Of a stretch of 64,000 nucleotides of DNA, positions 1 to 64,000 are shown one piece after another. The notes below the pieces were generated by a model. It made no database searches. It was not told the DNA's origin and was given only the letters and a program-made list of their open reading frames with translations. The DNA is taken from contig NZ_AAUW01000007.1 of NCBI RefSeq assembly GCF_000168975.1, positions 124,001 to 188,000 of the forward strand. Direction: 5' to 3'. Origin of the DNA: Roseibium aggregatum IAM 12614 (GTDB taxonomy: Bacteria; Pseudomonadota; Alphaproteobacteria; Rhizobiales; Stappiaceae). The translations under genes were made by a program, and so were the position numbers. Within the stretch, counting starts at the first letter, position 1. Each line of letters opens with the position of its first letter.

Positions 1-29
1 CAAGGCCGGGCACAATATAAACGGTGCTG

Positions 30-788
30 TCAAGAATAAGCCGCCAGGATGCCGAGGAAGTCGTCAGCCTTCAAACTGGCCCCGCCAACCAGCGCTCCAT
101 CGACATTGGCAACCGCCATCAACTCGCGTGCGTTGGCCGGTTTTACCGAACCGCCGTAGAGAAGACGCACGGATGCTCCTTCAGAGCCGAACCTTGCGGA
201 AAGGTTGTCCCGCATGGCCTTGTGCATTTCTTCCACGTCGCCTGTCGTCGGCGTCAGGCCTGTGCCGATCGCCCAGACAGGTTCGTAAGCAATGACGCAA
301 TTTTCGGCGGTCGCTCTGTCCGGCACGGACCCGTTCAACTGACGCTCGACAATTGCGAGCGCCTGCCCTGCCTTCCGTTCAGCTTCCGTTTCCCCGACGC
401 AAATGATGGCGACAAGGCCTGCCCGCCAGGCGGCGCGGGCCTTCTCATTGACATCGACATCGGTTTCGCCGTGATCGGTCCGGCGCTCGGAATGGCCGAC
501 GATGACAGCTTTTGCGCCGGCGTCCGCGAGCATTTCAGCGGAAATATCACCTGTATGGGCACCCGAAACGGCAGTATGGCAATCCTGGCCGCCCACTGAC
601 AAAACGCCATTTCCCGCCTTCTCGGCAATTGCAGCAATCAGCGTTGCAGGCGCGCAGATCATCGCATCGACCGAATCCGCCAGGTCGTCGCCGATCCCGG
701 CGATCATCTTGTAGATTTCAGCCTGGTTTGCCTTCAGGCCGTTCATTTTCCAGTTACCGGCCACCAGCGGCTTGATCGCTGCGCTCAT
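30..788 (-). CDS. tpiA: Triose-phosphate isomerase
   Basis: This glycolytic and gluconeogenic enzyme interconverts dihydroxyacetone phosphate and glyceraldehyde 3-phosphate in the cytoplasm. The 252-aa product has the substrate-binding Asn12 and Lys14 in GNWKMNG, the catalytic His99 in GHSERR, and the catalytic Glu169 in [11 protein letters not shown], with the phosphate-gripping LYGGSVKP near the C-terminus. The frame stays open upstream to 881. I chose the ATG at 788 because GGGAGAA lies 7-8 nt before it and family homology begins there. It is transcribed divergently from ppiD. Confidence 0.97.
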
Positions 789-1019
789 ATTCAGTTTCTC
801 CCGCGGCATGATCCAAGATTTGCCGCCTATAGAGCAGAAGCGCCCAAGCGTTGCAATCACCCTGAGGACGGGAAAACCCAAATCGCTTCCGAAGTTTGTA
901 AAAGGCTGCCTTGCGGCGGCGCCGCCGCGTCTTTATGATCCGCCCGCTCCGGCCAAGGCCGGTCCTGAATTCAGCCGGCAATACCGGCTGCCGGAAAGAA
1001 GAAGATTACGGGAGTCGTC
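789..1019. promoter_or_regulatory. Divergent tpiA/ppiD intergenic region
   Basis: These 231 bases separate the divergent tpiA and ppiD starts and must hold at least one promoter in each direction. I recognise no operator or clear -35/-10 pair. A plausible ribosome-binding site (GGGAG) precedes the ppiD ATG. Confidence 0.35.
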
Positions 1020-2912
1020 ATGCTTGACGCGCTGCGCAAGGGCGCTGGCACCTGGGTTGCCAAACTGTTTATTGCTCTGTTGATCATGAGCTTCGCCGTC
1101 TGGGGCATTAGCGGTTTTCTGACCGGTGTCGGACAGAACACTGCTGCGAAGGTCGGTGACACGGAAGTCTCCCTGTTCGACTTCGATAGGGCCTACAGGC
1201 AAGACTTGGGGCGGCTGGCACAACAATTCGGCCGCCAGTTGACACCGGCAGAAGGTGCAGCTCTCGGTGTGCCGCAACAAACGCTCGGCAAACTTGTTGC
1301 CGAAGCGGCCATGAACAACACGGCACAGAACATGAAGCTGGGTGTCTCTGACGAACGTCTGGCGACGATCATCCAGAGCGACCCCGCGTTCCAGGGACCC
1401 GGCGGACGGTACGACAAGAACCGGCTGCAACAGGTTCTCAGGGCAAGTGGTTACCGGGAAGACGAATATGTCGTCGAACGCCGCAAGGTTGCCGAGCGTG
1501 CACAGCTTGCGGAAGGTATTGCCGGAAGCATGAAGGCACCGATGACCTATCTGGAAGTGCTGGACACCTATCAGGGAGAAACGCGCAGCGCCGATTACCT
1601 GATGGTCACACCGGAATTCATCGGAGAGATAGAGGATCCCGCCGAAGACGTTCTGACGACCTACTTCGAAGAGAAGAAGGAAGACTTCCGAGCTCCCGAG
1701 TTCCGTGAAATCAAATATGTCACCCTGACACCAGCTTCGCTGGCCCGTCCGGACGACATCTCCGATGACGACGCGCGCGCAGAATACGAACGGCGGTCGG
1801 AAGATTTCTTCCAACCCGAACGGCGCAAGATCCGTCAGATGTCATTCCCGTCTCAGCAAGCTGCGGAAGAAGCGGCTCAGGAACTTGCAAACGGCAAGAC
1901 TTTCGACGAGCTCATGGGCGAACGGAATCTGACCGACAACGACGTCACTCTGGGCGTTATGGCAAAAGCCGATTTTCTGGATGAAGCCATTGGCGACGCG
2001 GCGTTCAGCCAGGAAGAAGGCGCAACGAGCGGCGCGGTTGAGGGCCGTTTCTCGACAGTCATTGTCAATGTCGAGGAAATCCTTCCGGAAAGCACCAAAC
2101 CTTTTGAGGACGTGAAGGACGAGATCGTCCAGAGCCTCGCCAAGGAACAGGCTGAACGGGAAATTCTCGATCTTCTTGATGAAGTCGAGGACGCCCGTGC
2201 AGGCGGAGCTCTGCTGGATGAAGTCGGTGAACGCTTCTCGCTGACTGTGGAAACACCGGCCGCTTTTGACGCTTCCGGAAACGGGGAAGACGGAAAGCCC
2301 GCTGCCCTGCCCGAAGCCGAAGGCCTGGTGGCTGGCACTTTCGACAGCGATATCGGTATCGAGAACGACGTTCTTCAGTTCGGAGAACAGGGTTTTCTCT
2401 GGTACGACGTTGTCAAGGTCATCCCGTCGCGCGAACGCACGCTCGACGAAGTCCGGGCAGACGTGATCGCAGCCTGGAAAAAGGATGAACTTGCAAAACG
2501 CTTGAGCGATACCGCAGCGGACCTTCTGGCCAAAACGGAAGGCGGGACGCCGTTCATCGCCCTTTCAGCGGAAACCGGACTTGAAGTGAAATCTGCCACT
2601 GAGTTGAAGCGCAACACACCTGCCGGTGACTTTGGCCGGGATGCGGTATCGGCTGTCTTCAGCGGCCCCATCGGAACGACCGCAATCGCCGAAGCCAATG
2701 ACGGAGAAGGCCGTGTCGTGCTGAAAGTCACCGGTTCGAACGTCCCGGAATTCCAGAAAGATGCGCCGCAGGTTGCGGCCCTCGGGCAGCAGCTTTCCCA
2801 GCAGATTCAGGATACGTTGCTCGGCCAGTTCATTTCCGACCGGGAAACCAAGGCAGGCGTTGAGATAAACAATGCTGGGATTGCCCAGATGATCGGGCTG
2901 GACCAGAACTGA
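1020..2912 (+). CDS. ppiD: PpiD/SurA-type periplasmic peptidylprolyl isomerase (membrane-anchored chaperone)
   Basis: This is probably an inner-membrane-anchored periplasmic folding factor. The 630-aa protein has one N-terminal membrane helix (about residues 13-35) followed by a SurA_N-like helical domain. A parvulin-type region lies at about residues 240-350, and a long C-terminal chaperone arm follows. The parvulin core looks divergent, as is usual for alphaproteobacterial PpiD, so it may be a chaperone without much isomerase activity. It lies upstream of trpD with a 24-base gap. Rhizobial genomes often annotate this gene as 'SurA N-terminal domain protein'. Confidence 0.85.
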   Translation: MLDALRKGAGTWVAKLFIALLIMSFAVWGISGFLTGVGQNTAAKVGDTEVSLFDFDRAYRQDLGRLAQQFGRQLTPAEGAALGVPQQTLGKLVAEAAMNNTAQNMKLGVSDERLATIIQSDPAFQGPGGRYDKNRLQQVLRASGYREDEYVVERRKVAERAQLAEGIAGSMKAPMTYLEVLDTYQGETRSADYLMVTPEFIGEIEDPAEDVLTTYFEEKKEDFRAPEFREIKYVTLTPASLARPDDISDDDARAEYERRSEDFFQPERRKIRQMSFPSQQAAEEAAQELANGKTFDELMGERNLTDNDVTLGVMAKADFLDEAIGDAAFSQEEGATSGAVEGRFSTVIVNVEEILPESTKPFEDVKDEIVQSLAKEQAEREILDLLDEVEDARAGGALLDEVGERFSLTVETPAAFDASGNGEDGKPAALPEAEGLVAGTFDSDIGIENDVLQFGEQGFLWYDVVKVIPSRERTLDEVRADVIAAWKKDELAKRLSDTAADLLAKTEGGTPFIALSAETGLEVKSATELKRNTPAGDFGRDAVSAVFSGPIGTTAIAEANDGEGRVVLKVTGSNVPEFQKDAPQVAALGQQLSQQIQDTLLGQFISDRETKAGVEINNAGIAQMIGLDQN

Positions 2913-2936
2913 TCCATTTGAAAGTGGAATGACGAC

Positions 2937-3950
2937 ATGAGCACATTCAAGGACTTCATAGGCAAGGTTTCTGACGGCCATTCCTTGAGCCCCGAAGAAG
3001 CCCGCGAAGCCTTTGAGGTGATCTTGTCGGGCTCTGCAACACCGTCTCAGCTTGGCGGCTTTCTGATGGCGTTGCGTGTGCGCGGCGAAAGCATCGCCGA
3101 GGTGACCGGCGCTGTCGCGACCATGCGGTCCAAGATGATCCCGGTGAAGGCCCCGGCCAACGCCATCGATATCGTGGGAACTGGCGGCGACAATTCCGGC
3201 AGCTACAACATCTCCACCTGCACCGCACTGGTTGTCGCAGGTTGCGGTGTGCCGGTGGCAAAACACGGCAACAGGTCGCTGTCTTCCAAGTCCGGCGCGG
3301 CGGAAGCGCTCGCCGAACTTGGCGTCAACATCGATATCGATGCCAAGAAGATTTCTGACTGCATAAACAGGGCGGGAATCGGTTTCATGTTTGCGCCACT
3401 ACACCATGCCGCCATGAAGCATGTGGGGCCAACTCGCATGGAACTTGGAACACGCACCATCTTCAATCTGCTCGGCCCGCTGACCAATCCTGCGGGCGTA
3501 AAACGCCAGATGGTAGGTGTCTTTGCCCGCAAATGGGTAGAGCCTCTGGCAGAAGCCCTTCGTGAACTTGGCTCGGAAAAAGCCTGGGTGGTCCACGGCT
3601 CTGACGGTATGGACGAAATCACCACGACAGGGCCTACATTCGTCAGCGAGCTCAGCAACGAGACGATCCGTTCCTTCGAAATTTCTCCGGAAGACGTTGG
3701 TCTTGCCGTTTCCGATCCGAAAGATCTCAAGGGCGGGCTACCTTCCGAAAATGCGAAAGCCCTGCGCGACGTTCTTGCCGGGGCTCAAAACGCCTACCGT
3801 GATGTGGTTCTGTTCAATGCGGCAGCTTCGCTGCTGGTGGCAGACAAGGTGCAAACCTTGGAGGACGGTGTAGAGATGGCGGCTCAATCCATTGACAGCG
3901 GCTCGGCAGCCGACACACTGGAAAAGCTGGTTGCAGCGTCGAACGGATAA
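2937..3950 (+). CDS. trpD: Anthranilate phosphoribosyltransferase
   Basis: This enzyme transfers phosphoribose from PRPP to anthranilate, the second step of tryptophan synthesis. The 337-aa protein contains the PRPP-binding loop [14 protein letters not shown] (about residues 81-94), [11 protein letters not shown], and the anthranilate/metal region [22 protein letters not shown]. It is three bases from trpC and probably cotranscribed with it. No trpG or trpE is in the window. Confidence 0.97.
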
Positions 3951-3953
3951 GAA

Positions 3954-4766
3954 ATGGCTGATATTCTTCAAAAAATCGAAGCCTACAAGCGAGAGGAAAT
4001 CGCCGCAGCCAAGGTCTCTGTGTCGCTTGACGATCTCAAGTCGCGCATAAGTGACGTGAGCGCTCCGCGAGGGTTCCTCAAGGCGATCGAAAGCAAACAC
4101 GCCGCAGGCGAATACGCCCTTATTGCGGAAATCAAGAAGGCCAGCCCCTCGAAGGGGCTCATCCGCGAGGATTTCGATCCGCCGCTTCTGGCCAAGGCTT
4201 ATGAAGAAGGCGGCGCAGCTTGTCTCTCCGTGTTGACGGACGCGCCATCCTTTCAGGGAAAACCTGAGTTTCTGACTGCCGCACGTGACGCAGTAGCCCT
4301 GCCCGCGCTGCGCAAGGACTTCCTCTATGATCCATACCAGGTGTATGAAGCCAGAGCCTGGGGTGGTGATTGCATCTTGATCATTCTGGCCGCCGTCGAT
4401 GACGACATGGCCAAAAAGCTGGAAGACACCGCGTTCGAACTCGGAATGGATGTCTTGCTCGAAGTGCATAACGCTGAAGAGCTGGAGCGTGCTCTCAAGT
4501 TGTCTTCCCGTCTGCTCGGCATCAACAACCGAAATCTCAAAACCTTCGAGACCAAACTGGAAACCAGTGAAGAACTCGCGCCCGGAATTCCGGACGACAG
4601 GATCATTGTCGGAGAAAGCGGACTGTTCACCCCGGCAGATCTCTCCCGCATGAACAAGGTTGGCATTTCGACCTTCCTGATCGGCGAAAGCCTGATGCGC
4701 CAGCAAGATGTTGCGTCAGCCACCAGAACGCTTCTCGCCCGCCCGGCACTCTCCGAAGCGGTTTAG
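3954..4766 (+). CDS. trpC: Indole-3-glycerol-phosphate synthase
   Basis: This enzyme closes the indole ring of 1-(2-carboxyphenylamino)-1-deoxyribulose 5-phosphate. The 270-aa TIM barrel shows [10 protein letters not shown] with the catalytic Lys, [16 protein letters not shown], and the phosphate-binding VGESGLFTP. It is a stand-alone TrpC, not fused to TrpF. Its stop lies six bases from moaC, so trpD-trpC-moaC-moeA look like one operon joining tryptophan and molybdopterin synthesis genes. Confidence 0.97.
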
Positions 4767-4772
4767 GCGGAC

Positions 4773-5285
4773 ATGACCGATCAGGACCCAAAACTGACTC
4801 ATCTGGATGCGGCAGGGTCTGCCAACATGGTGGACGTCTCCGAAAAGTCGGTTACGCATCGGATTGCCGTTGCGCGCGGGACCGTCACCATGCGCCCTGA
4901 AACGCTGGATGTCATCCGCTCCGGCAACGCCAAAAAAGGCGACGTCATCGGCACGGCCCGGATAGCCGGTATTCTGGCGGCCAAAAAAACGCACGAGCTG
5001 ATCCCGCTCTGCCATCCGCTGATGTTGTCAAAGGTCTCCATCGACATTGACCCGGACGACGCTCTGCCCGGCCTGGTGGTCACGGCGACAACCAAGGTCA
5101 GCGGACAGACCGGTGTCGAAATGGAAGCCTTGACCGCCTGCTCCCTCGCCTGCCTGACAATCTACGATATGGCCAAGGCCGTCGACAGGGGCATGGTCAT
5201 CGGCGATATCCGCCTTGTCGAAAAGTCCGGAGGCAAGTCCGGCCACTGGACACTCGACAAAGACGGCAGCTTGGGTGGCACCTGA
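4773..5285 (+). CDS. moaC: Cyclic pyranopterin monophosphate synthase
   Basis: MoaC acts with MoaA to convert GTP to cyclic pyranopterin monophosphate, the first stage of molybdenum cofactor synthesis. The 170-aa protein has the family core [31 protein letters not shown], and [11 protein letters not shown] with the catalytic Lys and Asp. Its TGA overlaps the moeA ATG by one base, indicating translational coupling. Confidence 0.97.
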
Positions 5286-6490
5286 TGAGCCTGATGCCTG
5301 TCTCGGAAGCATTGGCGAAGCTGCTTTGCGCGGTGGAGCCCCTGGAAACGGAGTTCGTTTCGCTTGAGAACGCCAACGGCAGGTACCTGTCCGAGCCTCT
5401 TGTCTCCACGCGTACGCAACCGCCGTTCGCTGCCTCTGCGATGGACGGATACGCCATTCGTCACGATGACCTGACAGCCGATGGCACCACCTTGACCATT
5501 ATTGGCGAGGCACCTGCCGGCCATGGATACTCCGGAACGGTTGGTGCGGGCGAAACGGTAAGGATCTTTACCGGGGCACCGGTACCGGCCGGGGCAGACA
5601 CCATCCTGATACAGGAAGACGCGGCGCGTGACGGCGAGCAGATAACGGTTTTGGAAAACCCTGCCAAAGGCGCATATGTGCGACCTGCCGGGCTGGATTT
5701 CGCGGAAGGTGACGTGCTTCTAAAGCCGCCGCTAAAACTTGCCTACAGGCACCTTGCCCTCGCCGCTGCCATGAACCACGCGCTGCTGCCCGTACATCGT
5801 CGCCCAAAGGTCGCAATCCTGGCAACCGGTGACGAACTCGTTCGACCGGGGACGGAACCAGGACCAGATCAGATCATCGCTTCGAACCACGCCGGAATCG
5901 CGGCTCTGGTCGAAGATTGTGGCGGTGAACCGCTGGATCTTGGAATATCGCCCGACGAGCCGGTAGCGCTCGCAAACCACGTAAGGCGCGCAATCAGGGA
6001 AAAGGCAGATATCCTGGTTACTCTCGGCGGCGCATCGGTTGGCGACCATGATCTCGTTCAGGACATTCTTGGACAGGAAGGCATGGATCTGGCGTTCTGG
6101 CGAATTGCAATGCGTCCGGGAAAACCGTTGATGGCCGGCCGACTTGGCGGCACCAAGGTGCTCGGTCTGCCGGGAAACCCGGTTTCCAGCCTTGTCTGCG
6201 GCCTGCTCTTCCTGAAACCCCTCATTGAGGCGATGCTCGGCCAGACGCAGGAAAGCTCCGCCCCGCAACGCGCCACCCTGGCAGGCCCCCTTCCAGAAAA
6301 CGACCGCAGGCAGGACTATGTCCGGGCAACGCTTTCGACGGCGGAAGACGGCCAGCTCTTGGTAACGCCCTTTTCCCGGCAGGACAGTTCCATGCTGAAC
6401 CTCCTGGCGAAATCCGGCGCACTCGTGGTCCGTCCGCCCCATGCACCGGCGCTGGAAGCTGGAGCCGAAGTGCCTATTCTGGTTCTCTGA
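5285..6490 (+). CDS. moeA: Molybdopterin molybdenumtransferase
   Basis: MoeA inserts molybdate into adenylylated molybdopterin to give mature Moco. The 401-aa protein has the domain order of the family and its motifs AMDGYAI, GGASVGDHD, MRPGKPL and GLPGNPVS. It is convergent with the Moco-dependent coxM-coxL-coxS genes, from which it is separated by a bidirectional terminator. In many rhizobial genomes moeA is followed directly by lexA; here lexA is about 54 kb away. Confidence 0.96.
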   Translation: MSLMPVSEALAKLLCAVEPLETEFVSLENANGRYLSEPLVSTRTQPPFAASAMDGYAIRHDDLTADGTTLTIIGEAPAGHGYSGTVGAGETVRIFTGAPVPAGADTILIQEDAARDGEQITVLENPAKGAYVRPAGLDFAEGDVLLKPPLKLAYRHLALAAAMNHALLPVHRRPKVAILATGDELVRPGTEPGPDQIIASNHAGIAALVEDCGGEPLDLGISPDEPVALANHVRRAIREKADILVTLGGASVGDHDLVQDILGQEGMDLAFWRIAMRPGKPLMAGRLGGTKVLGLPGNPVSSLVCGLLFLKPLIEAMLGQTQESSAPQRATLAGPLPENDRRQDYVRATLSTAEDGQLLVTPFSRQDSSMLNLLAKSGALVVRPPHAPALEAGAEVPILVL

Positions 6491-6567
6491 AAAAACCTCA
6501 ACCTGCAGAGCGACAGTGCCCGTTCCGGTCCGGATGCAGGAACAGACATCAAGCCACCCCGACAAGC

Positions 6568-6596
6568 AAAACCCGGCCGAGTGCCGGCCGGGTTTT
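6568..6596. terminator. Bidirectional intrinsic terminator between moeA and coxM
   Basis: A perfect 11-bp inverted repeat (AAAACCCGGCC / GGCCGGGTTTT) with a 7-base loop lies between the convergent moeA and coxM stops. The A/T ends of the stem give a U-rich tail in either direction. Confidence 0.85.
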
Positions 6597-6621
6597 CATT
6601 CTCTGGTCAGATCGACGTCCG

Positions 6622-7419
6622 TTAAGCCTTCTGGACAGCCCGCTTTGCCATGACGGTTACAAGGTTCGCGCGATACGCCGCGGATCCGTGAATGTCGGAC
6701 AGAAGATCGTTTGCATCTGGCGCAATACCGGCGACTGCATCTGGTGAGAAATTGCCGGCAAGTGCCGTTTCCATGTCAGACATGCGGAACACGCCGTTCT
6801 GCCCGGCCCCTGTCACGGCAACCTTTACAGAACCATCGCTGCCCTTGGCGACGAAAACGCCTGCCATGGCATAACGCGATGCCGGGTTAGGGTACTTGGC
6901 ATAAGCACTGGCGGCAGCCCCCGGAAACTTGACGGCGACGACGATTTCATCTTCATCGAGCGCGGTTTCGAACATGCCCGTGAAGAAGTCTTCCGCAGCC
7001 AGCTCCCGTTTGCTGGTGACAACGGTCGCCCCAAGGGCTACCAGCGCGGCAGGATAGTCTGCGGCAGGATCATTGTTCGCAATCGACCCGCCAATGGTGC
7101 CCATGTGACGAACCGCGGGGTCGCCAATACCGCCGGCAAGAGAAGCCAGCCCAGGAAGCTTCTGCTTCACCAGATCGGACGTTGAGACCTCGAAATGGGT
7201 CGTCGCTGCGCCGATGGTCACTCCGTCACCGTTGGCGCTGATCCCCTTCATGTCCGCAATCTTGGTGACATCGACCAGATCGCTGGGGGCGGCAAGCCGC
7301 TGTTTCATGGTTGGCAGCAATGTCTGGCCGCCACCAAGGAACTTGCCGTCATCGGCATTGGCCATCAGTGAAGCGGCTTCCGATACCGATCCGGCCTTGT
7401 GATACGTTGTTTCATACAT
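6622..7419 (-). CDS. coxM: CO-dehydrogenase-family FAD-binding medium subunit
   Basis: This is the flavoprotein subunit that passes electrons from the iron-sulfur subunit to an acceptor in a xanthine-oxidase-family hydroxylase. The 265-aa protein has the FAD-binding motifs GGGQTLLPTMKQRL and TIGGSIANNDPAADYPAAL, and the C-terminal CODH flavoprotein domain. GGGGAGA precedes the ATG. It is the last gene of the minus-strand S-L-M set, 73 bases after coxL. The gene symbol follows family annotation and does not imply CO as substrate. Confidence 0.9.
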   Translation of the reverse strand: MYETTYHKAGSVSEAASLMANADDGKFLGGGQTLLPTMKQRLAAPSDLVDVTKIADMKGISANGDGVTIGAATTHFEVSTSDLVKQKLPGLASLAGGIGDPAVRHMGTIGGSIANNDPAADYPAALVALGATVVTSKRELAAEDFFTGMFETALDEDEIVVAVKFPGAAASAYAKYPNPASRYAMAGVFVAKGSDGSVKVAVTGAGQNGVFRMSDMETALAGNFSPDAVAGIAPDANDLLSDIHGSAAYRANLVTVMAKRAVQKA

Positions 7420-7492
7420 GCTGGGTCTCCCCGGATTTAAAACGTGTGCAATGGCGGGCGGGTTACCCCGCCCGTAAATCCCGATCTTGGCG

Positions 7493-9853
7493 TTATTCGG
7501 CCGCCTGCTTCAGACCTGCGTGGTAAAGCGCCCAGACCTTTTCCGGAGACGCGGGCATCGACAGGTTGTTGTCCCCGATCGCGTCCGTAATGGCGTTGAT
7601 GACAGCCGGCGGAGAACCGATGGCACCGGCTTCGCCGCAGCCCTTCATGCCAAGCGGATTGCCCGGGCATGCCGTGACATGTGTCGACAGGTTGTAGGAC
7701 GGTACGTCATCGGCTCGCGGCATGCAGTAATCCATGTAGGACGCTGTCAGAAGCTGGCCGTTTTCGTCGTAGGACGCATTTTCCAGCAATGCCTGACCGA
7801 TGCCCTGCGTGATGCCGCCATGCACCTGACCTTCAACGATCATCGGGTTGATGATGTTGCCGAAATCGTCAGCCGCGACGAAGTTGACAACTTCCGTCTT
7901 GCCCGTATCCGGATCCACTTCGACTTCGCAGACATAGGTACCTGCCGGGAAGGTGAAGTTGGTCGGATCGTAGAAGGCGCCTTCCTTCAGGCCCGGCTCC
8001 ATGCCTTCCGGCAGGTTGTGCGCCGTGTAGGCCGCAAGAGCCACCTCGGTGAAAGTCAACTTCTTGTCGGTACCGGCTACTTTCAGCTCGCCGCCCTCGA
8101 TCTGGATGTCGCCTTCCGAGGCTTCCATCAGGTGAGCTGCGATCTTCTTCGCCTTGGCTTCAACCTTGTCGAGCGCCTTGACGATTGCAGACATGCCGAC
8201 CGCGCCGGAACGCGAACCGTAAGTCCCCATGCCGAACTGAACCTTGTCGGTATCGCCATGCACGATGGATACCGCATTGGTATCCAGGCCAAAACGTTCG
8301 CTGATGAGCTGGGCAAACGTGGTCTCGTGTCCCTGACCATGGCTGTGAGAGCCGGTCAGAACCTCAATCGACCCGACGGGATTGACCCGCACTTCGGCAG
8401 ATTCCCAAAGACCGACACCGGCCCCAAGCGAACCAACCGCAGCAGACGGTGCAATGCCGCACGCCTCGATGTAGCAGGACAAACCGATACCGCGAAGCTT
8501 GCCGCGGGAAGCAGCTTCCGCCTTGCGGGCAGCAAAGCCATCATAATCCGCGGCCTTCAGCGCTGCGTCCAGCGTTGCGTCATAATCACCTGCGTCGTAG
8601 CACATGATCACCGGTGTTTGATGAGGGAACGAACGTATGAAGTTCTTGCGGCGGAACTCAGCCGGCGACAAGCCAACTTCACGGGCTGCCGTCTCCATGA
8701 TCCGCTCCAGAAGATAGGTCGCCTCCGGCCGGCCGGCACCGCGATAGGCGTCCACCGGTGTGGTGTTGGTGTATACCGTCTTCACATTGGCGTGGATCGC
8801 CGGAATGTCGTACTGACCCGACAGCAGCGTGGCGTAGAGATAGGTCGGCACGGACGACGAGAACAATGACATGTAAGCGCCGAGATTGGCGACGGTCTTG
8901 ACCCTGAGGCCAAGGATCTTGTTATCGGCATCAAGCGCGAGTTCCGCTTCCGACCGGTGGTCGCGGCCATGTGCATCCGTCAGAAACGCTTCGGTCCGGT
9001 CAGACACCCACTTGATCGGGCGGCCGACACGTTTGGATGCCCACAGGCAGACCATTTCTTCCGGGTAGATGTAGATCTTCGAACCAAAGCCACCGCCGAC
9101 ATCAGGTGCGATCACGCGCAACTTGTTTTCAGGGGCAACGTTGTAGAAGGCCGACAACACCAGCCTGGCCACATGCGGGTTCTGCGAAGTGGTGTAGAGC
9201 GTGTAATGCTCCTCAGCCGCATCGTATCCGGCAAGGGCTGCACGCGGCTCCATCGCGTTCGGAACGAGGCGGTTGTTGTGGATTTCCATGCGCGTGACAT
9301 GGGCCGCCTTTTCAAAGGCTGCGTTTGTGGCAGCCTCATCGCCGATTTCCCAATCGTAGATCAGGTTTCCTTCAGCCTCCGGATGGATCTGGGGTGCACC
9401 AGCCTCAAGCGCCGCCAGCGGATCGATGACAGCAGGCAGTTCCTCATAGTCGACGACCACCGCATCGGCCGCATCGCGCGCCTGAGCCTGCGTATCGGCC
9501 ACGACCACGGCAACTGCCTGGCCAACATGGCGGACGATTTCCGGCTCAAGGGCACGCCAGCCCCCCATCTTCATGGGCGAACCATCCTTGGAATGGATCA
9601 TCCAGCCGCAGATCAGGTTGCCGATGCCGTTACCGACGAGCTGGTCGCCCGTCAGAACCGCGTCCACACCTGGCATTTCCAGAGCAGCGCTGGCGTCAAT
9701 GCCCTTGACCTTTGCGTGTGCATGCGGCGAGCGAACGAAGGCGGCATAGCCCATGCCCGGCATGGTCATATCGTCGGTGTATTTGCCTTTGCCGGTAATG
9801 AAGCGCTTGTCTTCCTTACGCAGGGCACGAGCGCCAATCCCCTCAACTGCCAT
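7493..9853 (-). CDS. coxL: Form II aerobic CO-dehydrogenase-like molybdopterin large subunit
   Basis: This is the molybdenum-cofactor-binding catalytic subunit of a three-subunit hydroxylase. The 786-aa length and order of Ald_Xan_dh_C and Mo-binding domains fit the family. Residues 369-375 read AYRGAGR, the form II signature, where genuine CO dehydrogenases (form I) have AYXCSFR with the Cys that holds the Cu-Mo centre. The Moco-contacting [10 protein letters not shown] and the catalytic Glu in [12 protein letters not shown] are intact, so the enzyme is probably active on an unknown aldehyde, purine or other substrate. GGGAGAGAAG precedes the start. Confidence 0.93.
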
Positions 9854-10070
9854 TTCTTCTCTCCCGAATATCTGCTCCGGCTCCGCCAGTACCGGACATC
9901 CTCCACACGCCGGACAATCCGGCTGCTGCTGTCAGGCAGCTATCTCTCAAGACCCGGCGGTCAATCCGAAGATGCCTGTTCCTCCCGGCATCACGTTCGG
10001 TTGATTGGTCTTGTCGTCCTGCTGCGCGAACGGATCCGCGCATCACATTTTGGGAGTTCGGCCCGTGCCG
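9854..10070 (-). other. Spacer between coxS and coxL
   Basis: This 217-base gap between coxS and coxL is long for an operon of this family. I see no open frame with a ribosome-binding site, no strong hairpin and no recognisable operator. It may hold a secondary promoter for coxL-coxM. Confidence 0.3.
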
Positions 10071-10562
10071 TTACTCGGCAGCTTGAGCCATGCCGGCCAT
10101 TTGATCGGAGGCGGCTTTGATTGCCTTGACGATGTTGTGGTAGCCAGTGCAGCGGCAGATGTTGCCTTCCAGCTCGTGGCGGATGGTCGCCTCATCGAGG
10201 TTGCCTGCACCGTGACGGTTGATCATGTCGACGGCCGTCATGATCATGCCAGGGGTACAGAAACCGCACTGAAGCCCGTGATGTTCACGGAAGGCGGCCT
10301 GAACAGGATGCAGGTTGTCAGCCGTGCCGATCCCTTCCAGCGTCACCACGTCCGCGCCATCGGCCTGGGCTGCCAGCATGGTGCAGGATTTAACGGCCTT
10401 GCCGTTGACATGCACAACACAGGCCCCGCATTGCGAGGTGTCGCAGCCGACGTGCGTGCCAGTCAACCCGCGCACATCCCGGATAAACGATACGAGCAGC
10501 GTCCGGTCTTCGACATCAGCCGAAACCGTCTTGCCGTTCAATACCATCGATACTTTCGACAT
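10071..10562 (-). CDS. coxS: CO-dehydrogenase-family [2Fe-2S] small subunit
   Basis: This is the iron-sulfur electron-transfer subunit. The 163-aa protein has the plant-ferredoxin cluster ligands Cys40, Cys45, Cys48 and Cys60, and the second-cluster ligands Cys99, Cys102, Cys136 and Cys138 (CGFCTPG and CRCTG). The ATG at 10562 follows GGGAGAGGAATTC; the frame extends to 10625, but that extension is not conserved in kind. Its gene comes first among coxS-coxL-coxM, whereas many form I operons run M-S-L. Confidence 0.93.
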
Positions 10563-10796
10563 GAATTCCTCTCCCTCATGAAAATCCCTGAGCCGTGACT
10601 CTCGAGACCTCCTATCTGCAAGCAATGACAGACAAGCTCTTCCGAAAGTCCGGTCCAGACCAGCGAATGGAAAAACAATCTGATCGGATTGTTCCTCACT
10701 GACCCAATTTCCCGGCTTGTCACCGTGTTTTGTGCTGGGGCTCTGGCGCGTCCTGAATTGTCAGAGCCCGATCATTTCAAGATTTATACGGCCCGG

Positions 10797-11501
10797 TCAA
10801 CTTGCAAGTGCAAGCACGACAATCACGGCTGCGAGCAACACGAGCCCCCAGACCATGGGGCCGCCGAAAACGTTGCGTCCTGCGGCTGCTTCAATATTTT
10901 GTTCCGCCTGGTGGATTTTTTCCTCAACCGCATGCTCTGCATCCTCGATTGCATGCATGACTTCGCCGGGAGCTTCCTCAATCGCGATCCGCTTGGCTTC
11001 TTCCGCCACTCCCGGATCCAGATCGTCACTTGCAGCGGCTGCAGGTTCATCCTGTCCGGCCGGTGACCCCACCATCTCGGAAAACTTCGTGAAGAATTCT
11101 TCCGCCATTTTCTTGGCGGTGGAATCGATCAGCCGGCTGCCGAGCTGGGCAAGTTTGCCGCCGACCTGTGCCTTGGCTTCGTAGGTAAGGATTGTCTCGT
11201 CACCCTCCTCCGTCAGCTTCACATCCGCGGAGCCTTTGGCGAAACCGGCGACGCCGCCCTTGCCTTCTCCGGTTATCGTATAGCTTTCCGGGGGGTTCAT
11301 GTTTTCAAGGGTAACTTCCCCTTTGAACTTTGCTTTGACAGGCCCGATTTTCGATGTGACCGCAGCGGTCATTTCGGTGTCCGAGGTCTTTTCGAGGCTT
11401 TCGCAGCCAGGAATGCAGGCCCGAAGGACGTCCGGATCGTTCAAGGCTTGCCAGACGGTTTCCCGTTTGGCCGGGATCCGGCGGGAGCCGCTCATATCCA
11501 T
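10797..11501 (-). CDS. coxG: CoxG-like SRPBCC protein with C-terminal membrane anchor
   Basis: The 234-aa protein begins with a CoxG/SRPBCC fold (about residues 1-145, with the typical start MDMSGSRRIPAKRETVW and the motif ACIPGCESLE). An acidic, helix-prone linker follows, then a hydrophobic C-terminal segment (about residues 213-232) ending at the stop. CoxG proteins accompany aerobic CO-dehydrogenase-type enzymes and are thought to bind lipids or recruit the enzyme to the membrane. GGGGAG precedes the ATG at 11501. It is 234 bases upstream of coxS, so it may have a separate transcript. Confidence 0.85.
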   Translation of the reverse strand: MDMSGSRRIPAKRETVWQALNDPDVLRACIPGCESLEKTSDTEMTAAVTSKIGPVKAKFKGEVTLENMNPPESYTITGEGKGGVAGFAKGSADVKLTEEGDETILTYEAKAQVGGKLAQLGSRLIDSTAKKMAEEFFTKFSEMVGSPAGQDEPAAAASDDLDPGVAEEAKRIAIEEAPGEVMHAIEDAEHAVEEKIHQAEQNIEAAAGRNVFGGPMVWGLVLLAAVIVVLALAS

Positions 11502-11778
11502 GTGTTTTCTCCCCAAGTCGCGCTTTGGCGCGTTTTTGCAAAGGTCCAGTCGGCATTCAACGCGATTGGAGCGTTCGTCGCAAACACGTTTTCCCGCATG
11601 AGAGCGTGTTTCGTACAAATTTTCAATCGCTTATCTGAACAGAATTGCAGAACACAATTCCGGGAAGCTCATGTGTGACCCCGCCAGCATATGAACTGGC
11701 CGGCGCAGTCTGCGCCGTTGAAACGTTCTAGTCCTGACAGTTCCGGCCAGATTTGAACAAGCCGTCTGGCAATCCATT
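11502..11778. other. Intergenic region between coxG start and the c-di-GMP regulator
   Basis: These 277 bases lie upstream of coxG and downstream of the REC-GGDEF-EAL gene, both on minus. Two short inverted repeats near 11690-11730 (cores GGCGCAG/CTGCGCC and GCCAG/CTGGC) could end the regulator transcript but lack a T-tract. The coxG promoter must lie here; I cannot place it. Confidence 0.3.
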
Positions 11779-14022
11779 TTAACCGAAGGCGACGCCTGGT
11801 TCGACGGTTTTCTGGATGAACCCGGTCAGATCACTGGCCGCCAAAGGCTTGGCGTAGAGATATCCTTGCAGGTAGTCACACTGAAGCTCCTGCATGATGT
11901 CTCTCTGGGCAACCGTTTCGACACCTTCGGCGGTGACATTCAGATCCAACGCCTGCGCAACGGCGATGATCGATTTCACAACGGCATGCGCGTCGGCGTC
12001 CTGATCCATGTTCATGGTGAAGCTTCGATCGATCTTGATACCGTCCACGGGCAGTTTGCGAAGATAACTGAACGAGGAATACCCTGTACCGAAATCGTCA
12101 ATGACAACACGCGCACCTTTGTCACGGAGCCACGTGAGCAAGGCCAGTGTCACCCGATCATTGCTCAAGAACAGCCCTTCCGTCACCTCGAAAACCAGGC
12201 GATCTAGCGGCAACCCGGCGGCAGTCACCGCATCCTCGATATCTTTGTAAAGCCGATTGGCCTGAACCTGCTTGGGAGACAGGTTCACATTCAATCGAAC
12301 GTCATCGGATATCCCGGTCAAGTTGCTGAATTCGGCAAACGATGTCTTGAACATCCATGCGCCGATTTCGGTAATGAGACCGCTGGCTTCGGCGGCTTCG
12401 ATCATGCGTGCCGTATTGAGGAAGGTCCCGTTTGGCGTGCGGAAACGCATCAGGGCTTCAAACGACGCCAGACTTTCGTCCCGGGCCCGCATGATGGGCT
12501 GATAGCTCAGCGAGAACTTCGTCTGATTGCTGGAACCGGTCAGGAGCGAGGCGAGCCGCAGACGCTCGAAGGCCGCTTCCTGCATCAACGGATGAAAGAC
12601 AGCGTGATTCGTCACGCCCTTCTGCCTCACGTCGTTGAGTGCGATGGAAGCAAAACGAACGAGTTGTTCCGCGCTCTGAGCTTCCGTATCGGTTGACGCG
12701 AAACCCAACCGAAGCCGCAGGCTGATCTGATTGTCCTCCAGCGTGATCGGTTGCTGAAAGGCATCCTCGACGCGAGCAACCACATCCTGAATGGTGTTCC
12801 CCTCGCCGCCTTTAAGAAGGATCAGAAACTCGTCCTTTTCCTTCCGGGCAATGGTGAGCGCATCCGGGAACGTCTGCGACAGGCGGTGGCCGGTCCGCTT
12901 CAGAACTGCGCCTGCCTTTTCGTCACCAATCCCATCGACAATGACCCGAAAGCGATGGATGTCGCAATGGACGACCAGAAGCTTCGATCCATTGGCCGCG
13001 TGCCGCTGAAAGGTTTCGAGAAACCCTGAAAAGGTCGACAGGCCGGTGACGCGATCGACATAGGCCAGGTTACGGATATGCTCCAACAGACCGGTTTTCT
13101 CATATCCGAGCGCAACATTGGAAACGAAGAGTTGCACCACTTCGGAGCCAACGAGCTCTTCGAGAAGTTCCTCGGAAATGCCAAGATAGAGCGCGCCTGT
13201 CATGCCATTGCGGGTAATGAGCGGCAGCGCCAGTCCTTTGGGCGACGCACACGTCGCCTGGCTTTCGACACATCCTGAGACCGCGTTGCGGATGGCGTCA
13301 TCACTGATGACTTCCACCGGCAGGTCGATCTTGTCTTCGAAGTTTCCGGTGGCGGCCAATACCCGGATGTTGGACTTGTCGAACGAGCCGTAGTCCGGAA
13401 GCGTCTCCAGACCGCACAAAAGACTATCGACAGGCTGACCGACCAGAACCGTAAAATGCTTCAATACGGCGGCGGCAAATTCACTCAGAGCGTTCTTTTC
13501 GACAATCGCAGCAAAATGCTCGTTCAACTGCTTGAGCTTCTTGCGATTGGTCTCAAGCGACATGACCAGTTTGTAGCCACGCAGACCGGTAACAATTGCC
13601 GTGATCAGCTTAGTTCGAGACAGCTCGGCTTTTTCGGTATAGCCGTCGATATCGAACTTCATGATCACGTCGGTCTGCGGTGCATATCCGGGCTGACCCG
13701 TACGCAGGATCAGCCGCGTGAAACGATTGCCGAGTTCCGAACGGATCCAGCTCACGAGCCCAAGACCGGCCGTGTCGCTTTCCATGACAACATCGACAAG
13801 CGCCACGGCGATATCCGCGTGCTTTAACAGGATTTGCCGGGCTTCCTGGGCAGAAAGGGCATGCAGCAGTTCAAACGGGCGGTTTTCGAACACGCATCCG
13901 CCAACAGCGATCTTGGTGACCTCATGCACATCGGGATCGTCATCGACAATCAGGATCTTCCAGGGCGCCTTGGCAGGCTTCTTCACTTCCGGCGCTGAAG
14001 GGGCAAGAAAGTCCATCACCAT
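11779..14022 (-). CDS. Response regulator with REC-DUF3369-GGDEF-EAL (predicted c-di-GMP phosphodiesterase)
   Basis: The 747-aa cytoplasmic regulator has an N-terminal receiver with acidic pocket Asp27-29 and phospho-acceptor Asp77, a DUF3369 sensor domain, a GGDEF-like domain, and a C-terminal EAL domain. The GGDEF motif is degenerate (KEKDEF), so diguanylate cyclase activity is unlikely. The EAL domain keeps EALMR, NLSPKQ, EVTEG, DDFGTGYSS, IKIDRSF and TAEGVET, so c-di-GMP hydrolysis is likely. The start at 14022 follows AAGG and lies two bases beyond the kinase stop. The pairing with the kinase suggests phosphorylation-controlled c-di-GMP turnover, possibly governing motility. Confidence 0.9.
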   Translation of the reverse strand: MVMDFLAPSAPEVKKPAKAPWKILIVDDDPDVHEVTKIAVGGCVFENRPFELLHALSAQEARQILLKHADIAVALVDVVMESDTAGLGLVSWIRSELGNRFTRLILRTGQPGYAPQTDVIMKFDIDGYTEKAELSRTKLITAIVTGLRGYKLVMSLETNRKKLKQLNEHFAAIVEKNALSEFAAAVLKHFTVLVGQPVDSLLCGLETLPDYGSFDKSNIRVLAATGNFEDKIDLPVEVISDDAIRNAVSGCVESQATCASPKGLALPLITRNGMTGALYLGISEELLEELVGSEVVQLFVSNVALGYEKTGLLEHIRNLAYVDRVTGLSTFSGFLETFQRHAANGSKLLVVHCDIHRFRVIVDGIGDEKAGAVLKRTGHRLSQTFPDALTIARKEKDEFLILLKGGEGNTIQDVVARVEDAFQQPITLEDNQISLRLRLGFASTDTEAQSAEQLVRFASIALNDVRQKGVTNHAVFHPLMQEAAFERLRLASLLTGSSNQTKFSLSYQPIMRARDESLASFEALMRFRTPNGTFLNTARMIEAAEASGLITEIGAWMFKTSFAEFSNLTGISDDVRLNVNLSPKQVQANRLYKDIEDAVTAAGLPLDRLVFEVTEGLFLSNDRVTLALLTWLRDKGARVVIDDFGTGYSSFSYLRKLPVDGIKIDRSFTMNMDQDADAHAVVKSIIAVAQALDLNVTAEGVETVAQRDIMQELQCDYLQGYLYAKPLAASDLTGFIQKTVEPGVAFG

Positions 14023-14023
14023 C

Positions 14024-15634
14024 TCAATGCACCTTCTGCCCGAGCCGCTTCCGGGTATCCTGAACAGCAACGGCGGAGAACTCGATTGTGAATTCCGTTC
14101 CGGAGCCGACATTCGATGACACGGCGATGGTTCCGCTCAGGGCTTCCGTAACCAGTTGGTAGCAAATCGCCATCCCTAAGCCGGATCCTCCTTTGCCGAA
14201 CTTCGTCGTGAAGAACGGCTCGAAAACTTTTTTCAGATTCTTCTCCGGGATGCCTACACCGAAATCCTGACATTTGAAGATAATCTTGCATTCGTTCGAA
14301 TTGCCGCGGCCCATGTCACTGGCATGGACTAACTGAGAAGACAATTTGATCAACCCCTCGCTGCGACCTTCGTATCCGTGTTTTATCGCGTTTTCGACCA
14401 AATTCGAAACGAGCTGACTGACGGCCCCCGGATAGCTGTCGATAATCTCATCCGCATGGAGATCCAGTTCGATCTTGAAGGGTGTTTTCTTCAGCGTTGG
14501 CTGCAACGTCGCCAGGGTCTCGCGAATGATGTGATCAAAATTGAAAGCCCGTTTTTTCTCGCTCTGCCGGTCGACCGCAACCTGGCGGAAATTACCCACC
14601 AGTTCGCGCGCCCGGCCAAGTGTTTTCTCGATTATATGGGCGGTATCGGAAATACGCTCGATTTCGTTTTCCAGAGCATCCTTGCTCAGTTTCTGCTCTT
14701 CCAGCTCACTGCGCAAGTAACCGGTTGAATCCTTTATGGTGGTCGCCGCCATCAAGGCATTTCCCAAAGGCGTATTCAATTCATGAGACACACCGGCGAC
14801 AAGCGCGCCGAGTGCAGCAAGATTGTCGGCCTGGATAAGCTCTTCCTGCACCAGCTTGAGCTGTTCCGTCCGATGGGCCACCAAATCCTCAAGGTTGGTC
14901 TGATATTCCTGGATTTTCTGCAAATCCAGATGCCGCCGCTGAACCATGGATTGCAGACTGGCCGCAAGAATGCCGATCTCGTCCACACGTCCGGGCATGA
15001 GTTCGGCTTTGGGCGGATCCTCGATCAGCCGCGGTGTCGAAAGATAGTGCACGATTGCAGACAACGGCTGCCCGATAAGACGGCGGAAAACGGTCCTGAT
15101 AACAATTGCCAGCAGCAGCAGATAGACGATGATTGCGGTGACGATAAAACCCACTGTGGAAACAATCTCATAGGAGATCGTATTCCTGTCTATAAGAATG
15201 AAGACCTGACCGATTGCATCCTTGTGCAGAATTGTACTTGGCGAATTGAGAGTATAGGTGAGCGCTTCAGCGGCACGAGGCCCGGTGACAGGCTCGCCGA
15301 AATTGCCGGTATCGGGTGTCTCGACCCAAACCTTCTCGACAACCTCGAGACTTTCCAACCCTCGGATGAGCTGCAAGGTCGCGTCGGCATTCACCGTCCA
15401 GATGGCGCGTTCGAACGGCCGCTTTGTTGCCTGAAAAAAGGCCTCGGTGACACGAATGGCACGGGCGTGAGACGCATCCCAGGTTATCTTGGTGAGAATG
15501 CCGATGAAAATGACGCCAAGTACGGCGAACAGACCCAGCGTATAGAGAATGAACGTCCGGGACAGGCTGGCCCGGCCCATCTCCTTGGATGAATTTGGCA
15601 ACGACGTACCGCCGTTAAGAGTCAAGACGCCCAC
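14024..15634 (-). CDS. Membrane sensor histidine kinase
   Basis: The 536-aa kinase has two membrane helices (about residues 27-49 and 157-180) around a roughly 105-residue periplasmic domain. A HAMP-like linker and coiled coil follow, then a HisKA-type H-box with His284 in GVSHELNTPLG. The ATPase domain shows NLVENAIKHG, DFGVGIP and GSGLGMAICY. An internal ATG at 15580 (MGRASLSRT) would also give a full N-terminal helix, so the start is uncertain. It is the obvious partner of the adjacent REC-DUF3369-GGDEF-EAL protein. The input signal is unknown. Confidence 0.9.
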   Translation of the reverse strand: MGVLTLNGGTSLPNSSKEMGRASLSRTFILYTLGLFAVLGVIFIGILTKITWDASHARAIRVTEAFFQATKRPFERAIWTVNADATLQLIRGLESLEVVEKVWVETPDTGNFGEPVTGPRAAEALTYTLNSPSTILHKDAIGQVFILIDRNTISYEIVSTVGFIVTAIIVYLLLLAIVIRTVFRRLIGQPLSAIVHYLSTPRLIEDPPKAELMPGRVDEIGILAASLQSMVQRRHLDLQKIQEYQTNLEDLVAHRTEQLKLVQEELIQADNLAALGALVAGVSHELNTPLGNALMAATTIKDSTGYLRSELEEQKLSKDALENEIERISDTAHIIEKTLGRARELVGNFRQVAVDRQSEKKRAFNFDHIIRETLATLQPTLKKTPFKIELDLHADEIIDSYPGAVSQLVSNLVENAIKHGYEGRSEGLIKLSSQLVHASDMGRGNSNECKIIFKCQDFGVGIPEKNLKKVFEPFFTTKFGKGGSGLGMAICYQLVTEALSGTIAVSSNVGSGTEFTIEFSAVAVQDTRKRLGQKVH

Positions 15635-16065
15635 CTCAATTCATGGTGTCCGTTCCAGCTCATGTAATTCCGGAATAACCCGGCTCACATGGCTCCGCTC
15701 AAGAACGAAAACTGAACCGCTTTTGCGGACCGTCTCTTCAATACTTGATTCACAGACACATCGATATTGCCCCTCGCCTGATCAACGCCCCTTATAGTGG
15801 ACTTCATTTGATCAAAGCGCCAATGTATCGTCTATCTTCGGCAGGTTTTCTAAATTTTCCATAAAAATCAATTGTAAATTGAAACAGCCCTCGTTCCACA
15901 TCGAAATGGCTAGTCTTGAATCTACAAAATTATGAATTCCAGATATTTGAGCGGCATCGCATCATGCAATTGTTTCCGGCAAAACTCTCATGCCAGTCCG
16001 CTCGGTTGTTGCCTTTGCAAACAGCGTGTCGATGCAAGGGCTCCAGATTCTAGAGTTTATCCCAC
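15635..16065. other. Intergenic region upstream of the kinase and downstream of ftcR
   Basis: These 431 bases are more AT-rich than the flanks and contain no convincing gene. A perfect 10-bp palindrome TTTGATCAAA lies at 15807-15816. It is not an FNR/Anr box, and its meaning is unknown. The promoter for the kinase-regulator pair should lie here. Confidence 0.3.
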
Positions 16066-16869
16066 TCAGGCATTGACCACAGACAAGAACGGCTTGTTTG
16101 CAGTGCGGGTTTCGACCGGAGCTTCTACTGCGTGGCTTGTTGCCGGCGAAGGCTGAACGTGACGCCGGGTATCCGCAACCTTTTGCTTGGGTGCCGTCGC
16201 GTCCTTCAGCATATAGCCGATATAACGTGTCGACTCGATTGCATCGTATCCCAGTTTCTTCTTCAGTTTCTTGCGCAGCTTGGAAATGTGGCTTTCGACG
16301 ACACACTCATCCACGCCGTCATTCATGACACCGTAAACGGCATTGAAGATTTGTGTCTTGGTGACACGCCGCCCCTTGTTCTTGACGAGATATTCAAGAA
16401 TACGGCGCTCGCGTCGCGGCAATTCCATGACATCGCCGCCGACCACAGGATCGCGGCCGTCGAAGAAGACCTCGATTGCGCCGGTGCCTGCGGAATTGTT
16501 GCGAGACGTGATCCGGCGACGGAAGGCTCCGACGCGGGCGATGATCTCCCGAACATGCACCGGCTTCTTCAGAACGTCGTCCATACCCGCAGAGAACAGA
16601 TCAAGCGTACTCTCCAGGTTGGCCGTGTCTTCCAGAGCCACGATCTGGGCTTCCGGACACCGGCTGCGGATCGACGCGACGTAACCGCATCTTTCCTCAC
16701 ACTCTCCCAACAGGATGGCGTCAACCGATCCGAGGTCCTGGGCGCATGTGATTTCCAGCCAGTCCAGAAGTTCCGATGGATGAAGTTCCAGGGAGGCGTA
16801 GCCTTCCCGGTCGAATGCCGAGGCATAGCCTGCGGTCACTATCTCTCTTGAGTCTACAATTATGAACAT
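16066..16869 (-). CDS. ftcR: FtcR/Rem-like orphan response regulator, putative flagellar master activator
   Basis: The 267-aa protein has an N-terminal receiver-like domain (about 1-115), an OmpR-type winged helix (about 120-215, with RRERRILEYLVKNKG and VVESHISKLRKKLKKKLG), and a low-complexity C-terminal tail. It resembles FtcR of Brucella and Rem of Sinorhizobium, which activate flagellar operons. The usual phospho-acceptor Asp is replaced by Gly55 (ILLGE), though the switch Lys-Pro remains, so phosphorylation is unlikely. I chose the ATG at 16869 because AAGGGG lies 8 nt upstream and homology starts at MFIIVDSREIV. It lies beside fliI. Confidence 0.88.
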   Translation of the reverse strand: MFIIVDSREIVTAGYASAFDREGYASLELHPSELLDWLEITCAQDLGSVDAILLGECEERCGYVASIRSRCPEAQIVALEDTANLESTLDLFSAGMDDVLKKPVHVREIIARVGAFRRRITSRNNSAGTGAIEVFFDGRDPVVGGDVMELPRRERRILEYLVKNKGRRVTKTQIFNAVYGVMNDGVDECVVESHISKLRKKLKKKLGYDAIESTRYIGYMLKDATAPKQKVADTRRHVQPSPATSHAVEAPVETRTANKPFLSVVNA

Positions 16870-17107
16870 ATCAGCCCCTTGGATTTTACCAATGTAGAAT
16901 CCGTAATTTTGGAGCTTCACAAGGTCAACGTTTCTTCCCTATCCGGACAATTATTTCAGAATTTATAGTGGTGGAAGTTCTTATATCCACATAGAAAACT
17001 AAATAAAAAATCGCGGACATTACGAATAAACTGAGAGAAAAATTTATTAAAATGATGGATATCGCGTTTTTCCGCGATCCTTAATAAGATGTAACAGTGA
17101 TATATAC
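16870..17107. promoter_or_regulatory. AT-rich region upstream of ftcR
   Basis: This 238-base stretch upstream of ftcR is much richer in A+T than its surroundings. It includes a hairpin at 17061-17078 (ATCGCG, six-base loop, CGCGAT). It probably holds the ftcR promoter and control sites. A TTAA-containing stretch near 17080 resembles half a CtrA site but does not complete the TTAA-N7-TTAA pattern. Confidence 0.4.
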
Positions 17108-17137
17108 AAAAATCGCCGCCAGACAAGGCGGCAATTT
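17108..17137 (-). terminator. Intrinsic terminator after fliI
   Basis: On the minus strand, GCCGCC and GGCGGC pair around a 6-base loop and are followed by a run of T, 30 bases after the fliI stop. This marks the end of the DUF1217-flgF-(263 aa)-fliI operon. Confidence 0.75.
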
Positions 17138-17167
17138 CATATTTATACTGGAGATGTGGAAAATAGT

Positions 17168-18514
17168 TTACGTATCGGCAGCTAGAGCCTGTGCCAGGTC
17201 TGCAAATGGATCGGAGGGCGCCACCTGGTCTGAACGCTGTCTCAGCGCCTCGTAAATCCTGGGAACGAGACGGCAGGCCTTTTCGAGTTTTTCGTCCCCC
17301 GCAGTCTGAAAGCCGCCCATAAGACGCAGGTCCTTCGTATCTTCATAATAGGAAATCAGTCCCTTGATACGGTGGATCAGATCCTGCTGATCCTGCGTCC
17401 AGGCCCGGTCCGCCAAGCGCGAGGTGGATTTCAAAACGCTGACTGGTGGATAGTGGCCGGACTCTGCAATCTGCCGATCCAGGACGATGTGACCGTCCAG
17501 CAGGCCTCGTATTGCATCGGAAACCGGATCGTTGTGGTCATCTCCGTCAACAAGAACGGAGAATATTCCTGTAATCGACCCCTCGCCACTACTGCCGGGG
17601 CCTGCGCGCTCAATAAGGCGGGCGAGATCGGCAAAGACGCTTGGCGGGAAACCCCGGGCAACCGGTGGTTCTCCGGCTGCCAATGCCACATCCCGCGCGG
17701 CATGGGCAAAGCGGGTGGCTGAATCCAGAATGAGCAACACCTTGTGGCCTTGAGCGCGAAAATACTCGGCAACACTCATTGCCGTCTTGGGCGCCAGGCG
17801 GCGCTGCATGGCACTTTCGTCGCCGGTCGAAGCGACAACGACGGAATGCGCCAACGTCTCGCCAAGAATGTCGTCGATGAACTCGCGCACTTCACGTCCG
17901 CGTTCGCCGACAAGACCGACAACAACCGTGTCGAAATCCCCAAACCCGGCAAGCATGCCGAGAAGAGTGGATTTGCCGACACCGGAACCTGCGAAAACAC
18001 CGACGCGCTGACCGACACAGAGCGGTGTGAACAGGTCGATCACCCGTACGCCGGTCCGAACGCCTTCGGAAATCTTGCTCCTGTTCATCGCCGGTGGAGG
18101 AGCTCGGTCCAGAAGAAAGGCCTCGACACCGTGGGCAAGTGGCCCTGCCCCGTCTATCGGTTCGCCAAGTGCATTTACAATCCGTCCGCGCCAGCTCATG
18201 TCCGGATGGATGGCAAGCCCACCCATTACGGATGCAACGCTGCCGATGCCGATGTCGGTCACCCGTTCGAGCGGTTTGATCACCACGTCCTTCTGGTCGA
18301 GCCGGATGATTTCGCCCTGTCGCACGCCGGAACGCCCCTCGAACTGCACCAGATCGCCCAGGCAAACTACGCGGGACAGACCGGAGACACGAATGGACTC
18401 GGAGGAAACCTGGGTCACTCGTCCGCTGAGTTTGACGGGCCCGATTTCCGTTTCAAGGGCCGCCAGCGACGCGGAGATTTGGTCAAGTGCGTTCAGATGC
18501 GGAGCGTTCGGCAT
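17168..18514 (-). CDS. fliI: Flagellum-specific export ATPase
   Basis: FliI is the cytoplasmic hexameric ATPase of the flagellar type III export apparatus. The 448-aa protein has Walker A AGSGVGKST (about 175-183), the GLVGERGREVREF motif, and Walker B VLLILDSATRF. Its start lies 32 bases inside the 3' end of the upstream 263-aa gene, implying translational coupling. No canonical fliJ follows it. The FliH-like partner is encoded 25 kb away in the fliF operon. Confidence 0.96.
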   Translation of the reverse strand: MPNAPHLNALDQISASLAALETEIGPVKLSGRVTQVSSESIRVSGLSRVVCLGDLVQFEGRSGVRQGEIIRLDQKDVVIKPLERVTDIGIGSVASVMGGLAIHPDMSWRGRIVNALGEPIDGAGPLAHGVEAFLLDRAPPPAMNRSKISEGVRTGVRVIDLFTPLCVGQRVGVFAGSGVGKSTLLGMLAGFGDFDTVVVGLVGERGREVREFIDDILGETLAHSVVVASTGDESAMQRRLAPKTAMSVAEYFRAQGHKVLLILDSATRFAHAARDVALAAGEPPVARGFPPSVFADLARLIERAGPGSSGEGSITGIFSVLVDGDDHNDPVSDAIRGLLDGHIVLDRQIAESGHYPPVSVLKSTSRLADRAWTQDQQDLIHRIKGLISYYEDTKDLRLMGGFQTAGDEKLEKACRLVPRIYEALRQRSDQVAPSDPFADLAQALAADT

Positions 18515-19274
18515 GGCGTTCCTGAAGAGCTTTCAAGACATCGAGAGGCAGATGGTTGGATTTGTGCGACGCCAGCCGGTCGAGCCCCTGCTGGTCGGGC
18601 AAGACCGGTCCGGATTGCGTCGCACTTTCCGGCAAGTCGACATACGAAACGGATGAAGCGTAACCAGTCGCAGACTTTTCGGAGGATGTAGTCGCTCCTG
18701 AAGCCGGCCCCTGCGTTGCGTCAGCGCCATCGATGAAGTCAACGAGAGCTGAAGGCGGCGTATCCCTGCGACCGGTCGATGCCACGGCTTCTCCAAGAAC
18801 TGCCGAGGCCGCTGCCTGATCTACGCCGGTTGCCGCTGGCGCAACGACTGGCTTGCGGAGGGGCACCGGAACATCGGTGGCAGGTGCCGGTTCAGTGGCC
18901 GGTGCCGCTTCGGCAACTTCGACAGGTTGTGAGTTTGGGGTTTCCGAACCACTGTTCAGGCGATCACCAACCTCGTTATAGGCAAGCATGGCCCCAAGCC
19001 CTACAGGGCCACCAAGCGCAAACCCGTAAAGAGCATTGCCGGCCTTGCGGGCATTGTCTGAGATTTCGTCGTTCGTGACGGACCTGTAAAGTTCAGCAAT
19101 CCCAGGGATATGCTGCAACGGATTGATCACGTCGATGAAGTCACCAAAGCTGAAAGCGGAGTTTTCAGTCTTGGACGAAAGACCAGACCGTGTGGCCTTG
19201 TTGGGTGAACCATCCATAACCACACCAAGGTCCAGCGGCTTGCCCACCGCCTGTGTTGCGTCCACCGCCGTCAT
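18483..19274 (-). CDS. Conserved flagellar-operon protein of unknown function
   Basis: The 263-aa protein overlaps flgF by 4 bases and fliI by 32, so it belongs to this operon. Residues about 46-105 form the most distinctive part: FIDVINPLQHIPGIAELYR, then a small-residue hydrophobic stretch NALYGFALGGPVGLGAMLAY that could be a membrane hairpin. The middle is low-complexity, rich in Ala, Pro and Thr. I recall 'INPLQHIP...LYR...GGPxG' proteins from alphaproteobacterial flagellar loci, but I know of no tested function. Confidence 0.8.
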   Translation of the reverse strand: MTAVDATQAVGKPLDLGVVMDGSPNKATRSGLSSKTENSAFSFGDFIDVINPLQHIPGIAELYRSVTNDEISDNARKAGNALYGFALGGPVGLGAMLAYNEVGDRLNSGSETPNSQPVEVAEAAPATEPAPATDVPVPLRKPVVAPAATGVDQAAASAVLGEAVASTGRRDTPPSALVDFIDGADATQGPASGATTSSEKSATGYASSVSYVDLPESATQSGPVLPDQQGLDRLASHKSNHLPLDVLKALQERHAERSASERT

Positions 19275-20002
19275 GAGGTTGCCCCCAGTTCGCGAATGGC
19301 CTTCTCCTGGCTCTCGTTGCTGGTGTCAATCATCTTCGTCGCACTCTCAAAGGCACGAGAGATCATGATCATTTTGGTCATTTCCCGAACGGGATTGATG
19401 TTCGAACCTTCGACATATCCCTGGCGAACCCCGTTCGTGTCATAGGTCTGCACCGGAATAACCGGCTTGTCCGGGATAACGGCCGAATTCTCGGCGCGCG
19501 TGAGCTGGGCATCGTCCGGGATCAGAAACAGGCCAACCTGACCGATGATTCCGACATCGTTCTGGGAAATCTCACCAGACTGCGTGATCAAGGGTGTTCC
19601 GGCATCCGGGTCAAGCGAAATCGGCTGCCCGCCGGCTCCGAGGATCTGCTGCCCCGTCAAGGTGCGCAAGGTGCCGTCATTACCGATCTGAAGGCGGCCG
19701 TCTCTTGTGTAGGACAGGTTGCCGTTGGCGTCGCGGATCGCAAACCAGGCCTCACCTTCGACGGCAAGATCGAGCGGATTGTCGGTCTTGTTCAGACTGC
19801 CGTACTGGCGCGAAATGTACTTCTCGCCACCGGTCGAGAAACTGACCTTGTCCTGGCCCGCCTTGGAAACCAGCTCGGCGAACTTGACTTCGTCCGCCCG
19901 ATAGCCGGCTGTGTTCATGTTGGCGACGTTACGGGCCACCGTTTCCAGACGGTTGGACAGGGCGACCTGCGCGGAGAGCGCTACGTAGAGAGCGGATTCC
20001 AT
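19271..20002 (-). CDS. flgF: Flagellar proximal rod protein FlgF
   Basis: FlgF builds the proximal rod in the periplasm after type III export. The 243-aa protein has the N-terminal rod motif ALSNRLETVARNVANMNTAG and a C-terminal helix of the FlgBC/hook family (NPVREMTKMIMISRAFES). It differs from FlgG in this window by its shorter length and SALYVALSAQ start. It starts three bases after the DUF1217 gene. Confidence 0.93.
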   Translation of the reverse strand: MESALYVALSAQVALSNRLETVARNVANMNTAGYRADEVKFAELVSKAGQDKVSFSTGGEKYISRQYGSLNKTDNPLDLAVEGEAWFAIRDANGNLSYTRDGRLQIGNDGTLRTLTGQQILGAGGQPISLDPDAGTPLITQSGEISQNDVGIIGQVGLFLIPDDAQLTRAENSAVIPDKPVIPVQTYDTNGVRQGYVEGSNINPVREMTKMIMISRAFESATKMIDTSNESQEKAIRELGATS

Positions 20003-20005
20003 GGA

Positions 20006-20794
20006 TCAAAAGCCTCCGAGGCGGAAATTCTGAAGACTGGCCAGCAGCCCCTGCCCCATCTGAATGACACCCGGGCCATTGCCGAACAGCGCCAGTGTCG
20101 GCGACATGCTGCCAGTCGGGCCGTTGGAAAGGTCATAAAGGGCCGAGAACCTGTTCAGGAATTTAGCCAGGTAATCCGCATCACCGAACTTGCTGAAATC
20201 CAGACGTTCTTCCAGATAGGCTGCCTGCTTGTCGATGTCGGTCATCGCAAATTCCTGCGGCAGGCCGAGCGAGGTATAAACGGCCTCGGCGAGCGCGCGG
20301 TCAGCCAGGACGTCGTAAGCGTTGGTGATATCCGGCGCTCTGCGCTCGAAATAGAGCGCCAGACGGACACCCTGGTTCTGTTCGCCCTCACGTACCTCCA
20401 GCGTTTGCCGATGGTATTTCTGGACAATCGCTTCCTGCGTGCGGGCAAATGACGTCGTCGTCTCGCCATAGCGCTTGAAATTGAAGGTCTCGGCGAAATT
20501 CTTGTACTTGGTATCAGCAAGCTGATTGGCAAATGCCCCGCGATCATCCGTGCCTTCTTCCAGCACCTTTCGAATGAACGCCTTGGCGTAGATCATGTCC
20601 TCCAGCCCCATGGCGGTCATCGCGTAGTTGAAGATCCGGTCGTCCCCCAGAAATTCATCGATGGTTTTAATATCGCGGATGTTTTCGCGATAATATTCGG
20701 TCTGACGTTCGACCATCGGGTCCGCGGCAACCGTCTTCAGCGAGCGTTCCATGTTGGTTCTGACGAGCTGAACCTGGCTCAATGTATTGATCAT
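20006..20794 (-). CDS. DUF1217 flagellar protein
   Basis: The 262-aa, mostly helical protein matches the DUF1217 family, which in rhizobia lies in flagellar loci next to flgF and fliI. It shows two repeat-like segments (DDRIFNYAMTAMGLEDM...FIRKVLEEG and ALAEAVYTSLGLPQEFA...YLEERLDFSKFGD). The ATG at 20794 follows GGGGATAAAACC; the frame opens further upstream without support. It is first in the flgF-fliI operon and faces motA. The exact function is not known. Confidence 0.85.
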   Translation of the reverse strand: MINTLSQVQLVRTNMERSLKTVAADPMVERQTEYYRENIRDIKTIDEFLGDDRIFNYAMTAMGLEDMIYAKAFIRKVLEEGTDDRGAFANQLADTKYKNFAETFNFKRYGETTTSFARTQEAIVQKYHRQTLEVREGEQNQGVRLALYFERRAPDITNAYDVLADRALAEAVYTSLGLPQEFAMTDIDKQAAYLEERLDFSKFGDADYLAKFLNRFSALYDLSNGPTGSMSPTLALFGNGPGVIQMGQGLLASLQNFRLGGF

Positions 20795-20852
20795 GGTTTT
20801 ATCCCCGTTGCGGGCCCATGGCGGGCAGGCTTTCGGGAAACACTCACCTGCA

Positions 20853-20868
20853 AAGCTTACGCCAGGCT
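20853..20868. promoter_or_regulatory. Flagellar 16-bp semi-palindrome (DUF1217-flgF-fliI unit)
   Basis: AAGCTTACGCCAGGCT matches the island consensus AAGCTTGCGCGAGGCT at 14 of 16 positions and ends 58 bases before the DUF1217 ATG. It also sits 110 bases before the divergent motA start, so it could serve both units. Confidence 0.5.
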
Positions 20869-20978
20869 GACGGTCGGCAATGAATTTCAAAAGCTTTTTC
20901 GCGTCAGCTTCAGGCAAGTCTCGGCCGCTAGCGTCCTCCCAATCAGAGTTGCAATCCACACCAGTTGGGAGCTGTTAG

Positions 20979-21875
20979 GTGACTATTCTTATCGGCCTGA
21001 TCATAGCGGGCGCGTCCCTTATCGGCGGCTTTGCCGCACTCGGAGGCAAGGTCTCCGTCCTCTGGCAGCCGTGGGAGCTCGTCATTATTCTCGGCGTGGC
21101 TATCGGTGCCTTCGTCGTTGCCAATCCAATGAAGGTCATCAAGGGAACGCTGGTTGCCGTTTCGGATGCGCTGCGCAACGCCGTGCCCAACAAGCGGGAA
21201 TACCTCGATGTTCTGGCACTGCTGTATGGACTGATGCGCGAGTTGCGCGCCAAGGGCCGCAACCAGGTTGAGCCGCACATCGAAGACCCGAATACTTCAC
21301 CGATTTTCCAGAAGTATCCGTCGGTTCTGCGCAATGCCAGCCTGACCACCTTTATCTGCGACTATTTCCGTCTGATCATCGTCGGCAATGCCCGCGCTCA
21401 TGAGATCGAAGCTCTGGTCGACGAAGAACTGCAAACGATCCACCGCGACCAGATGAAGCCGTACCATGCCATGAGCAGCATCGCCGACGCGCTTCCCGCC
21501 ATCGGCATCATCGCGGCCGTCCTCGGTGTCATCAAGGCCATGGGTGCCATCGACCAGTCTCCCCAGTTGCTGGGCAGCCTGATCGGCGCCGCGCTGGTGG
21601 GTACATTTGTCGGCATCTTCTTCTCATACTCGCTGTTCGGCCCGATTGCCTCGAAGATCCGCAACGTCCGCGAGAACCGCCTTCGTACCTACATCGTTGT
21701 CAAGCAGACCCTGCTTGCCTTCATGAACGGCGCCGATCCTCAGATCGCCCTTGAGCACGGCCGCAAGACCATCTCCGACTACGACCGTCCAACCATCGAC
21801 GAAGTTGAAAACGAGACCATGAGTGCCGGTGGCGCTGGTGCCGACAACGTCCAGGACCTGCAGGGAGCCGCCTAA
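20979..21875 (+). CDS. motA: Flagellar motor stator protein MotA
   Basis: MotA forms the proton-conducting stator with MotB in the inner membrane. The 298-aa protein has helices near residues 3-22, 33-50, 170-190 and 200-222, with the conserved Pro in [14 protein letters not shown] and a large cytoplasmic loop rich in charged residues. The start is GTG. It heads the plus-strand operon motA-fliM-DUF6468-fliN-fliG-flhB; motB is in the fliF operon 20 kb away. Confidence 0.95.
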
Positions 21876-21878
21876 GCC

Positions 21879-22838
21879 ATGATCGAAGCAGCGACCGCAA
21901 GCTCCAACGCTTCCAGCTCCGAACGCGCGATGATCGCCGACCGTCTGCTGGATGCCGCCGGAATTTCCGTCGACCGCCTGCCGATGCTTCCGGTGGTGTT
22001 CGACCGCATGGCCCGCCTGATGGCTGACGCCATGCGCCAGAAGTCCCCCTCTCCGTCCTACATTTCGGTGAGCTACGTTGAAAACAACCGCATTGGCGAC
22101 GTACTCGACGAATTCGAATCCAACGCCCTCGTGGCCGTGCTCTATTCTCCGGAATGGGACGCCCGTGTCCTCGTCGGCTTTGACCGGGACTTCATCTTCA
22201 CACTGGTGGACGTTCTGTTCGGTGCTGACGGCACGGAACCGCCCATCGATGACGAACGGCCCTTTTCGAACATCGAAACGCGCATTGCGCGCACCATGTT
22301 CGAGGTCGCGGCCAAGGCCCTCGCCGAGAGCTTTGCACCAATCGCCGAGACCACGCTTAAGATCGAGCGGATCGAAAGCCGGATGGACTTTGCGGTAGTC
22401 GGTCGGAGGAACAACCCGGCCGTGGTTGCCCGCTTGCTGCAACAGGCCATCGGACGCGGCGGTGAAGTGTTCATCGTCATGCCGCACTCGACACTCAACC
22501 CGTTGCGCCAGCGCCTGTCCCAGGTCCTGTCCGGCGAAATGTCGAGCCGCGACAAGCAATGGACACAGCACTTCCACAACGAGATCCAGCGCACAGAAGT
22601 CAAGCTGGAAGCCATTCTGGAAGAACGTGAAATGTCGCTCGGCGACCTTGCCAACCTGAGGGTCGGACAGGTGATCGAACTTCAGGCGACAGCGCGCTCT
22701 CCCGTCACACTCGCCTGCAACGACCAACCCGTCTTCACCTGCCAGCTTGGGCAGTTGAACGGATCCTACACGTTGCAGATCGATGAACTCATCCATGAGG
22801 AAGAAAAGGATCTGTTCGATGATCTCCGCAATCGTTGA
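21879..22838 (+). CDS. fliM: Flagellar C-ring switch protein FliM
   Basis: FliM is the middle C-ring component of the rotor switch. The 319-aa protein has a divergent FliM core and a C-terminal SpoA/FliN-like domain (about 235-310, SLGDLANLRVGQVIEL). The N-terminus (MIEAATASSNASSSERAMI) lacks the EIDALL-like CheY-binding motif of enteric FliM. It follows motA by three bases and overlaps the next gene by 20. Confidence 0.9.
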   Translation: MIEAATASSNASSSERAMIADRLLDAAGISVDRLPMLPVVFDRMARLMADAMRQKSPSPSYISVSYVENNRIGDVLDEFESNALVAVLYSPEWDARVLVGFDRDFIFTLVDVLFGADGTEPPIDDERPFSNIETRIARTMFEVAAKALAESFAPIAETTLKIERIESRMDFAVVGRRNNPAVVARLLQQAIGRGGEVFIVMPHSTLNPLRQRLSQVLSGEMSSRDKQWTQHFHNEIQRTEVKLEAILEEREMSLGDLANLRVGQVIELQATARSPVTLACNDQPVFTCQLGQLNGSYTLQIDELIHEEEKDLFDDLRNR

Positions 22839-23388
22839 TGGCGTCCTCCTGCTCGCGCTGGTCGCGACCACGGTCCGGATGCTCACCATGCACCGGGAGC
22901 TGCGCCGTCTGGGCAGCTACCACGAAGATTACCAGCGCATCTTCGATCAGACCGCACTCGCGCTCGACGGCATCGAGGTGTCGATCCAGGAGATCAACGT
23001 CAAGGGTGCCCAGATCCTGAATGCGCTCGGCAACCGGATGGACGATGCCCGCGAGCTGATCGCGGAAATCGACGGTCTGACCCGTGAGGCGAAACGCCAG
23101 CAGTCTGTGCTTCGGGCAGAGCTGAAAGAACTGTCCAAGGCGACCGCTGTCCTGCACGACCCGAAGCGTTTTGCACCTGCCCGCGACGACATCGACATTT
23201 TCGCAGAGGACACAGCTGGTGAACGGGCACTTGCCTCAGCCACTCCCACACCTGCTGGCGGGCGCAAGGAAACGACCATTCATCGCGGCCAGGCCGTTCA
23301 ACCGGCCCCCACCCGCGTCCACCGTATCGACAATTCGCTGCAAAGCCCGTTCCGCACGGTCTCCATGAACCAGAAGGATAAGATGTAA
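22819..23388 (+). CDS. DUF6468 flagellar-operon protein
   Basis: The 189-aa protein has one N-terminal membrane helix (about residues 2-16), then a coiled coil (about 20-105) and an Ala/Pro-rich tail. Proteins of this type (DUF6468) sit between fliM and fliN in rhizobial flagellar operons. The ATG at 22819 lies in the end of fliM, and its stop overlaps the fliN start. It is likely a membrane-tethered accessory to the C-ring or stator; function is inferred only from position. Confidence 0.82.
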   Translation: MISAIVDGVLLLALVATTVRMLTMHRELRRLGSYHEDYQRIFDQTALALDGIEVSIQEINVKGAQILNALGNRMDDARELIAEIDGLTREAKRQQSVLRAELKELSKATAVLHDPKRFAPARDDIDIFAEDTAGERALASATPTPAGGRKETTIHRGQAVQPAPTRVHRIDNSLQSPFRTVSMNQKDKM

Positions 23389-23780
23389 TGTCCGAAACCA
23401 TCGTAGATCACATCGAAGCTGAAAAAGGCCCGAAAACCCGTCCGGCTGACGCCGCGAGTTTCGCCAAGGTCGAAACACCGGAAAGAAACTCAGGTAGCGA
23501 CACCATCGGTGACGACCGCAATCTCGACACCATCCTGGGAATTCCGGTCAACATCCAGGTGGTTCTCGGATCGGCAACCATGCTGGTTTCCAATCTCCTG
23601 AAACTTGGCCGGGGCGCGGTCATCCCGCTCAATCACCGTGTCGGCGAACCGATTGACATCGTCGTCAACGGCCGTGTCATCGCCCGCGGCGAAGTGGTGG
23701 TTGTTGAAGACGACAACTCCCGTTTCGGGGTCTCGCTGACGGAGATCATCAGCGCCCAGGCCGGCGGCCTGGAAATCTGA
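23388..23780 (+). CDS. fliN: Flagellar C-ring switch protein FliN
   Basis: FliN forms the base of the C-ring and helps dock the export ATPase complex. The 130-aa protein ends in a SpoA domain (about 48-128) with GIPVNIQVVLG, LLKLGRGAVIPL and GEPIDIVVNG. An acidic 45-residue extension precedes it. It overlaps the upstream stop by one base (TAATG). Confidence 0.95.
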   Translation: MSETIVDHIEAEKGPKTRPADAASFAKVETPERNSGSDTIGDDRNLDTILGIPVNIQVVLGSATMLVSNLLKLGRGAVIPLNHRVGEPIDIVVNGRVIARGEVVVVEDDNSRFGVSLTEIISAQAGGLEI

Positions 23781-23848
23781 GGCCGGCTCTCTCCGGTCTT
23801 GCCTTCTCCGGTCTGCCCAAGGCTGTTTTCTCAGGATTGAAGTGACAC

Positions 23849-24913
23849 ATGATGACTTCCGCGAACGCTTCCGCCGCAACCGCTGCCAACCTTGCAAAGC
23901 CGCCGGCGCCGCCTGCCCGCCGTATGAACGGAACCCAACGCGTGGCCGCACTGCTGCTGTCCCTGGGCAAGACCAGTTCACAGAAGCTGCTCCGGCATTT
24001 CGATCAGGAAGAAATCCGGATGATCACCGTTTCCGCCGCACAGCTCGGCACGGTGGCGTCGGAAGAACTCGACCGGTTGGCGGAGGAATTCATCGAGCAA
24101 TTCTCTCACGGCACAACGCTTTACGGCTCCGCCAACGAAGTGGAAAAGATGCTGGAAGGCGTTCTGCCGGACGATCAGCTGGCCGACATCATGTCGGACG
24201 TGCTCGGCAACTCCAACCGGTCGATCTGGGACCGGTTGACGACGGTTTCAGAAACAGTGTTTGCGAATTATCTCTTGAAAGAGCACCCGCAAACCGCCGC
24301 CCTCATCCTTACAAAGATCAAGCCGAGCGCTGCCGCGAAAGTGCTTGGCCAGATCAACAATCAGACGCGCAACTCGCTTGTCCGACGCATGCTGTCCATC
24401 AAGGCGGTGGTGCCGGAAATCATGCGCGATGTCGAAAAGACGATGCATGAAGATTTCATGCTCAACCTGTCCGGCACCCTGGAAGCCGACTCCCATGCGC
24501 GTATGGCGGATATCCTCAACAAGATGGACCGTGAGCACATGGAGGACGCACTGGAGAACCTCAATGAAGTGAAACCGAAAACGGCCGAACTTCTGAAGGG
24601 TCTACTCTTCACCTTCGACGATATCACCAACCTCAACGCCCGCACGCGTATGGCAATATTCGATCAGATCCCGACGGACCGGATCGTGTTGGCACTGAAG
24701 GGAACGAATGCCCAGTTCCGCGAAGTGATCCTGTCGTCCCTGACATCACGTGCACGCCGTATCGCCGAACACGAACTGGCGGCCGGCGAACCGGCGGCGC
24801 AGCGCGATGTTCTGGACGCGCGCAGTGCGATCACCAACCTCGCGCTGGAAATGGCATCCCGCGGTGAAATCGAGCTCAACCCGAAGCAGGACGAAGGTGC
24901 ATTCTTTGCATAA
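23849..24913 (+). CDS. fliG: Flagellar rotor protein FliG
   Basis: FliG attaches the C-ring to FliF and contacts the stator. The 354-aa protein has the N-terminal FliF-binding domain, a middle armadillo domain (EHPQTAALILTKIKPSAAAK), and the C-terminal torque helix (FDDITNLNARTRMAIFDQI) with its charged residues. A 68-base gap with no hairpin separates it from fliN, so it is probably still in the motA operon. Confidence 0.95.
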   Translation: MMTSANASAATAANLAKPPAPPARRMNGTQRVAALLLSLGKTSSQKLLRHFDQEEIRMITVSAAQLGTVASEELDRLAEEFIEQFSHGTTLYGSANEVEKMLEGVLPDDQLADIMSDVLGNSNRSIWDRLTTVSETVFANYLLKEHPQTAALILTKIKPSAAAKVLGQINNQTRNSLVRRMLSIKAVVPEIMRDVEKTMHEDFMLNLSGTLEADSHARMADILNKMDREHMEDALENLNEVKPKTAELLKGLLFTFDDITNLNARTRMAIFDQIPTDRIVLALKGTNAQFREVILSSLTSRARRIAEHELAAGEPAAQRDVLDARSAITNLALEMASRGEIELNPKQDEGAFFA

Positions 24914-24965
24914 GTGTCCTTGCAAGCGGTCCGAAGAGCTCTGAGCCGGAACGGCAGGTGGCTGG

Positions 24966-26039
24966 ATGTCGGAAGAAGACAAGGATTCAAAAACAGAGGA
25001 ACCGACCGAGAAAAAGATCAGCGATGCCATAGAAAAGGGCAACACCCCGGTCTCACGGGAAGCCCCTGTTCTGGCAACATTCATCGCCACCCTCTTGATC
25101 GGCAGTTTCGTAATAACCTCGGCATCGCGTCAGCTCATCCAAATGCTGACGCATCTTCTGGACCTTTCGGGAGGAGTGGATCTTGGAAACAGCGCCGACG
25201 CATTGTTGCTCACCCATGCGGTATCGATCGAGGTACTGGTTTTCCTCGCACCGATTGTCGCCCTGCTTGCTGCATCCGGCCTTGCGTCGGCCTTTCTGCA
25301 GAACACTCCCAGCATCGTTTTTCACCGCATCAAGCCGGACGCCTCCAAACTGTCGCTTGCGAAGGGCTGGAGCCGCATATTCGGAGCCCAGGGCCTTGTC
25401 GAGTTCCTCAAGGCCGTCTTCAAGTTCTCCACGGTCAGCGCCATTGTCTACGGCCAGTTCCGGGCGAATGAAGCGGAACTGATCAACGCCATGTTCACAG
25501 ATCCAAGCGCATTGCCCGAAGCGATCCTTCAGATTTCAATGAAGCTGATCGCCGGCGTCTGCATCGTTACCATTCTGCTTGTCACGGTCGACATTCTCTG
25601 GTCGCGCTCGCACTGGCGCAAGAACCTGCGCATGAGCAAGCAGGAAATCAAGGACGAGCACAAGCAGATGGAGGGCGACCCGATCGTCAAGGCCCGCCAG
25701 CGTTCGCTCGCGCGCGACAGGGCACGAAACCGCATGATGTCGGCCGTGCCGCAGGCAACGCTGATTGTTGCCAACCCCACACACTTCGCCGTTGCCTTGC
25801 GCTACGATGGGGACCAAAATCCAGCGCCGGTGGTTGTCGCAAAGGGCCAGGATCTGATCGCACTTAAAATCAGGGAGATCGCGGAAGCGAACAATATTCC
25901 CGTGATCGAAGACCGGCAACTTGCCCGGTCCCTCTACGCCGCCACAGAAGTTGAAAGGATGATCCCGCCGGAATTCTACAGAGCAGTTGCGGAAATCATT
26001 TGCTACGTGTACTCACGCCAGACCAAAACTGCTGTATAA
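24966..26039 (+). CDS. flhB: Flagellar export gate protein and substrate-specificity switch FlhB
   Basis: FlhB is an inner-membrane export-gate protein that switches from hook to filament substrates. The 357-aa protein has four hydrophobic segments (about 35-55, 85-110, 145-165 and 190-212). Its cytoplasmic domain carries the autocleavage motif NPTH at 270-273 (Asn270-Pro271), followed by FAVALRYD. The N-terminal EEPTEKKISDAIEKG motif is typical. It is the only export-gate gene in the plus-strand operon. Confidence 0.96.
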   Translation: MSEEDKDSKTEEPTEKKISDAIEKGNTPVSREAPVLATFIATLLIGSFVITSASRQLIQMLTHLLDLSGGVDLGNSADALLLTHAVSIEVLVFLAPIVALLAASGLASAFLQNTPSIVFHRIKPDASKLSLAKGWSRIFGAQGLVEFLKAVFKFSTVSAIVYGQFRANEAELINAMFTDPSALPEAILQISMKLIAGVCIVTILLVTVDILWSRSHWRKNLRMSKQEIKDEHKQMEGDPIVKARQRSLARDRARNRMMSAVPQATLIVANPTHFAVALRYDGDQNPAPVVVAKGQDLIALKIREIAEANNIPVIEDRQLARSLYAATEVERMIPPEFYRAVAEIICYVYSRQTKTAV

Positions 26040-26064
26040 TTTAATGTATTTGGAGGTCCGGGGA

Positions 26065-26511
26065 ATGCACGACATGCCTGAAGGCAACGGCAATAAAGTG
26101 TCGCCGCTGGAATGCGACCGGCTGCGCCAGCAAGCGATTGCTTCAGCTCTGACCGAGTTCATCGAGGACCTGAAGCTGGTGGATGTGGTCGACTTCATCG
26201 CCTATATCCGGACCGATCAGCACGGCAATATCGAAGAATTGATCAAGACATCGGCCGAACTCTTCTTCAAGGAAGGCTCCTTGCGCTATTCCATGGCTGC
26301 ACAAGCCGAGGTCGAATGGGAAACCACCCCGCGCATCTCGCTCGATCTGGAATTCTTCAACAAGGGTGTCTGGATCTATTTCACGGCCGTACTCGCCTGG
26401 CCAGACAATGCCGTCAACGTTTCCTACGTCGAAGTGCCGGATGCCGGCGGAAACAAGGAAAAAGAGACGGAACTGCTGCTTGAAGCCCTGAAGGATGCCC
26501 GGTTGCGATAA
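26065..26511 (+). CDS. Conserved hypothetical protein after flhB
   Basis: The 148-aa soluble acidic protein begins 25 bases after flhB behind a strong GGAGGT site, so it is probably the last gene of the motA operon. It has a helical N-terminal half (ALTEFIEDLKLVDVVDFIAYI) and a strand-rich second half (AEVEWETTPRISLDLEFFNKG). There is no signal peptide or membrane segment. I do not recognise the family; the position suggests a cytoplasmic flagellar accessory. Confidence 0.7.
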   Translation: MHDMPEGNGNKVSPLECDRLRQQAIASALTEFIEDLKLVDVVDFIAYIRTDQHGNIEELIKTSAELFFKEGSLRYSMAAQAEVEWETTPRISLDLEFFNKGVWIYFTAVLAWPDNAVNVSYVEVPDAGGNKEKETELLLEALKDARLR

Positions 26512-26740
26512 TGAGACCCTGACGTTTCACGGTTTACCATTCAGCTGATACTCGCGGCGATTGTTTCTATGCCAGCGTTCTCGCCTCATTGTGACTTGCC
26601 ACTTTGAGTACCTTGCCCAGGCGGATTTCCTCACCGAGCTTAAAAACAGTCCTAAACGCACCATATTCGGTTCACCTGGACGCTCGTTTCCGGTCTACCA
26701 GCCCGGAAGCCCCTCACCTGAAACCAAAGAAGCAGTGCTT
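26512..26740. other. Intergenic region after the motA operon
   Basis: These 229 bases contain no supported gene. I see no T-tailed hairpin to end the motA operon. The promoter for the 85-aa gene may lie here. Confidence 0.25.
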
Positions 26741-26998
26741 ATGAAAAAAATCCAGATCCCGGAGGATCCCGCACACATGGTGACGGCTATCGTCGCCTAT
26801 GCCGGGATCGCCAAGCGCTTGCATGTCGAACTTTCTAATCGGCCGGAGAATGCGGGTGTTGATCTGGAGGCCATCAAGGCCGATCTGATTGCCGAAGCAA
26901 AACGGGCGATCCCCCACGGCGACTTCGCCAAAGATGAAATCGGTGTCTACAAGACCATCTTCCAGGCGATCGACACGATTTTCGAACCGGATGCATGA
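26741..26998 (+). CDS. Small hypothetical protein
   Basis: The 85-aa protein starts MKKIQIPEDPAHMVTAIVAY and is predicted to be helical and soluble. The longer frame back to 26561 has no good ribosome-binding site and looks non-coding. It sits alone between the motA operon and a convergent 74-aa gene. No family is recognised. Confidence 0.55.
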   Translation: MKKIQIPEDPAHMVTAIVAYAGIAKRLHVELSNRPENAGVDLEAIKADLIAEAKRAIPHGDFAKDEIGVYKTIFQAIDTIFEPDA

Positions 26999-27073
26999 CA
27001 CAGTGCCCCCGAGGTGATGACGAAACGTCGGCAATCACCAGGAACGTGTGCCGCAGTCAACCTTATGCCAGGT

Positions 27074-27298
27074 TCACTCTCCCAGAAGGGTCGACAAACG
27101 CTCCATAATTTCGTGCAGGCTTTTGCCTGTCAGCCGCATTTCTCTTGCCTGCTCGCCCTCGACAACGTCGGAAAAGAGCAGAACTTCGACGGCATTTTCC
27201 AGAACCTGAATATCCTCCGACGTCAGAACGATTGCGCCGTTGTCGCTTGTCACGGTCGCCTTTTTGACGGAACTCTCATCCAGAAACGTATCAGGCAT
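27074..27298 (-). CDS. Small hypothetical protein
   Basis: The 74-aa acidic, helical protein (MPDTFLDESSVKKATVTS...) is convergent with the 85-aa gene and lies beyond the terminator of the flhA-side operon, so it is probably its own unit. No motif, signal peptide or membrane segment is visible. Coding status is supported only by its composition and lack of a competing frame. Confidence 0.5.
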   Translation of the reverse strand: MPDTFLDESSVKKATVTSDNGAIVLTSEDIQVLENAVEVLLFSDVVEGEQAREMRLTGKSLHEIMERLSTLLGE

Positions 27299-27387
27299 TT
27301 GGCTCGCTCCAGGTTGCGGGATGTCCCTCAGGGTTCCTGATTAGCGCCCTTCAGGCAAGGACGGAAAAACCGGTACGTCTTTTTGCG

Positions 27388-27416
27388 AAAAAAAGCGCCC
27401 AGCCGAAGCTGGACGC
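27388..27416 (-). terminator. UUCG-loop terminator ending the flhA-flgJ-side transcript
   Basis: On the minus strand, GCGTCCAGC-TTCG-GCTGGGCGC is followed by seven T. It lies 57 bases after the FliL-like gene and is a strong intrinsic terminator. Confidence 0.88.
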
Positions 27417-27472
27417 AAATTGCCTGGGAGGCGGCAAAAGCAGGTTTTCATGACAAGGCTCGGATCCGGTCG

Positions 27473-27928
27473 CTAGTGCGTGATCACGTCCGCCTTGTCG
27501 AAATAGTTAAACTCCTCCACCAGCACGTCATGCACCACGGACCGGCCGAGGCGGGCATTGGTAGATTTCTTGAGCCGCTCGGTGAAGGCTTCGAGGTCGT
27601 AGCGTTCCAGGCTACGGAAATCGAGGGTTTCGTCGGAATAAAGAACCCGGAAGGCTTCATCCACCAGGAAGGGGTGTGGCGGCACCGGCAGGCGGCGCAG
27701 CGTGTCGCCATCTGCTGTGAAGACCATCTTGATCACCACATAGCCTTGCAGCGTGCCTTCAAACAGGATCGGCACGTTGACCGGGTTCACGGTCTCATAA
27801 TCCAGCCCGACAAATGCCGGTTCATCGTCGCCGACCCGTTTCTGCGCTGCCAGATACTGCGTGGTTCCGTATCCGGACGCCAGCATGGTGGCAGACATCC
27901 ACAGACCGGCAACGAGGATCTTGATCAT
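27473..27928 (-). CDS. FliL-like exported/membrane-anchored protein in the flgJ operon
   Basis: The 151-aa protein begins with a hydrophobic segment (about residues 3-22) that could be a signal anchor, followed by a roughly 120-residue periplasmic domain. The C-terminal half, from FRVLYSDETLDF to VLVEEFNYFDK, resembles the tail of FliL-type proteins. A separate, more typical FliL is encoded at 47119-47619. It overlaps the upstream FlgN-like gene by 4 bases. The function is inferred from fold resemblance and position. Confidence 0.6.
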   Translation of the reverse strand: MIKILVAGLWMSATMLASGYGTTQYLAAQKRVGDDEPAFVGLDYETVNPVNVPILFEGTLQGYVVIKMVFTADGDTLRRLPVPPHPFLVDEAFRVLYSDETLDFRSLERYDLEAFTERLKKSTNARLGRSVVHDVLVEEFNYFDKADVITH

Positions 27929-28353
27929 CGTGCCCTCTCCGGAAACGGTGCCTCATAGGTGCCGTCGGATTCATAGTCGATCATGGTCCTGGACATCATG
28001 CCGACAACTTCCGACACCGCATTCATGTGAAGTTGCAATAGGCCGATGTTCTCATCAAGCACGTCCTTGAAGTCAGCGAGGTCCTCACGCAGCTCATGCG
28101 AATAGAACGCCGGCGGCACGAGCGACCGCGCTCTGGCAAGATCCAGAAGGGCCTGGCTCTTGCCGTATTCGAAAATTTTCAGATCCGCTGTCGGGTTCGC
28201 CCGAAGTGCCCGGGTTTCGTCTAGCACCGCCCCAATGGCACGGCGAACCGCAACCACCAGCGGCATCGACCGCACCGGATCGGGCGTGAGTTCCTGAGGT
28301 GCGAGATCGGTCACGGCAACGTCCGCAAAGTCGACATCGTTGGCGGCGTCCAT
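27925..28353 (-). CDS. flgN: FlgN-like export chaperone candidate
   Basis: The 142-aa, mostly helical cytoplasmic protein lies between flgJ and the FliL-like gene with overlaps on both sides. Its length, helical character and the heptad-like C-terminal half (LREDLADFKDVLDENIGLLQLHMNAVSEV) fit FlgN, the chaperone for hook-associated proteins FlgK and FlgL. Identity is weaker than for the other flagellar genes, because FlgN is poorly conserved. Confidence 0.6.
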   Translation of the reverse strand: MDAANDVDFADVAVTDLAPQELTPDPVRSMPLVVAVRRAIGAVLDETRALRANPTADLKIFEYGKSQALLDLARARSLVPPAFYSHELREDLADFKDVLDENIGLLQLHMNAVSEVVGMMSRTMIDYESDGTYEAPFPERAR

Positions 28354-28775
28354 CAGGCTTTAACTCCCTTTTCAAGCGTCTCTGAAATCAGGCCCGCGAT
28401 GCCGACACCGCCACTGGCGGCAAGCTGGTTCGCGACCTGTTCGGCAAGCATCGATTTCCAGATTTCTCCGGCGGTTCCCGAGCCGAACACCGCCTCCGAG
28501 TCGTCCGGAAGCATGGTTTCGACAAATTGGCCGAGGATCATCGCTTCGAATTTCTCGGCAGGAGACTTTTCGGAAGGGCCTTCGTAACCGGCGGTCCGGA
28601 AAGCGCCTTCCGAAGCCCCTGCCCGGTTCGTTGCACCGGCATAGGCAAGCGCGAAGCCGTCCCCCGACCCGCCCGCGGAAATGGACCTGAGACGGTTCGT
28701 GGCCTCTGCAAGGTTCACCGGGTCGGCAGCCCTGGAAACATCCAGGATCAGATCTGAAGGTGGCGAAATCGCCAT
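28353..28775 (-). CDS. flgJ: FlgJ-type rod-binding protein (no muramidase domain)
   Basis: The 140-aa protein contains the FlgJ rod-capping domain in its C-terminal part, with AEKFEAMILGQFVETMLP and GEIWKSMLAEQVANQLAASGGVGIA. The peptidoglycan hydrolase domain of enteric FlgJ is absent, as is common in alphaproteobacteria; the transglycosylase at 38171-38746 could supply that activity. The ATG at 28775 follows GAGGAG. Confidence 0.85.
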   Translation of the reverse strand: MAISPPSDLILDVSRAADPVNLAEATNRLRSISAGGSGDGFALAYAGATNRAGASEGAFRTAGYEGPSEKSPAEKFEAMILGQFVETMLPDDSEAVFGSGTAGEIWKSMLAEQVANQLAASGGVGIAGLISETLEKGVKA

Positions 28776-28885
28776 GCTGGGCTCCTCGAAATACGTAAGG
28801 TGCAAACAAGGCCCGGCAGGCGACAGGGCAAGGCAAGCAATTCACTTGAACCGAACCTTGTTTGCGTCCTCAGGTATAGCTCATG

Positions 28886-28901
28886 CAGCTTGTGGGAGGC
28901 T
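28886..28901. promoter_or_regulatory. Flagellar 16-bp semi-palindrome (flgJ unit)
   Basis: CAGCTTGTGGGAGGCT matches the island consensus at 13 of 16 positions and lies 110 bases before the flgJ ATG. It is one of the weaker matches. Confidence 0.35.
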
Positions 28902-28956
28902 TGCGCCGTGGTGCTTCTCGCCAGCGGGTGTTCTTGCCGTTTGTACCAATCGGTCT

Positions 28957-29337
28957 TCACCCGTATCTGCGGTCGAGCAGATCCATCAGGTCCCGTTCCT
29001 CTTCGGCGCGCTGTTCCTCACCCCGCATTTTGGCGAGACGCTCGGCCATGAGTTTGAGCATCATCCGCTGGCGGTCGTATTCGGAATTCACCTTTGCGCG
29101 CGCTTCGCTGAGCCTTGACATCTCCTCGATGATACGTCTCAGCCGCTCTGCTGCGTTGGCGATGAAGCGGTCGTGCTGCGCCAGATCGCCGTTCGACAGG
29201 GCCAGCAGAATGCGCCGCTCCTTTTCGTTGAGCTGGTAGACCTGGGCATCAAGTTTCTGCAGCAGCCATGACGAAAACAGGAAAATCTGCTTCTGCATCC
29301 GGAACAAACGTTCGATATCCTGACTTTTGCGTGCCAT
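28957..29337 (-). CDS. Coiled-coil flagellar protein, FliJ-like candidate
   Basis: The 126-aa, highly charged, nearly all-helical protein lies between fliR and flgJ. It has a hydrophobic patch near residue 20 (IFLFSSWLLQKLDAQ) and a long C-terminal coiled coil (SRLSEARAKVNSEYDRQRM). Size and coiled-coil form recall FliJ, the export-apparatus stalk, and no other FliJ candidate is in the island. Sequence alone does not settle this. The start at 29337 is preferred for its AAAGG site at 10 nt. Confidence 0.6.
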   Translation of the reverse strand: MARKSQDIERLFRMQKQIFLFSSWLLQKLDAQVYQLNEKERRILLALSNGDLAQHDRFIANAAERLRRIIEEMSRLSEARAKVNSEYDRQRMMLKLMAERLAKMRGEEQRAEEERDLMDLLDRRYG

Positions 29338-29367
29338 CGAACAGGAACCTTTCACGGTCAGGCGTGC

Positions 29368-30144
29368 CTAACCTATCTGGAGCCAAGTGAAGTAGCCGTC
29401 GAGGAAGATCATGATGGCCTCCGCGATGACGAGATAGAGAAAGTAGAGACCGCCTGCGATCACGAACGGCATGGAGATGAAGTAGACCGGGATCTGCGGT
29501 GTCAGCTTGTTGACAAGGCCAACGGCAAAGTTGACCACCACCGTGTAGACGATGAACGGACTGCATACCCGCAGCGCCAGGAGGAAGGTTTTGGCCAACT
29601 GTTCTGCGAACTGCTCGAGACCTGTCACTGCCGCCAGCGGCTGTCCGACAGGGATCGCCTCGTAGGAAGCAGCCAGCCCACGTAGAATTTCCCAATGCTG
29701 GTTGGTGATGAAGACCATTGCAGTTGCCGTAACCGTGAAAAGGTTTGCCACTGGCGGCAGGGAATCCACACCGTCGATCGGCATGCCCGGCATGTTCGAC
29801 AGGCCGATTGCCATGGAGACCAGTGTCGTCAGCGTTTCCAGGGCAGCCAGGAAGATCCGCCCAAGAAATCCGATGAAGGCACCGGTCAGCAATTCCGCCC
29901 CGATGAACCCGGCAACGGTCCCGAGTTGCTCATCCGGCAAGGACGCCTGTACGCCAGGTGCCAGCAGCGGCGACAAGGCCAACGCGACGGAAAGCGCGAT
30001 GAACAGACGAACGTGCACCGGCACCCGGTTGCTGCCGAACCCCGGGATCACCATCAGGCACGCCCCTATCCGGCAGAACAGCAGGAAGACCGCCAGAAGC
30101 AGCGACGAGCTGAAGGTGCTGAAAAAGAGGCCGCCGGAAATCAC
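29368..30144 (-). CDS. fliR: Flagellar export gate protein FliR
   Basis: FliR is part of the FliPQR export-gate pore. The 258-aa protein has about six hydrophobic segments and family motifs [19 protein letters not shown] and [10 protein letters not shown]. Its start overlaps the flhA stop by four bases. FliP and FliQ are in different operons here. Confidence 0.95.
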
Positions 30145-32231
30145 GAGACACTTCCGAGCGAGGCAACGTCAACGCCGCGGGCAATTTCAAGATGCGACAG
30201 GACCGGCAGGGTCGGGAACATCCGTTCCACGATCATGCGTACATATGGCCGGGCATCCGGCGCTGCCACCACCGCAAAGCGGCTGCCGTCCTTCATGTGC
30301 CTCTTGACGGCCTCCGACATCTGCGTGCCGAATTCTTCCACCAGTTGCGGCTCGATATCGAACTCGATGACATCGCCCTTCCCGTCCCGTTTGAGAGCGT
30401 TGTGGAAGGCAAGATCCCAGCGGTTGCCCAGACGCAGCACCTTCAAAGGTCCGCCTTCGGCAAGGTCGCCGCAGATCTGCTGGGCGATGCGCATGCGTAC
30501 GTGCTCCACCACCTGCTCCGATCTGCGCACATGCGGCACGATCTCGGCAACGGCTTCCAGGATCAGGTTGAGGTTCCGGATCGAAACCCGCTCTGCCAGA
30601 AGAAGTTTGAGAACAGCCTGCAGGCCCGAGAAGGACGTGTGTGCCGGACAGATATCGTCGAGAAGCTTCTGGTATTCCGGGTCCAGCCTGTCGAACAGCT
30701 TGCGCATGTCCTTGTAGGACAGGAGCTGCGGCAGGTTGTTGCGGATCACTTCGCTCAGATGCGTAAGGATGACGGTGATGTTCTCGGCAGGTGTCATGCC
30801 GCGGCGTTTGAGTTCGTCCTTGTAGGCTTGCGGAACCCAATAGGCCTGCATCCCGAATGCGGGTTCGCGCGTCTGGTCCGCCGGCACCGGCAATGCCTCG
30901 TCATTGTGCGGAATGACCAGAAGCTCTCCGACTTTCAGGTGCTGTGAGGCGATGATCGTGCCGTGGATCTTGATCTGATAGCTCTTCGGATCAAGCGTCA
31001 GACTGTCGGTGACACGAATGTCGGGCACGACAAAACCATATTGCTCGGCAAACTTCCGGCGCATCTTGGCAACGCGGCGCGACAGCTCGCCGGTCCGCGT
31101 CAACAGTTCTGCCGAGAGCTGCTTGCCGAGAACCAGCTCGACTTCCGCGGACTTGAGCGTTTCCTTGACGGAATCCTTTTCCTCCAGCTTCGCCTGCTCC
31201 TCGGCCGCGCGCTTCTTGTCGTCCTCGACCTTTTTCGCCGCTGCAAGACGCCTTGGAATGGCATAGCCGATGAACCCCATCAGGCAGGCAAGCAGCAGGA
31301 ACGGCAACATGGGCAGCCCGGGCATCAAGGCAAAGATTGCCATCAGGATCGCGGCCACGAACAGCGCGCGCGGATACCCTCCGAGTTGGCCGAGAACCGC
31401 CTTGTCGGTCGAACCTCTGGTCCCGCCCTTGGAGACAAGCAGACCCGCCGCCAGAGAAACGATCAGTGCCGGGATCTGGGAGACAAGACCATCGCCGACG
31501 GAGAGCTTGGTGAAAACGTCAGCCGCGTTGGACACCGTCATGTCATACCGCGTAACACCGATAACGATGCCACCCAGGATATTGACAGCCGTAATGATGA
31601 GGCCGGCGATTGCGTCGCCGCGGACGAATTTGGAGGCACCGTCCATGGCACCGAAAAAGGAGCTTTCCTCTTCTAGCTCCTTGCGCCGGCGTTGCGCTTC
31701 CTTGTCGTCGATGAGACCGGCGGATAGATCCGCGTCGATTGCCATCTGCTTGCCCGGGATCGCATCCAGGGTGAAGCGGGCGCCAACTTCCGCGATACGC
31801 GTCGCGCCCTTGGTGATGACCATGAAGTTGACGATGACGAGGATCGCAAACACGATCAGACCAATGACGAAGTCACCGCTCATGACGAATTGCGAAAAGC
31901 CGTTGATCACGTAGCCTGCCGCATTCAGTCCTTCATGACCGTTGGCGAGGATCATGCGCGTCGTCGAGATGTTGAGCGACAGCCGCAGCATGGTGGCAAT
32001 CAGCAGAATTGTCGGGAAGGACGAAAAATCCAGCGGCCGCTGAATCCACAGCGAGACCATCAGGATCAGCACCGACAGTGCGATTGACATGGCCAGGCCG
32101 ATATCGATCAGGAACGTCGGGATCGGCAGAAAAAGAACGGCCAGGATGAGGACGATGCCGATGGCAAAGCCGACGTCGCGGCGGCTGTCCGGCGCACCGC
32201 CGGCAGCCGGCGAAAGGGAGGTGTCTGTCAT
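30141..32231 (-). CDS. flhA: Flagellar export gate protein FlhA
   Basis: FlhA forms the nonameric export gate whose cytoplasmic domain docks chaperone-substrate complexes. The 696-aa protein has an N-terminal membrane half with the FHIPEP-region motif ([19 protein letters not shown]) and [16 protein letters not shown], and a large soluble C-terminal domain. The ATG at 32231 follows GAGAGAAGGC; 45 further in-frame codons upstream are unlikely to be translated because that stretch overlaps the regulatory motif. Confidence 0.96.
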
Positions 32232-32276
32232 GCCTTCTCTCTGCTGCAGGTCTGATACCTGGCAACCTCGCCCTTG

Positions 32277-32292
32277 AAGCTTGCGCGAGGCT
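32277..32292. promoter_or_regulatory. Flagellar 16-bp semi-palindrome (flhA unit)
   Basis: AAGCTTGCGCGAGGCT is used here as the reference copy of the island motif. It lies 45 bases before the flhA ATG and is roughly symmetric about GCGC. Confidence 0.6.
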
Positions 32293-32440
32293 TTTTCGAA
32301 GAAGAAATTCGGACAGCTCGCTCGGGAAACTTCGTGCGCCCCGACCGAAGTTGATTGTTCCGGCATCGGGAGAAAACATTCAGCGCATTTAAAGCAGGAC
32401 GCGCTTCAAGTCGGCACAGATGCGAAAAATGCATCTTCCT

Positions 32441-32557
32441 TGTCATCCCGGCGACGGCCGGGATCCAGTGACCACCTGCGCTACCGCTTTCCAGAACACC
32501 GACGACTGAGAAAACTGGATCCCGGTCTTGGCGCTAATGCGCCAAACCGGGATGACA
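32441..32557. repeat. Palindromic intergenic repeat element
   Basis: This 117-bp element is bounded by perfect 11-bp inverted ends TGTCATCCCGG / CCGGGATGACA. A second inverted pair, GGATCCAGT / ACTGGATCC, lies inside. Each arm can fold its own GC-rich hairpin (for example CCCGGT..GGCGC-TAAT-GCGCC..ACCGGG), so the whole can form a cruciform. It resembles the 'gtcatcccgg' palindromic repeats scattered through alphaproteobacterial chromosomes. It lies between fliQ and flhA and may also attenuate transcription. Confidence 0.8.
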
Positions 32558-32581
32558 CAATATTGTCAGTAGGTTGAGTTG

Positions 32582-32848
32582 TTAGAACCCGGTCTCGATC
32601 CGATTGTAGATCAGGGTTGTCAACGAGTAAATCTGGCCGCCGATGAAGGGTCCGGCGACCACGATCATGACAAGGATGGCCACGATCTTCGGAATGAAGG
32701 TGAGCGTGATTTCCTGAACCTGGGTCAAAGCCTGCAACAACGCAATGACGATACCGACAATCATAGCCGGTACGATCGCGGGGGCAGATCCGACGAGGAT
32801 CGTCCAGATGGCAGTCCGGACCAGGTCCAGGGCATCAACTTCATTCAT
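32582..32848 (-). CDS. fliQ: Flagellar export gate protein FliQ
   Basis: The 88-aa protein has two membrane helices (about 15-40 and 52-72) and the family segment MIVGIVIALLQALTQVQEIT. It is a component of the FliPQR pore. It is the last gene of the flgE operon and is followed by a palindromic repeat. Confidence 0.95.
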   Translation of the reverse strand: MNEVDALDLVRTAIWTILVGSAPAIVPAMIVGIVIALLQALTQVQEITLTFIPKIVAILVMIVVAGPFIGGQIYSLTTLIYNRIETGF

Positions 32849-32862
32849 GTCGTTTCATCCGC

Positions 32863-33258
32863 TCAGGATATGGTTACACCCGGGCCAAGCAGGATGCCTT
32901 TACCGTTGTCGAGCGCGAGCACGGTCCCGTCGGAATAGACCTCGACCTTTTCCACGACACCGGTCGTGCCGTTGGCGTCGGTTACAGTCCGCCCGATAAG
33001 ATCGTCTACCTGACCGAAGGAAAGATTTGTCAGGAGGGTTTCAAGCTTGGCGTTCGTCTGAATAGATTGCTCAACTTGGCTGAAGCTTGCGAGCTGCGCG
33101 AGCTGTTCGGACGCATCCATGGGGTTGGTCGGATCCTGGTTCTGCATCTGCGCCATCATCAGATGCAGGAAGGTATCGTAGTCGACAGTTAGCTGCTTTT
33201 GTGCGGTTGCCGGCGAGGCAGCTCCCTCGGTGGCGCTGACGCCTTGAACACTGGTCAT
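32863..33258 (-). CDS. flgD: Hook-capping scaffold protein FlgD (short form)
   Basis: FlgD caps the growing hook. The 131-aa protein has the N-terminal FlgD motif DTFLHLMMAQMQNQDPTNPM followed by EQLAQLASFSQVEQ, then a short C-terminal strand domain. It lacks the full Fn3/Tudor module of enteric FlgD, which is normal for rhizobial homologues. Confidence 0.93.
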   Translation of the reverse strand: MTSVQGVSATEGAASPATAQKQLTVDYDTFLHLMMAQMQNQDPTNPMDASEQLAQLASFSQVEQSIQTNAKLETLLTNLSFGQVDDLIGRTVTDANGTTGVVEKVEVYSDGTVLALDNGKGILLGPGVTIS

Positions 33259-33269
33259 CTTCTCACTCC

Positions 33270-33743
33270 TTAAACGACGGCCAGCCGGGGGCCGTAGTGA
33301 AAATTTTCCGCTTCCGCCTTCCTCGGGGGAGCTTGGCGGGCTTCCTGCGTGCGCCGGTTCTTTTCAGCGAGCATCAGATTTGCCTCCAGCGGATAGAGCG
33401 CCCGCACCACCTTCATCGCTTCAAACCAACGATCCGTCTTCGCAAGTTCCTCGACCTTGTCGAGATGCATCAGCACTTCCTTGTTGGAGAACGCCGACTT
33501 CACGGACCCGAGCACAAGATGGAACATGTCCTGAACCGCACCGGCCGCCGCCGGATCGATGATCATGGTCTGGAGAATGAAGTAGAGCTGGCGAAGCGGT
33601 GTCGTGGCCTCTTCGGGCTGCAGCACATGGGCTTCGAGCAGGAACACGGCATCGTTCAGGAGTTCGATGTTGGTCTTCCGTTCGGCCCGGATCACCGCAC
33701 CGTTGATGAACAGGCGTTCGCCCGCTTTCAAACCGATTTTCAT
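33270..33743 (-). CDS. flbT: Flagellin synthesis repressor FlbT
   Basis: FlbT binds the 5' region of flagellin mRNA and lowers its translation in Caulobacter, Sinorhizobium and Brucella-type systems. The 157-aa protein opens with the family's MKIGLKAGERLFINGAVIRAE-like start and has LLEAHVLQPEEATTPLRQLY and QLYFILQTMII. It lies next to flaF, its usual partner. Confidence 0.95.
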   Translation of the reverse strand: MKIGLKAGERLFINGAVIRAERKTNIELLNDAVFLLEAHVLQPEEATTPLRQLYFILQTMIIDPAAAGAVQDMFHLVLGSVKSAFSNKEVLMHLDKVEELAKTDRWFEAMKVVRALYPLEANLMLAEKNRRTQEARQAPPRKAEAENFHYGPRLAVV

Positions 33744-33747
33744 GAGT

Positions 33748-34098
33748 TTAACCGTCCAGGCTGTCGCGGATGATGGAATTGATCTGGATGATGTCCGAGA
33801 AGTCTTCCTGCTCCCACTGGCGCAGCGCCTCGACTTCTTTCAGAACCCAGATGCCAACGGATATCAGGTTGGCCCTTGTCTCGATGGGCAACTCGTTGGC
33901 CTCGTCCGCCAGGTGTTCAAGGAAGTAGCTCCAAAGGCGCCGTGTGTAGAACAGCGCATCGACGGCTTCGGGAGACTTGACGCCGCGCTCCTTGGCGACG
34001 TTGAGCTTGCCGATCACGATCGTCATAGCCTCATGTTCGTTAAGCCGCTGGTCAGAGCAAAGATCGTCCATAACCTCAGCGTAAGACAGATTATACAT
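33748..34098 (-). CDS. flaF: Flagellar biosynthesis regulator FlaF
   Basis: FlaF promotes flagellin synthesis or export, acting opposite FlbT. The 116-aa protein has the family features Y-S/A-E-V near the start, LLEALF-like LFYTRRLWSYFLEHLAD, and LISVGIWVLKEVEAL. The ATG at 34098 follows GAGAGGG. It sits between flgL and flbT. Confidence 0.93.
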   Translation of the reverse strand: MYNLSYAEVMDDLCSDQRLNEHEAMTIVIGKLNVAKERGVKSPEAVDALFYTRRLWSYFLEHLADEANELPIETRANLISVGIWVLKEVEALRQWEQEDFSDIIQINSIIRDSLDG

Positions 34099-34149
34099 GG
34101 GCCCTCTCAAGGTTGAGTTTTTTGCGAAAAATCAGACATTTGGCTTCGA

Positions 34150-35196
34150 TCAAAGGTAGTTGAGGATGCTGAGACGCTGCATGCGGGAGGTGACCGCATA
34201 GGTGGTCTCCAGCTGTGTCAGAGCCGTGTTGAGACGGACGGCCGTTTCCTCCGGATCAACGTTTTCCAGGTCGTTGATGCGCCGGTTCAAGATGTCGGTC
34301 TGAACCTTCAACCGCTCACTCGCCAGCTTGACCTGCTCCTGCACATTGCCGAGTTGGCCCATCTGGCTGGTGATCTCGGCAATGCCGGTGCCGAGCTTCT
34401 CGATGGCCTTGTTGACCACCACCTTCAAAGTTTCCGGATCAAGGTCCTCGTTCCCGAGATCGGACATCATGGTGTACGCCGCGGCCAGGTCCCGGAACGC
34501 CTGCTCATTGGCGCTGACAGAACTTGAAACGGTTTCGCTCGCCGAAATACGGCTCACCATCACGCTGTCGGTTGCACTGGACCAGGAGGTTCCCCAGGCG
34601 GGGTCCTGGAACATCAGATCGAAAGCACCGTTGAGATAAGTCGACATTGCCGCCGGCGTGATGCCGGAAACGCCCGGGTTGGTCTGTGCGATCCCGAATT
34701 CGGTCAGGAACGCCGCATCTGCGGCCAATTTGTTCGGCGCGCCCGGATCGGAATAATCCACGAAGGGTTCCTGATCCGTGTTTATGCCTGCAAACACGAA
34801 GTTGCCGTTGAGCTGCGTGTTCAGGCGTGACGTCAGGAGTTCCAGATTGCCGACGGCATCCGCCTTAACGATGTCGGCGGTGCCGCTGTTCTCGCGCAGA
34901 GCCACCAGCGTCGACAGAAAATCCTGCGCATCCTTCAGAACGTCGCCCATCGCCGCCTGGCTGACATCAAGCCGCGACGCGGTGAGCGCGTTGGTATCGG
35001 TAATGCCGTTCAGAAAATGGAACTCGGAGCGAAGCGAAACGCTTTCGCCCGTTTTGGTGCCGAGATCCAGTCCGACATCGTATTTGCGCCCGGACGACAC
35101 TTCGATGCTCAGTCTCTGAACGAGGCTGGCCTGGTTCTGGATCTGCCGCCGTGAGGCGTCGGCAAGTGTGATCGTAGAGATGTAGGTGGTTTTCAT
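34150..35196 (-). CDS. flgL: Hook-filament junction protein FlgL (HAP3)
   Basis: FlgL joins hook and filament. The 348-aa protein has flagellin-like helical ends (QIQNQASLVQRLSIEVSSG at the start and ETAVRLNTALTQLETTYAV at the end). Its N-terminus starts MKTTYISTITLADASRR. The stop is 52 bases before flaF, and the start is five bases after flgK. Confidence 0.88.
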   Translation of the reverse strand: MKTTYISTITLADASRRQIQNQASLVQRLSIEVSSGRKYDVGLDLGTKTGESVSLRSEFHFLNGITDTNALTASRLDVSQAAMGDVLKDAQDFLSTLVALRENSGTADIVKADAVGNLELLTSRLNTQLNGNFVFAGINTDQEPFVDYSDPGAPNKLAADAAFLTEFGIAQTNPGVSGITPAAMSTYLNGAFDLMFQDPAWGTSWSSATDSVMVSRISASETVSSSVSANEQAFRDLAAAYTMMSDLGNEDLDPETLKVVVNKAIEKLGTGIAEITSQMGQLGNVQEQVKLASERLKVQTDILNRRINDLENVDPEETAVRLNTALTQLETTYAVTSRMQRLSILNYL

Positions 35197-35201
35197 GGCT
35201 G

Positions 35202-36692
35202 TTACCTCGCAGCGGCCAGAAGATCTTCCAGCATGGCGTCGACGGCGCTGATGAGCCGCGTCGCTGCCGAATAGGAGCGCTCGATTTCCAGAAGCAGCGT
35301 CATTTCTTCGTCGATGTTGACGCCTGTCTTGTTGTTGAGGTTCTCAGCCGTCCGGCTGAGGATGACTGTCTGCACCTCGACGTTGCTCGTCATCGTCTTT
35401 CGGCCGGCTTCCAGCCAGCTTACGGAGGAAGCGGCAAAACCGGACAAGGAGTCGGTCGCATCGAGCTCGACGCCACTATCGAAAACGGTGTCCTTGTCGA
35501 AGGCAGATACGAGTTCCTGCAGGCGGTCGGAGAACCCGGCAGCGCCGGACGGGTTGTAGTTGTAATTCGGATCCAAGGGATCGGAGATACCCCCGTCGCG
35601 CAACCTGTCCAGATCGCCGCCCTGGTCCGGGTCGGCGTTGGCATTGACGGCGATTTCCGCGGCAAGACCAGTCACCAGAGTACCGGATGCAGGCACTGCC
35701 GGAGCGCCGGACCATGTGAACAGACCCGCCTGATCCGGGTTACCGCCCCCGCTTTGATCACTTTCAGCGAAAGCTTCGATCAAGCCGCGAGCGATCTCGT
35801 CGAGCTGGCTCTGATAGGTCACCGCAACTTCGTCGCGCAGCTCCGCAAGACCTTGAAGCCTCCCGGACTTGATCTCCATGAGAGCCCCAGGCCCTGCCAC
35901 GGGAACGTCATCCACCATCACGGAATTGCCCGTGGTCGCAGCACCATAAACAATGGTCGGCTCGAAGGTGACTGATCTGGCCTTGGTTTCAAACAGCGTC
36001 ACACCACTGTCGGTGTAGACGACGATGTCCCCATTGCTGCGGTTCAGAGTGGTAATGCCGATTTCCTCGGACAGCTTGAGCAGAACCTGGTCACGGCTGT
36101 CATGAGCATCGGTTACATCGGCCCCGGACTGCGTACCCCGGACGATGACCGAATTGAGATCCTCCAGTTGCTTCAGGAGCGTGTTGATCTCGCGCACGGA
36201 GGTTGCCATGTCCGCATCCGCCTTGGTGCGTACATCCTGAACCAGCTCCGATCCGGACTGGAGCGTGCGCACCATGTCCTTGGACGCTTGCAGCACATCC
36301 TGAGCCTGAATCGCGTTGCTGGGGTCGGATGCATAACTTTGAAGCGACAGCTTCAACGCACCAAGTTTTGCCGCAGCAGACATCTGGTTCTGTGTATCAC
36401 CCGTGGTTTCAGCCAGACGGATCAGACCCGCCAGAACCGCTTCCTGGGACGAACCAGTCGACGTGGAGGACAGGAGCGACGAATACAGCGCACTGTCCGT
36501 CACCCGGCCTATACCGTCGACCTTGAGGCCGCCGGCCTGGCCGCTGTCGGTATAGGTCTGGCTCAACAGAACGGATTTTCGCGAGTAGCCGGGGTCCTGC
36601 GCTCCGGCAATGTTTCGCGAAACCACGGAGGATTCTGTCTGCCTAGCGGCCAGCGCGGACTGGGCGACTTTGAGGGCTACAGACAAACTCAT
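35202..36692 (-). CDS. flgK: Hook-associated protein FlgK (HAP1)
   Basis: FlgK is the first hook-associated protein. The 496-aa protein has the N-terminal rod/hook motif (LAARQTESSVVSRNIAGAQ, PGYSRKSVLL) and the C-terminal helix (GVNIDEEMTLLLEIERSYSA, ATRLISAVDAMLEDLL). The middle is a variable exposed region. Confidence 0.93.
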   Translation of the reverse strand: MSLSVALKVAQSALAARQTESSVVSRNIAGAQDPGYSRKSVLLSQTYTDSGQAGGLKVDGIGRVTDSALYSSLLSSTSTGSSQEAVLAGLIRLAETTGDTQNQMSAAAKLGALKLSLQSYASDPSNAIQAQDVLQASKDMVRTLQSGSELVQDVRTKADADMATSVREINTLLKQLEDLNSVIVRGTQSGADVTDAHDSRDQVLLKLSEEIGITTLNRSNGDIVVYTDSGVTLFETKARSVTFEPTIVYGAATTGNSVMVDDVPVAGPGALMEIKSGRLQGLAELRDEVAVTYQSQLDEIARGLIEAFAESDQSGGGNPDQAGLFTWSGAPAVPASGTLVTGLAAEIAVNANADPDQGGDLDRLRDGGISDPLDPNYNYNPSGAAGFSDRLQELVSAFDKDTVFDSGVELDATDSLSGFAASSVSWLEAGRKTMTSNVEVQTVILSRTAENLNNKTGVNIDEEMTLLLEIERSYSAATRLISAVDAMLEDLLAAAR

Positions 36693-36725
36693 GACAATAA
36701 CTTTCCGGTTGGCGGGGAAGCCGCG

Positions 36726-38000
36726 TTAGCGGACCAGATTCACGAGCTGCTCGAGCAGGTCGGAACCGGCCTTGAACACCTGAGAGTTGGCCGTATAGGT
36801 GCGCTGGGATTCGATCATTGAGGTCAGCTCGTTGCCGAGATCGACGTTGGAGTCTTCAAGTCCGCCAACCTTGATGGCGCCCATGCCCCCCTCGCCCGCA
36901 AAGCCGACCCGCACATCACCGGAATCGAAGGACGTGCTGTAGACGTTGCCGGACCTGTTGGAGAGCCGGTCCGGGCTTGGCACGTTCGCCAGCGGGATCT
37001 TGTAGATCGCCCGGCGGTCACCGTTGGCGTAGACCGCAAACAGGGTGCCATCGTCGGCAAATTCGACGTTCTTCACCGCGCTTGGTGCGTTCCCGTCCGC
37101 ATCAACATTGGTGACGGTGAAGTCGGCATTCAGGTAGGTCGACTGATCGAGATCCAGATCGAAGGTACCGCCGTTGGGAACGGCAATATTGATCGAGGTC
37201 GCGCTGGCGCCGGTAAGATTGCCGGTGGTGACGTCGAAGGTCAGCGTCTGGGTGTTCAACGCAGGTGCGGTATAGGGAAATCCGCCACCGGGCGCTGCAT
37301 CTGCCGCGTTGTAAATCGTGACTTCCCAGTCGCTATCCGTCCCCGTTTCCGTAACCTTGGAATAGTAGACATCCAGTTTCACCTCGTTGCCGAGGTTGTC
37401 GTAAACGATCATCGACGTCTTGTGGGAATAGCTCGCGGTTGCCGCGTTGGCTGATGGCAGATCAGCAGCCGGAACAATCGCCGCATCTTCGCTCACGTTC
37501 ACACGCAGGAAGGCTTCACTGGTGGGCGTGGCCTCAAGCTGGTTCTGAGTGATGTTGATCCGTTCCAGGCCGCCAAGACCATTGGCAACGGTAGTCGGCG
37601 CGGTGTTGCCCGTGATCGGATAACCCTGGAGATAATAACCGGCCGTGTTCAGGAGGTATCCGTCTCCGTCAGGAACGAAATGACCGGCGCGGGTCAGGAA
37701 GCTTTCACCTGCCTCGTTACCGACAACGAAAAAGCCATTGCCATCTATCGCGAGGTCGAGCTTTGACGTCGTAAAGCTGAGATTGCCCTTCTTGGTGATC
37801 TCATATTGGGTGTGGGCCTCAACGCCGCCCGAGTTGAACGAGCCGGCCCCTTGTGAAACCACCAGTGACGAAAATTCCGACTTGGCCCGCTTATACCCTG
37901 TTGTACTCGAGTTCATAATGTTCTCGGCAACTGTGCCAAGCTTGCTCGACTGCGCATTCATGCCGGAAACGCCGGATCGCATAACTCCGAAAAGGCCCAT
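36726..38000 (-). CDS. flgE: Flagellar hook protein FlgE
   Basis: FlgE polymerises into the hook. The 424-aa protein has the family ends GLFGVMRSGVSGMNAQSSKL / NIMNSSTTGYKRAKSEFS and DLGNELTSMIESQRTYTANS. The D1-D2 body is Ala/Thr/Asp-rich, as usual. It is the first gene of the flgE-flgK-flgL-flaF-flbT-flgD-fliQ operon. Confidence 0.95.
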   Translation of the reverse strand: MGLFGVMRSGVSGMNAQSSKLGTVAENIMNSSTTGYKRAKSEFSSLVVSQGAGSFNSGGVEAHTQYEITKKGNLSFTTSKLDLAIDGNGFFVVGNEAGESFLTRAGHFVPDGDGYLLNTAGYYLQGYPITGNTAPTTVANGLGGLERINITQNQLEATPTSEAFLRVNVSEDAAIVPAADLPSANAATASYSHKTSMIVYDNLGNEVKLDVYYSKVTETGTDSDWEVTIYNAADAAPGGGFPYTAPALNTQTLTFDVTTGNLTGASATSINIAVPNGGTFDLDLDQSTYLNADFTVTNVDADGNAPSAVKNVEFADDGTLFAVYANGDRRAIYKIPLANVPSPDRLSNRSGNVYSTSFDSGDVRVGFAGEGGMGAIKVGGLEDSNVDLGNELTSMIESQRTYTANSQVFKAGSDLLEQLVNLVR

Positions 38001-38046
38001 GGCAGGTCTCCTGTGTCCAAATCAACTGGAGACAGTCAAACCGACC

Positions 38047-38062
38047 TAACTTGCGCGAGGCT
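38047..38062. promoter_or_regulatory. Flagellar 16-bp semi-palindrome (flgE unit)
   Basis: TAACTTGCGCGAGGCT matches the island consensus at 14 of 16 positions, 46 bases before the flgE ATG. An AT-rich stretch lies just upstream. Confidence 0.6.
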
Positions 38063-38135
38063 GTTGTTGGAAAATAATTATTCTTTCCATTCATATACTT
38101 AGTTATCTAAAATTTTAACTTTCAAGCAACGTGAG

Positions 38136-38161
38136 AGCACCGGACGGGGACGTCCGATGCT
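38136..38161. terminator. Possible hairpin terminator after the transglycosylase gene
   Basis: A 10-bp stem with one mismatch (AGCACCGGAC / GTCCGATGCT, 6-base loop) lies just after the transglycosylase stop. The T-run is on the plus-strand side, so it is only a weak terminator for the minus-strand gene. Confidence 0.35.
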
Positions 38162-38170
38162 TTTAAAAGT

Positions 38171-38746
38171 TCAAGCGTCGCAGAATTGCTTGGACTTCTT
38201 TGTCCAATTGCCGAAACCGGAAGCAACCATGTTGCGGATCACGGTACAGACATACCGCTTTTGTGCAGGATCATTGTTCGGACCTGCATGATAGCGGGCA
38301 ACGGCCATCGTCCAGGACCCCTGGCGCTGCTTCAGGTTCTTCAGGAATCTTGCGGCATATTGCACATTCGCACGCGGTTCCAGCATCTGGTCCACGGAGC
38401 GGAACTGGTCACCATGATAATGATGGTTTATCTGCATGCAGCCGATGTCGATCAGTTTCTTGCCATGCAACCTGGCATCCATCACGTCCTGTTTCGCGGC
38501 TTGCCGACTTGGCGGAAACACCGACTTTCCCTCGATATTGAGGGCATAGGGATACAGCGAATTACGCCGCCCGGTTTCCGTCAGGCCGACCGCGTAAAGC
38601 ACGCCGAGCGGAACGTTGTATTTTCGCGCGGCAGCGATCATCTCGCGTTCGCAAACGTTCTGTGTCTCGGCAGCCGCTGGCAGACTAACGGCGAGCGCAC
38701 TAAAGATAGATGCCGTCAGAAAGGCTGACGTCAGAACCTTCCTCAT
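38171..38746 (-). CDS. Exported lytic transglycosylase (SLT domain)
   Basis: The 191-aa protein has a Sec signal peptide (about residues 1-26, ending LPAAAE) and an SLT-type lysozyme fold with the catalytic Glu in AVGLTETGRR and the family segments LIDIGCMQINHHYHG and NVQYAARFLKNL. It probably opens peptidoglycan for rod assembly, since flgJ here has no muramidase domain. It overlaps the fliK end by 47 bases and closes the fliF operon. The ATG at 38746 follows AGAGGAACAGG. Confidence 0.88.
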   Translation of the reverse strand: MRKVLTSAFLTASIFSALAVSLPAAAETQNVCEREMIAAARKYNVPLGVLYAVGLTETGRRNSLYPYALNIEGKSVFPPSRQAAKQDVMDARLHGKKLIDIGCMQINHHYHGDQFRSVDQMLEPRANVQYAARFLKNLKQRQGSWTMAVARYHAGPNNDPAQKRYVCTVIRNMVASGFGNWTKKSKQFCDA

Positions 38747-39989
38747 GACCTGTTCCTCTTGTAGTTTCGGAAGCCTGATACGCGTCTTCTCTGGAGTTTT
38801 GTCCCGGACGCCCGTTCTGCTGTCCGGCACCATTGCCGGAACTCTGCGGTTGGCCGTCAAACGGATTGCCACCGGCAGCACCATTCTGGTTCTGCGCCTG
38901 CGGGCCGGAAGCGTTGCCTCCCGCCTGAACCTGGATCCGGTCGTCGCTGGCCTGGATCGTGATGGCATCAGCCTTGAACCCCGTTGCTCTCAGCATCTGA
39001 TCAAGCATTTGCCTGTCGTGCTTCAGGAGTTCGGCTGTTTGTGCCCTGCTGGTTACAAGCGACACTTCCACCGTATCACCGACCATCCTGAGGGACACTT
39101 TCACGGTGCCCAGCTCATGCGGTGTAAGCTGGATATCCAGTGTTTTCAGCACCGGTCCTTCCGCCTTGGCAGATATGCCACCGTCAGGAGATACGGGCCT
39201 GGACGCCATGTCCTTCACTGCTGTGGTGATCTGGTCGCCAACCTGCTGAGCAGGAGAGAGGCGCATATTTGGTGCAAAGTGGGTTTCCTGACGCAGAACC
39301 TTGACGGTACCGGCGGCTTCCTCCGGCAACATGGACCGGCCAATCACCCCGCGCCCCTCACCTTCGGAAATTGCTTCAGGTTCCACCCCGAACTGCGCGA
39401 ACAGCGAAGATGTGCCGGTCTGAGCCGGTCCATCGGGATCACCTGCCGGCAATCCGTTAGCCTGCCCTTGCAAGACCGCAGGCATCCGAGCCGCTACGGG
39501 TTGTGTCTGTGCCTGCGCCGAAGAAACCTTTCCGGTCTTGCCGGCAAGAACTGCATTCAATGACAGGCCCACATGTGCGGATGCGCTCTGCAACATGGTT
39601 TCAGCCTTCGGATCCGTTTGGCCCTCAGACACTCCATCGAAGCCTTCGCCGTCCTTCGCCTTGCGCGACAGAGCATTCTGAGACGCCTGACGCAGAGCGT
39701 CGACCAGGTTACTGGTCGAAAACGCCACCGGACCTGGTGTCTGCTCTTTGCCTGCCCCGGTCTTGCCGTTGGCATCGCCGGCAGTTCCATCCACCTGGTC
39801 AGCAGTTTCAGACGCTGGTTTTCCAGACGGCTCCTCTGCGGCATCGCCTTTTTTCATGTTCTGCATCACGGCTTGAAACGCGGCCGCGGCATCCTTGGAA
39901 GAGGTGTGTCCGCGCTCGCCCGTTCCCGCGTCCGCGGACTTGCCAGCCTTCGGCGCAGTTGGAACGAATGCCTGAGTGTTAACGCTCAT
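38700..39989 (-). CDS. fliK: Flagellar hook-length control protein FliK (MotD-type)
   Basis: The 429-aa protein measures hook length and triggers the FlhB switch. The N-terminal two-thirds are Ala/Gly/Pro-rich low complexity. The C-terminal FliK domain (about 300-395) has LDIQLTPHELGTVKVSLRM and AELLKHDRQMLDQMLRATG. In Sinorhizobium the gene in this place was first called motD. The ATG at 39989 follows GGGAGAACAGG and lies 11 bases inside the motC end. Confidence 0.88.
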   Translation of the reverse strand: MSVNTQAFVPTAPKAGKSADAGTGERGHTSSKDAAAAFQAVMQNMKKGDAAEEPSGKPASETADQVDGTAGDANGKTGAGKEQTPGPVAFSTSNLVDALRQASQNALSRKAKDGEGFDGVSEGQTDPKAETMLQSASAHVGLSLNAVLAGKTGKVSSAQAQTQPVAARMPAVLQGQANGLPAGDPDGPAQTGTSSLFAQFGVEPEAISEGEGRGVIGRSMLPEEAAGTVKVLRQETHFAPNMRLSPAQQVGDQITTAVKDMASRPVSPDGGISAKAEGPVLKTLDIQLTPHELGTVKVSLRMVGDTVEVSLVTSRAQTAELLKHDRQMLDQMLRATGFKADAITIQASDDRIQVQAGGNASGPQAQNQNGAAGGNPFDGQPQSSGNGAGQQNGRPGQNSREDAYQASETTRGTGHEEGSDVSLSDGIYL

Positions 39990-41214
39990 CCTGTTCTCCC
40001 AATTGAGCGAGGGATTTTCCCGTCCGGCGCAACAGAACATCCGCAAGTTCCATGTCCGCGGTGATCCAGCTCTGGTCTTCCGGAGCGTCCATGTTGCTTG
40101 CCACGTTGAATTCGCCGATCACATTCGGCGGCGGCTCCGGAAAATGCCGGACCGAGTTGAGCACGACGTAGACGCCATCGAGCATCGCCAGGTCCTGCGC
40201 CGTCAGGATCGACTTGTCGATGGACCACAGGAGATCGCGGTTGGCGGTGATGAATTCCGGATCGAGGCGCGTTGCAGCGAGATAGATCTTCAGGATTTCG
40301 TTTTCCTTGGTGCCTTCGACGGTCAGGGTCAACGCTTCTCCCGTTGCCTTTCGCGCGACATTCAGATGACCGGCCAACAGGGCGGACCTGGCCAAGCGCA
40401 GATAAAGACCGCGCCTGCTGTCGGCATCGAATTCGTGCAGGACATCATCCAGAAGCGCGAATTTGTCCTCGCTTTTGACGAAACCGAGCGTGTCCAGTGA
40501 AAGCGCGAACCGTCTGCGGAAGTCACCCGAATATACTGACGCCCTGAACCGGCGCAGATACCGGATGCTGAGTACGCGAAACCGGTCAACATTGGCTGTC
40601 ATGCCGGCAAGGAACACTTCCCGGCGAAGAGCCGCTTCCTCGACGAGGGTTCCAGGCATCAACAGACTGGCGACCTGAAGCAATTCCATCGCCTTTTCCG
40701 GGTCCGTCCGGATGTAGGGCGCCGCCTTTACCAGCGCGACATGGCCACCAAGGCTGGCCGGCAATTCCAGCGGATCGATATCCGCGAGAAGGACTTGCAT
40801 TTCCTCCTCACGCCCCTCGACATATGCGAGCGAAGCTTCCATGAGCTTGCGGTCGACTGCAGGCGCCGGATCGAGAGACAAAAGGTACCGCATCACGTCC
40901 GGGTGCCCGCCGCTCAGAAGATGGACAACGGCAGCACGAGCATTGCGCGGTTCCTGCCAGACCTCGGCCTGCAGCACCACAAAATGGGCATCCATCTTTG
41001 TCAGCAAGGCCCTCTGCGCCTGCAGCGCATGGGTGTTGCCCTGGGAGATCTGTTCCTGCAGCGACTGGAGCGACCGGATCATTTCATAAGGTTGCGGAAC
41101 CGAAGTCTCTTTGCCGACCTGCTGCGCCCAGCCTGCCGACACGGAGGCGACCGCAGCCACCAAGGCAATCAGCAGACCCGAAAAAGAAGTCTTCTTGAGA
41201 AAAAGGCGACGCAT
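39979..41214 (-). CDS. motC: Periplasmic flagellar motor protein MotC
   Basis: MotC is a periplasmic protein needed for motor rotation in rhizobia, thought to act on MotB and stabilised by MotE. The 411-aa protein has a signal peptide (cleavage near residue 30, SAGWAQ) and an all-helical, TPR-like repeat body. Gene order motB-motC-fliK matches the rhizobial mot operon. It overlaps motB by one base. Confidence 0.88.
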   Translation of the reverse strand: MRRLFLKKTSFSGLLIALVAAVASVSAGWAQQVGKETSVPQPYEMIRSLQSLQEQISQGNTHALQAQRALLTKMDAHFVVLQAEVWQEPRNARAAVVHLLSGGHPDVMRYLLSLDPAPAVDRKLMEASLAYVEGREEEMQVLLADIDPLELPASLGGHVALVKAAPYIRTDPEKAMELLQVASLLMPGTLVEEAALRREVFLAGMTANVDRFRVLSIRYLRRFRASVYSGDFRRRFALSLDTLGFVKSEDKFALLDDVLHEFDADSRRGLYLRLARSALLAGHLNVARKATGEALTLTVEGTKENEILKIYLAATRLDPEFITANRDLLWSIDKSILTAQDLAMLDGVYVVLNSVRHFPEPPPNVIGEFNVASNMDAPEDQSWITADMELADVLLRRTGKSLAQLGEQDER

Positions 41215-42716
41215 TACCGAGCCCCTTCCAGAAGGTAGATCTCGATCCGGCGATTGGAGGCAGCAAAAGGATCGGACGGAACTTTCAGGTCTTTGTCGGC
41301 ATATCCTTCAACCCGGTTGAACCTGTCCTTGCCGACACCACCACGCGAGAGCATGTAGAGAGCCATGTGAGCGCGGGCAGACGACAAGCGCCAATTGTCA
41401 TAGGTCTTGCTCCGGAACGGGCGCGCATCCGTGTGGCCCTTGATGACGATCTGACCCGGTGTGTCTGCAACGATCTTTCCAATCCGCTCAAGCAATTTGA
41501 CCAGTTCCGGCCGCGGCTCAGCGGAACCGATGGCAAACATACCGAAGTTCTGGTCGTCGGTGAGGCTGATCAAGGCGCCCTCGCCTTCTCTCGTCACCGT
41601 AATCTGGCTGGCGGTTTCCTCAAGGACGGTCCCCTCAGTTTGAGCGAGGACTTCCGAAAGGCGGGCGACCAGCACCTCAGCGCTGCTTTCTGTGAAATCT
41701 TCTTCGTAAGTGCCCTCGCCTTCACCGGCTCCGGTTCCAACGACCGTTTCAGTCTCACTTTCGAAGACAACCTCGCCAGAAGACTGCTCCAGTGATTTGC
41801 CGAGAACGTGGGCGACAACTGGATCCGTCGTTTCTCCGTTGTCGGGAAGAGTGCCGGTGCCGACAAATTCAAATGACGTCGTTCCGGCTTTTTCCGCCAT
41901 GTAGTCGCCTTTCTTCGCCCCTTTGCCAGGAGCAGCGTTTCCGTTCTGCTGTGCAATGCCGGTCTCCGATTGCGTGCCTTCGTCAAATGGAGCGGCATAG
42001 GCGAAGTCGCCCGCCATCGCATGAGAGGACGGCGCGGTACCATCGCCCGGCAGGCTCACGTCAGGCGCGGCTTCGGCACTTGCCACACCGCGGCCTGGAC
42101 GGAATTGCCAGAACATCGGATCGAAAGGATCCCGATAGGCCTGACCACCCTGAACACCTTCATTTTTCTGAAGCCCGGTACCGATACCTTTGGGATTATC
42201 TTCACGCACATCAGCGACACGAATTTTCTGCGAAAGGGTGTCGAGAACAGCATAGGGATCCGTGAACAGGATCGATTCCGAATGGGTCTGGGTAAACTGC
42301 CCCGAAGCCGGCGCACCGCCCATTTCCGGCGTCTCGATCACTTCCTCCAGCTTATGCCCTTCATCCAGGCCATCGCCGAAATTCTCGTCCTGATCGACCG
42401 GCGCATCCGAGCCGCCCAATTTGCCCGTAAACAGTTTGGTGCCTGCCTCGTTGGTTTCGCCGTTGATCTCTGGATCATTCAGCCCCTTACGATTGGGGGC
42501 CGTGGAGGCAAGCTTGACCGGGTTGAAATACTGCGCCACGCCGCGGCGTACGCTGTCGTCGGTCACGTTGATCAGCCACATGACCAGAAAGAAGGCCATC
42601 AAAGCGGTCATGAAATCGGCATAAGCGATTTTCCAGACGCCATGTGGCGTTTGATCGTCTTCCCAGCTGTTCTTGCGCCGGACAATTACGATTTCATTCG
42701 GGACGCCGTCCAACAT
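41214..42716 (-). CDS. motB: Flagellar motor stator protein MotB
   Basis: MotB anchors the stator to peptidoglycan and carries the proton-binding Asp. The 500-aa protein has one N-terminal helix (about 30-50) with Asp34 in AYADFMTALMAFFLVMWLIN, and a C-terminal OmpA-like domain (about 395-495: IVIKGHTDARPFRSKTYDNW). The linker of about 340 residues between helix and OmpA domain is acidic and unusually long compared with the roughly 300-aa enteric MotB. Confidence 0.93.
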   Translation of the reverse strand: MLDGVPNEIVIVRRKNSWEDDQTPHGVWKIAYADFMTALMAFFLVMWLINVTDDSVRRGVAQYFNPVKLASTAPNRKGLNDPEINGETNEAGTKLFTGKLGGSDAPVDQDENFGDGLDEGHKLEEVIETPEMGGAPASGQFTQTHSESILFTDPYAVLDTLSQKIRVADVREDNPKGIGTGLQKNEGVQGGQAYRDPFDPMFWQFRPGRGVASAEAAPDVSLPGDGTAPSSHAMAGDFAYAAPFDEGTQSETGIAQQNGNAAPGKGAKKGDYMAEKAGTTSFEFVGTGTLPDNGETTDPVVAHVLGKSLEQSSGEVVFESETETVVGTGAGEGEGTYEEDFTESSAEVLVARLSEVLAQTEGTVLEETASQITVTREGEGALISLTDDQNFGMFAIGSAEPRPELVKLLERIGKIVADTPGQIVIKGHTDARPFRSKTYDNWRLSSARAHMALYMLSRGGVGKDRFNRVEGYADKDLKVPSDPFAASNRRIEIYLLEGAR

Positions 42717-43354
42717 CAGTCTGCCTCCCCTTTCAAAGCATCAAGCTGGCCCAGCCATTGTCCGAGCCGAGTCTCGATGGTCGTCTCATCCAGCAGAGCC
42801 ACCAGCTCGACCTGGTCTGCGTGCTGCACATCGATCCGGTCTCGCAAGGTGGGCAACTGTTCCAGCACACGGCTGACCAGCGTCTCCGACCCGCGCAGCC
42901 TAATCATCTTGCCCTCTGTTTCCTCGGTCAGTTGCCGAAGATTGCCGGCAAAGGCCTCCACAAGCTGATCGACGATCTTCTCGGTCAGGAAAGGTTGCAG
43001 CAGCTTGGCCAGCGAATAGGAAATCCGCTGTTCCATCACATTGAGAAAGCCTTCGATCGAAGCACTGACGTTGGCCGCTTCCCGCATGTCGAAGCGGTCC
43101 CGCTCTTCGTTGAGGCGTTTTGCGTGTTCTTCGCGTTCCTGTTCCAGCAAAGCCTGGAAATGGGCCATCGTGCTGTTGCTACCTTCGGCCAGGCCGCGCT
43201 CGTATTCGGCCTGAAGCTTTTCTTCCAGGCTCGGCTCGGGCGCAGTTTCCTCGCAAGGTTCCAGAACATCCACGAGCGCGGGATCGAACGCCGCAAAGGA
43301 TTTGAATCTGGATGCTGACAGGACGGGAATATGGGAAGCGATTGACGTGGGCAT
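42716..43354 (-). CDS. fliH: FliH-like export ATPase regulator
   Basis: The 212-aa protein lies directly after fliF and has the FliH plan: a disordered N-terminus, a charged coiled coil (about 45-90, KLQAEYERGLAEGSNSTMAH), then a FliH/VATPase-E-like domain with AFAGNLRQLTE. It probably tethers FliI to the C-ring. It overlaps both neighbours by one base. Sequence conservation is low in this family, so the call rests on plan and position. Confidence 0.72.
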   Translation of the reverse strand: MPTSIASHIPVLSASRFKSFAAFDPALVDVLEPCEETAPEPSLEEKLQAEYERGLAEGSNSTMAHFQALLEQEREEHAKRLNEERDRFDMREAANVSASIEGFLNVMEQRISYSLAKLLQPFLTEKIVDQLVEAFAGNLRQLTEETEGKMIRLRGSETLVSRVLEQLPTLRDRIDVQHADQVELVALLDETTIETRLGQWLGQLDALKGEAD

Positions 43355-45000
43355 TAGATGCGCTCCGATTCATAAAGCCACTGGCGCAGGATCGCGGCGG
43401 ACTGTTCCTCATTGAATTCCAGCAAGGATTCCAGCTTCCGAAGCGCGGATTTGTTGCGCCTGCTGTTGAGGTCTTGCAGCATGTCGGAATGATCCGGCGG
43501 CATCAGGAAGGTCTGTTCTCCATCGACGGCCTCCACAGTTCCTTCCGCCGTTTCGGGCGTCATGCCGAGTTCGGCCATTTCAACCTGTGGCTTGGCTATT
43601 TGCGGCACCAGGGCAGCAACGGCAGGCCGCAGACCGAACCAGATCACCAGCATCGATACAGTCAGGATCGCAAGCGCATTGATGATGTTGCCGGACTGGC
43701 GCATCAGATATTCGGTGATGCTGATCGGCGGGATTGGCTCCATCGCCCGGCCGCCGTCTACAAAGTCAACGACCGCGACCTTTACCAGGTCCCCGCGCTC
43801 CTTCTCGATACCTGCGGAAGAGGCGACCAGCGCTTCGATCTCGGTGAGTTGTTCCTGCATCTGAGCCTGGGTCGGCTCACCTCCGAGAGACTGAGCAAGG
43901 CGGGATTTGTCGACCAGAACCGCGATGGACAGCCGGTCGACCCGATACCCGTCCTGCGACGTCTCGATGCGCTTTGAGGAGATCTCGTAGTTGACGGTTT
44001 CCTCACGGCGCTCATTTTCTTCGCTGGAACGCTCGCCGTTGTCCGCAGACACGTCCTCTTCGGGAAGGTTCTGCTCCACCGTTGTCGGTGCCGATACGCT
44101 GGAGTTCTGCGCGTTCTCGTTTTCGCGAATGGTCCGGATGGATCGTTCGGTCCGCGAGTCCGGATCGAAAATCGTCTCGGCAATCGTCTTGCGGTCGGTG
44201 TTGAGCTCCGCCGCGACACTGACCTGGAAATTGTCGAGGCCGAGATAGGGCGTCAGGGTCTTTCGGATATTTTCCTGGATCCGGTTGCTAACGGCCGTTT
44301 CAAGGCTGGCGAGCTGGCCTGCAGAAGCCTTTGTCGGGTCCTTTCCGGCCGCCAGAATGCCACCTGACGTGTCGAGCACCGTGACCTTGTCGGCCTGCAT
44401 GCCTGGAACCCCGGCCGCAACCAGATGACGGATGGCATCGGCGGTTCGTACGTCATCTGGAACGTCGGACCGGATGACGACAGAGGCAGACGGCGGCTGC
44501 TGGTCGCGTCGGAATGATCCTTTTTCCGGCAGCACGATATGAACGCGGGCAGCACGAATACCCTTCATGAGCTGAATGGTGCGGGCAAGTTCGCCTTCCA
44601 GCGCACGCACCCGAGTCACTTCCTGCATGAAGGAGGTCAGCCCGAGAGACCCCAGCTCGTCAAAGAGCTCGTAGCCAGAGTTTGCGCCTCGAGGCAGGCC
44701 TTTTTCAGCAAGAAGCATGCGCGCTTTCGCAGTCTGCGCATGACTGACCATAACGGCAGTGCCTTCCGAATTGATGTCGAAAGGAATACCGGCATCCCGC
44801 AACGCGGAGCCGATGCGAGTGACATCTTCACCATCGAGACCCGTGTAAAGGACGGTCTGTTCCGGCCGGCTCAGATAATATGCTCCCGCGCCGACGGTCG
44901 CGATTGTAGCGAGCCCGATCAAGGCGAGCGCGACAAGTCTGCGCACTCCCAGTTCCATCAGGTTTGCCCATAGTTTTTCGGCGTGTTCACGGCCCGGCAT
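43354..45000 (-). CDS. fliF: Flagellar MS-ring protein FliF
   Basis: FliF forms the MS-ring. The 548-aa protein has two membrane helices (about 20-40 and 428-450), the secretin-like domains between them (LMKGIRAARVHIVLPEKGSF), and a C-terminal FliG-binding tail (SALRKLESLLEFNEEQSAAI). The ATG at 45000 was chosen over 45015 because AAGGGG lies 6 nt before it. Confidence 0.95.
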   Translation of the reverse strand: MPGREHAEKLWANLMELGVRRLVALALIGLATIATVGAGAYYLSRPEQTVLYTGLDGEDVTRIGSALRDAGIPFDINSEGTAVMVSHAQTAKARMLLAEKGLPRGANSGYELFDELGSLGLTSFMQEVTRVRALEGELARTIQLMKGIRAARVHIVLPEKGSFRRDQQPPSASVVIRSDVPDDVRTADAIRHLVAAGVPGMQADKVTVLDTSGGILAAGKDPTKASAGQLASLETAVSNRIQENIRKTLTPYLGLDNFQVSVAAELNTDRKTIAETIFDPDSRTERSIRTIRENENAQNSSVSAPTTVEQNLPEEDVSADNGERSSEENERREETVNYEISSKRIETSQDGYRVDRLSIAVLVDKSRLAQSLGGEPTQAQMQEQLTEIEALVASSAGIEKERGDLVKVAVVDFVDGGRAMEPIPPISITEYLMRQSGNIINALAILTVSMLVIWFGLRPAVAALVPQIAKPQVEMAELGMTPETAEGTVEAVDGEQTFLMPPDHSDMLQDLNSRRNKSALRKLESLLEFNEEQSAAILRQWLYESERI

Positions 45001-45051
45001 GCATAACCCCTTCATGCACGTAACGTTCTGTTTGACCCACTATCGGAACTG

Positions 45052-45067
45052 GACCTTGCGCGAGCCT
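45052..45067. promoter_or_regulatory. Flagellar 16-bp semi-palindrome (fliF unit)
   Basis: GACCTTGCGCGAGCCT matches the island consensus at 13 of 16 positions, 51 bases before the fliF ATG. The fliF promoter is the known target of FtcR in Brucella, which makes this site the best one to test. Confidence 0.55.
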
Positions 45068-45100
45068 GTTACCCGGGGCTGCGGACGGAAGATCCGGGCG

Positions 45101-45129
45101 AAAAAAAACCGCGCCCCGAAGGGCGCGGT
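45101..45129 (-). terminator. UUCG-loop terminator after the flagellin gene
   Basis: On the minus strand, ACCGCGCCC-TTCG-GGGCGCGGT is followed by eight T. The stem is perfect, 9 bp, and lies 37 bases after the fliC stop. This isolates fliC from fliF. Confidence 0.95.
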
Positions 45130-45166
45130 CCTCTTGCCTGGTAATCCGGCCAGATAACTGGATGGA

Positions 45167-46069
45167 TTAACGGAACAGGGACAGAATGTTCTGCGAACCC
45201 TGGTTGGCGATCGACAGCGCCTGGATACCGAGCTGCTGCTGTGTCTGCAGAGCCTGGAGGCGGGTCGATTCCTTGTTCATGTCAGCATCCACGAGCTGGC
45301 CGACACCACGGTCGATCGAGTCGATCAGTGCGGACACGAAGTCCTTCTGCAGGTCAACGCGCTTCTTGGTGGAACCGAGCAGGGTTGCGGAGTCTGTGAT
45401 GAGGCCGAGAGCTTCGTCGACGTCCGAGATCATGCCTTCCAGAGTGGTCAGGTCGGCTGCGGCATCCGTCAGGCCGGAAATGTCGATGGTATCGACAACG
45501 TTACCGTTCGTCAGAGCACGATCAAGGATACCGGAACCACCACCAGTGGTGTCATAGAGCTGGGTAGCGGTGATATCGACCGTGGTCGTCAGAACGGAAA
45601 CCGCACCACCGACGCGGGTGAAGGAGCTGACGATTTCCTTCGACGTCACCGTGGAGACGTCGGAAGACAGCCAGTTTTCACCGTTGAAGACAGCGGATTC
45701 GGCAGTTGACTTAAGCTGGTTCTGCAGTTCGTTGATGTCGGACTGGATCTTGCCGCGGTCAACACCCGGAGTACGGGCGGCAACAAGCTTGGATTTGATC
45801 TCGTTCATGACATCAACAGTGCTGTCCATAGCAGTGTACATGACGTCGACGGTCGCAGCACCCAGACCCAGAGAGTCTTCAACGGCGCTGAGAGCCATGT
45901 TGTCGGAACGCATGGTGGTTGCGATGGACCAATAGGCAGCGTTGTCTTCCGCGCCGGCAACGCGATAACCGGTAGAGATGCGGTTTTGCGTCTCTGCCAG
46001 GTTGGCGCTGGTGTTCCGCAGAGTCTGCAGAGCGGTCATTGCGGAAGCGTTCGTCATCAAGCTAGACAT
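45167..46069 (-). CDS. fliC: Flagellin
   Basis: The 300-aa flagellin has the conserved ends (SAMTALQTLRNTSANLAETQ / NRISTGYRVAGAEDNAAYW and QQQLGIQALSIANQGSQNIL, LFR at the C-terminus) and a short central D1-D2 region. It is the only flagellin gene in the window and is monocistronic, bounded by terminators on both sides. The ATG at 46069 follows AAGGGAC. FlbT and FlaF, encoded 11 kb away, are the expected post-transcriptional regulators. Confidence 0.96.
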   Translation of the reverse strand: MSSLMTNASAMTALQTLRNTSANLAETQNRISTGYRVAGAEDNAAYWSIATTMRSDNMALSAVEDSLGLGAATVDVMYTAMDSTVDVMNEIKSKLVAARTPGVDRGKIQSDINELQNQLKSTAESAVFNGENWLSSDVSTVTSKEIVSSFTRVGGAVSVLTTTVDITATQLYDTTGGGSGILDRALTNGNVVDTIDISGLTDAAADLTTLEGMISDVDEALGLITDSATLLGSTKKRVDLQKDFVSALIDSIDRGVGQLVDADMNKESTRLQALQTQQQLGIQALSIANQGSQNILSLFR

Positions 46070-46214
46070 GATATGTCCCTTCAATGTGTCAGTGTGTTAC
46101 TGGATTGGATTGGGACATGCCGGGTTTTCACCGGCACAGCAGGAGCAGCGTCATGCTTTTGAACCGTGGGTAGGATTGAGGTTCAACCTGCTGTGAAAAC
46201 GACCCTAGCGGCTC

Positions 46215-46230
46215 AATCTTGCGCGAAGCT
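46215..46230. promoter_or_regulatory. Flagellar 16-bp semi-palindrome (fliC)
   Basis: AATCTTGCGCGAAGCT matches the island consensus at 14 of 16 positions, 145 bases before the fliC ATG. The larger distance leaves room for a long 5' leader, such as FlbT would bind. Confidence 0.5.
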
Positions 46231-46325
46231 TACGTCGATGCGGGCAATTTGATCTTTTTGGTATTTCGGCGGGACCCAACTCCACGACAAAAAATCTAAT
46301 CGCTCACGATCATATCGTAGAAAGC

Positions 46326-46357
46326 AAAAAAGGCGGAGCCTGCCGGCCCCGCCCTTT
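46326..46357 (-). terminator. Intrinsic terminator after fliP
   Basis: On the minus strand, a GC-rich hairpin (GGCGGGGCC, 4-base loop, GGCTCCGCC) is followed by six T, about 25 bases after the fliP stop. It ends the motE-flgH-fliL-fliP unit. Confidence 0.88.
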
Positions 46358-46378
46358 TGCGCCCCGACGCCCCGTCGG

Positions 46379-47122
46379 TTACAGGAATGATCGCACAAGA
46401 CTGCCGACCAGAAGGTTCCATCCATCGATCAACACGAAGAACAAGGCCTTGAAAGGCAATGATATGACCGTTGGCGGCAGCATCATCATGCCCATGGACA
46501 TGGTGATCGTTGCAACGATCATATCGATCACGAGAAAAGGCAACGCGATCAAAAAGCCGATTTCGAAACCCCGTCGCAATTCGGAAATCATGAAAGCCGG
46601 GATCAAGACGCGCAAATCGACTTCTTCCGCCGAGGCAGCCTCGTTATCCGTCACCCGGCCGGCAGCAAGGTCATCGAAAAGAACAAGATCTTCTTCGCGT
46701 ACCTGGCTCAGCATGAAATCCCGGAATGGAGTCGTGATCCGCACATAGGCCTCTTCCTCGGAAATCTCGTTGTTCATGAGCGGCTGAACACCCTGCTCCC
46801 AGGCTTTGTCGAAAGTCGGCGCCATGACGTAGAACGTCATGAAAAGTGCCAGCGAAATGAGGATCAAATTGCCCGGAGTGGTCTGAAGGCCGATACCGGA
46901 CCTCAGGAACGAGAAAGCAATCACGAAGCGGGTGAAGCTCGTCACCATGATGAGGATGCCCGGCGCCAGAGAGAGCACCGTCAGCAGCGCAATCATCTGG
47001 ATGATACGGCCGCTGGCACTACCCTCTCCGGCAGGCAGCAATGCTGACAGATCCGGCACCTGGGCAGCAGCAGCCCCCGTCATCGCGACCAGTACGAGGC
47101 CAGCAACAAGAAGACGGCTCAT
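46379..47122 (-). CDS. fliP: Flagellar export gate protein FliP
   Basis: FliP is the main subunit of the export-gate pore. The 247-aa protein has a cleavable signal peptide (about 1-20, GAAAAQ), four membrane helices, and family motifs APGILIMVTSFTRFVIAFSF and LLPPTVISLPFKALFFVLID. It overlaps fliL by four bases. No fliO is present. Confidence 0.96.
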   Translation of the reverse strand: MSRLLVAGLVLVAMTGAAAAQVPDLSALLPAGEGSASGRIIQMIALLTVLSLAPGILIMVTSFTRFVIAFSFLRSGIGLQTTPGNLILISLALFMTFYVMAPTFDKAWEQGVQPLMNNEISEEEAYVRITTPFRDFMLSQVREEDLVLFDDLAAGRVTDNEAASAEEVDLRVLIPAFMISELRRGFEIGFLIALPFLVIDMIVATITMSMGMMMLPPTVISLPFKALFFVLIDGWNLLVGSLVRSFL

Positions 47123-47619
47123 TGAATGACCACCGATTCCAGAATGACCTCACTCACCTGACCTCTGGTGCGGGTCTGGGCGCGCTCGGTAAGATCTTCT
47201 CGAAGATGCTGCAAACCGATCCCGCCTTCCAGATGAGACAGGGTAAGCGTGCGCATATAGCCGAGAAAATCGTCCTCGACCTTTTTCTTGAGAACACCAG
47301 CATCGCCATCCGGGTCGTCTTCGAGGAGAATTGAAGCCTGCACCCGGATCCATGCATCTTGCGGCGATGCCAGGTTTGTCACCAGCGGCTCGAGCCTTTG
47401 CAGACGCGTCGAAGGAGAAAACGGCAGCGTGTCGGTGAAGCTCTGCTGCTGGCGGAGCCGCCCGTGAACTTCCTCTTCGGTGTAGTCTGCGACATATTTC
47501 GCAAGACCCGCTCCAGCACCGCCGCCAATCAGTGTCAGCAACACCATTGCCGCGACGAAGCCGGAGCTTCGCTGTTGCTCCTGCGCACCTTCAAAGGGAA
47601 CTTCGATGATATTTGGCAT
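47119..47619 (-). CDS. fliL: Flagellar basal-body-associated protein FliL
   Basis: FliL surrounds and supports the stator. The 166-aa protein has one membrane helix (about 20-42, SGFVAAMVLLTLIGGGAGAG) and a periplasmic domain ending in the typical FliL tail. A second FliL-like protein is encoded at 47% of the window's distance away, at 27473-27928. Confidence 0.87.
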   Translation of the reverse strand: MPNIIEVPFEGAQEQQRSSGFVAAMVLLTLIGGGAGAGLAKYVADYTEEEVHGRLRQQQSFTDTLPFSPSTRLQRLEPLVTNLASPQDAWIRVQASILLEDDPDGDAGVLKKKVEDDFLGYMRTLTLSHLEGGIGLQHLREDLTERAQTRTRGQVSEVILESVVIQ

Positions 47620-47649
47620 TTCGGTCTTTCCGATATTTTCAGGAAGGGC

Positions 47650-48354
47650 TCAGAAGGGCGTCACGATGTCGTAGATCTGCTGCCCCCAGGCCGGTTGCTG
47701 AACCTCGGTGATCCTGCCGCGGCCGCCATAGGAGACCCGCGCTTCGGCAATCTTGTCGTAAGGAATGGTGTTGTTGGCCTGAATGTCGCGGGGACGTACA
47801 ATGCCGGCGATCTGCAGAATGCGCATTTCGAAGTTCACACGCATTTCCTGAGATCCGGAGATCACGAGGTTGCCGTTCGGCAGACGATCCGTGACCACAG
47901 CAGCAACGGAAAGCTGAATTTCCTCCGACCGGTCGATGGAACCGGAGCCTGCAGAGCCTGAGCCGGAGTCGACACCCAGATTGCCACTTCCGCCATGGCC
48001 GATGCCGTCCCAGTCGTAGTCCATCGTGCCGCCCCAGCCGATATCGGAAGTGCGCCGGCGATCCGACTTGTTGTCCATGTTGGCGCGGTCGTTGATCTGG
48101 ATGGTGACTGTCAGCACATCACCGACTTTCTTCGCCCGTGGATCTGCAAAGAAGTTGTCGCGGCCACTGGCCCACAAGGAGTTGTAGTCCTTGACGGTGC
48201 CCTGTCCGAAAGTGCTGAGCGGATAAGCGGCGGGCTGCTGAACGGCAAGACCATACCCGACCGGTGTCATCTCCGGTGCGCGACCAACATCTTCCAACTG
48301 TCCGGCACAACCGGTCAGCATCGCAGCTCCGAAGGAGAACATAATAGCGCGCAT
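47650..48354 (-). CDS. flgH: Flagellar L-ring lipoprotein FlgH
   Basis: FlgH forms the outer-membrane L-ring. The 234-aa protein has a lipobox LTGC (Cys16) and the family motifs VGDVLTVTIQINDRANMDNK and NLVISGSQEMRVNFEMRILQ. Its start overlaps the motE stop by one base. Confidence 0.95.
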   Translation of the reverse strand: MRAIMFSFGAAMLTGCAGQLEDVGRAPEMTPVGYGLAVQQPAAYPLSTFGQGTVKDYNSLWASGRDNFFADPRAKKVGDVLTVTIQINDRANMDNKSDRRRTSDIGWGGTMDYDWDGIGHGGSGNLGVDSGSGSAGSGSIDRSEEIQLSVAAVVTDRLPNGNLVISGSQEMRVNFEMRILQIAGIVRPRDIQANNTIPYDKIAEARVSYGGRGRITEVQQPAWGQQIYDIVTPF

Positions 48355-48896
48355 CAGAAACTCCGTTGTATTTCGGGATGGGTCAGCCCCATCATCGACT
48401 GGGTTAGCTGGGCAGCGCGGGAAGGCTCCATCTCATCGAGAATGCTGCTGGCAACGCGGGCTTTCAGTTTCAGAAGAACGCCAACAGCGGCTTCCTCATC
48501 GGTTGTCTGAAGCTGTGCCGCAGCGGCCTCCGGGCGCATGCGTCCAATGATGGACACAACCTGATCCTCGACTTCATTGAGCAGGTCTTCCCGCCGCTCG
48601 ACCCATTTTTCGAATTCGCGTTCCTTGCGCTGCAGCTCCTCAATTCTGTCCCGCAGGCTCGCCTCGAGGCTGATCAGCTTCCAGGTCTGCCACTTGATGC
48701 GCGCATCCGAGGCCGCTTCGGCGATGTTCTTGCAATAGAGTTCGCTGTCCTGTGGCGGTACGGGCGCAAGTGCGCTTTCACGCGCTTGCGGCTTCTGGCG
48801 CGGCGCCTGGGCAACGGCCGGGCCACCGAGTGTGATCGAAACTGCCGCAACCACCAGAAGCGTGAATGTGCGGCCGCGGTCCAAATGTCGTGGCAT
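48354..48896 (-). CDS. motE: MotE-like periplasmic chaperone of MotC
   Basis: The 180-aa protein has a signal peptide (about 1-29, GGPAVAQA), a coiled coil (about 70-100, DRIEELQRKEREFEKWVERR), and a C-terminal MgtE_N-like segment (VLLKLKARVASSILDEMEP). MotE in Sinorhizobium is a chaperone specific for MotC, which is encoded here too. It is often annotated as 'flagellar protein' or 'MgtE intracellular N domain'. It precedes flgH in the same order as in rhizobia. Confidence 0.82.
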   Translation of the reverse strand: MPRHLDRGRTFTLLVVAAVSITLGGPAVAQAPRQKPQARESALAPVPPQDSELYCKNIAEAASDARIKWQTWKLISLEASLRDRIEELQRKEREFEKWVERREDLLNEVEDQVVSIIGRMRPEAAAAQLQTTDEEAAVGVLLKLKARVASSILDEMEPSRAAQLTQSMMGLTHPEIQRSF

Positions 48897-48942
48897 AAGG
48901 CCTTCCCTTTGCAGAACCTCTTTGGACGCACAATCGGAGATC

Positions 48943-48958
48943 GAGCTTGCGTGAGGCT
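48943..48958. promoter_or_regulatory. Flagellar 16-bp semi-palindrome (motE unit)
   Basis: GAGCTTGCGTGAGGCT matches the island consensus at 14 of 16 positions, 46 bases before the motE ATG and directly after the flgI terminator, as expected for a promoter of a separate unit. Confidence 0.55.
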
Positions 48959-48966
48959 GTCGCAAG

Positions 48967-48996
48967 AAAAACGCCGCTTCGAAAAGCGGCGTTTTT
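48967..48996 (-). terminator. UUCG-loop terminator after flgI
   Basis: A perfect 13-bp stem (AAAAACGCCGCTT / AAGCGGCGTTTTT) with a TTCG loop on the minus strand and a T-tail lies 90 bases after the flgI stop. It separates the flgB-flgI operon from motE-flgH-fliL-fliP. Confidence 0.95.
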
Positions 48997-49086
48997 GGAA
49001 TTGCACTCCCGGAGGAGACGGATTGGGATCATCACGATTTCAGAAGACGGGAACGGCTCCCTTTTCCGGACAGAACCGGCCCTGAG

Positions 49087-50193
49087 TTATTGCACCACGA
49101 GTTCCGCCTGCAGCGCCCCGGCCGTCTTGATCGCCTGGAGGATCGCTATGATGCCGGTTGGACGCAGACCGATCCGGTTGAGACCGCGCACCAGCGTTGG
49201 CAGATCCGTTCCACCAACAACGGCAAGCTGGCCACCGCTTTCCTGCGCATCGACATAGGTTCTCGGGACGACGACAGTCTGACCGTTCTGCGAGAACGGA
49301 GACGGCTGCGAAACCTCGGGCGCTTCCGAAATTCGGACCGTCAGATTGCCATGTGTAATGGCCACGGTCGAAATCTGCACATCCTTGCCGATAACCACAG
49401 TTCCGGTCCGCTCATCGATAACGACTTTCGCTGTCTGATCGGGCGTCACCCGAATGGCTTCGATTTCGGCAATAAACCGTGTAACGCTGATGTTCTGCGG
49501 CGGCGTGAGCACGACCGTCCGGTAGTCCCGTTCCTTGGCCACCTTGATCCCGTATCGTTCCCTGGTGAACTGATTGATCGCGTCGGCAATGCGCACCGCC
49601 GTCCGGAAATCCGGGTTTGAAAGCTCGAGCACCAGATTGGGAATTTGCGAAAACTTAGCCGGCAAATCTCTTTCGATGAGACCACCATTTGGAACCCGTC
49701 CAACGGTCGGAATGCCCTGTGTCAGACTCTCCGCCTGGCCCAGTTCAGCAAAACCGGACACTGCGACCGGGCCCTGCGCAACCGCATAAATCTGCCCATC
49801 CGCTCCCAGCAAAGGGGTGGCGATAAGTGTCCCGCCAGCAAGCGACGTGGCATCGCCGAGCGAAGACACACTCACATCGATCGTCGATCCCTGGCCAATA
49901 AAGGATGGCATTTCGGCGGTTACGACCACGGCCGCAACGTTCCGCGTCCTCAGCCGCGCATCGCGCACGTTTACCCCCAGGCTGTCGAGCATCGATTGCA
50001 GCGACTGTTCCGTGAATGGGGAATTCCGCAACGTGTCGCCAGACCCCTTCAGACCGATGACGAGGCCGTAGCCGACGAGCTGGTTGTCGCGCACCCCTTG
50101 CAGACTGGCGATGTCCTTGATCCGGACCATGGACATTGCCGACACCGGCAAGGCCAACAGTGCAGCCAGAACAAAAACGAGTACCCGGATCAT
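49087..50193 (-). CDS. flgI: Flagellar P-ring protein FlgI
   Basis: FlgI forms the periplasmic P-ring. The 368-aa protein has a signal peptide (about 1-19, LALPVSA) and family motifs VRIKDIASLQGVRDNQLVGY, GLKGSGDTLRN and LNRIGLRPTGIIAILQAIK. The ATG at 50193 follows GGAGAACTG. Confidence 0.96.
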   Translation of the reverse strand: MIRVLVFVLAALLALPVSAMSMVRIKDIASLQGVRDNQLVGYGLVIGLKGSGDTLRNSPFTEQSLQSMLDSLGVNVRDARLRTRNVAAVVVTAEMPSFIGQGSTIDVSVSSLGDATSLAGGTLIATPLLGADGQIYAVAQGPVAVSGFAELGQAESLTQGIPTVGRVPNGGLIERDLPAKFSQIPNLVLELSNPDFRTAVRIADAINQFTRERYGIKVAKERDYRTVVLTPPQNISVTRFIAEIEAIRVTPDQTAKVVIDERTGTVVIGKDVQISTVAITHGNLTVRISEAPEVSQPSPFSQNGQTVVVPRTYVDAQESGGQLAVVGGTDLPTLVRGLNRIGLRPTGIIAILQAIKTAGALQAELVVQ

Positions 50194-50197
50194 AAAT

Positions 50198-50653
50198 TCA
50201 GTTCTCCACACGTATGGTGCCGTCTTCTTGAACCCGTCCGGAAACCACCAGACCGCTGTCGACATTGCGCACGCGCACGAAATTGCCGGCTCCGCCGTTT
50301 TGAAGCGCTTCCACCTGCATGATGATCATCAGGCCCTGTTCCCGGAAGACCAGCCGCGCCGGTTCACCACGACGAACAAGGACCGGCTTTTCGACAGAGC
50401 TGATCGGCACAGGCTGTCCCGGCAGCAACGTGCGCCGTGCAACCATTCCAACCAGTTGGCCCCTGTTGGTTGAAACAGCGAATTGCTGCGCTGTCCGGGT
50501 CGGAAACGATCGTTCGATCAGATCCTGATGTGAGATTTCAGTTCCAGCCTGAATTGTCTGGCGCGGCACCGGCAGATCTATGCCGCCGGCAGCACGAGCT
50601 GCCGCAGTGCTGAAAACCAGGACCAGCGCCAGGAACAAGGATCGGATCAACAT
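50198..50653 (-). CDS. flgA: P-ring assembly chaperone FlgA
   Basis: FlgA helps assemble FlgI in the periplasm. The 151-aa protein has a signal peptide (about 1-22, AAARAA) and a SAF-type domain (VPRQTIQAGTEISHQDL, ARRTLLPGQPVPISS). It lies four bases before flgI and is shorter than enteric FlgA, as in other alphaproteobacteria. Confidence 0.93.
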   Translation of the reverse strand: MLIRSLFLALVLVFSTAAARAAGGIDLPVPRQTIQAGTEISHQDLIERSFPTRTAQQFAVSTNRGQLVGMVARRTLLPGQPVPISSVEKPVLVRRGEPARLVFREQGLMIIMQVEALQNGGAGNFVRVRNVDSGLVVSGRVQEDGTIRVEN

Positions 50654-50667
50654 CGCATCAACTCCTG

Positions 50668-51456
50668 TTAGCGAATACCGTTGGTGACAGTACCTGCCAT
50701 CTCGTCAGCGGCCTTCATGACCTTGGAGTTCATTTCATACCCGCGCTGGGCGCTGATCAGGGCCGTGATTTCCTTCACGGGATCGACGTTCGAGCTTTCA
50801 AGGTAACCCTGACGGATAACGCCGAACCCCGGATCGCCGGCAACACCGGAAACGGGTGAGCCTGAGGCTTCCGTTTCGCGGAACAGGTTACCGCCAACAG
50901 GTTCCAGACCGACATCATTGGCGAAGTTGGAAAGCGTCAACTGGCCCAGTTCGCGCGGTGCCATTTCGCCGTCAACCTTGGCGAAAACCTGGCCGGATTC
51001 GTTGACAACCACCTCGATGGTTTCCTGCGGAACGATGATTGCAGGTTCAACCGGGTAACCATCGATAGTCACCAGTCTGCCGTCAGCGTTCTTGTTGAAA
51101 GAGCCCGCCCGGGTAAACAGCGTTTCGTCGTCCGGCCCGGTGATTTCGAACCAACCCCGGCCGTCAAGCGCGACATCGAACTGGTTACCGGTGTTGGTCA
51201 GCGAGCCTTGCGCATGAAGCTTGCGGATGCCGGCAGTACGAACGCCGAGACCAAGCTGCGCGCCCTCCGGCACGGGATCCTCACCGCCCCGGTTTGGCAC
51301 CCCTTGCAGACGCTCGGCCTGATACAGAAGGTCGGAGAATTCCGCCTGGGATCGTTTGAAGGACGTCGTATTCATATTGGCGATGTTGTTGGCGACAACT
51401 TCGACATTCATCTGCTGCGCGCTCATGCCAGTCGCGGCGATAGCAAGGGCTTTCAT
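50668..51456 (-). CDS. flgG: Flagellar distal rod protein FlgG
   Basis: FlgG builds the distal rod. The 262-aa protein has the classic ends [20 protein letters not shown] / [18 protein letters not shown] and [20 protein letters not shown] / [11 protein letters not shown]. Length equals that of the family. Confidence 0.97.
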
Positions 51457-51504
51457 GGATTTTCTCCTGGTAATTACAATCGCTTATCAAGACCTACGGC
51501 TCGA

Positions 51505-51837
51505 TCAGATCGACATGCGGCTGATTTCCTGATAGGCGCTCACGACCTTGTCGCGGATGGCAATCGCGGTCTGGAGGGTGGATTCTGCAGCCATGACCGC
51601 CTCGACCACCTGCTGAACTGAAGCCTGGCCGTCGACACCTGCAATGGACGCCGCTTCACCCTGCTTGATCTTGTCGATCGCATCCGTCGAAACTTTCGCC
51701 ATCGCGTCGGAGAAACTGATTTCTCCCACAGAGCCGGTGCCGCCCAGATCTGGCGTGCTCGCCGTGTACCTCGTGGTGGAGGCAGCCTTCAGGACGCCGT
51801 CGGTCGACGAGGTTAGTGCGGAGATTTCATTGATCAT
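51505..51837 (-). CDS. fliE: MS-ring/rod adapter FliE
   Basis: FliE links the MS-ring to the rod. The 110-aa protein has the family C-terminus (QVVEAVMAAESTLQTAIAIR, DKVVSAYQEISRMSI) and a variable N-terminal half. It lies two bases after flgC. Confidence 0.95.
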   Translation of the reverse strand: MINEISALTSSTDGVLKAASTTRYTASTPDLGGTGSVGEISFSDAMAKVSTDAIDKIKQGEAASIAGVDGQASVQQVVEAVMAAESTLQTAIAIRDKVVSAYQEISRMSI

Positions 51838-51839
51838 GA

Positions 51840-52256
51840 TCAGTTCCTCAACAGGTCGATGTTGCGCATGACCATTTCGCGGGCCTGCGTCATGACTTTC
51901 AGATTGGCTTCGTAAGAACGGTTGGTTTCGCGCATGTCGGCCAGCTCAAGCAGCGTGTTGACGTTCGGCATCTTCACGTAGCCGTTCTCGTCCGCCGCCG
52001 GATGTCCGGGGTCATATTCCACCGCAAACTCGGCCTTGTCCTCGCCGATGCCCTTCACGGACACCAGGTTGGCCTGAACGGCACGGCTGAACTCGCTTTC
52101 GAAAGTGATGGTCTTGCGACGGTAAGGGTCGTCCCCGGCAGCTTCCCCGGTCGAGCGGGCGTTGGCGAGGTTTTCGGACACAACTCTCAAGCGTTCCGAC
52201 TGCGCCCTCAGGCCGGCGCCAGAAATCTGCAAGGTTGCGGAAAGCGGATCGGACAT
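51840..52256 (-). CDS. flgC: Flagellar proximal rod protein FlgC
   Basis: The 138-aa rod protein has LSATLQISGAGLRAQSERLR at the N-terminus, ENLANARSTG, and the C-terminal LADMRETNRSYEANLKVMTQ. It is downstream of flgB by 12 bases. Confidence 0.96.
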   Translation of the reverse strand: MSDPLSATLQISGAGLRAQSERLRVVSENLANARSTGEAAGDDPYRRKTITFESEFSRAVQANLVSVKGIGEDKAEFAVEYDPGHPAADENGYVKMPNVNTLLELADMRETNRSYEANLKVMTQAREMVMRNIDLLRN

Positions 52257-52268
52257 GATTGTTTTCCT

Positions 52269-52649
52269 TTAGGATTTCACTGCGGACAGGTACATGCGAT
52301 GGAAAGACTTCGCGATACTGGCGTTCAACGAATGATCGCGCGCGACCTCTCCTGCCTTCATGAGTTCCTGTTCCAGGCTGACGGAGTTTCCGGAATGGGT
52401 AACGGTCCAGCTGTCTGCCTTTTCGACATCGGACTTGCGCGCGGCTTCCATCGTCTGGCCCAGATGGCCGTCATGGGTTGCCGTCATGGCGAGCTGGGTT
52501 CTGCTGATCACCGTGGTGAACGGCTCCAGGTCCTTGGACCGGAAGCCCGGCGTATTGGCGTTGGCAATGTTCTCGGCAATGGTCGCCTGGCGGACGGAAA
52601 GCCAGTCATTGCTGTTCGAAACGAGTTTGGTCAGGAACACGGGTTCCAT
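52269..52649 (-). CDS. flgB: Flagellar proximal rod protein FlgB
   Basis: The 126-aa rod protein has ATIAENIANANTPGFRSKDL and the C-terminal helix typical of FlgB. It is the first gene of flgB-flgC-fliE-flgG-flgA-flgI and marks the right end of the flagellar island. Confidence 0.95.
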   Translation of the reverse strand: MEPVFLTKLVSNSNDWLSVRQATIAENIANANTPGFRSKDLEPFTTVISRTQLAMTATHDGHLGQTMEAARKSDVEKADSWTVTHSGNSVSLEQELMKAGEVARDHSLNASIAKSFHRMYLSAVKS

Positions 52650-52772
52650 GGAAGACCTCCTATCGGCTCAGGTTGCCCCAAGGGATAGTCAGCCAAGCTT
52701 GCCCGAAACTGTTCGGCCGAACGTGTTCATCAGTCAGGCCGACAGAGAGCCCTCCAGAACCTTTGCGGCATA

Positions 52773-52788
52773 AGGTTCGCGCAATCTT
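52773..52788. promoter_or_regulatory. Flagellar 16-bp semi-palindrome (flgB unit, inverted copy)
   Basis: Read on the minus strand, AAGATTGCGCGAACCT matches the island consensus at 13 of 16 positions. It lies 123 bases before flgB and 66 bases before the divergent 181-aa gene, so it could act on either. Confidence 0.4.
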
Positions 52789-52854
52789 CAGTGTGCATAC
52801 ATTGATTGCGCGGGCGCCCCTGCCCGTTCTGAACCCCCTATCTGGGAGAAGCGT

Positions 52855-53400
52855 ATGAAACGGCTGTTGCCGCAGACCTGCGCACAGAAAGCAGACGGAC
52901 ATTCAACCCGCCCAATTGCGCGATGCGCGGCTCTTTCGTCTCGCGTCTTACATGTGCGAAACGGAGTTTTTCCGGCCGCGTTTATGCTCTCCGCTGTCTG
53001 CCATTCACCACCGGCATTGGCCCAGTTCACGGACTGCGACGCCTATGCAAAAGCGTATGCAGATGCACATATCAACCCCGATCAGTCAGACCTGCCGATC
53101 GTCGATGGAGCAATGGAAGGTGCCGTTGCTGGCGGTGCCTGGCGAGGCCCGGGCGGTGCCCGCAGAGGCGCTTTGACCGGTGGTGCTTTGGCGGTTCTGG
53201 ACAACCTCGGCAGCACACCTGCCGGCTGGCGAGGCCTTTACGACCTTGCCTATCGCCTGTGCCGAAACGCTCAGTCTCCCGTCACGCACCGGCCCTCAAC
53301 ACTGGGAGATCCCAGCTACCGCCCTGCACTTCCCGGTTCCAGCAGACCAGAGCCTCTAAGGCCAATGGAACCGCTTGCCCCATCAAGACCCAACAACTGA
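52855..53400 (+). CDS. Predicted exported protein, Gly/Ala- and Pro-rich
   Basis: The 181-aa frame contains a likely signal peptide ending PPALAQ, but only after a 33-residue basic leader. A GTG at 52954 would place the signal at the N-terminus; the ATG at 52855 has the better ribosome-binding site (GGGAGAAG). The mature part has a Gly-rich stretch (AMEGAVAGGAWRGPGGARRG, ALTGGALAVL) resembling a glycine zipper and a Pro-rich tail. No family is recognised. It is divergent from flgB. Confidence 0.6.
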   Translation: MKRLLPQTCAQKADGHSTRPIARCAALSSRVLHVRNGVFPAAFMLSAVCHSPPALAQFTDCDAYAKAYADAHINPDQSDLPIVDGAMEGAVAGGAWRGPGGARRGALTGGALAVLDNLGSTPAGWRGLYDLAYRLCRNAQSPVTHRPSTLGDPSYRPALPGSSRPEPLRPMEPLAPSRPNN

Positions 53401-53409
53401 GGTTGTGAC

Positions 53410-53778
53410 ATGTTTTCGTTTCTCACCGCAAAACGGGACTCCATTGCCGCTGCCATTCAGCGCCGCCTGCACCCGCGTCAACGCACAAGATTGCGTCCGG
53501 CGAAACTCGCGAGCCTGGATAATGAATTTATTTGCGATTGCACGATCCGGGACATCTCTGACGGTGGCATCCGCCTCGTTCTGAACGAGGTTACCGACTT
53601 GCCAGAGGAGTTCTATGTATTCGACGCGGTCCCGAAAACTGTCGCCGAAGTTCAGCTCCGCTGGCGAGACGGTCTGTCAGCAGGGGTCGTTTATCTGGTG
53701 CCACCGGCAAGTATACGCCACTTCCGCAACACTGGAGTGAGGAAACTTGCGCAAAGACTATACGCCCTCGATGGATAG
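53410..53778 (+). CDS. PilZ-domain protein (predicted c-di-GMP receptor)
   Basis: The 122-aa protein fits a single PilZ domain: the RxxxR-type motif in RQRTRLRPAKLAS and the D/NxSxxG motif in IRDISDGGIRLVL. Such stand-alone PilZ proteins bind c-di-GMP and often act on motors or secretion. It lies nine bases after the exported Gly-rich protein gene, 0.8 kb from the flagellar island, and could link c-di-GMP to motility here. Confidence 0.8.
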   Translation: MFSFLTAKRDSIAAAIQRRLHPRQRTRLRPAKLASLDNEFICDCTIRDISDGGIRLVLNEVTDLPEEFYVFDAVPKTVAEVQLRWRDGLSAGVVYLVPPASIRHFRNTGVRKLAQRLYALDG

Positions 53779-54020
53779 ATCCTCAGTAATTGTCCTACAA
53801 ATTTGAAAATATCGGCTCCATTTCCTTGCCGATTGGTCAATTATTTAAACGACAGCGACACAGACCGACTACAGAATCGACAGATCAGCTTTTCAAAACG
53901 TAGTTCAAGGTTATTAATTCTAGTATTTTAAAAAATTGGCTTGTAAAACATGCTCAGGACGCAACGCCGGTCTCGCCGAACACGATCAGTGTGCGAGACC
54001 CGACTGCCCGAGTCTGTTGA
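53779..54020. other. AT-rich intergenic region before the FadR-family gene
   Basis: These 242 bases contain no gene. They are AT-rich relative to the window and hold a FadR-type operator match at 53790-53800. The regulator's promoter should lie here. Confidence 0.35.
53790..53800. promoter_or_regulatory. FadR-subfamily operator-like site upstream of its regulator
   Basis: TTGTCCTACAA fits TNGTNNNACNA, the common FadR-subfamily (GntR) operator. It lies 220 bases before the regulator start and could mediate autoregulation. Confidence 0.4.
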
Positions 54021-54779
54021 ATGGATAATAAGAAACGAAATTTCTTCGAACTACCGGACAAAGTCCTCACATCTCTGCCAACCGGGGCAGTCAAGGATAC
54101 AGTCGAACATCTCGGTAAAAAGATCGCGCATGGTGATTATCCTACCGGCGCGGTTCTTCCGCGCGAGGATGAACTCGTTGACAGTCTCGGGGTTTCACGG
54201 ACGGTTGTTCGGGAAGCGATCAAGGTTTTGTGCGGCAAGGGATTGATACGAACTGCCCGCAGGTACGGCTCCCGCGTCTGCCCGTTTGACGACTGGAATC
54301 TTCTAGATCCGGACGTCATTCGCTGGCATGACCCGAAAAGTCCGCAAACGGCAAGAATTTATGCCGAAGCAACAGATCTCAGATTGATATTCGAGCCGGA
54401 AGCGGCCGCACTCGCCGCCGTCAATGCAAGCCGTAGTCAACGCGACACCATTCTGGCAGCCGCGCGGGCCATTCACCCGCTGGACGGTCAATCCAGCATG
54501 ATTGGCGCCGACTACATGTTCCATGCCACGATCCTTCAGGCCAGTGGCAATCAGATGCTATCCCAGCTCCAGAACTTGATTTACGCAGTCATGCTGTTTT
54601 CCTACGCGGCGTCACAGCGAACGCCTCCGGAAGAAAAAGTCGCCCGCCGCAATCATGTAGGCGTGGCTGAAGCCATCGATTCAGGCGATGCCGAACTGGC
54701 ACGTGGGCGCATGAGAGACATGCTGGTGCTGAACAAGGCGATGGCAGACAAACTGGTTGCATCTACGCTTCAGGAATGA
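54021..54779 (+). CDS. FadR-subfamily (GntR/FCD) transcriptional regulator
   Basis: The 252-aa protein has an N-terminal winged helix (about 25-95, with PREDELVDSLGVSRTVVREA and KVLCGKGLI) and a C-terminal FCD ligand domain with metal-binding residues expected in the segments RLIFEPEAAAL, DYMFHATIL and NHVGVAEAI. The NLLDPDVIRWH linker is typical of DgoR/UxuR-type regulators of sugar-acid use. It probably controls the next gene, an FAH-family enzyme. No strong ribosome-binding site precedes the ATG. Confidence 0.88.
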   Translation: MDNKKRNFFELPDKVLTSLPTGAVKDTVEHLGKKIAHGDYPTGAVLPREDELVDSLGVSRTVVREAIKVLCGKGLIRTARRYGSRVCPFDDWNLLDPDVIRWHDPKSPQTARIYAEATDLRLIFEPEAAALAAVNASRSQRDTILAAARAIHPLDGQSSMIGADYMFHATILQASGNQMLSQLQNLIYAVMLFSYAASQRTPPEEKVARRNHVGVAEAIDSGDAELARGRMRDMLVLNKAMADKLVASTLQE

Positions 54780-54831
54780 TCCTGGCGCCGGAAGCACCGG
54801 TTTGAGAGTGCATAAACCCGCGTTTCCACAT

Positions 54832-54842
54832 TTGTTGGACAA
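54832..54842. promoter_or_regulatory. FadR-subfamily operator-like site upstream of the FAH-family gene
   Basis: TTGTTGGACAA is an inverted TTGT-N3-ACAA fitting TNGTNNNACNA, 70 bases before the FAH-family start. It is a good candidate target of the adjacent regulator. Confidence 0.5.
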
Positions 54843-54912
54843 GTGAGAATTTTCCCAGCAGATTAGGGAAAACCAACAATGGGCCACACCCCAAGGCCAA
54901 TCAGGAAACGCC

Positions 54913-56064
54913 ATGAGCTTTTATTCAGAAACCGAAATGTCTTCCGGCACTTATCTGGGCCGTGTCTGGCGGCCCGGCGCCAACGGACCTGCCGTCGTTA
55001 CACTGCGCGGCAATCGCGTCATCGACATCACCTCGAAGACCGCCCCCACAGTGAGGGACATCTGCGAATTGCAGGATCCGGCAAGTTACGTTGCCAAGGC
55101 AGAAGGTGAAGATCTCGGCTCACTCGACACGATTGCTGCAGCTTCCGCCAATAATCCTGCCAATCTGCATTTTCTTGCACCGTGCGATCTGCAGGCGGTG
55201 AAAGCCTGTGGCGTGACCTTCGCCAATTCGATGGTGGAACGCGTTATCGAGGAAAAAGCGGCGGGTGACCCTCAAAAGGCGGAAGCAATCCGAGCACGGG
55301 TGGGCGCCACCATCGGCGACAGCCTGCGTAATCTGCGCGCCGGATCTGAGGAAGCTGCCAGGGTAAAACAGGCGCTGATTTCCGAAGGGCTGTGGAGCCA
55401 GTATCTGGAAGTCGGCATCGGCCCGGATGCCGAAGTCTTTTCCAAAGCTCAGGTTCTTTCCTCGGTCGGGCCCGGTGCTGACGTCGGTCTGCATCCCGTG
55501 TCGAGCTGGAACAACCCGGAGCCGGAAGTGGTTCTGACAGTCTCTTCCAAAGGAGTGATTGTCGGCGCGACGCTTGGAAACGATGTCAACCTGCGCGACG
55601 TCGAAGGCCGCTCGGCGCTGCTTCTGTCCAAAGCCAAGGACAACAATGCATCCTGCGCCATCGGGCCCATGATTCGACTGTTCGACGACACGTTTTCGCT
55701 GGATGACGTACGCCAGGCAGAGCTGGATCTGACCGTCGAGGGAGCGGACGGATTCGTTCTCGAGGGACGGTCTTCGATGAAGGAGATAAGCCGGGATCCT
55801 CAGGATCTTGTTCGGCAGACCCTAGGCCGGCACCACCAGTACCCCGACGGGATCATGCTGTTTCTCGGCACGCTCTTTGCCCCTACCCAGGACAGGGATG
55901 TCGCCGGTGAGGGCTTTACGCACAAACTGGGTGACGTCGTCACGATCGAGAGCCCGGGCCTGGGCCGCTTGAGCAACACAGTCCGGCTTTCGACGGAATG
56001 TCCCGAATGGACTTTCGGCATAAGCTCCCTGATGCGCAATCTTGCAGAGCGCGGCCTTCTCTAG
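54913..56064 (+). CDS. Fumarylacetoacetate-hydrolase-family protein, possible 2-keto-3-deoxy sugar-acid dehydratase
   Basis: The 383-aa protein has the FAH C-terminal fold, with metal-ligand positions in the segment HPVSSWNNPEPEVVLTVSS and GATLGNDVNLRDVEGRSALL. The N-terminal half (GVTFANSMVERVIEEKAAGD) resembles AraD1-type 2-keto-3-deoxy-L-arabonate dehydratases rather than true fumarylacetoacetase. The adjacent DgoR-like regulator also points to sugar-acid degradation. The substrate is not determined. Confidence 0.8.
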   Translation: MSFYSETEMSSGTYLGRVWRPGANGPAVVTLRGNRVIDITSKTAPTVRDICELQDPASYVAKAEGEDLGSLDTIAAASANNPANLHFLAPCDLQAVKACGVTFANSMVERVIEEKAAGDPQKAEAIRARVGATIGDSLRNLRAGSEEAARVKQALISEGLWSQYLEVGIGPDAEVFSKAQVLSSVGPGADVGLHPVSSWNNPEPEVVLTVSSKGVIVGATLGNDVNLRDVEGRSALLLSKAKDNNASCAIGPMIRLFDDTFSLDDVRQAELDLTVEGADGFVLEGRSSMKEISRDPQDLVRQTLGRHHQYPDGIMLFLGTLFAPTQDRDVAGEGFTHKLGDVVTIESPGLGRLSNTVRLSTECPEWTFGISSLMRNLAERGLL

Positions 56065-56123
56065 GCGGCGGCTGGTCAGCCCAGCGCTCGGCGCAGACCC
56101 ACATCAGGAAGCATCCGAGCTCG

Positions 56124-57509
56124 TCAAAGCGACGGCTGGACCATTTTCGCGGGATCGACAACCCGGTCGAATTCCTCCGCGCTGACAAAGCCAAGGTCAA
56201 GGCATGCCTGTTTCAAGGTCAGATCATGCTCAAAAGCATGATGTGCGGCATGACTGGCCTTGTCGTATCCGATAAGCGGACTGAGCGCGGTGACCAGCAT
56301 CAAGGACTGATCGAGGAACTCCTTGATGCGCTTTTCGTTCGGCTCCATGCCTTCGACCAGGAAACGCGAGAAATTCGTGCAGCCGTCGCCCATGATCTTT
56401 ACCGATTGCAGAATCGCATTGATCATCAGCGGCTTGTAGACATTCATCTCGAGATAACCGCTGGCACCACCGATCCCGACCACGACGTCATTGCCCATGA
56501 CCTGCGCCGCGATCATCGCAAGTGCCTCGCACTGTGTCGGATTGACCTTGCCCGGCATGATCGAGGACCCGGGTTCATTGGACGGTATTATCAGTTCGAA
56601 AAATCCGCAGCGGGGTCCGCATGATAAAAGACGAATGTCGTTTGAGATCTTGAACAAGGAGACAGCAAGCGTCTTCAAGGCCCCGCTCAGCATGACAAGC
56701 GCATCGTGCGCGCCCTGGACAGCGAATTTGTTAGGGGCGGTATAAAACGGCAAACCGGTCAGTTCGGCGATCTTTTTGGCTGACAACTCCGCAAAGCGGG
56801 GATGCGCGTTGATCCCCGTCCCCACCGCGGTTCCGCCCAGCGCCAGTCCATAGACGTCGTTGAGCACGAAACCGATACGCTCCATGTCCTGGCGCAGCAT
56901 CTCGGCATAGCCGGAAAATTCCTGCCCAAGTGTCAGAGGCGTAGCGTCCTGCATGTGGGTTCTGCCGATCTTGATGATACTGTCCCAGGCATCGGCTTTC
57001 TCCTTAAGGCTTTTGTGGAGTGTCTGAACCCCAGGCAGCAGGCGGTGCGTCACCTGGAGCGCGGCCGCCATATGCATGGCAGCGGGAAAGCTGTCATTGG
57101 ACGACTGAGACAGGTTCACGTGATCGTTGGGGTGAACCGGATCCTTTGAACCCAGTACGCCACCTGCAAGCGCGATGGCGCGATTGGAGATCACCTCATT
57201 CACGTTCATGTTGGTTTGGGTGCCGCTACCGGTCATCCAGACGTGCAGAGGAAAATGGTCGTCCAGTTTTCCTTCGCTCACTTCGTCCGCTGCCCGGACA
57301 ATCAGGCTCGCAAGATCTTCAGGCAACAGGCCCAACTCTTCGTTTGAAAGGGCGGCTGCCTTTTTCAGGATGCCATAGGCGTGGACAAGCTCAATCGGCA
57401 TCAAGTCACTGCCGATTGAAAAATACTTGAGGGAACGCTGTGTCTGCGCGCCCCAGTATTTGTCCTCCGGTACATCTATCTCACCGATGCTGTCGCTTTC
57501 AGTACGCAT
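56124..57509 (-). CDS. fumC: Class II fumarate hydratase
   Basis: FumC hydrates fumarate to L-malate in the TCA cycle. The 461-aa protein has the superfamily signature [11 protein letters not shown], the substrate-site segments [21 protein letters not shown] and [10 protein letters not shown], and the standard length. GGGAGACG precedes the ATG. It is convergent with the FAH-family gene. Confidence 0.96.
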
Positions 57510-57531
57510 AAGCGTCTCCCTGTGGGTTGGT

Positions 57532-58341
57532 TCAAGAGGCCAGCAAGGTTTCGATCAACTCGCTATCCGGTTTTTTCAGCCCGTCGATGACGTCGAAATG
57601 ATGCCGATCCGGATCTTCCCGATAGGTTGCCGTTGGCCAGGCATCGGCAAGGAGTTTCGACTGGCGGAGGAACTCCGGACGCTCCGCCCCTCCAACCCAG
57701 GCGACGACCGGGCAGTCAATTGCGGGCTTCATAAGTGCCGCACTCTCGGCAACGGCCTCTTCTTCGCTCAACTGGAGGGACTTGTTCATCACGGTATTTC
57801 TGAGCGGGCGAAGGTCGTGCAGACCGCTAATGGATGCGACCCGTTCGATCCGAGCCAGAACGTCTTCTGACAGGCGCGTGTCTTCACATATCATCCGCGT
57901 GACAAGATGGCCTCCGGCGGAATGTCCGGCGAGCCGGATCGGCCCGGCAACACGAGCCGCTGCCTTGGTGACCGCTACACTGATCTGCCGTGTGATGTCT
58001 GTGATCCTGGCATCTGGAGCCAGCTCATAGGATGGCAAGCACACTGTCCAGCCTTTTGCCAGACATCCGCTTGAGAAATGCGACCAGGAACTCTTGTCGA
58101 ATCTCAGCCAGTAGCCCCCATGAACAAAGACAACGAGCCCTTTGGATTTTCGCTCCGGCCGGAAAACATCGAACCGTTGACGATCCCCTTCCCCGTAAAC
58201 GACATCCAGATCCTTTTCGACCCAGCTTTTCCGGAAGGCTTCGGCGTCTTGCGCCCAGCGCACAATAAAATCGTCTGCGCCTGGAATATATGCTGCATTT
58301 GAATAGGCATCGTCCCAATCAGTAATCGTCATCTCGCTCAT
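57532..58341 (-). CDS. Alpha/beta hydrolase (esterase/kynurenine-formamidase-like)
   Basis: The 269-aa protein has the oxyanion-hole motif HGGYW, the nucleophile elbow GHSAGGH, and a candidate C-terminal His in DRHHFDVI. This combination is seen in BNA7/kynurenine-formamidase-like and carboxylesterase enzymes. The ATG at 58341 follows AGAGGATTTC. It lies 22 bases upstream of fumC on the same strand, so the two may be cotranscribed. The substrate is unknown. Confidence 0.83.
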
Positions 58342-58494
58342 TCGAAATCCTCTAACAACCTTCGAAATCGATCGGCGGCATCCTTGCACGATTTGCCTTC
58401 AAAGCGGAACGGCCTGAATGCCAATCGCAACTTGTCAAATAGGTGGCGGTCAACCTAACGTCAGAAAAAACTAGGAACCGGGAGGCAAACTCAG

Positions 58495-60075
58495 ATGGTG
58501 GAGCGCTGTTCCAATCGCGTGTCCAATCTTGCACATTTTCTGTCCAGAAACGCCGCACGATGGCCAACTCGGCCGGCAGTTGTCCAGGACGGCTGTACCT
58601 GGACATGGTCGCAAATCGATTCGCGTGTCTCGGCTCTTGCGACAGGCCTCAAGTCGGAGTTTGGCGTTTCCAAGGGTGACAGTCTTCTGGTTCAGGCAGA
58701 AAACTCGGTTCAGATGATCGAGATCATGCTGGCGGCTTTTCGTCTGGGGGCCGTCTGGGTCCCCTGCAATTTCCGTCAAGCGCCCGGCGAGACAGCCTAT
58801 GCGGCGGAAAAAGCGAAGGCGAAGGTTTTCCTGTGTGACGCAAATTTCGGCGCTCAAGCCGAAGCTGTGCAGAACGCAAGAGCGCAGCTTAGTGGCTGCG
58901 TGACGATCGGTACGAGCGACTTTGGCACCAGCTACGAGGATCTCGTCTCCCGCCACACGGGACAAGCCTTTGCGAATGAGAGCGTAGATTACAACGACCC
59001 CTGCTGGTTGTTCTTCACGTCCGGCTCCACAGGACGCCCGAAGGCGGTCGTCCTCAGCCACGGGCAAATCGGCTTCGTCTGCGCCAACTACATGGCGGAT
59101 CTATTGCCTGGAACCACGGAACAGGATGCGTCGCTGGTGATAGCCCCGCTGTCACACGGCGCAGGGCTTCAACTGGTCGCTCAGCTTGTCGCCGGATCAG
59201 CGCATGTGCTTCTGCCACGAGGCGGCTTCAATCCAGCCACCGCTTTCGAGCTGATCGAAAAACACAAGGTCAGCAATCTTTTCACCGTCCCCACAATCGT
59301 CAAACGCCTGGTGGAAGATCCCGCGGTCGACCGATTCGATCACTCCAGCCTTCGACACGTCATCTATGCGGGGGCTCCCATGTACCGTGAGGACCAGAAA
59401 CTGGCGCTCCAGAAACTGGGACACGTTCTCGTTCAATACTACGGACTTGGCGAGGTCACCGGAAACATCACGGTGTTGCGGCCACAGGATCATTTTCTGG
59501 AGGACGGTCCGCAGACACGCAGTGGCACCTGCGGCACGGAACGTACCGGCATCGAAGTCTCGATCCAGGACGAAGACGGCAATCTCCTGCCGCCCAACGA
59601 AACAGGTGAAGTCTGCGTTATCGGTGCGGCCGTCTGCGCGGGATACCTGGATGACGATGACGCCAACAAAAAATCATTCAGAAATGGCTGGTTCCGGACC
59701 GGCGACATTGGCCACATGGATGAACAGCGCTACCTGTTCCTGACCGGCCGTGCCTCGGACATGTATATTTCGGGTGGCTCCAACGTCTATCCGAAGGAAG
59801 TCGAGGAAGTCCTTCTTACACATCCGGATATCTCCGAGGTCGCAATTCTCGGCATTCCCGACAGGCAGTGGGGCGAAGTCGGACTTGCCGTTTGCGTGGC
59901 GGCCCCGGGCAAGTCCCCCGACCCACAGGCTTTGACGGACTATCTCAACGGCAAGATCGCACGTTACAAGTTGCCGGCACGCTACCTCTTTATTCCGGCG
60001 ATGCCGACCAGCGCCTATGGCAAGATCACGAAAAAACTGGTGCGTGAGCATCTGACCGAGCAGGGCTTGCTGTGA
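58495..60075 (+). CDS. AMP-dependent acyl-CoA synthetase/ligase
   Basis: The 526-aa adenylating enzyme has the P-loop FFTSGSTGRPKAVVLSHG (about 173-190), YYGLGEVTGN, the hinge region GWFRTGDIGHMDEQRYLFLT, and the C-terminal catalytic Lys in YGKITKKLV. It activates a carboxylic acid via acyl-AMP; substrate cannot be read from sequence. GGGAGGC precedes the ATG. Its stop overlaps the GTG start of the next gene by GTGA, so they are translationally coupled. Confidence 0.92.
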   Translation: MVERCSNRVSNLAHFLSRNAARWPTRPAVVQDGCTWTWSQIDSRVSALATGLKSEFGVSKGDSLLVQAENSVQMIEIMLAAFRLGAVWVPCNFRQAPGETAYAAEKAKAKVFLCDANFGAQAEAVQNARAQLSGCVTIGTSDFGTSYEDLVSRHTGQAFANESVDYNDPCWLFFTSGSTGRPKAVVLSHGQIGFVCANYMADLLPGTTEQDASLVIAPLSHGAGLQLVAQLVAGSAHVLLPRGGFNPATAFELIEKHKVSNLFTVPTIVKRLVEDPAVDRFDHSSLRHVIYAGAPMYREDQKLALQKLGHVLVQYYGLGEVTGNITVLRPQDHFLEDGPQTRSGTCGTERTGIEVSIQDEDGNLLPPNETGEVCVIGAAVCAGYLDDDDANKKSFRNGWFRTGDIGHMDEQRYLFLTGRASDMYISGGSNVYPKEVEEVLLTHPDISEVAILGIPDRQWGEVGLAVCVAAPGKSPDPQALTDYLNGKIARYKLPARYLFIPAMPTSAYGKITKKLVREHLTEQGLL

Positions 60076-60971
60076 GACGGCCGCCGCCAAGGACACTTGT
60101 CGACATACGGCATCCAGGCCCTCCCGCCGTCAATCGGTTGCCCTATGCCAGATGCCGGGCGGAACCTCTGGAGATAGACTTCACGGTTGAAGCCCCCCTT
60201 TTGGACGTGCTGGGTCGCTTTGCAGAGCGGCATGAGTTGACTTCGGCCGTGCTGGATCTTTCCGGTCTGACACTTGGGGCGTTCGACTTCGTAATGCCGG
60301 CCTGCGCGATCGATGACCGCCACGCGGCCTGGTACAGCGACACGCATTCCTCCAGGGGTGCCACTCTTGAAACAGCGGTCGCTATTCTTGGCAGGAAGGA
60401 CGGTGACTGGTTCGCGCATATACACGCCTATTGGCACGAGGGCGGCAGAGAGCATCTCGGTCACCTGCTGCCTCATACGCTTCGGATAGCGCAGGCAGGC
60501 GCCATCAGGGGGTACGGTCTGCAAGGCGCCGCGTTTGTGGCTTCGCTGGACCCTGAGACTGAATTCACGCTGTTTCGTGTACATCAGACCGAACCCCACT
60601 CCAGGCCCATCAAAAATAACGCACTCATCACGACGCTGGCTCCGTTTGCCGACCTGACAAACAGCATCCGCGAACTTGCTCTTCTCTTGGATGCTTCGAC
60701 CTACGAAGTCCACGGTCTTGGCAGCCTTGCCGGTGCGGCGTTTCGCGATGCCGACGCAATGACAGGTCTGATTTCCGAAATACTGCTTTCTCCGAACGCC
60801 GGTGCAACAGCAAATCAGGAGCTCTGCGTGCCCATACGGGCGATCGACCTGGATTGCGAATTGCATGAAGGCATTCTCACGGCAGGCGGCGCCCCCACAC
60901 TTGTCACCTGCGAATTGCTGATAAGGGCCCGCTCAACACACGAAGATGAACCCAGACCAGTGACCGATTGA
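60072..60971 (+). CDS. Tandem PPC/DUF296-domain protein
   Basis: The 299-aa protein appears to hold two PPC (PD1-like, DUF296) domains. The first (about 30-155) keeps the metal-type motif in [12 protein letters not shown] and [10 protein letters not shown]. The second (about 175-290) has the fold pattern [14 protein letters not shown] / [20 protein letters not shown], but its equivalent GGHL motif is eroded ([10 protein letters not shown]). Single-domain PPC proteins are usually 120-150 aa. The GTG start is coupled to the acyl-CoA synthetase, suggesting a metabolic rather than DNA-binding role. Confidence 0.72.
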
Positions 60972-60995
60972 TCGCGGGGGTCTGCAAGACGCCAA

Positions 60996-61010
60996 GAACA
61001 GTAAGAGAAC
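60996..61010. promoter_or_regulatory. LexA (SOS) box, distal
   Basis: GAAC-AGTAAGA-GAAC is a perfect match to the inverted direct-repeat alphaproteobacterial SOS box, 82 bases before the lexA ATG. Confidence 0.82.
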
Positions 61011-61023
61011 ATTTACCCTTGCA

Positions 61024-61038
61024 GAACACAATGAGAAC
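61024..61038. promoter_or_regulatory. LexA (SOS) box, proximal
   Basis: GAAC-ACAATGA-GAAC is a second perfect match, 54 bases before the lexA ATG. Further GTTC copies nearby (61048-61051) do not complete the 7-base spacing with these. Confidence 0.85.
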
Positions 61039-61092
61039 AGGTACCATGTTCTTGATTTGTACCAGATGTTTTCTCGGTCAGGGGACGCCTTC

Positions 61093-61803
61093 ATGCTGAC
61101 GCGCAAGCAGTACGAACTGCTCATGTTCATTCACGAAAGACTGAAAGAAACCGGTGTGCCGCCGTCTTTCGACGAAATGAAGGATGCGCTCGATCTGCGC
61201 TCCAAGTCCGGTATTCACCGCCTGATCACCGCCCTCGAAGAACGCGGCTTCATCCGGCGCTTGCCGAACCGGGCTCGAGCCATGGAGGTTGTTCGCCTTC
61301 CGGATTCCATCGCACCGGGCCTGGGTACTCCTCGGCCAAGGGGCAGCTTCTCGCCCGAAGTCATCGAAGGATCACTCGGCAAACCGGAACCGGCGAAAGC
61401 AGCGCCAGAACCTGTTATCGGTGTCACGGAAGTTCCTGTCATGGGCCGAATTGCCGCCGGCGTTCCGATCGAGGCCATTCAGACACACAGCCACTCCATC
61501 ACCGTGCCGCAGGACTTGATTGGTCGCGGAGAACATTACGCACTGGAAGTGCGCGGCGATTCCATGATCGAAGCTGGCATCCTGGATGGTGACACCGTTC
61601 TTATCCGCCGGACCGACAGCGCCGACAGCGGCGATATCGTCGTCGCTCTTGTCGATGACGAGGAAGCCACCTTGAAGCGCCTGCGCAAGAAAGGTGCCTC
61701 AATCGCGCTTGAGGCAGCCAACCCGGCCTATGAGACCCGGATCTTCGGACCGGGCCGTGTCCGTGTTCAGGGCCGCCTCGTAGCTCTGTTTCGACAGTAC
61801 TGA
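61093..61803 (+). CDS. lexA: SOS repressor LexA
   Basis: LexA represses DNA-damage genes and self-cleaves with RecA. The 236-aa protein has an N-terminal winged helix ([39 protein letters not shown]), the cleavage site Ala122-Gly123, and the catalytic Ser157 (RGDSM) and Lys195 (ATLKRL). The ATG at 61093 fits the family; the frame extends to 61057 without support. It is convergent with comEC, three bases apart. Confidence 0.97.
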
Positions 61804-61807
61804 TCCC

Positions 61808-64000
61808 TCAGTCGTCAACGGACCCTTTTGCGCCTGAAGCGCGGTCTGCTTGACGCAACCCGTCCCTTGTCACCGTTCCTGGCAGATGCCAGGGACGCGG
61901 CGGGTCTGGGATGGCAAACACCAGCTTGTCGATTTTCAGCTTTCCATCAGGCGGATGTCCCTGTGCGCCGGCAAGTCCGTTGGCATCAGCAGCCTTCTGA
62001 CTGGAGGCGCTTGCCGACAACCAGATCGAAACTGCGCCACGTGCGGAGCGCGTTTCCTGGTCAAGAACAAGCCTTGAGCTGCAGATTTCCGAAGCGATTA
62101 GATCGGTCACGATCAAATCGGCGTATCTGCAGTCCATCTGAAATGCTTCGAACGTTTTGGGCTGGGCTATTGCCAAATACGGCAACGACTGCTGCTGCGA
62201 GTCTGATCCTTCTCCTATTCTGTATGCTCTGACGACACATCCATCATCATCACACTTTCTCTGAGGCGATTTCATCTTGCGCGATAAAATCGCATCGTCA
62301 GGCACACCTTCCGACTGGAGCCAAAGGTCTGTAGCAAAGGACCTGCCTCGAGCAGCCCACCGCAAGGATCCAGTTTCGTCCCGAGCGGCGATGCGAGAGC
62401 CGCTCGCGGCGATCTGGATATCCGGAGGTCGGTCGGTGAAGACAATCAGGAGCCCGGCAAGCAGCGGAAATCCGGCAAGCAGACGCTTTCTACCGGGCAA
62501 CAACAGGCCTGCAAAGAGTGCAGACAGCAGCAGACTTGCAGCCGCTCCGTCGAGCCTGCCCGATGCGCCGCCGCCGGCATCCAGCGCAGCAGTGAAAGAA
62601 GCCACCTTCAAAAGCAGCGAAACGCCGAAAGACATTACCGCCAGAGGGAGCGCAGCCAGTCCAAAGGGCATCAGAACGAAAGCCAACACCCCCATTGGCA
62701 TGACAAGCAGCGAGAACACGGGCATGCCCAGAAGGTTGCCAACAACGCCATAAGGCGCAATCCGGCTGAAATGATGTGCTCCGATGATGCCGGTTGCCAA
62801 TCCGGCGACCAGCGCCGTAACAAGCAATCCTGCTACCCATTTGCCGAGGAAAACGCACGTCGCCATGCCCCATCCGGATACCCTGTCACCGGGAGACCCA
62901 AAGCGATCCCGTTGCCGCCACAAATCATAGACGGCAACCAGACAGATCACGGCTGCGAATGACATCTGAAAGCCCGGGAAAAACAGGCGTTCGGGCGCTA
63001 TCACGAGAAGCACGAGGCCTGCCAGTGCCACACTGCGCAAAGTCAGACCGCGCCGACCGACCAGAATTCCGATAAAGACGATGGCAATCATCAGAAAAGA
63101 ACGCTGTGTGGCAACCGCACCGCCGGACAGAAGCAGATAGACGACTGCGGCGCCAAGAGCTGAAAGAGCTGCCCACTTGTGCACGGGCCATCTCAACGTC
63201 AAAACCGGCACGAGTGACAAAATCAGCAATACAGCGCCGTAGGCGCCGCCCGCGAAAAGCGCCATATGCAATCCTGAAATTGCCAGGATGTGAGCCAGCC
63301 CGGCCGAACGCAAAACCTCTTCCTGCTGTTCAGCAATGCCGCTTCTGTCACCAACCAGCAAAGCGACGATCAATGCGGTTTCGGGCCCATCGGCAAGACT
63401 GGCTTTGATCCGCTCTGCGATATTGCTTCGGAGTTTGGCAACGGCGACTGCAGGGCGGAACCCAAGCTCGCTATCTGGAACCTTGATGACTGTAGGCGAA
63501 CCGAAACTGAAGCCTGTCGCACCTATCTGCTGATAAAAGGCCCGGAAGGAATAGTCATACCCTCCCGGAAAAACGGGACCTGCCGGAGGAAACAGGCGCG
63601 CACTGGCCTGAACGGTTTCCCCCACCTCCACCCCGCTGTCAGCAGGAACCCGCAAGCGCACCTTTGCCGGAAACGCCAGCGCCTCGACCGGGTGCCCATT
63701 AACGGCTGTTACAGCAAGCACGAGCCGAACACCGGCCGCCCCGGTCTCCATCTCTTCAACAACACCGGTTACATCAGCGTTGATCGGCTCGGCGAGGCGC
63801 GGCGTCGATACATAAGCTGTACGAAGGCTGGAGGTCGCCAGTCCGGCAAAAAAAGCCAGGCAGAGAATGGCGGGAACCGCTACTTTGCCGCCTTGCCCGA
63901 CGCGCCAGACTGCGAGGGCTGCAAGCACCGCCAGACCCGTCATCAGAATCCAGGACGGCTCTTCAGGCAACCAGACGTAAACGCCAATTCCCGCAGCAAA
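61808..64000 (-). CDS. comEC: ComEC/Rec2-family DNA-uptake channel protein, 5' end beyond window
   Basis: The frame runs from the window edge to the stop at 61808, so at least the start codon is missing. It has 8-10 membrane helices and the Competence domain core (GLAHILAISGLHMALFAG, SGGAVATQRSFLMIAIVF, PGFQMSFAAVICLV). The C-terminal soluble part (ISGSRIAARDETGSLRW-like region) is short and lacks the metallo-beta-lactamase HxHxDH motif, so this is the DUF4131-plus-Competence form. It may take up DNA or act elsewhere; no other competence genes are here. Confidence 0.92.
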   Translation of the reverse strand, partial: FAAGIGVYVWLPEEPSWILMTGLAVLAALAVWRVGQGGKVAVPAILCLAFFAGLATSSLRTAYVSTPRLAEPINADVTGVVEEMETGAAGVRLVLAVTAVNGHPVEALAFPAKVRLRVPADSGVEVGETVQASARLFPPAGPVFPGGYDYSFRAFYQQIGATGFSFGSPTVIKVPDSELGFRPAVAVAKLRSNIAERIKASLADGPETALIVALLVGDRSGIAEQQEEVLRSAGLAHILAISGLHMALFAGGAYGAVLLILSLVPVLTLRWPVHKWAALSALGAAVVYLLLSGGAVATQRSFLMIAIVFIGILVGRRGLTLRSVALAGLVLLVIAPERLFFPGFQMSFAAVICLVAVYDLWRQRDRFGSPGDRVSGWGMATCVFLGKWVAGLLVTALVAGLATGIIGAHHFSRIAPYGVVGNLLGMPVFSLLVMPMGVLAFVLMPFGLAALPLAVMSFGVSLLLKVASFTAALDAGGGASGRLDGAAASLLLSALFAGLLLPGRKRLLAGFPLLAGLLIVFTDRPPDIQIAASGSRIAARDETGSLRWAARGRSFATDLWLQSEGVPDDAILSRKMKSPQRKCDDDGCVVRAYRIGEGSDSQQQSLPYLAIAQPKTFEAFQMDCRYADLIVTDLIASEICSSRLVLDQETRSARGAVSIWLSASASSQKAADANGLAGAQGHPPDGKLKIDKLVFAIPDPPRPWHLPGTVTRDGLRQADRASGAKGSVDD

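What the first reader, a model, noticed from the sequence alone, without database searches (positions are those of the whole stretch)
20853..52788. A recurrent 16-bp semi-palindrome marks eight flagellar transcription units
By eye I find AAGCTTGCGCGAGGCT or a close relative (13-16 of 16 matches) upstream of DUF1217-flgF-fliI (20853), flgJ (28886), flhA (32277), flgE (38047), fliF (45052), fliC (46215), motE (48943) and, inverted, flgB (52773). In five cases (flhA, flgE, fliF, motE, DUF1217) the distance to the ATG is 45-58 nt. I found no copy inside the operons. The motif is nearly symmetric about GCGC, as expected for a dimeric regulator. It is most simply read as the operator of the FtcR/Rem-like activator encoded in the island, or as a core element of a dedicated flagellar promoter. 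I do not know whether this motif has been described in this group.
Basis: partly seen in the sequence, partly recalled or inferred. Interest (0 to 1): 0.78.

Follow-up and report, generated by a model that had tools for sequence, protein, structure and literature searches.

The report
One switch for a second flagellum
A short DNA element sits in the same place and direction before each run of flagellar genes in this Roseibium-like genome and before matching genes in many related bacteria, which suggests that one regulator, probably FtcR, switches on a whole flagellum.

Summary
The 16-mer occurs 9 times at <=3 mismatches (100 shuffles: mean 0.89, largest 4); a matrix scan adds a tenth copy, before motA. 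On the gene strand it reads AGCYTCGCGCAAGCTT and points one way relative to its gene.

It is not a palindrome but an 11-bp direct repeat (AGCYT-N6-AGCTT) in the -35 slot, with a -10-like block 7 bp further on. That suits a PhoB/OmpR-type activator working with the housekeeping polymerase.

The box recurs at orthologous operons in 7 same-genus genomes and across the order at FtcR-linked flagellar loci. De novo search of 71 upstream regions from other groups recovers it, 68 gene-forward. Flagellar hook genes of 17 FtcR-less genomes lack it, but they belong to another flagellar system.

Best reading: operator-promoter of FtcR for an accessory, lateral-type flagellum. Binding is inferred, not shown. 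A 2025 Methylosinus paper reported an unassigned "Motif 3" on the same genes; Brucella FtcR ChIP-seq reported a different 8-mer.

The parts
20853..20868 (-). box before the DUF1217-flgF-orf-fliI run; -10-like block 20840-20845 (GAGTGT)
   Evidence: 4 of 4 genomes with the gene in the fetched piece
   Evidence: 4 of 4 genomes with the gene in the fetched piece
28886..28901 (-). box before the flgJ run; -10-like block 28873-28878 (TATACC)
   Evidence: 8 of 8 genomes
32277..32292 (-). box before flhA-fliR; -10-like block 32264-32269 (GAGGTT); flhA start 32231
   Evidence: 8 of 8 genomes
38047..38062 (-). box before flgE-flgK-flgL-flaF-flbT-flgD; block at the -10 position 38034-38039 (TTGACT)
   Evidence: 8 of 8 genomes; site recognisable in 36 of 37 other loci
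45052..45067 (-). box before fliF-orf-motB-orf-fliK-SLT; -10-like block 45039-45044 (GATAGT)
   Evidence: 8 of 8 genomes
46215..46230 (-). box before fliC (flagellin); -10-like block 46202-46207 (TAGGGT)
   Evidence: 8 of 8 genomes; mostly absent before fliC outside the family (2 of 25 at threshold)
48943..48958 (-). box before the motE/FlbB-like gene-flgH-fliL-fliP; -10-like block 48930-48935 (GATTGT)
   Evidence: 8 of 8 genomes
   Evidence: 8 of 8 genomes
   Evidence: 7 of 7 genomes where orf52855 was found, scores 10.6-21.9
16066..16920 (-). FtcR/Rem-like OmpR-family regulator, the proposed binder (conserved start probably at residue 18)
   Evidence: Trans_reg_C 60.4 bits against a cut-off of 26.2; alignment with 12 relatives

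Best explanation
The motif is the activator-binding half of a dedicated flagellar promoter. Two AGCYT half-sites stand head to tail with an 11-bp period where a -35 hexamer would be, and a -10-like block (TAnnnT) begins 7 bp after the 16-mer. The FtcR/Rem-like OmpR/PhoB-family protein of the island most likely binds the two half-sites as a tandem dimer and brings in RNA polymerase with the housekeeping sigma factor. One and the same element leads each same-strand run of flagellar genes in the island: rod, hook, motor, export and, in this genus, flagellin. Shown by computation: sites, orientation, spacing, direct repeat, recurrence in relatives, co-occurrence with FtcR. Inferred: that FtcR is the binder, that it activates, and that the housekeeping sigma is used.
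For: Ten boxes, one orientation, none inside an operon. Conserved before orthologues in 7 same-genus genomes. In 69 loci of other groups: 78 of 176 regions before operon-leading genes pass the threshold, against 4 of 548 before other genes and 1 of 724 on the opposite strand. De novo search without prior matrix: 68 of 71 gene-forward. Direct repeat of 11 bp. TAnnnT at offset 23 in 38 of 118 sites chosen without the -10 columns, at most 3 at any other offset. No TTGACA-type promoter on the gene strand in 36000-53500. FtcR present in 24 of 41 genus genomes (plus the window's own); strict-pattern hits that score 21 or more as full elements, 17 of 17, lie in FtcR-positive genomes, and 9 of 9 hits in FtcR-negative ones score 16.4 or less. 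FtcR is kept where it is unlinked from the island in 4 genomes. Hook genes of FtcR-less genomes lack the box.
Against: No binding data. Brucella melitensis FtcR ChIP-seq gave TGTGGGCA, which does not resemble the box (PMC9456535, passages). FtcR-less genomes lack this whole flagellar system (their FlgE is only 31-43% identical), so co-occurrence does not separate FtcR from another regulator tied to the system. In the window itself a strict TAnnnT stands at the -10 position in 2 of 10 boxes; A at its second position in 9 of 10, T at its last in 7 of 10. About half of the operon-leading regions outside the family fall below threshold (98 of 176). FtcR has no box of its own (0 of 69).
Confidence: 0.8

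Rival explanations
1. The element is the promoter of a dedicated alternative sigma factor (a stand-in for FliA): the conserved box is its -35, the TAnnnT block its -10.
For: The spacing between box and -10 block is fixed and the box fills the -35 slot.
Against: No FliA over the curated cut-off in the genome: three sigma-70-family matches, best 110 bits against 189.6 (other sigma families not searched). The -10 block resembles the housekeeping TATAAT. A 14-16-bp box with an 11-bp direct repeat is more like a two-site operator.
Confidence: 0.08
2. Another regulator tied to this flagellar system, not FtcR, binds the box (for instance a VisNR-like pair; VisNR is recalled, not searched for).
For: Co-occurrence with FtcR is confounded with co-occurrence with the system. 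The published Brucella FtcR motif is different.
Against: FtcR is kept even where unlinked from the island; an 11-bp direct repeat is what OmpR/PhoB-family proteins are known to use (recalled), while LuxR-type pairs bind dyads (recalled).
Confidence: 0.09
3. A symmetric operator for a homodimer.
For: The GCGC core and AAGCTT give partial symmetry; best inverted correlation 0.41.
Against: One orientation, a -10 block on one side, direct repeat 0.68 against whole-16 palindrome 0.25.
Confidence: 0.03

Closest known systems
Motif 3 of Methylosinus sporium 5 (PMC12403871; section 8 and passages seen)
   Same: [quoted passage not shown] called novel, no database match. In Methylosinus sp. Sm6 I find a box at motA (15.7), one facing DUF1217/flgF (18.9) and a weak one at flgE (9.2).
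   Different: Its letters are in a figure and a supplement that I could not read, and its regulator is not named in what I saw; identity with the box is an inference.
FtcR of Brucella / Rem of Sinorhizobium
   Same: The window's protein is an orthologue-level relative of the family found at Brucella rhizosphaerae, Ochrobactrum and Mesorhizobium flagellar loci, and Brucella FtcR acts on flgE and fliF (review PMC8781033, passages).
   Different: The Brucella ChIP-seq motif TGTGGGCA (PMC9456535, passages) is not this box. The original FtcR and Rem papers are not held.
PhoB/OmpR-type operators (pho box; recalled)
   Same: 11-bp direct repeat in place of a -35 hexamer, upstream of a -10.
   Different: Different letters; no binding shown here; spacing to the -10 may differ (not compared).
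sigma54 flagellar promoters (FlbD/FliX type; recalled)
   Same: Lead flagellar operons; sigma54-like sites stand before flgE of the other flagellar system in this genus.
   Different: -24/-12 layout and no box; best box score 7.1 in 19 loci.
Lateral-type and subpolar-type flagella of Rhizobiales and Labrenzia (PMC6406911; passages)
   Same: Reports both sets in Labrenzia, Pannonibacter and Polymorphum; the window's island matches its lateral-type gene order (lafR ... flgJ fliR flhA ... flgE fliK motB fliF ...).
   Different: The word promoter does not occur in that paper.

Membership tests
OmpR/PhoB-type operator-promoter | direct repeat with about 11-bp period | tested here: met
   correlation 0.68 at shift 11, best of 19 shifts; 2 of 5040 column orders reach it, the observed order included
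OmpR/PhoB-type operator-promoter | fixed position relative to a -10 block | tested here: met
   38 of 118 TAnnnT at offset 23, at most 3 elsewhere; weaker in the window, 2 of 10 strict
OmpR/PhoB-type operator-promoter | no canonical -35 | tested here: met
   no TTGACA-type promoter on the gene strand in 36000-53500, which holds five of the boxes on that strand
OmpR/PhoB-type operator-promoter | bound by an OmpR-family protein | not testable with these tools
   inference from co-occurrence
FtcR/Rem regulon | FtcR/Rem orthologue encoded in the genome | tested here: met
   window 16066-16920
FtcR/Rem regulon | box absent where FtcR is absent | tested here: inconclusive
   met in 19 of 19 flgE loci of 17 FtcR-less genomes (one of the 19 is a C-terminal piece), but these are of another flagellar system
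FtcR/Rem regulon | same letters as the published Brucella FtcR motif TGTGGGCA | tested here: not met
   the 8-mer occurs once in the window, at 9038, away from the boxes, 0 times in L188 (B. rhizosphaerae) and once in L169
FliA (sigma28) promoter | FliA encoded in the genome | tested here: not met
   0 matches over the cut-off
symmetric operator | palindromic profile and no fixed orientation | tested here: not met
Motif 3 of Methylosinus sporium 5 | same letters | not testable with these tools
   letters only in figure and supplement; boxes present in Methylosinus sp. Sm6

The most novel reading that the evidence does not exclude
This is an order-wide third class of flagellar promoter beside the sigma28 and sigma54 classes. 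One FtcR box with a housekeeping -10 runs the structural operons, so that in Roseibium basal body, hook, motor and flagellin share one regulatory tier, and the accessory flagellum travels as a self-contained set of parts plus its own switch, beside a sigma54-driven flagellum in the same cell.
Probability: 0.5. Interest if true: 0.68.

Novelty: new member of a known kind. Interest (0 to 1): 0.6.

Why it matters
FtcR/Rem is a known flagellar master regulator, but in the papers I could see (and passages of seven papers) no box like this one is assigned to it. A precise order-wide box with a predicted transcription start would make this regulon readable from sequence, would give the unassigned Methylosinus Motif 3 a candidate owner, and conflicts with the published Brucella 8-mer in a way that one footprint can settle. 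It also suggests how a cell keeps two flagella under separate switches.

Tried and rejected
Tried and rejected. (1) Symmetric operator: rejected on orientation and repeat analysis. (2) FliA promoter: TIGR02479 finds three sigma-70-family proteins, none over the cut-off. (3) The ORF 38171-38968, which I first took for FtcR: an SLT transglycosylase; one search was therefore a search with that protein, and served only to find syntenic relatives. (4) Box-like hits near the SLT gene in G002, G003, G006 and G007: no -10 block and probably within fliK coding sequence; left out of the 31-column matrix, as was the wrongly picked flhA site of G010 (its real site scores 24.0). (5) A regulon beyond the island: 62 off-island hits scored, none convincing; hits with more mismatches not examined, chemotaxis genes not looked up. 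(6) FliX as a marker of FtcR-less genomes: found in 28 of 32, FtcR-positive Roseibium included, because these carry both systems. (7) PMC3616915, S. meliloti start sites (passages): 'flagell' does not occur. (8) PMC8639532 (passages) and PMC10572780 (passages): no FtcR or Rem binding motif in them. (9) Letters 'cgcgcaag' with 'flagell': 20 papers listed; by title and abstract start none concerns this. (10) The sigma54-like sites were found with loose regular expressions and no chance control. (11) The matrix was trained on the window and its relatives, so island scores are not independent; the tests on other groups are, though pick sites by that matrix.
Full report
OBSERVATION. [quoted passage not shown] On the gene strand the element is AGCYTCGCGCAAGCTT, and each copy points the same way relative to its gene. 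flgB's box is 52695-52710; the copy at 52773 faces the divergent gene at 52855. A tenth box precedes motA at 20906-20921. By the ORF table each same-strand run of flagellar genes then begins with one box; operons were not tested by experiment.

CHANCE. A 31-column matrix (box plus -10 block) separates the sites: island boxes score 21.8-32.8; of 71 genome hits at up to 1 mismatch of a degenerate 16-mer (reversed control 55), 9 are island boxes and 62 are elsewhere; 1 of the 62 reaches 21.8, at 22.1, inside an 828-codon frame. The matrix was trained on these and orthologous sites, so only the tests on other groups are independent.

RELATIVES. Seven same-genus genomes keep the gene order of the parts fetched. 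A box stands before flgB, motE, fliC, fliF, flgE, flhA and flgJ in 8 of 8 genomes (window included), before DUF1217 and motA in 4 of 4 where the gene lies in the fetched piece, before orf52855 in 7 of 7 where that gene was found (16-column scores from 10.6). A strict pattern gave 42 hits against 10 reversed in 41 genus genomes.

ANATOMY. Anchored on the box, a second block 7 bp downstream is conserved: T-A-n-n-n-T. On 118 sites from 48 loci outside the Stappiaceae-like set, chosen without the -10 columns, TAnnnT stands at offset 23 in 38 and at any other offset in at most 3; A and T at its second and last positions stand there in 76, elsewhere in at most 13. In the window itself the block is weaker: strict TAnnnT in 2 of 10, A second in 9 of 10, T last in 7 of 10. 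The box is an 11-bp direct repeat, AGCYT-N6-AGCTT: profile correlation 0.68 at shift 11, best of 19 shifts (next 0.35); best inverted match 0.41; whole-16 palindrome 0.25. Two of 5040 column orders reach the observed value, the observed order included. With a 17-bp spacer the first half-site falls in the -35 slot, and no TTGACA-type promoter is found on the gene strand in 36000-53500 (3 found, all on +; shuffles 5.1).

ORDER-WIDE TEST. Of the 80 named loci, 11 Stappiaceae-like ones were dropped, leaving 69. At threshold 17.5, 78 of 176 regions before operon-leading genes pass (flgE 22 of 37, fliF 17 of 29, flgB 6 of 8, flgJ 14 of 29, flhA 13 of 33, fliC 2 of 25, DUF1217 2 of 7, motA 1 of 5, motE 1 of 3), against 4 of 548 before other genes and 1 of 724 on the opposite strand; FtcR's own upstream passes in 0 of 69. 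Below threshold the flgE site is still recognisable 39-53 nt before the start in 36 of 37 (scores from 9.9). Expectation-maximisation on 71 of 78 upstream regions (7 near-duplicates dropped; flgE, fliF, flgB, motA), with no prior matrix and both strands open, converged on CAGCTTCGCGCAAGctt: 68 gene-forward, 1 reverse, 2 none. The named loci include Mesorhizobium, Ochrobactrum, Brucella rhizosphaerae, Bartonella clarridgeiae, Bosea, Methylobacterium, Hyphomicrobium and Jiella.

WHICH REGULATOR. An OmpR-type protein lies at 16066-16920 (Trans_reg_C 60.4 bits), 48-61% identical to 12 relatives with a well conserved DNA-binding domain. Matches at E <= 1e-20 occur in 74 of 249 genomes of the order, 7 of them weak (E above 1e-24) and perhaps paralogues; only 9 candidates per genome were scored there. 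In the genus 23 of 40 further genomes have it. Of the strict-pattern hits that came with a locus (30 of 42), 17 score 21 or more and all lie in FtcR-positive genomes; 9 lie in FtcR-negative genomes and score at most 16.4; 4 more in FtcR-positive genomes score 17.3 or less. In G002, G003 and G006 the regulator lies over 200 kb from the island and in G007 on another contig, yet is kept. Of 22 FtcR-less genomes searched, 17 gave 19 flgE hits; none has a box (best 7.1) and 17 have a sigma54-like site 67-99 nt upstream by a loose pattern. Those flgE are 31-43% identical to ours, of another flagellar system; this is co-occurrence with the system, not loss of a box at one gene.

TWO FLAGELLA. The window's genome also has that other system (flgE at C46, 83% identical to that of a FtcR-less relative; FliX about 17 kb away), as do 23 of 24 FtcR-positive genus genomes for flgE; in 4 of 4 checked the flgE has a sigma54-like site at -79 or -80 and no box. 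That Labrenzia and Pannonibacter hold a lateral-type and a subpolar-type set is already in print (PMC6406911, passages).

LITERATURE. [quoted passage not shown] In five methylotroph-side genomes that I checked, motA has a box-like site in 5 (14.7-15.8) and flgE in 4 (9.2-24.2), none in Lichenibacterium; in Methylosinus sp. Sm6 a second box faces DUF1217/flgF. Motif 3 is thus probably this element, seen before without an owner. Against my reading, Brucella FtcR ChIP-seq gave TGTGGGCA and described an action independent of fliF (PMC9456535, passages). The original FtcR and Rem papers are not held; what I say of them is recalled.

VERDICT. Observation confirmed and extended; interpretation right in kind, wrong on symmetry. 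That FtcR binds and activates is an inference.

Noticed in passing
window 16066-16920 (-), alignment A1: The receiver half of the FtcR-like protein looks atypical: at the place that by eye answers to the phospho-acceptor Asp, the window has D, 9 of 12 relatives E, 2 Q and 1 R. It may work without phosphorylation.
   Followed up: partly
G000:C46:177910-196610: A second flagellar system (flgE, FliX) in the same genome; its flgE relatives have sigma54-like promoters. The FtcR island is thus an accessory flagellum, in 24 of 41 genus genomes.
   Followed up: yes
window 52855-53778 (+): An unknown 181-aa protein and a PilZ-domain protein sit divergently from flgB behind a box of their own; a c-di-GMP reader may belong to the regulon.
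   Followed up: partly
window 11779-15634 (-): A GGDEF-EAL protein and a histidine kinase lie just downstream of the FtcR-like gene on the same strand; neither has a box in the other loci tested (HK 0 of 6, EAL 0 of 4).
   Followed up: no
G000:C9:3523-3538 and 3610-3625: Two identical box-like 16-mers 87 bases apart inside a 462-codon open frame, with 31-column score 8.9 each: a repeat in a coding sequence, not a promoter.
   Followed up: no
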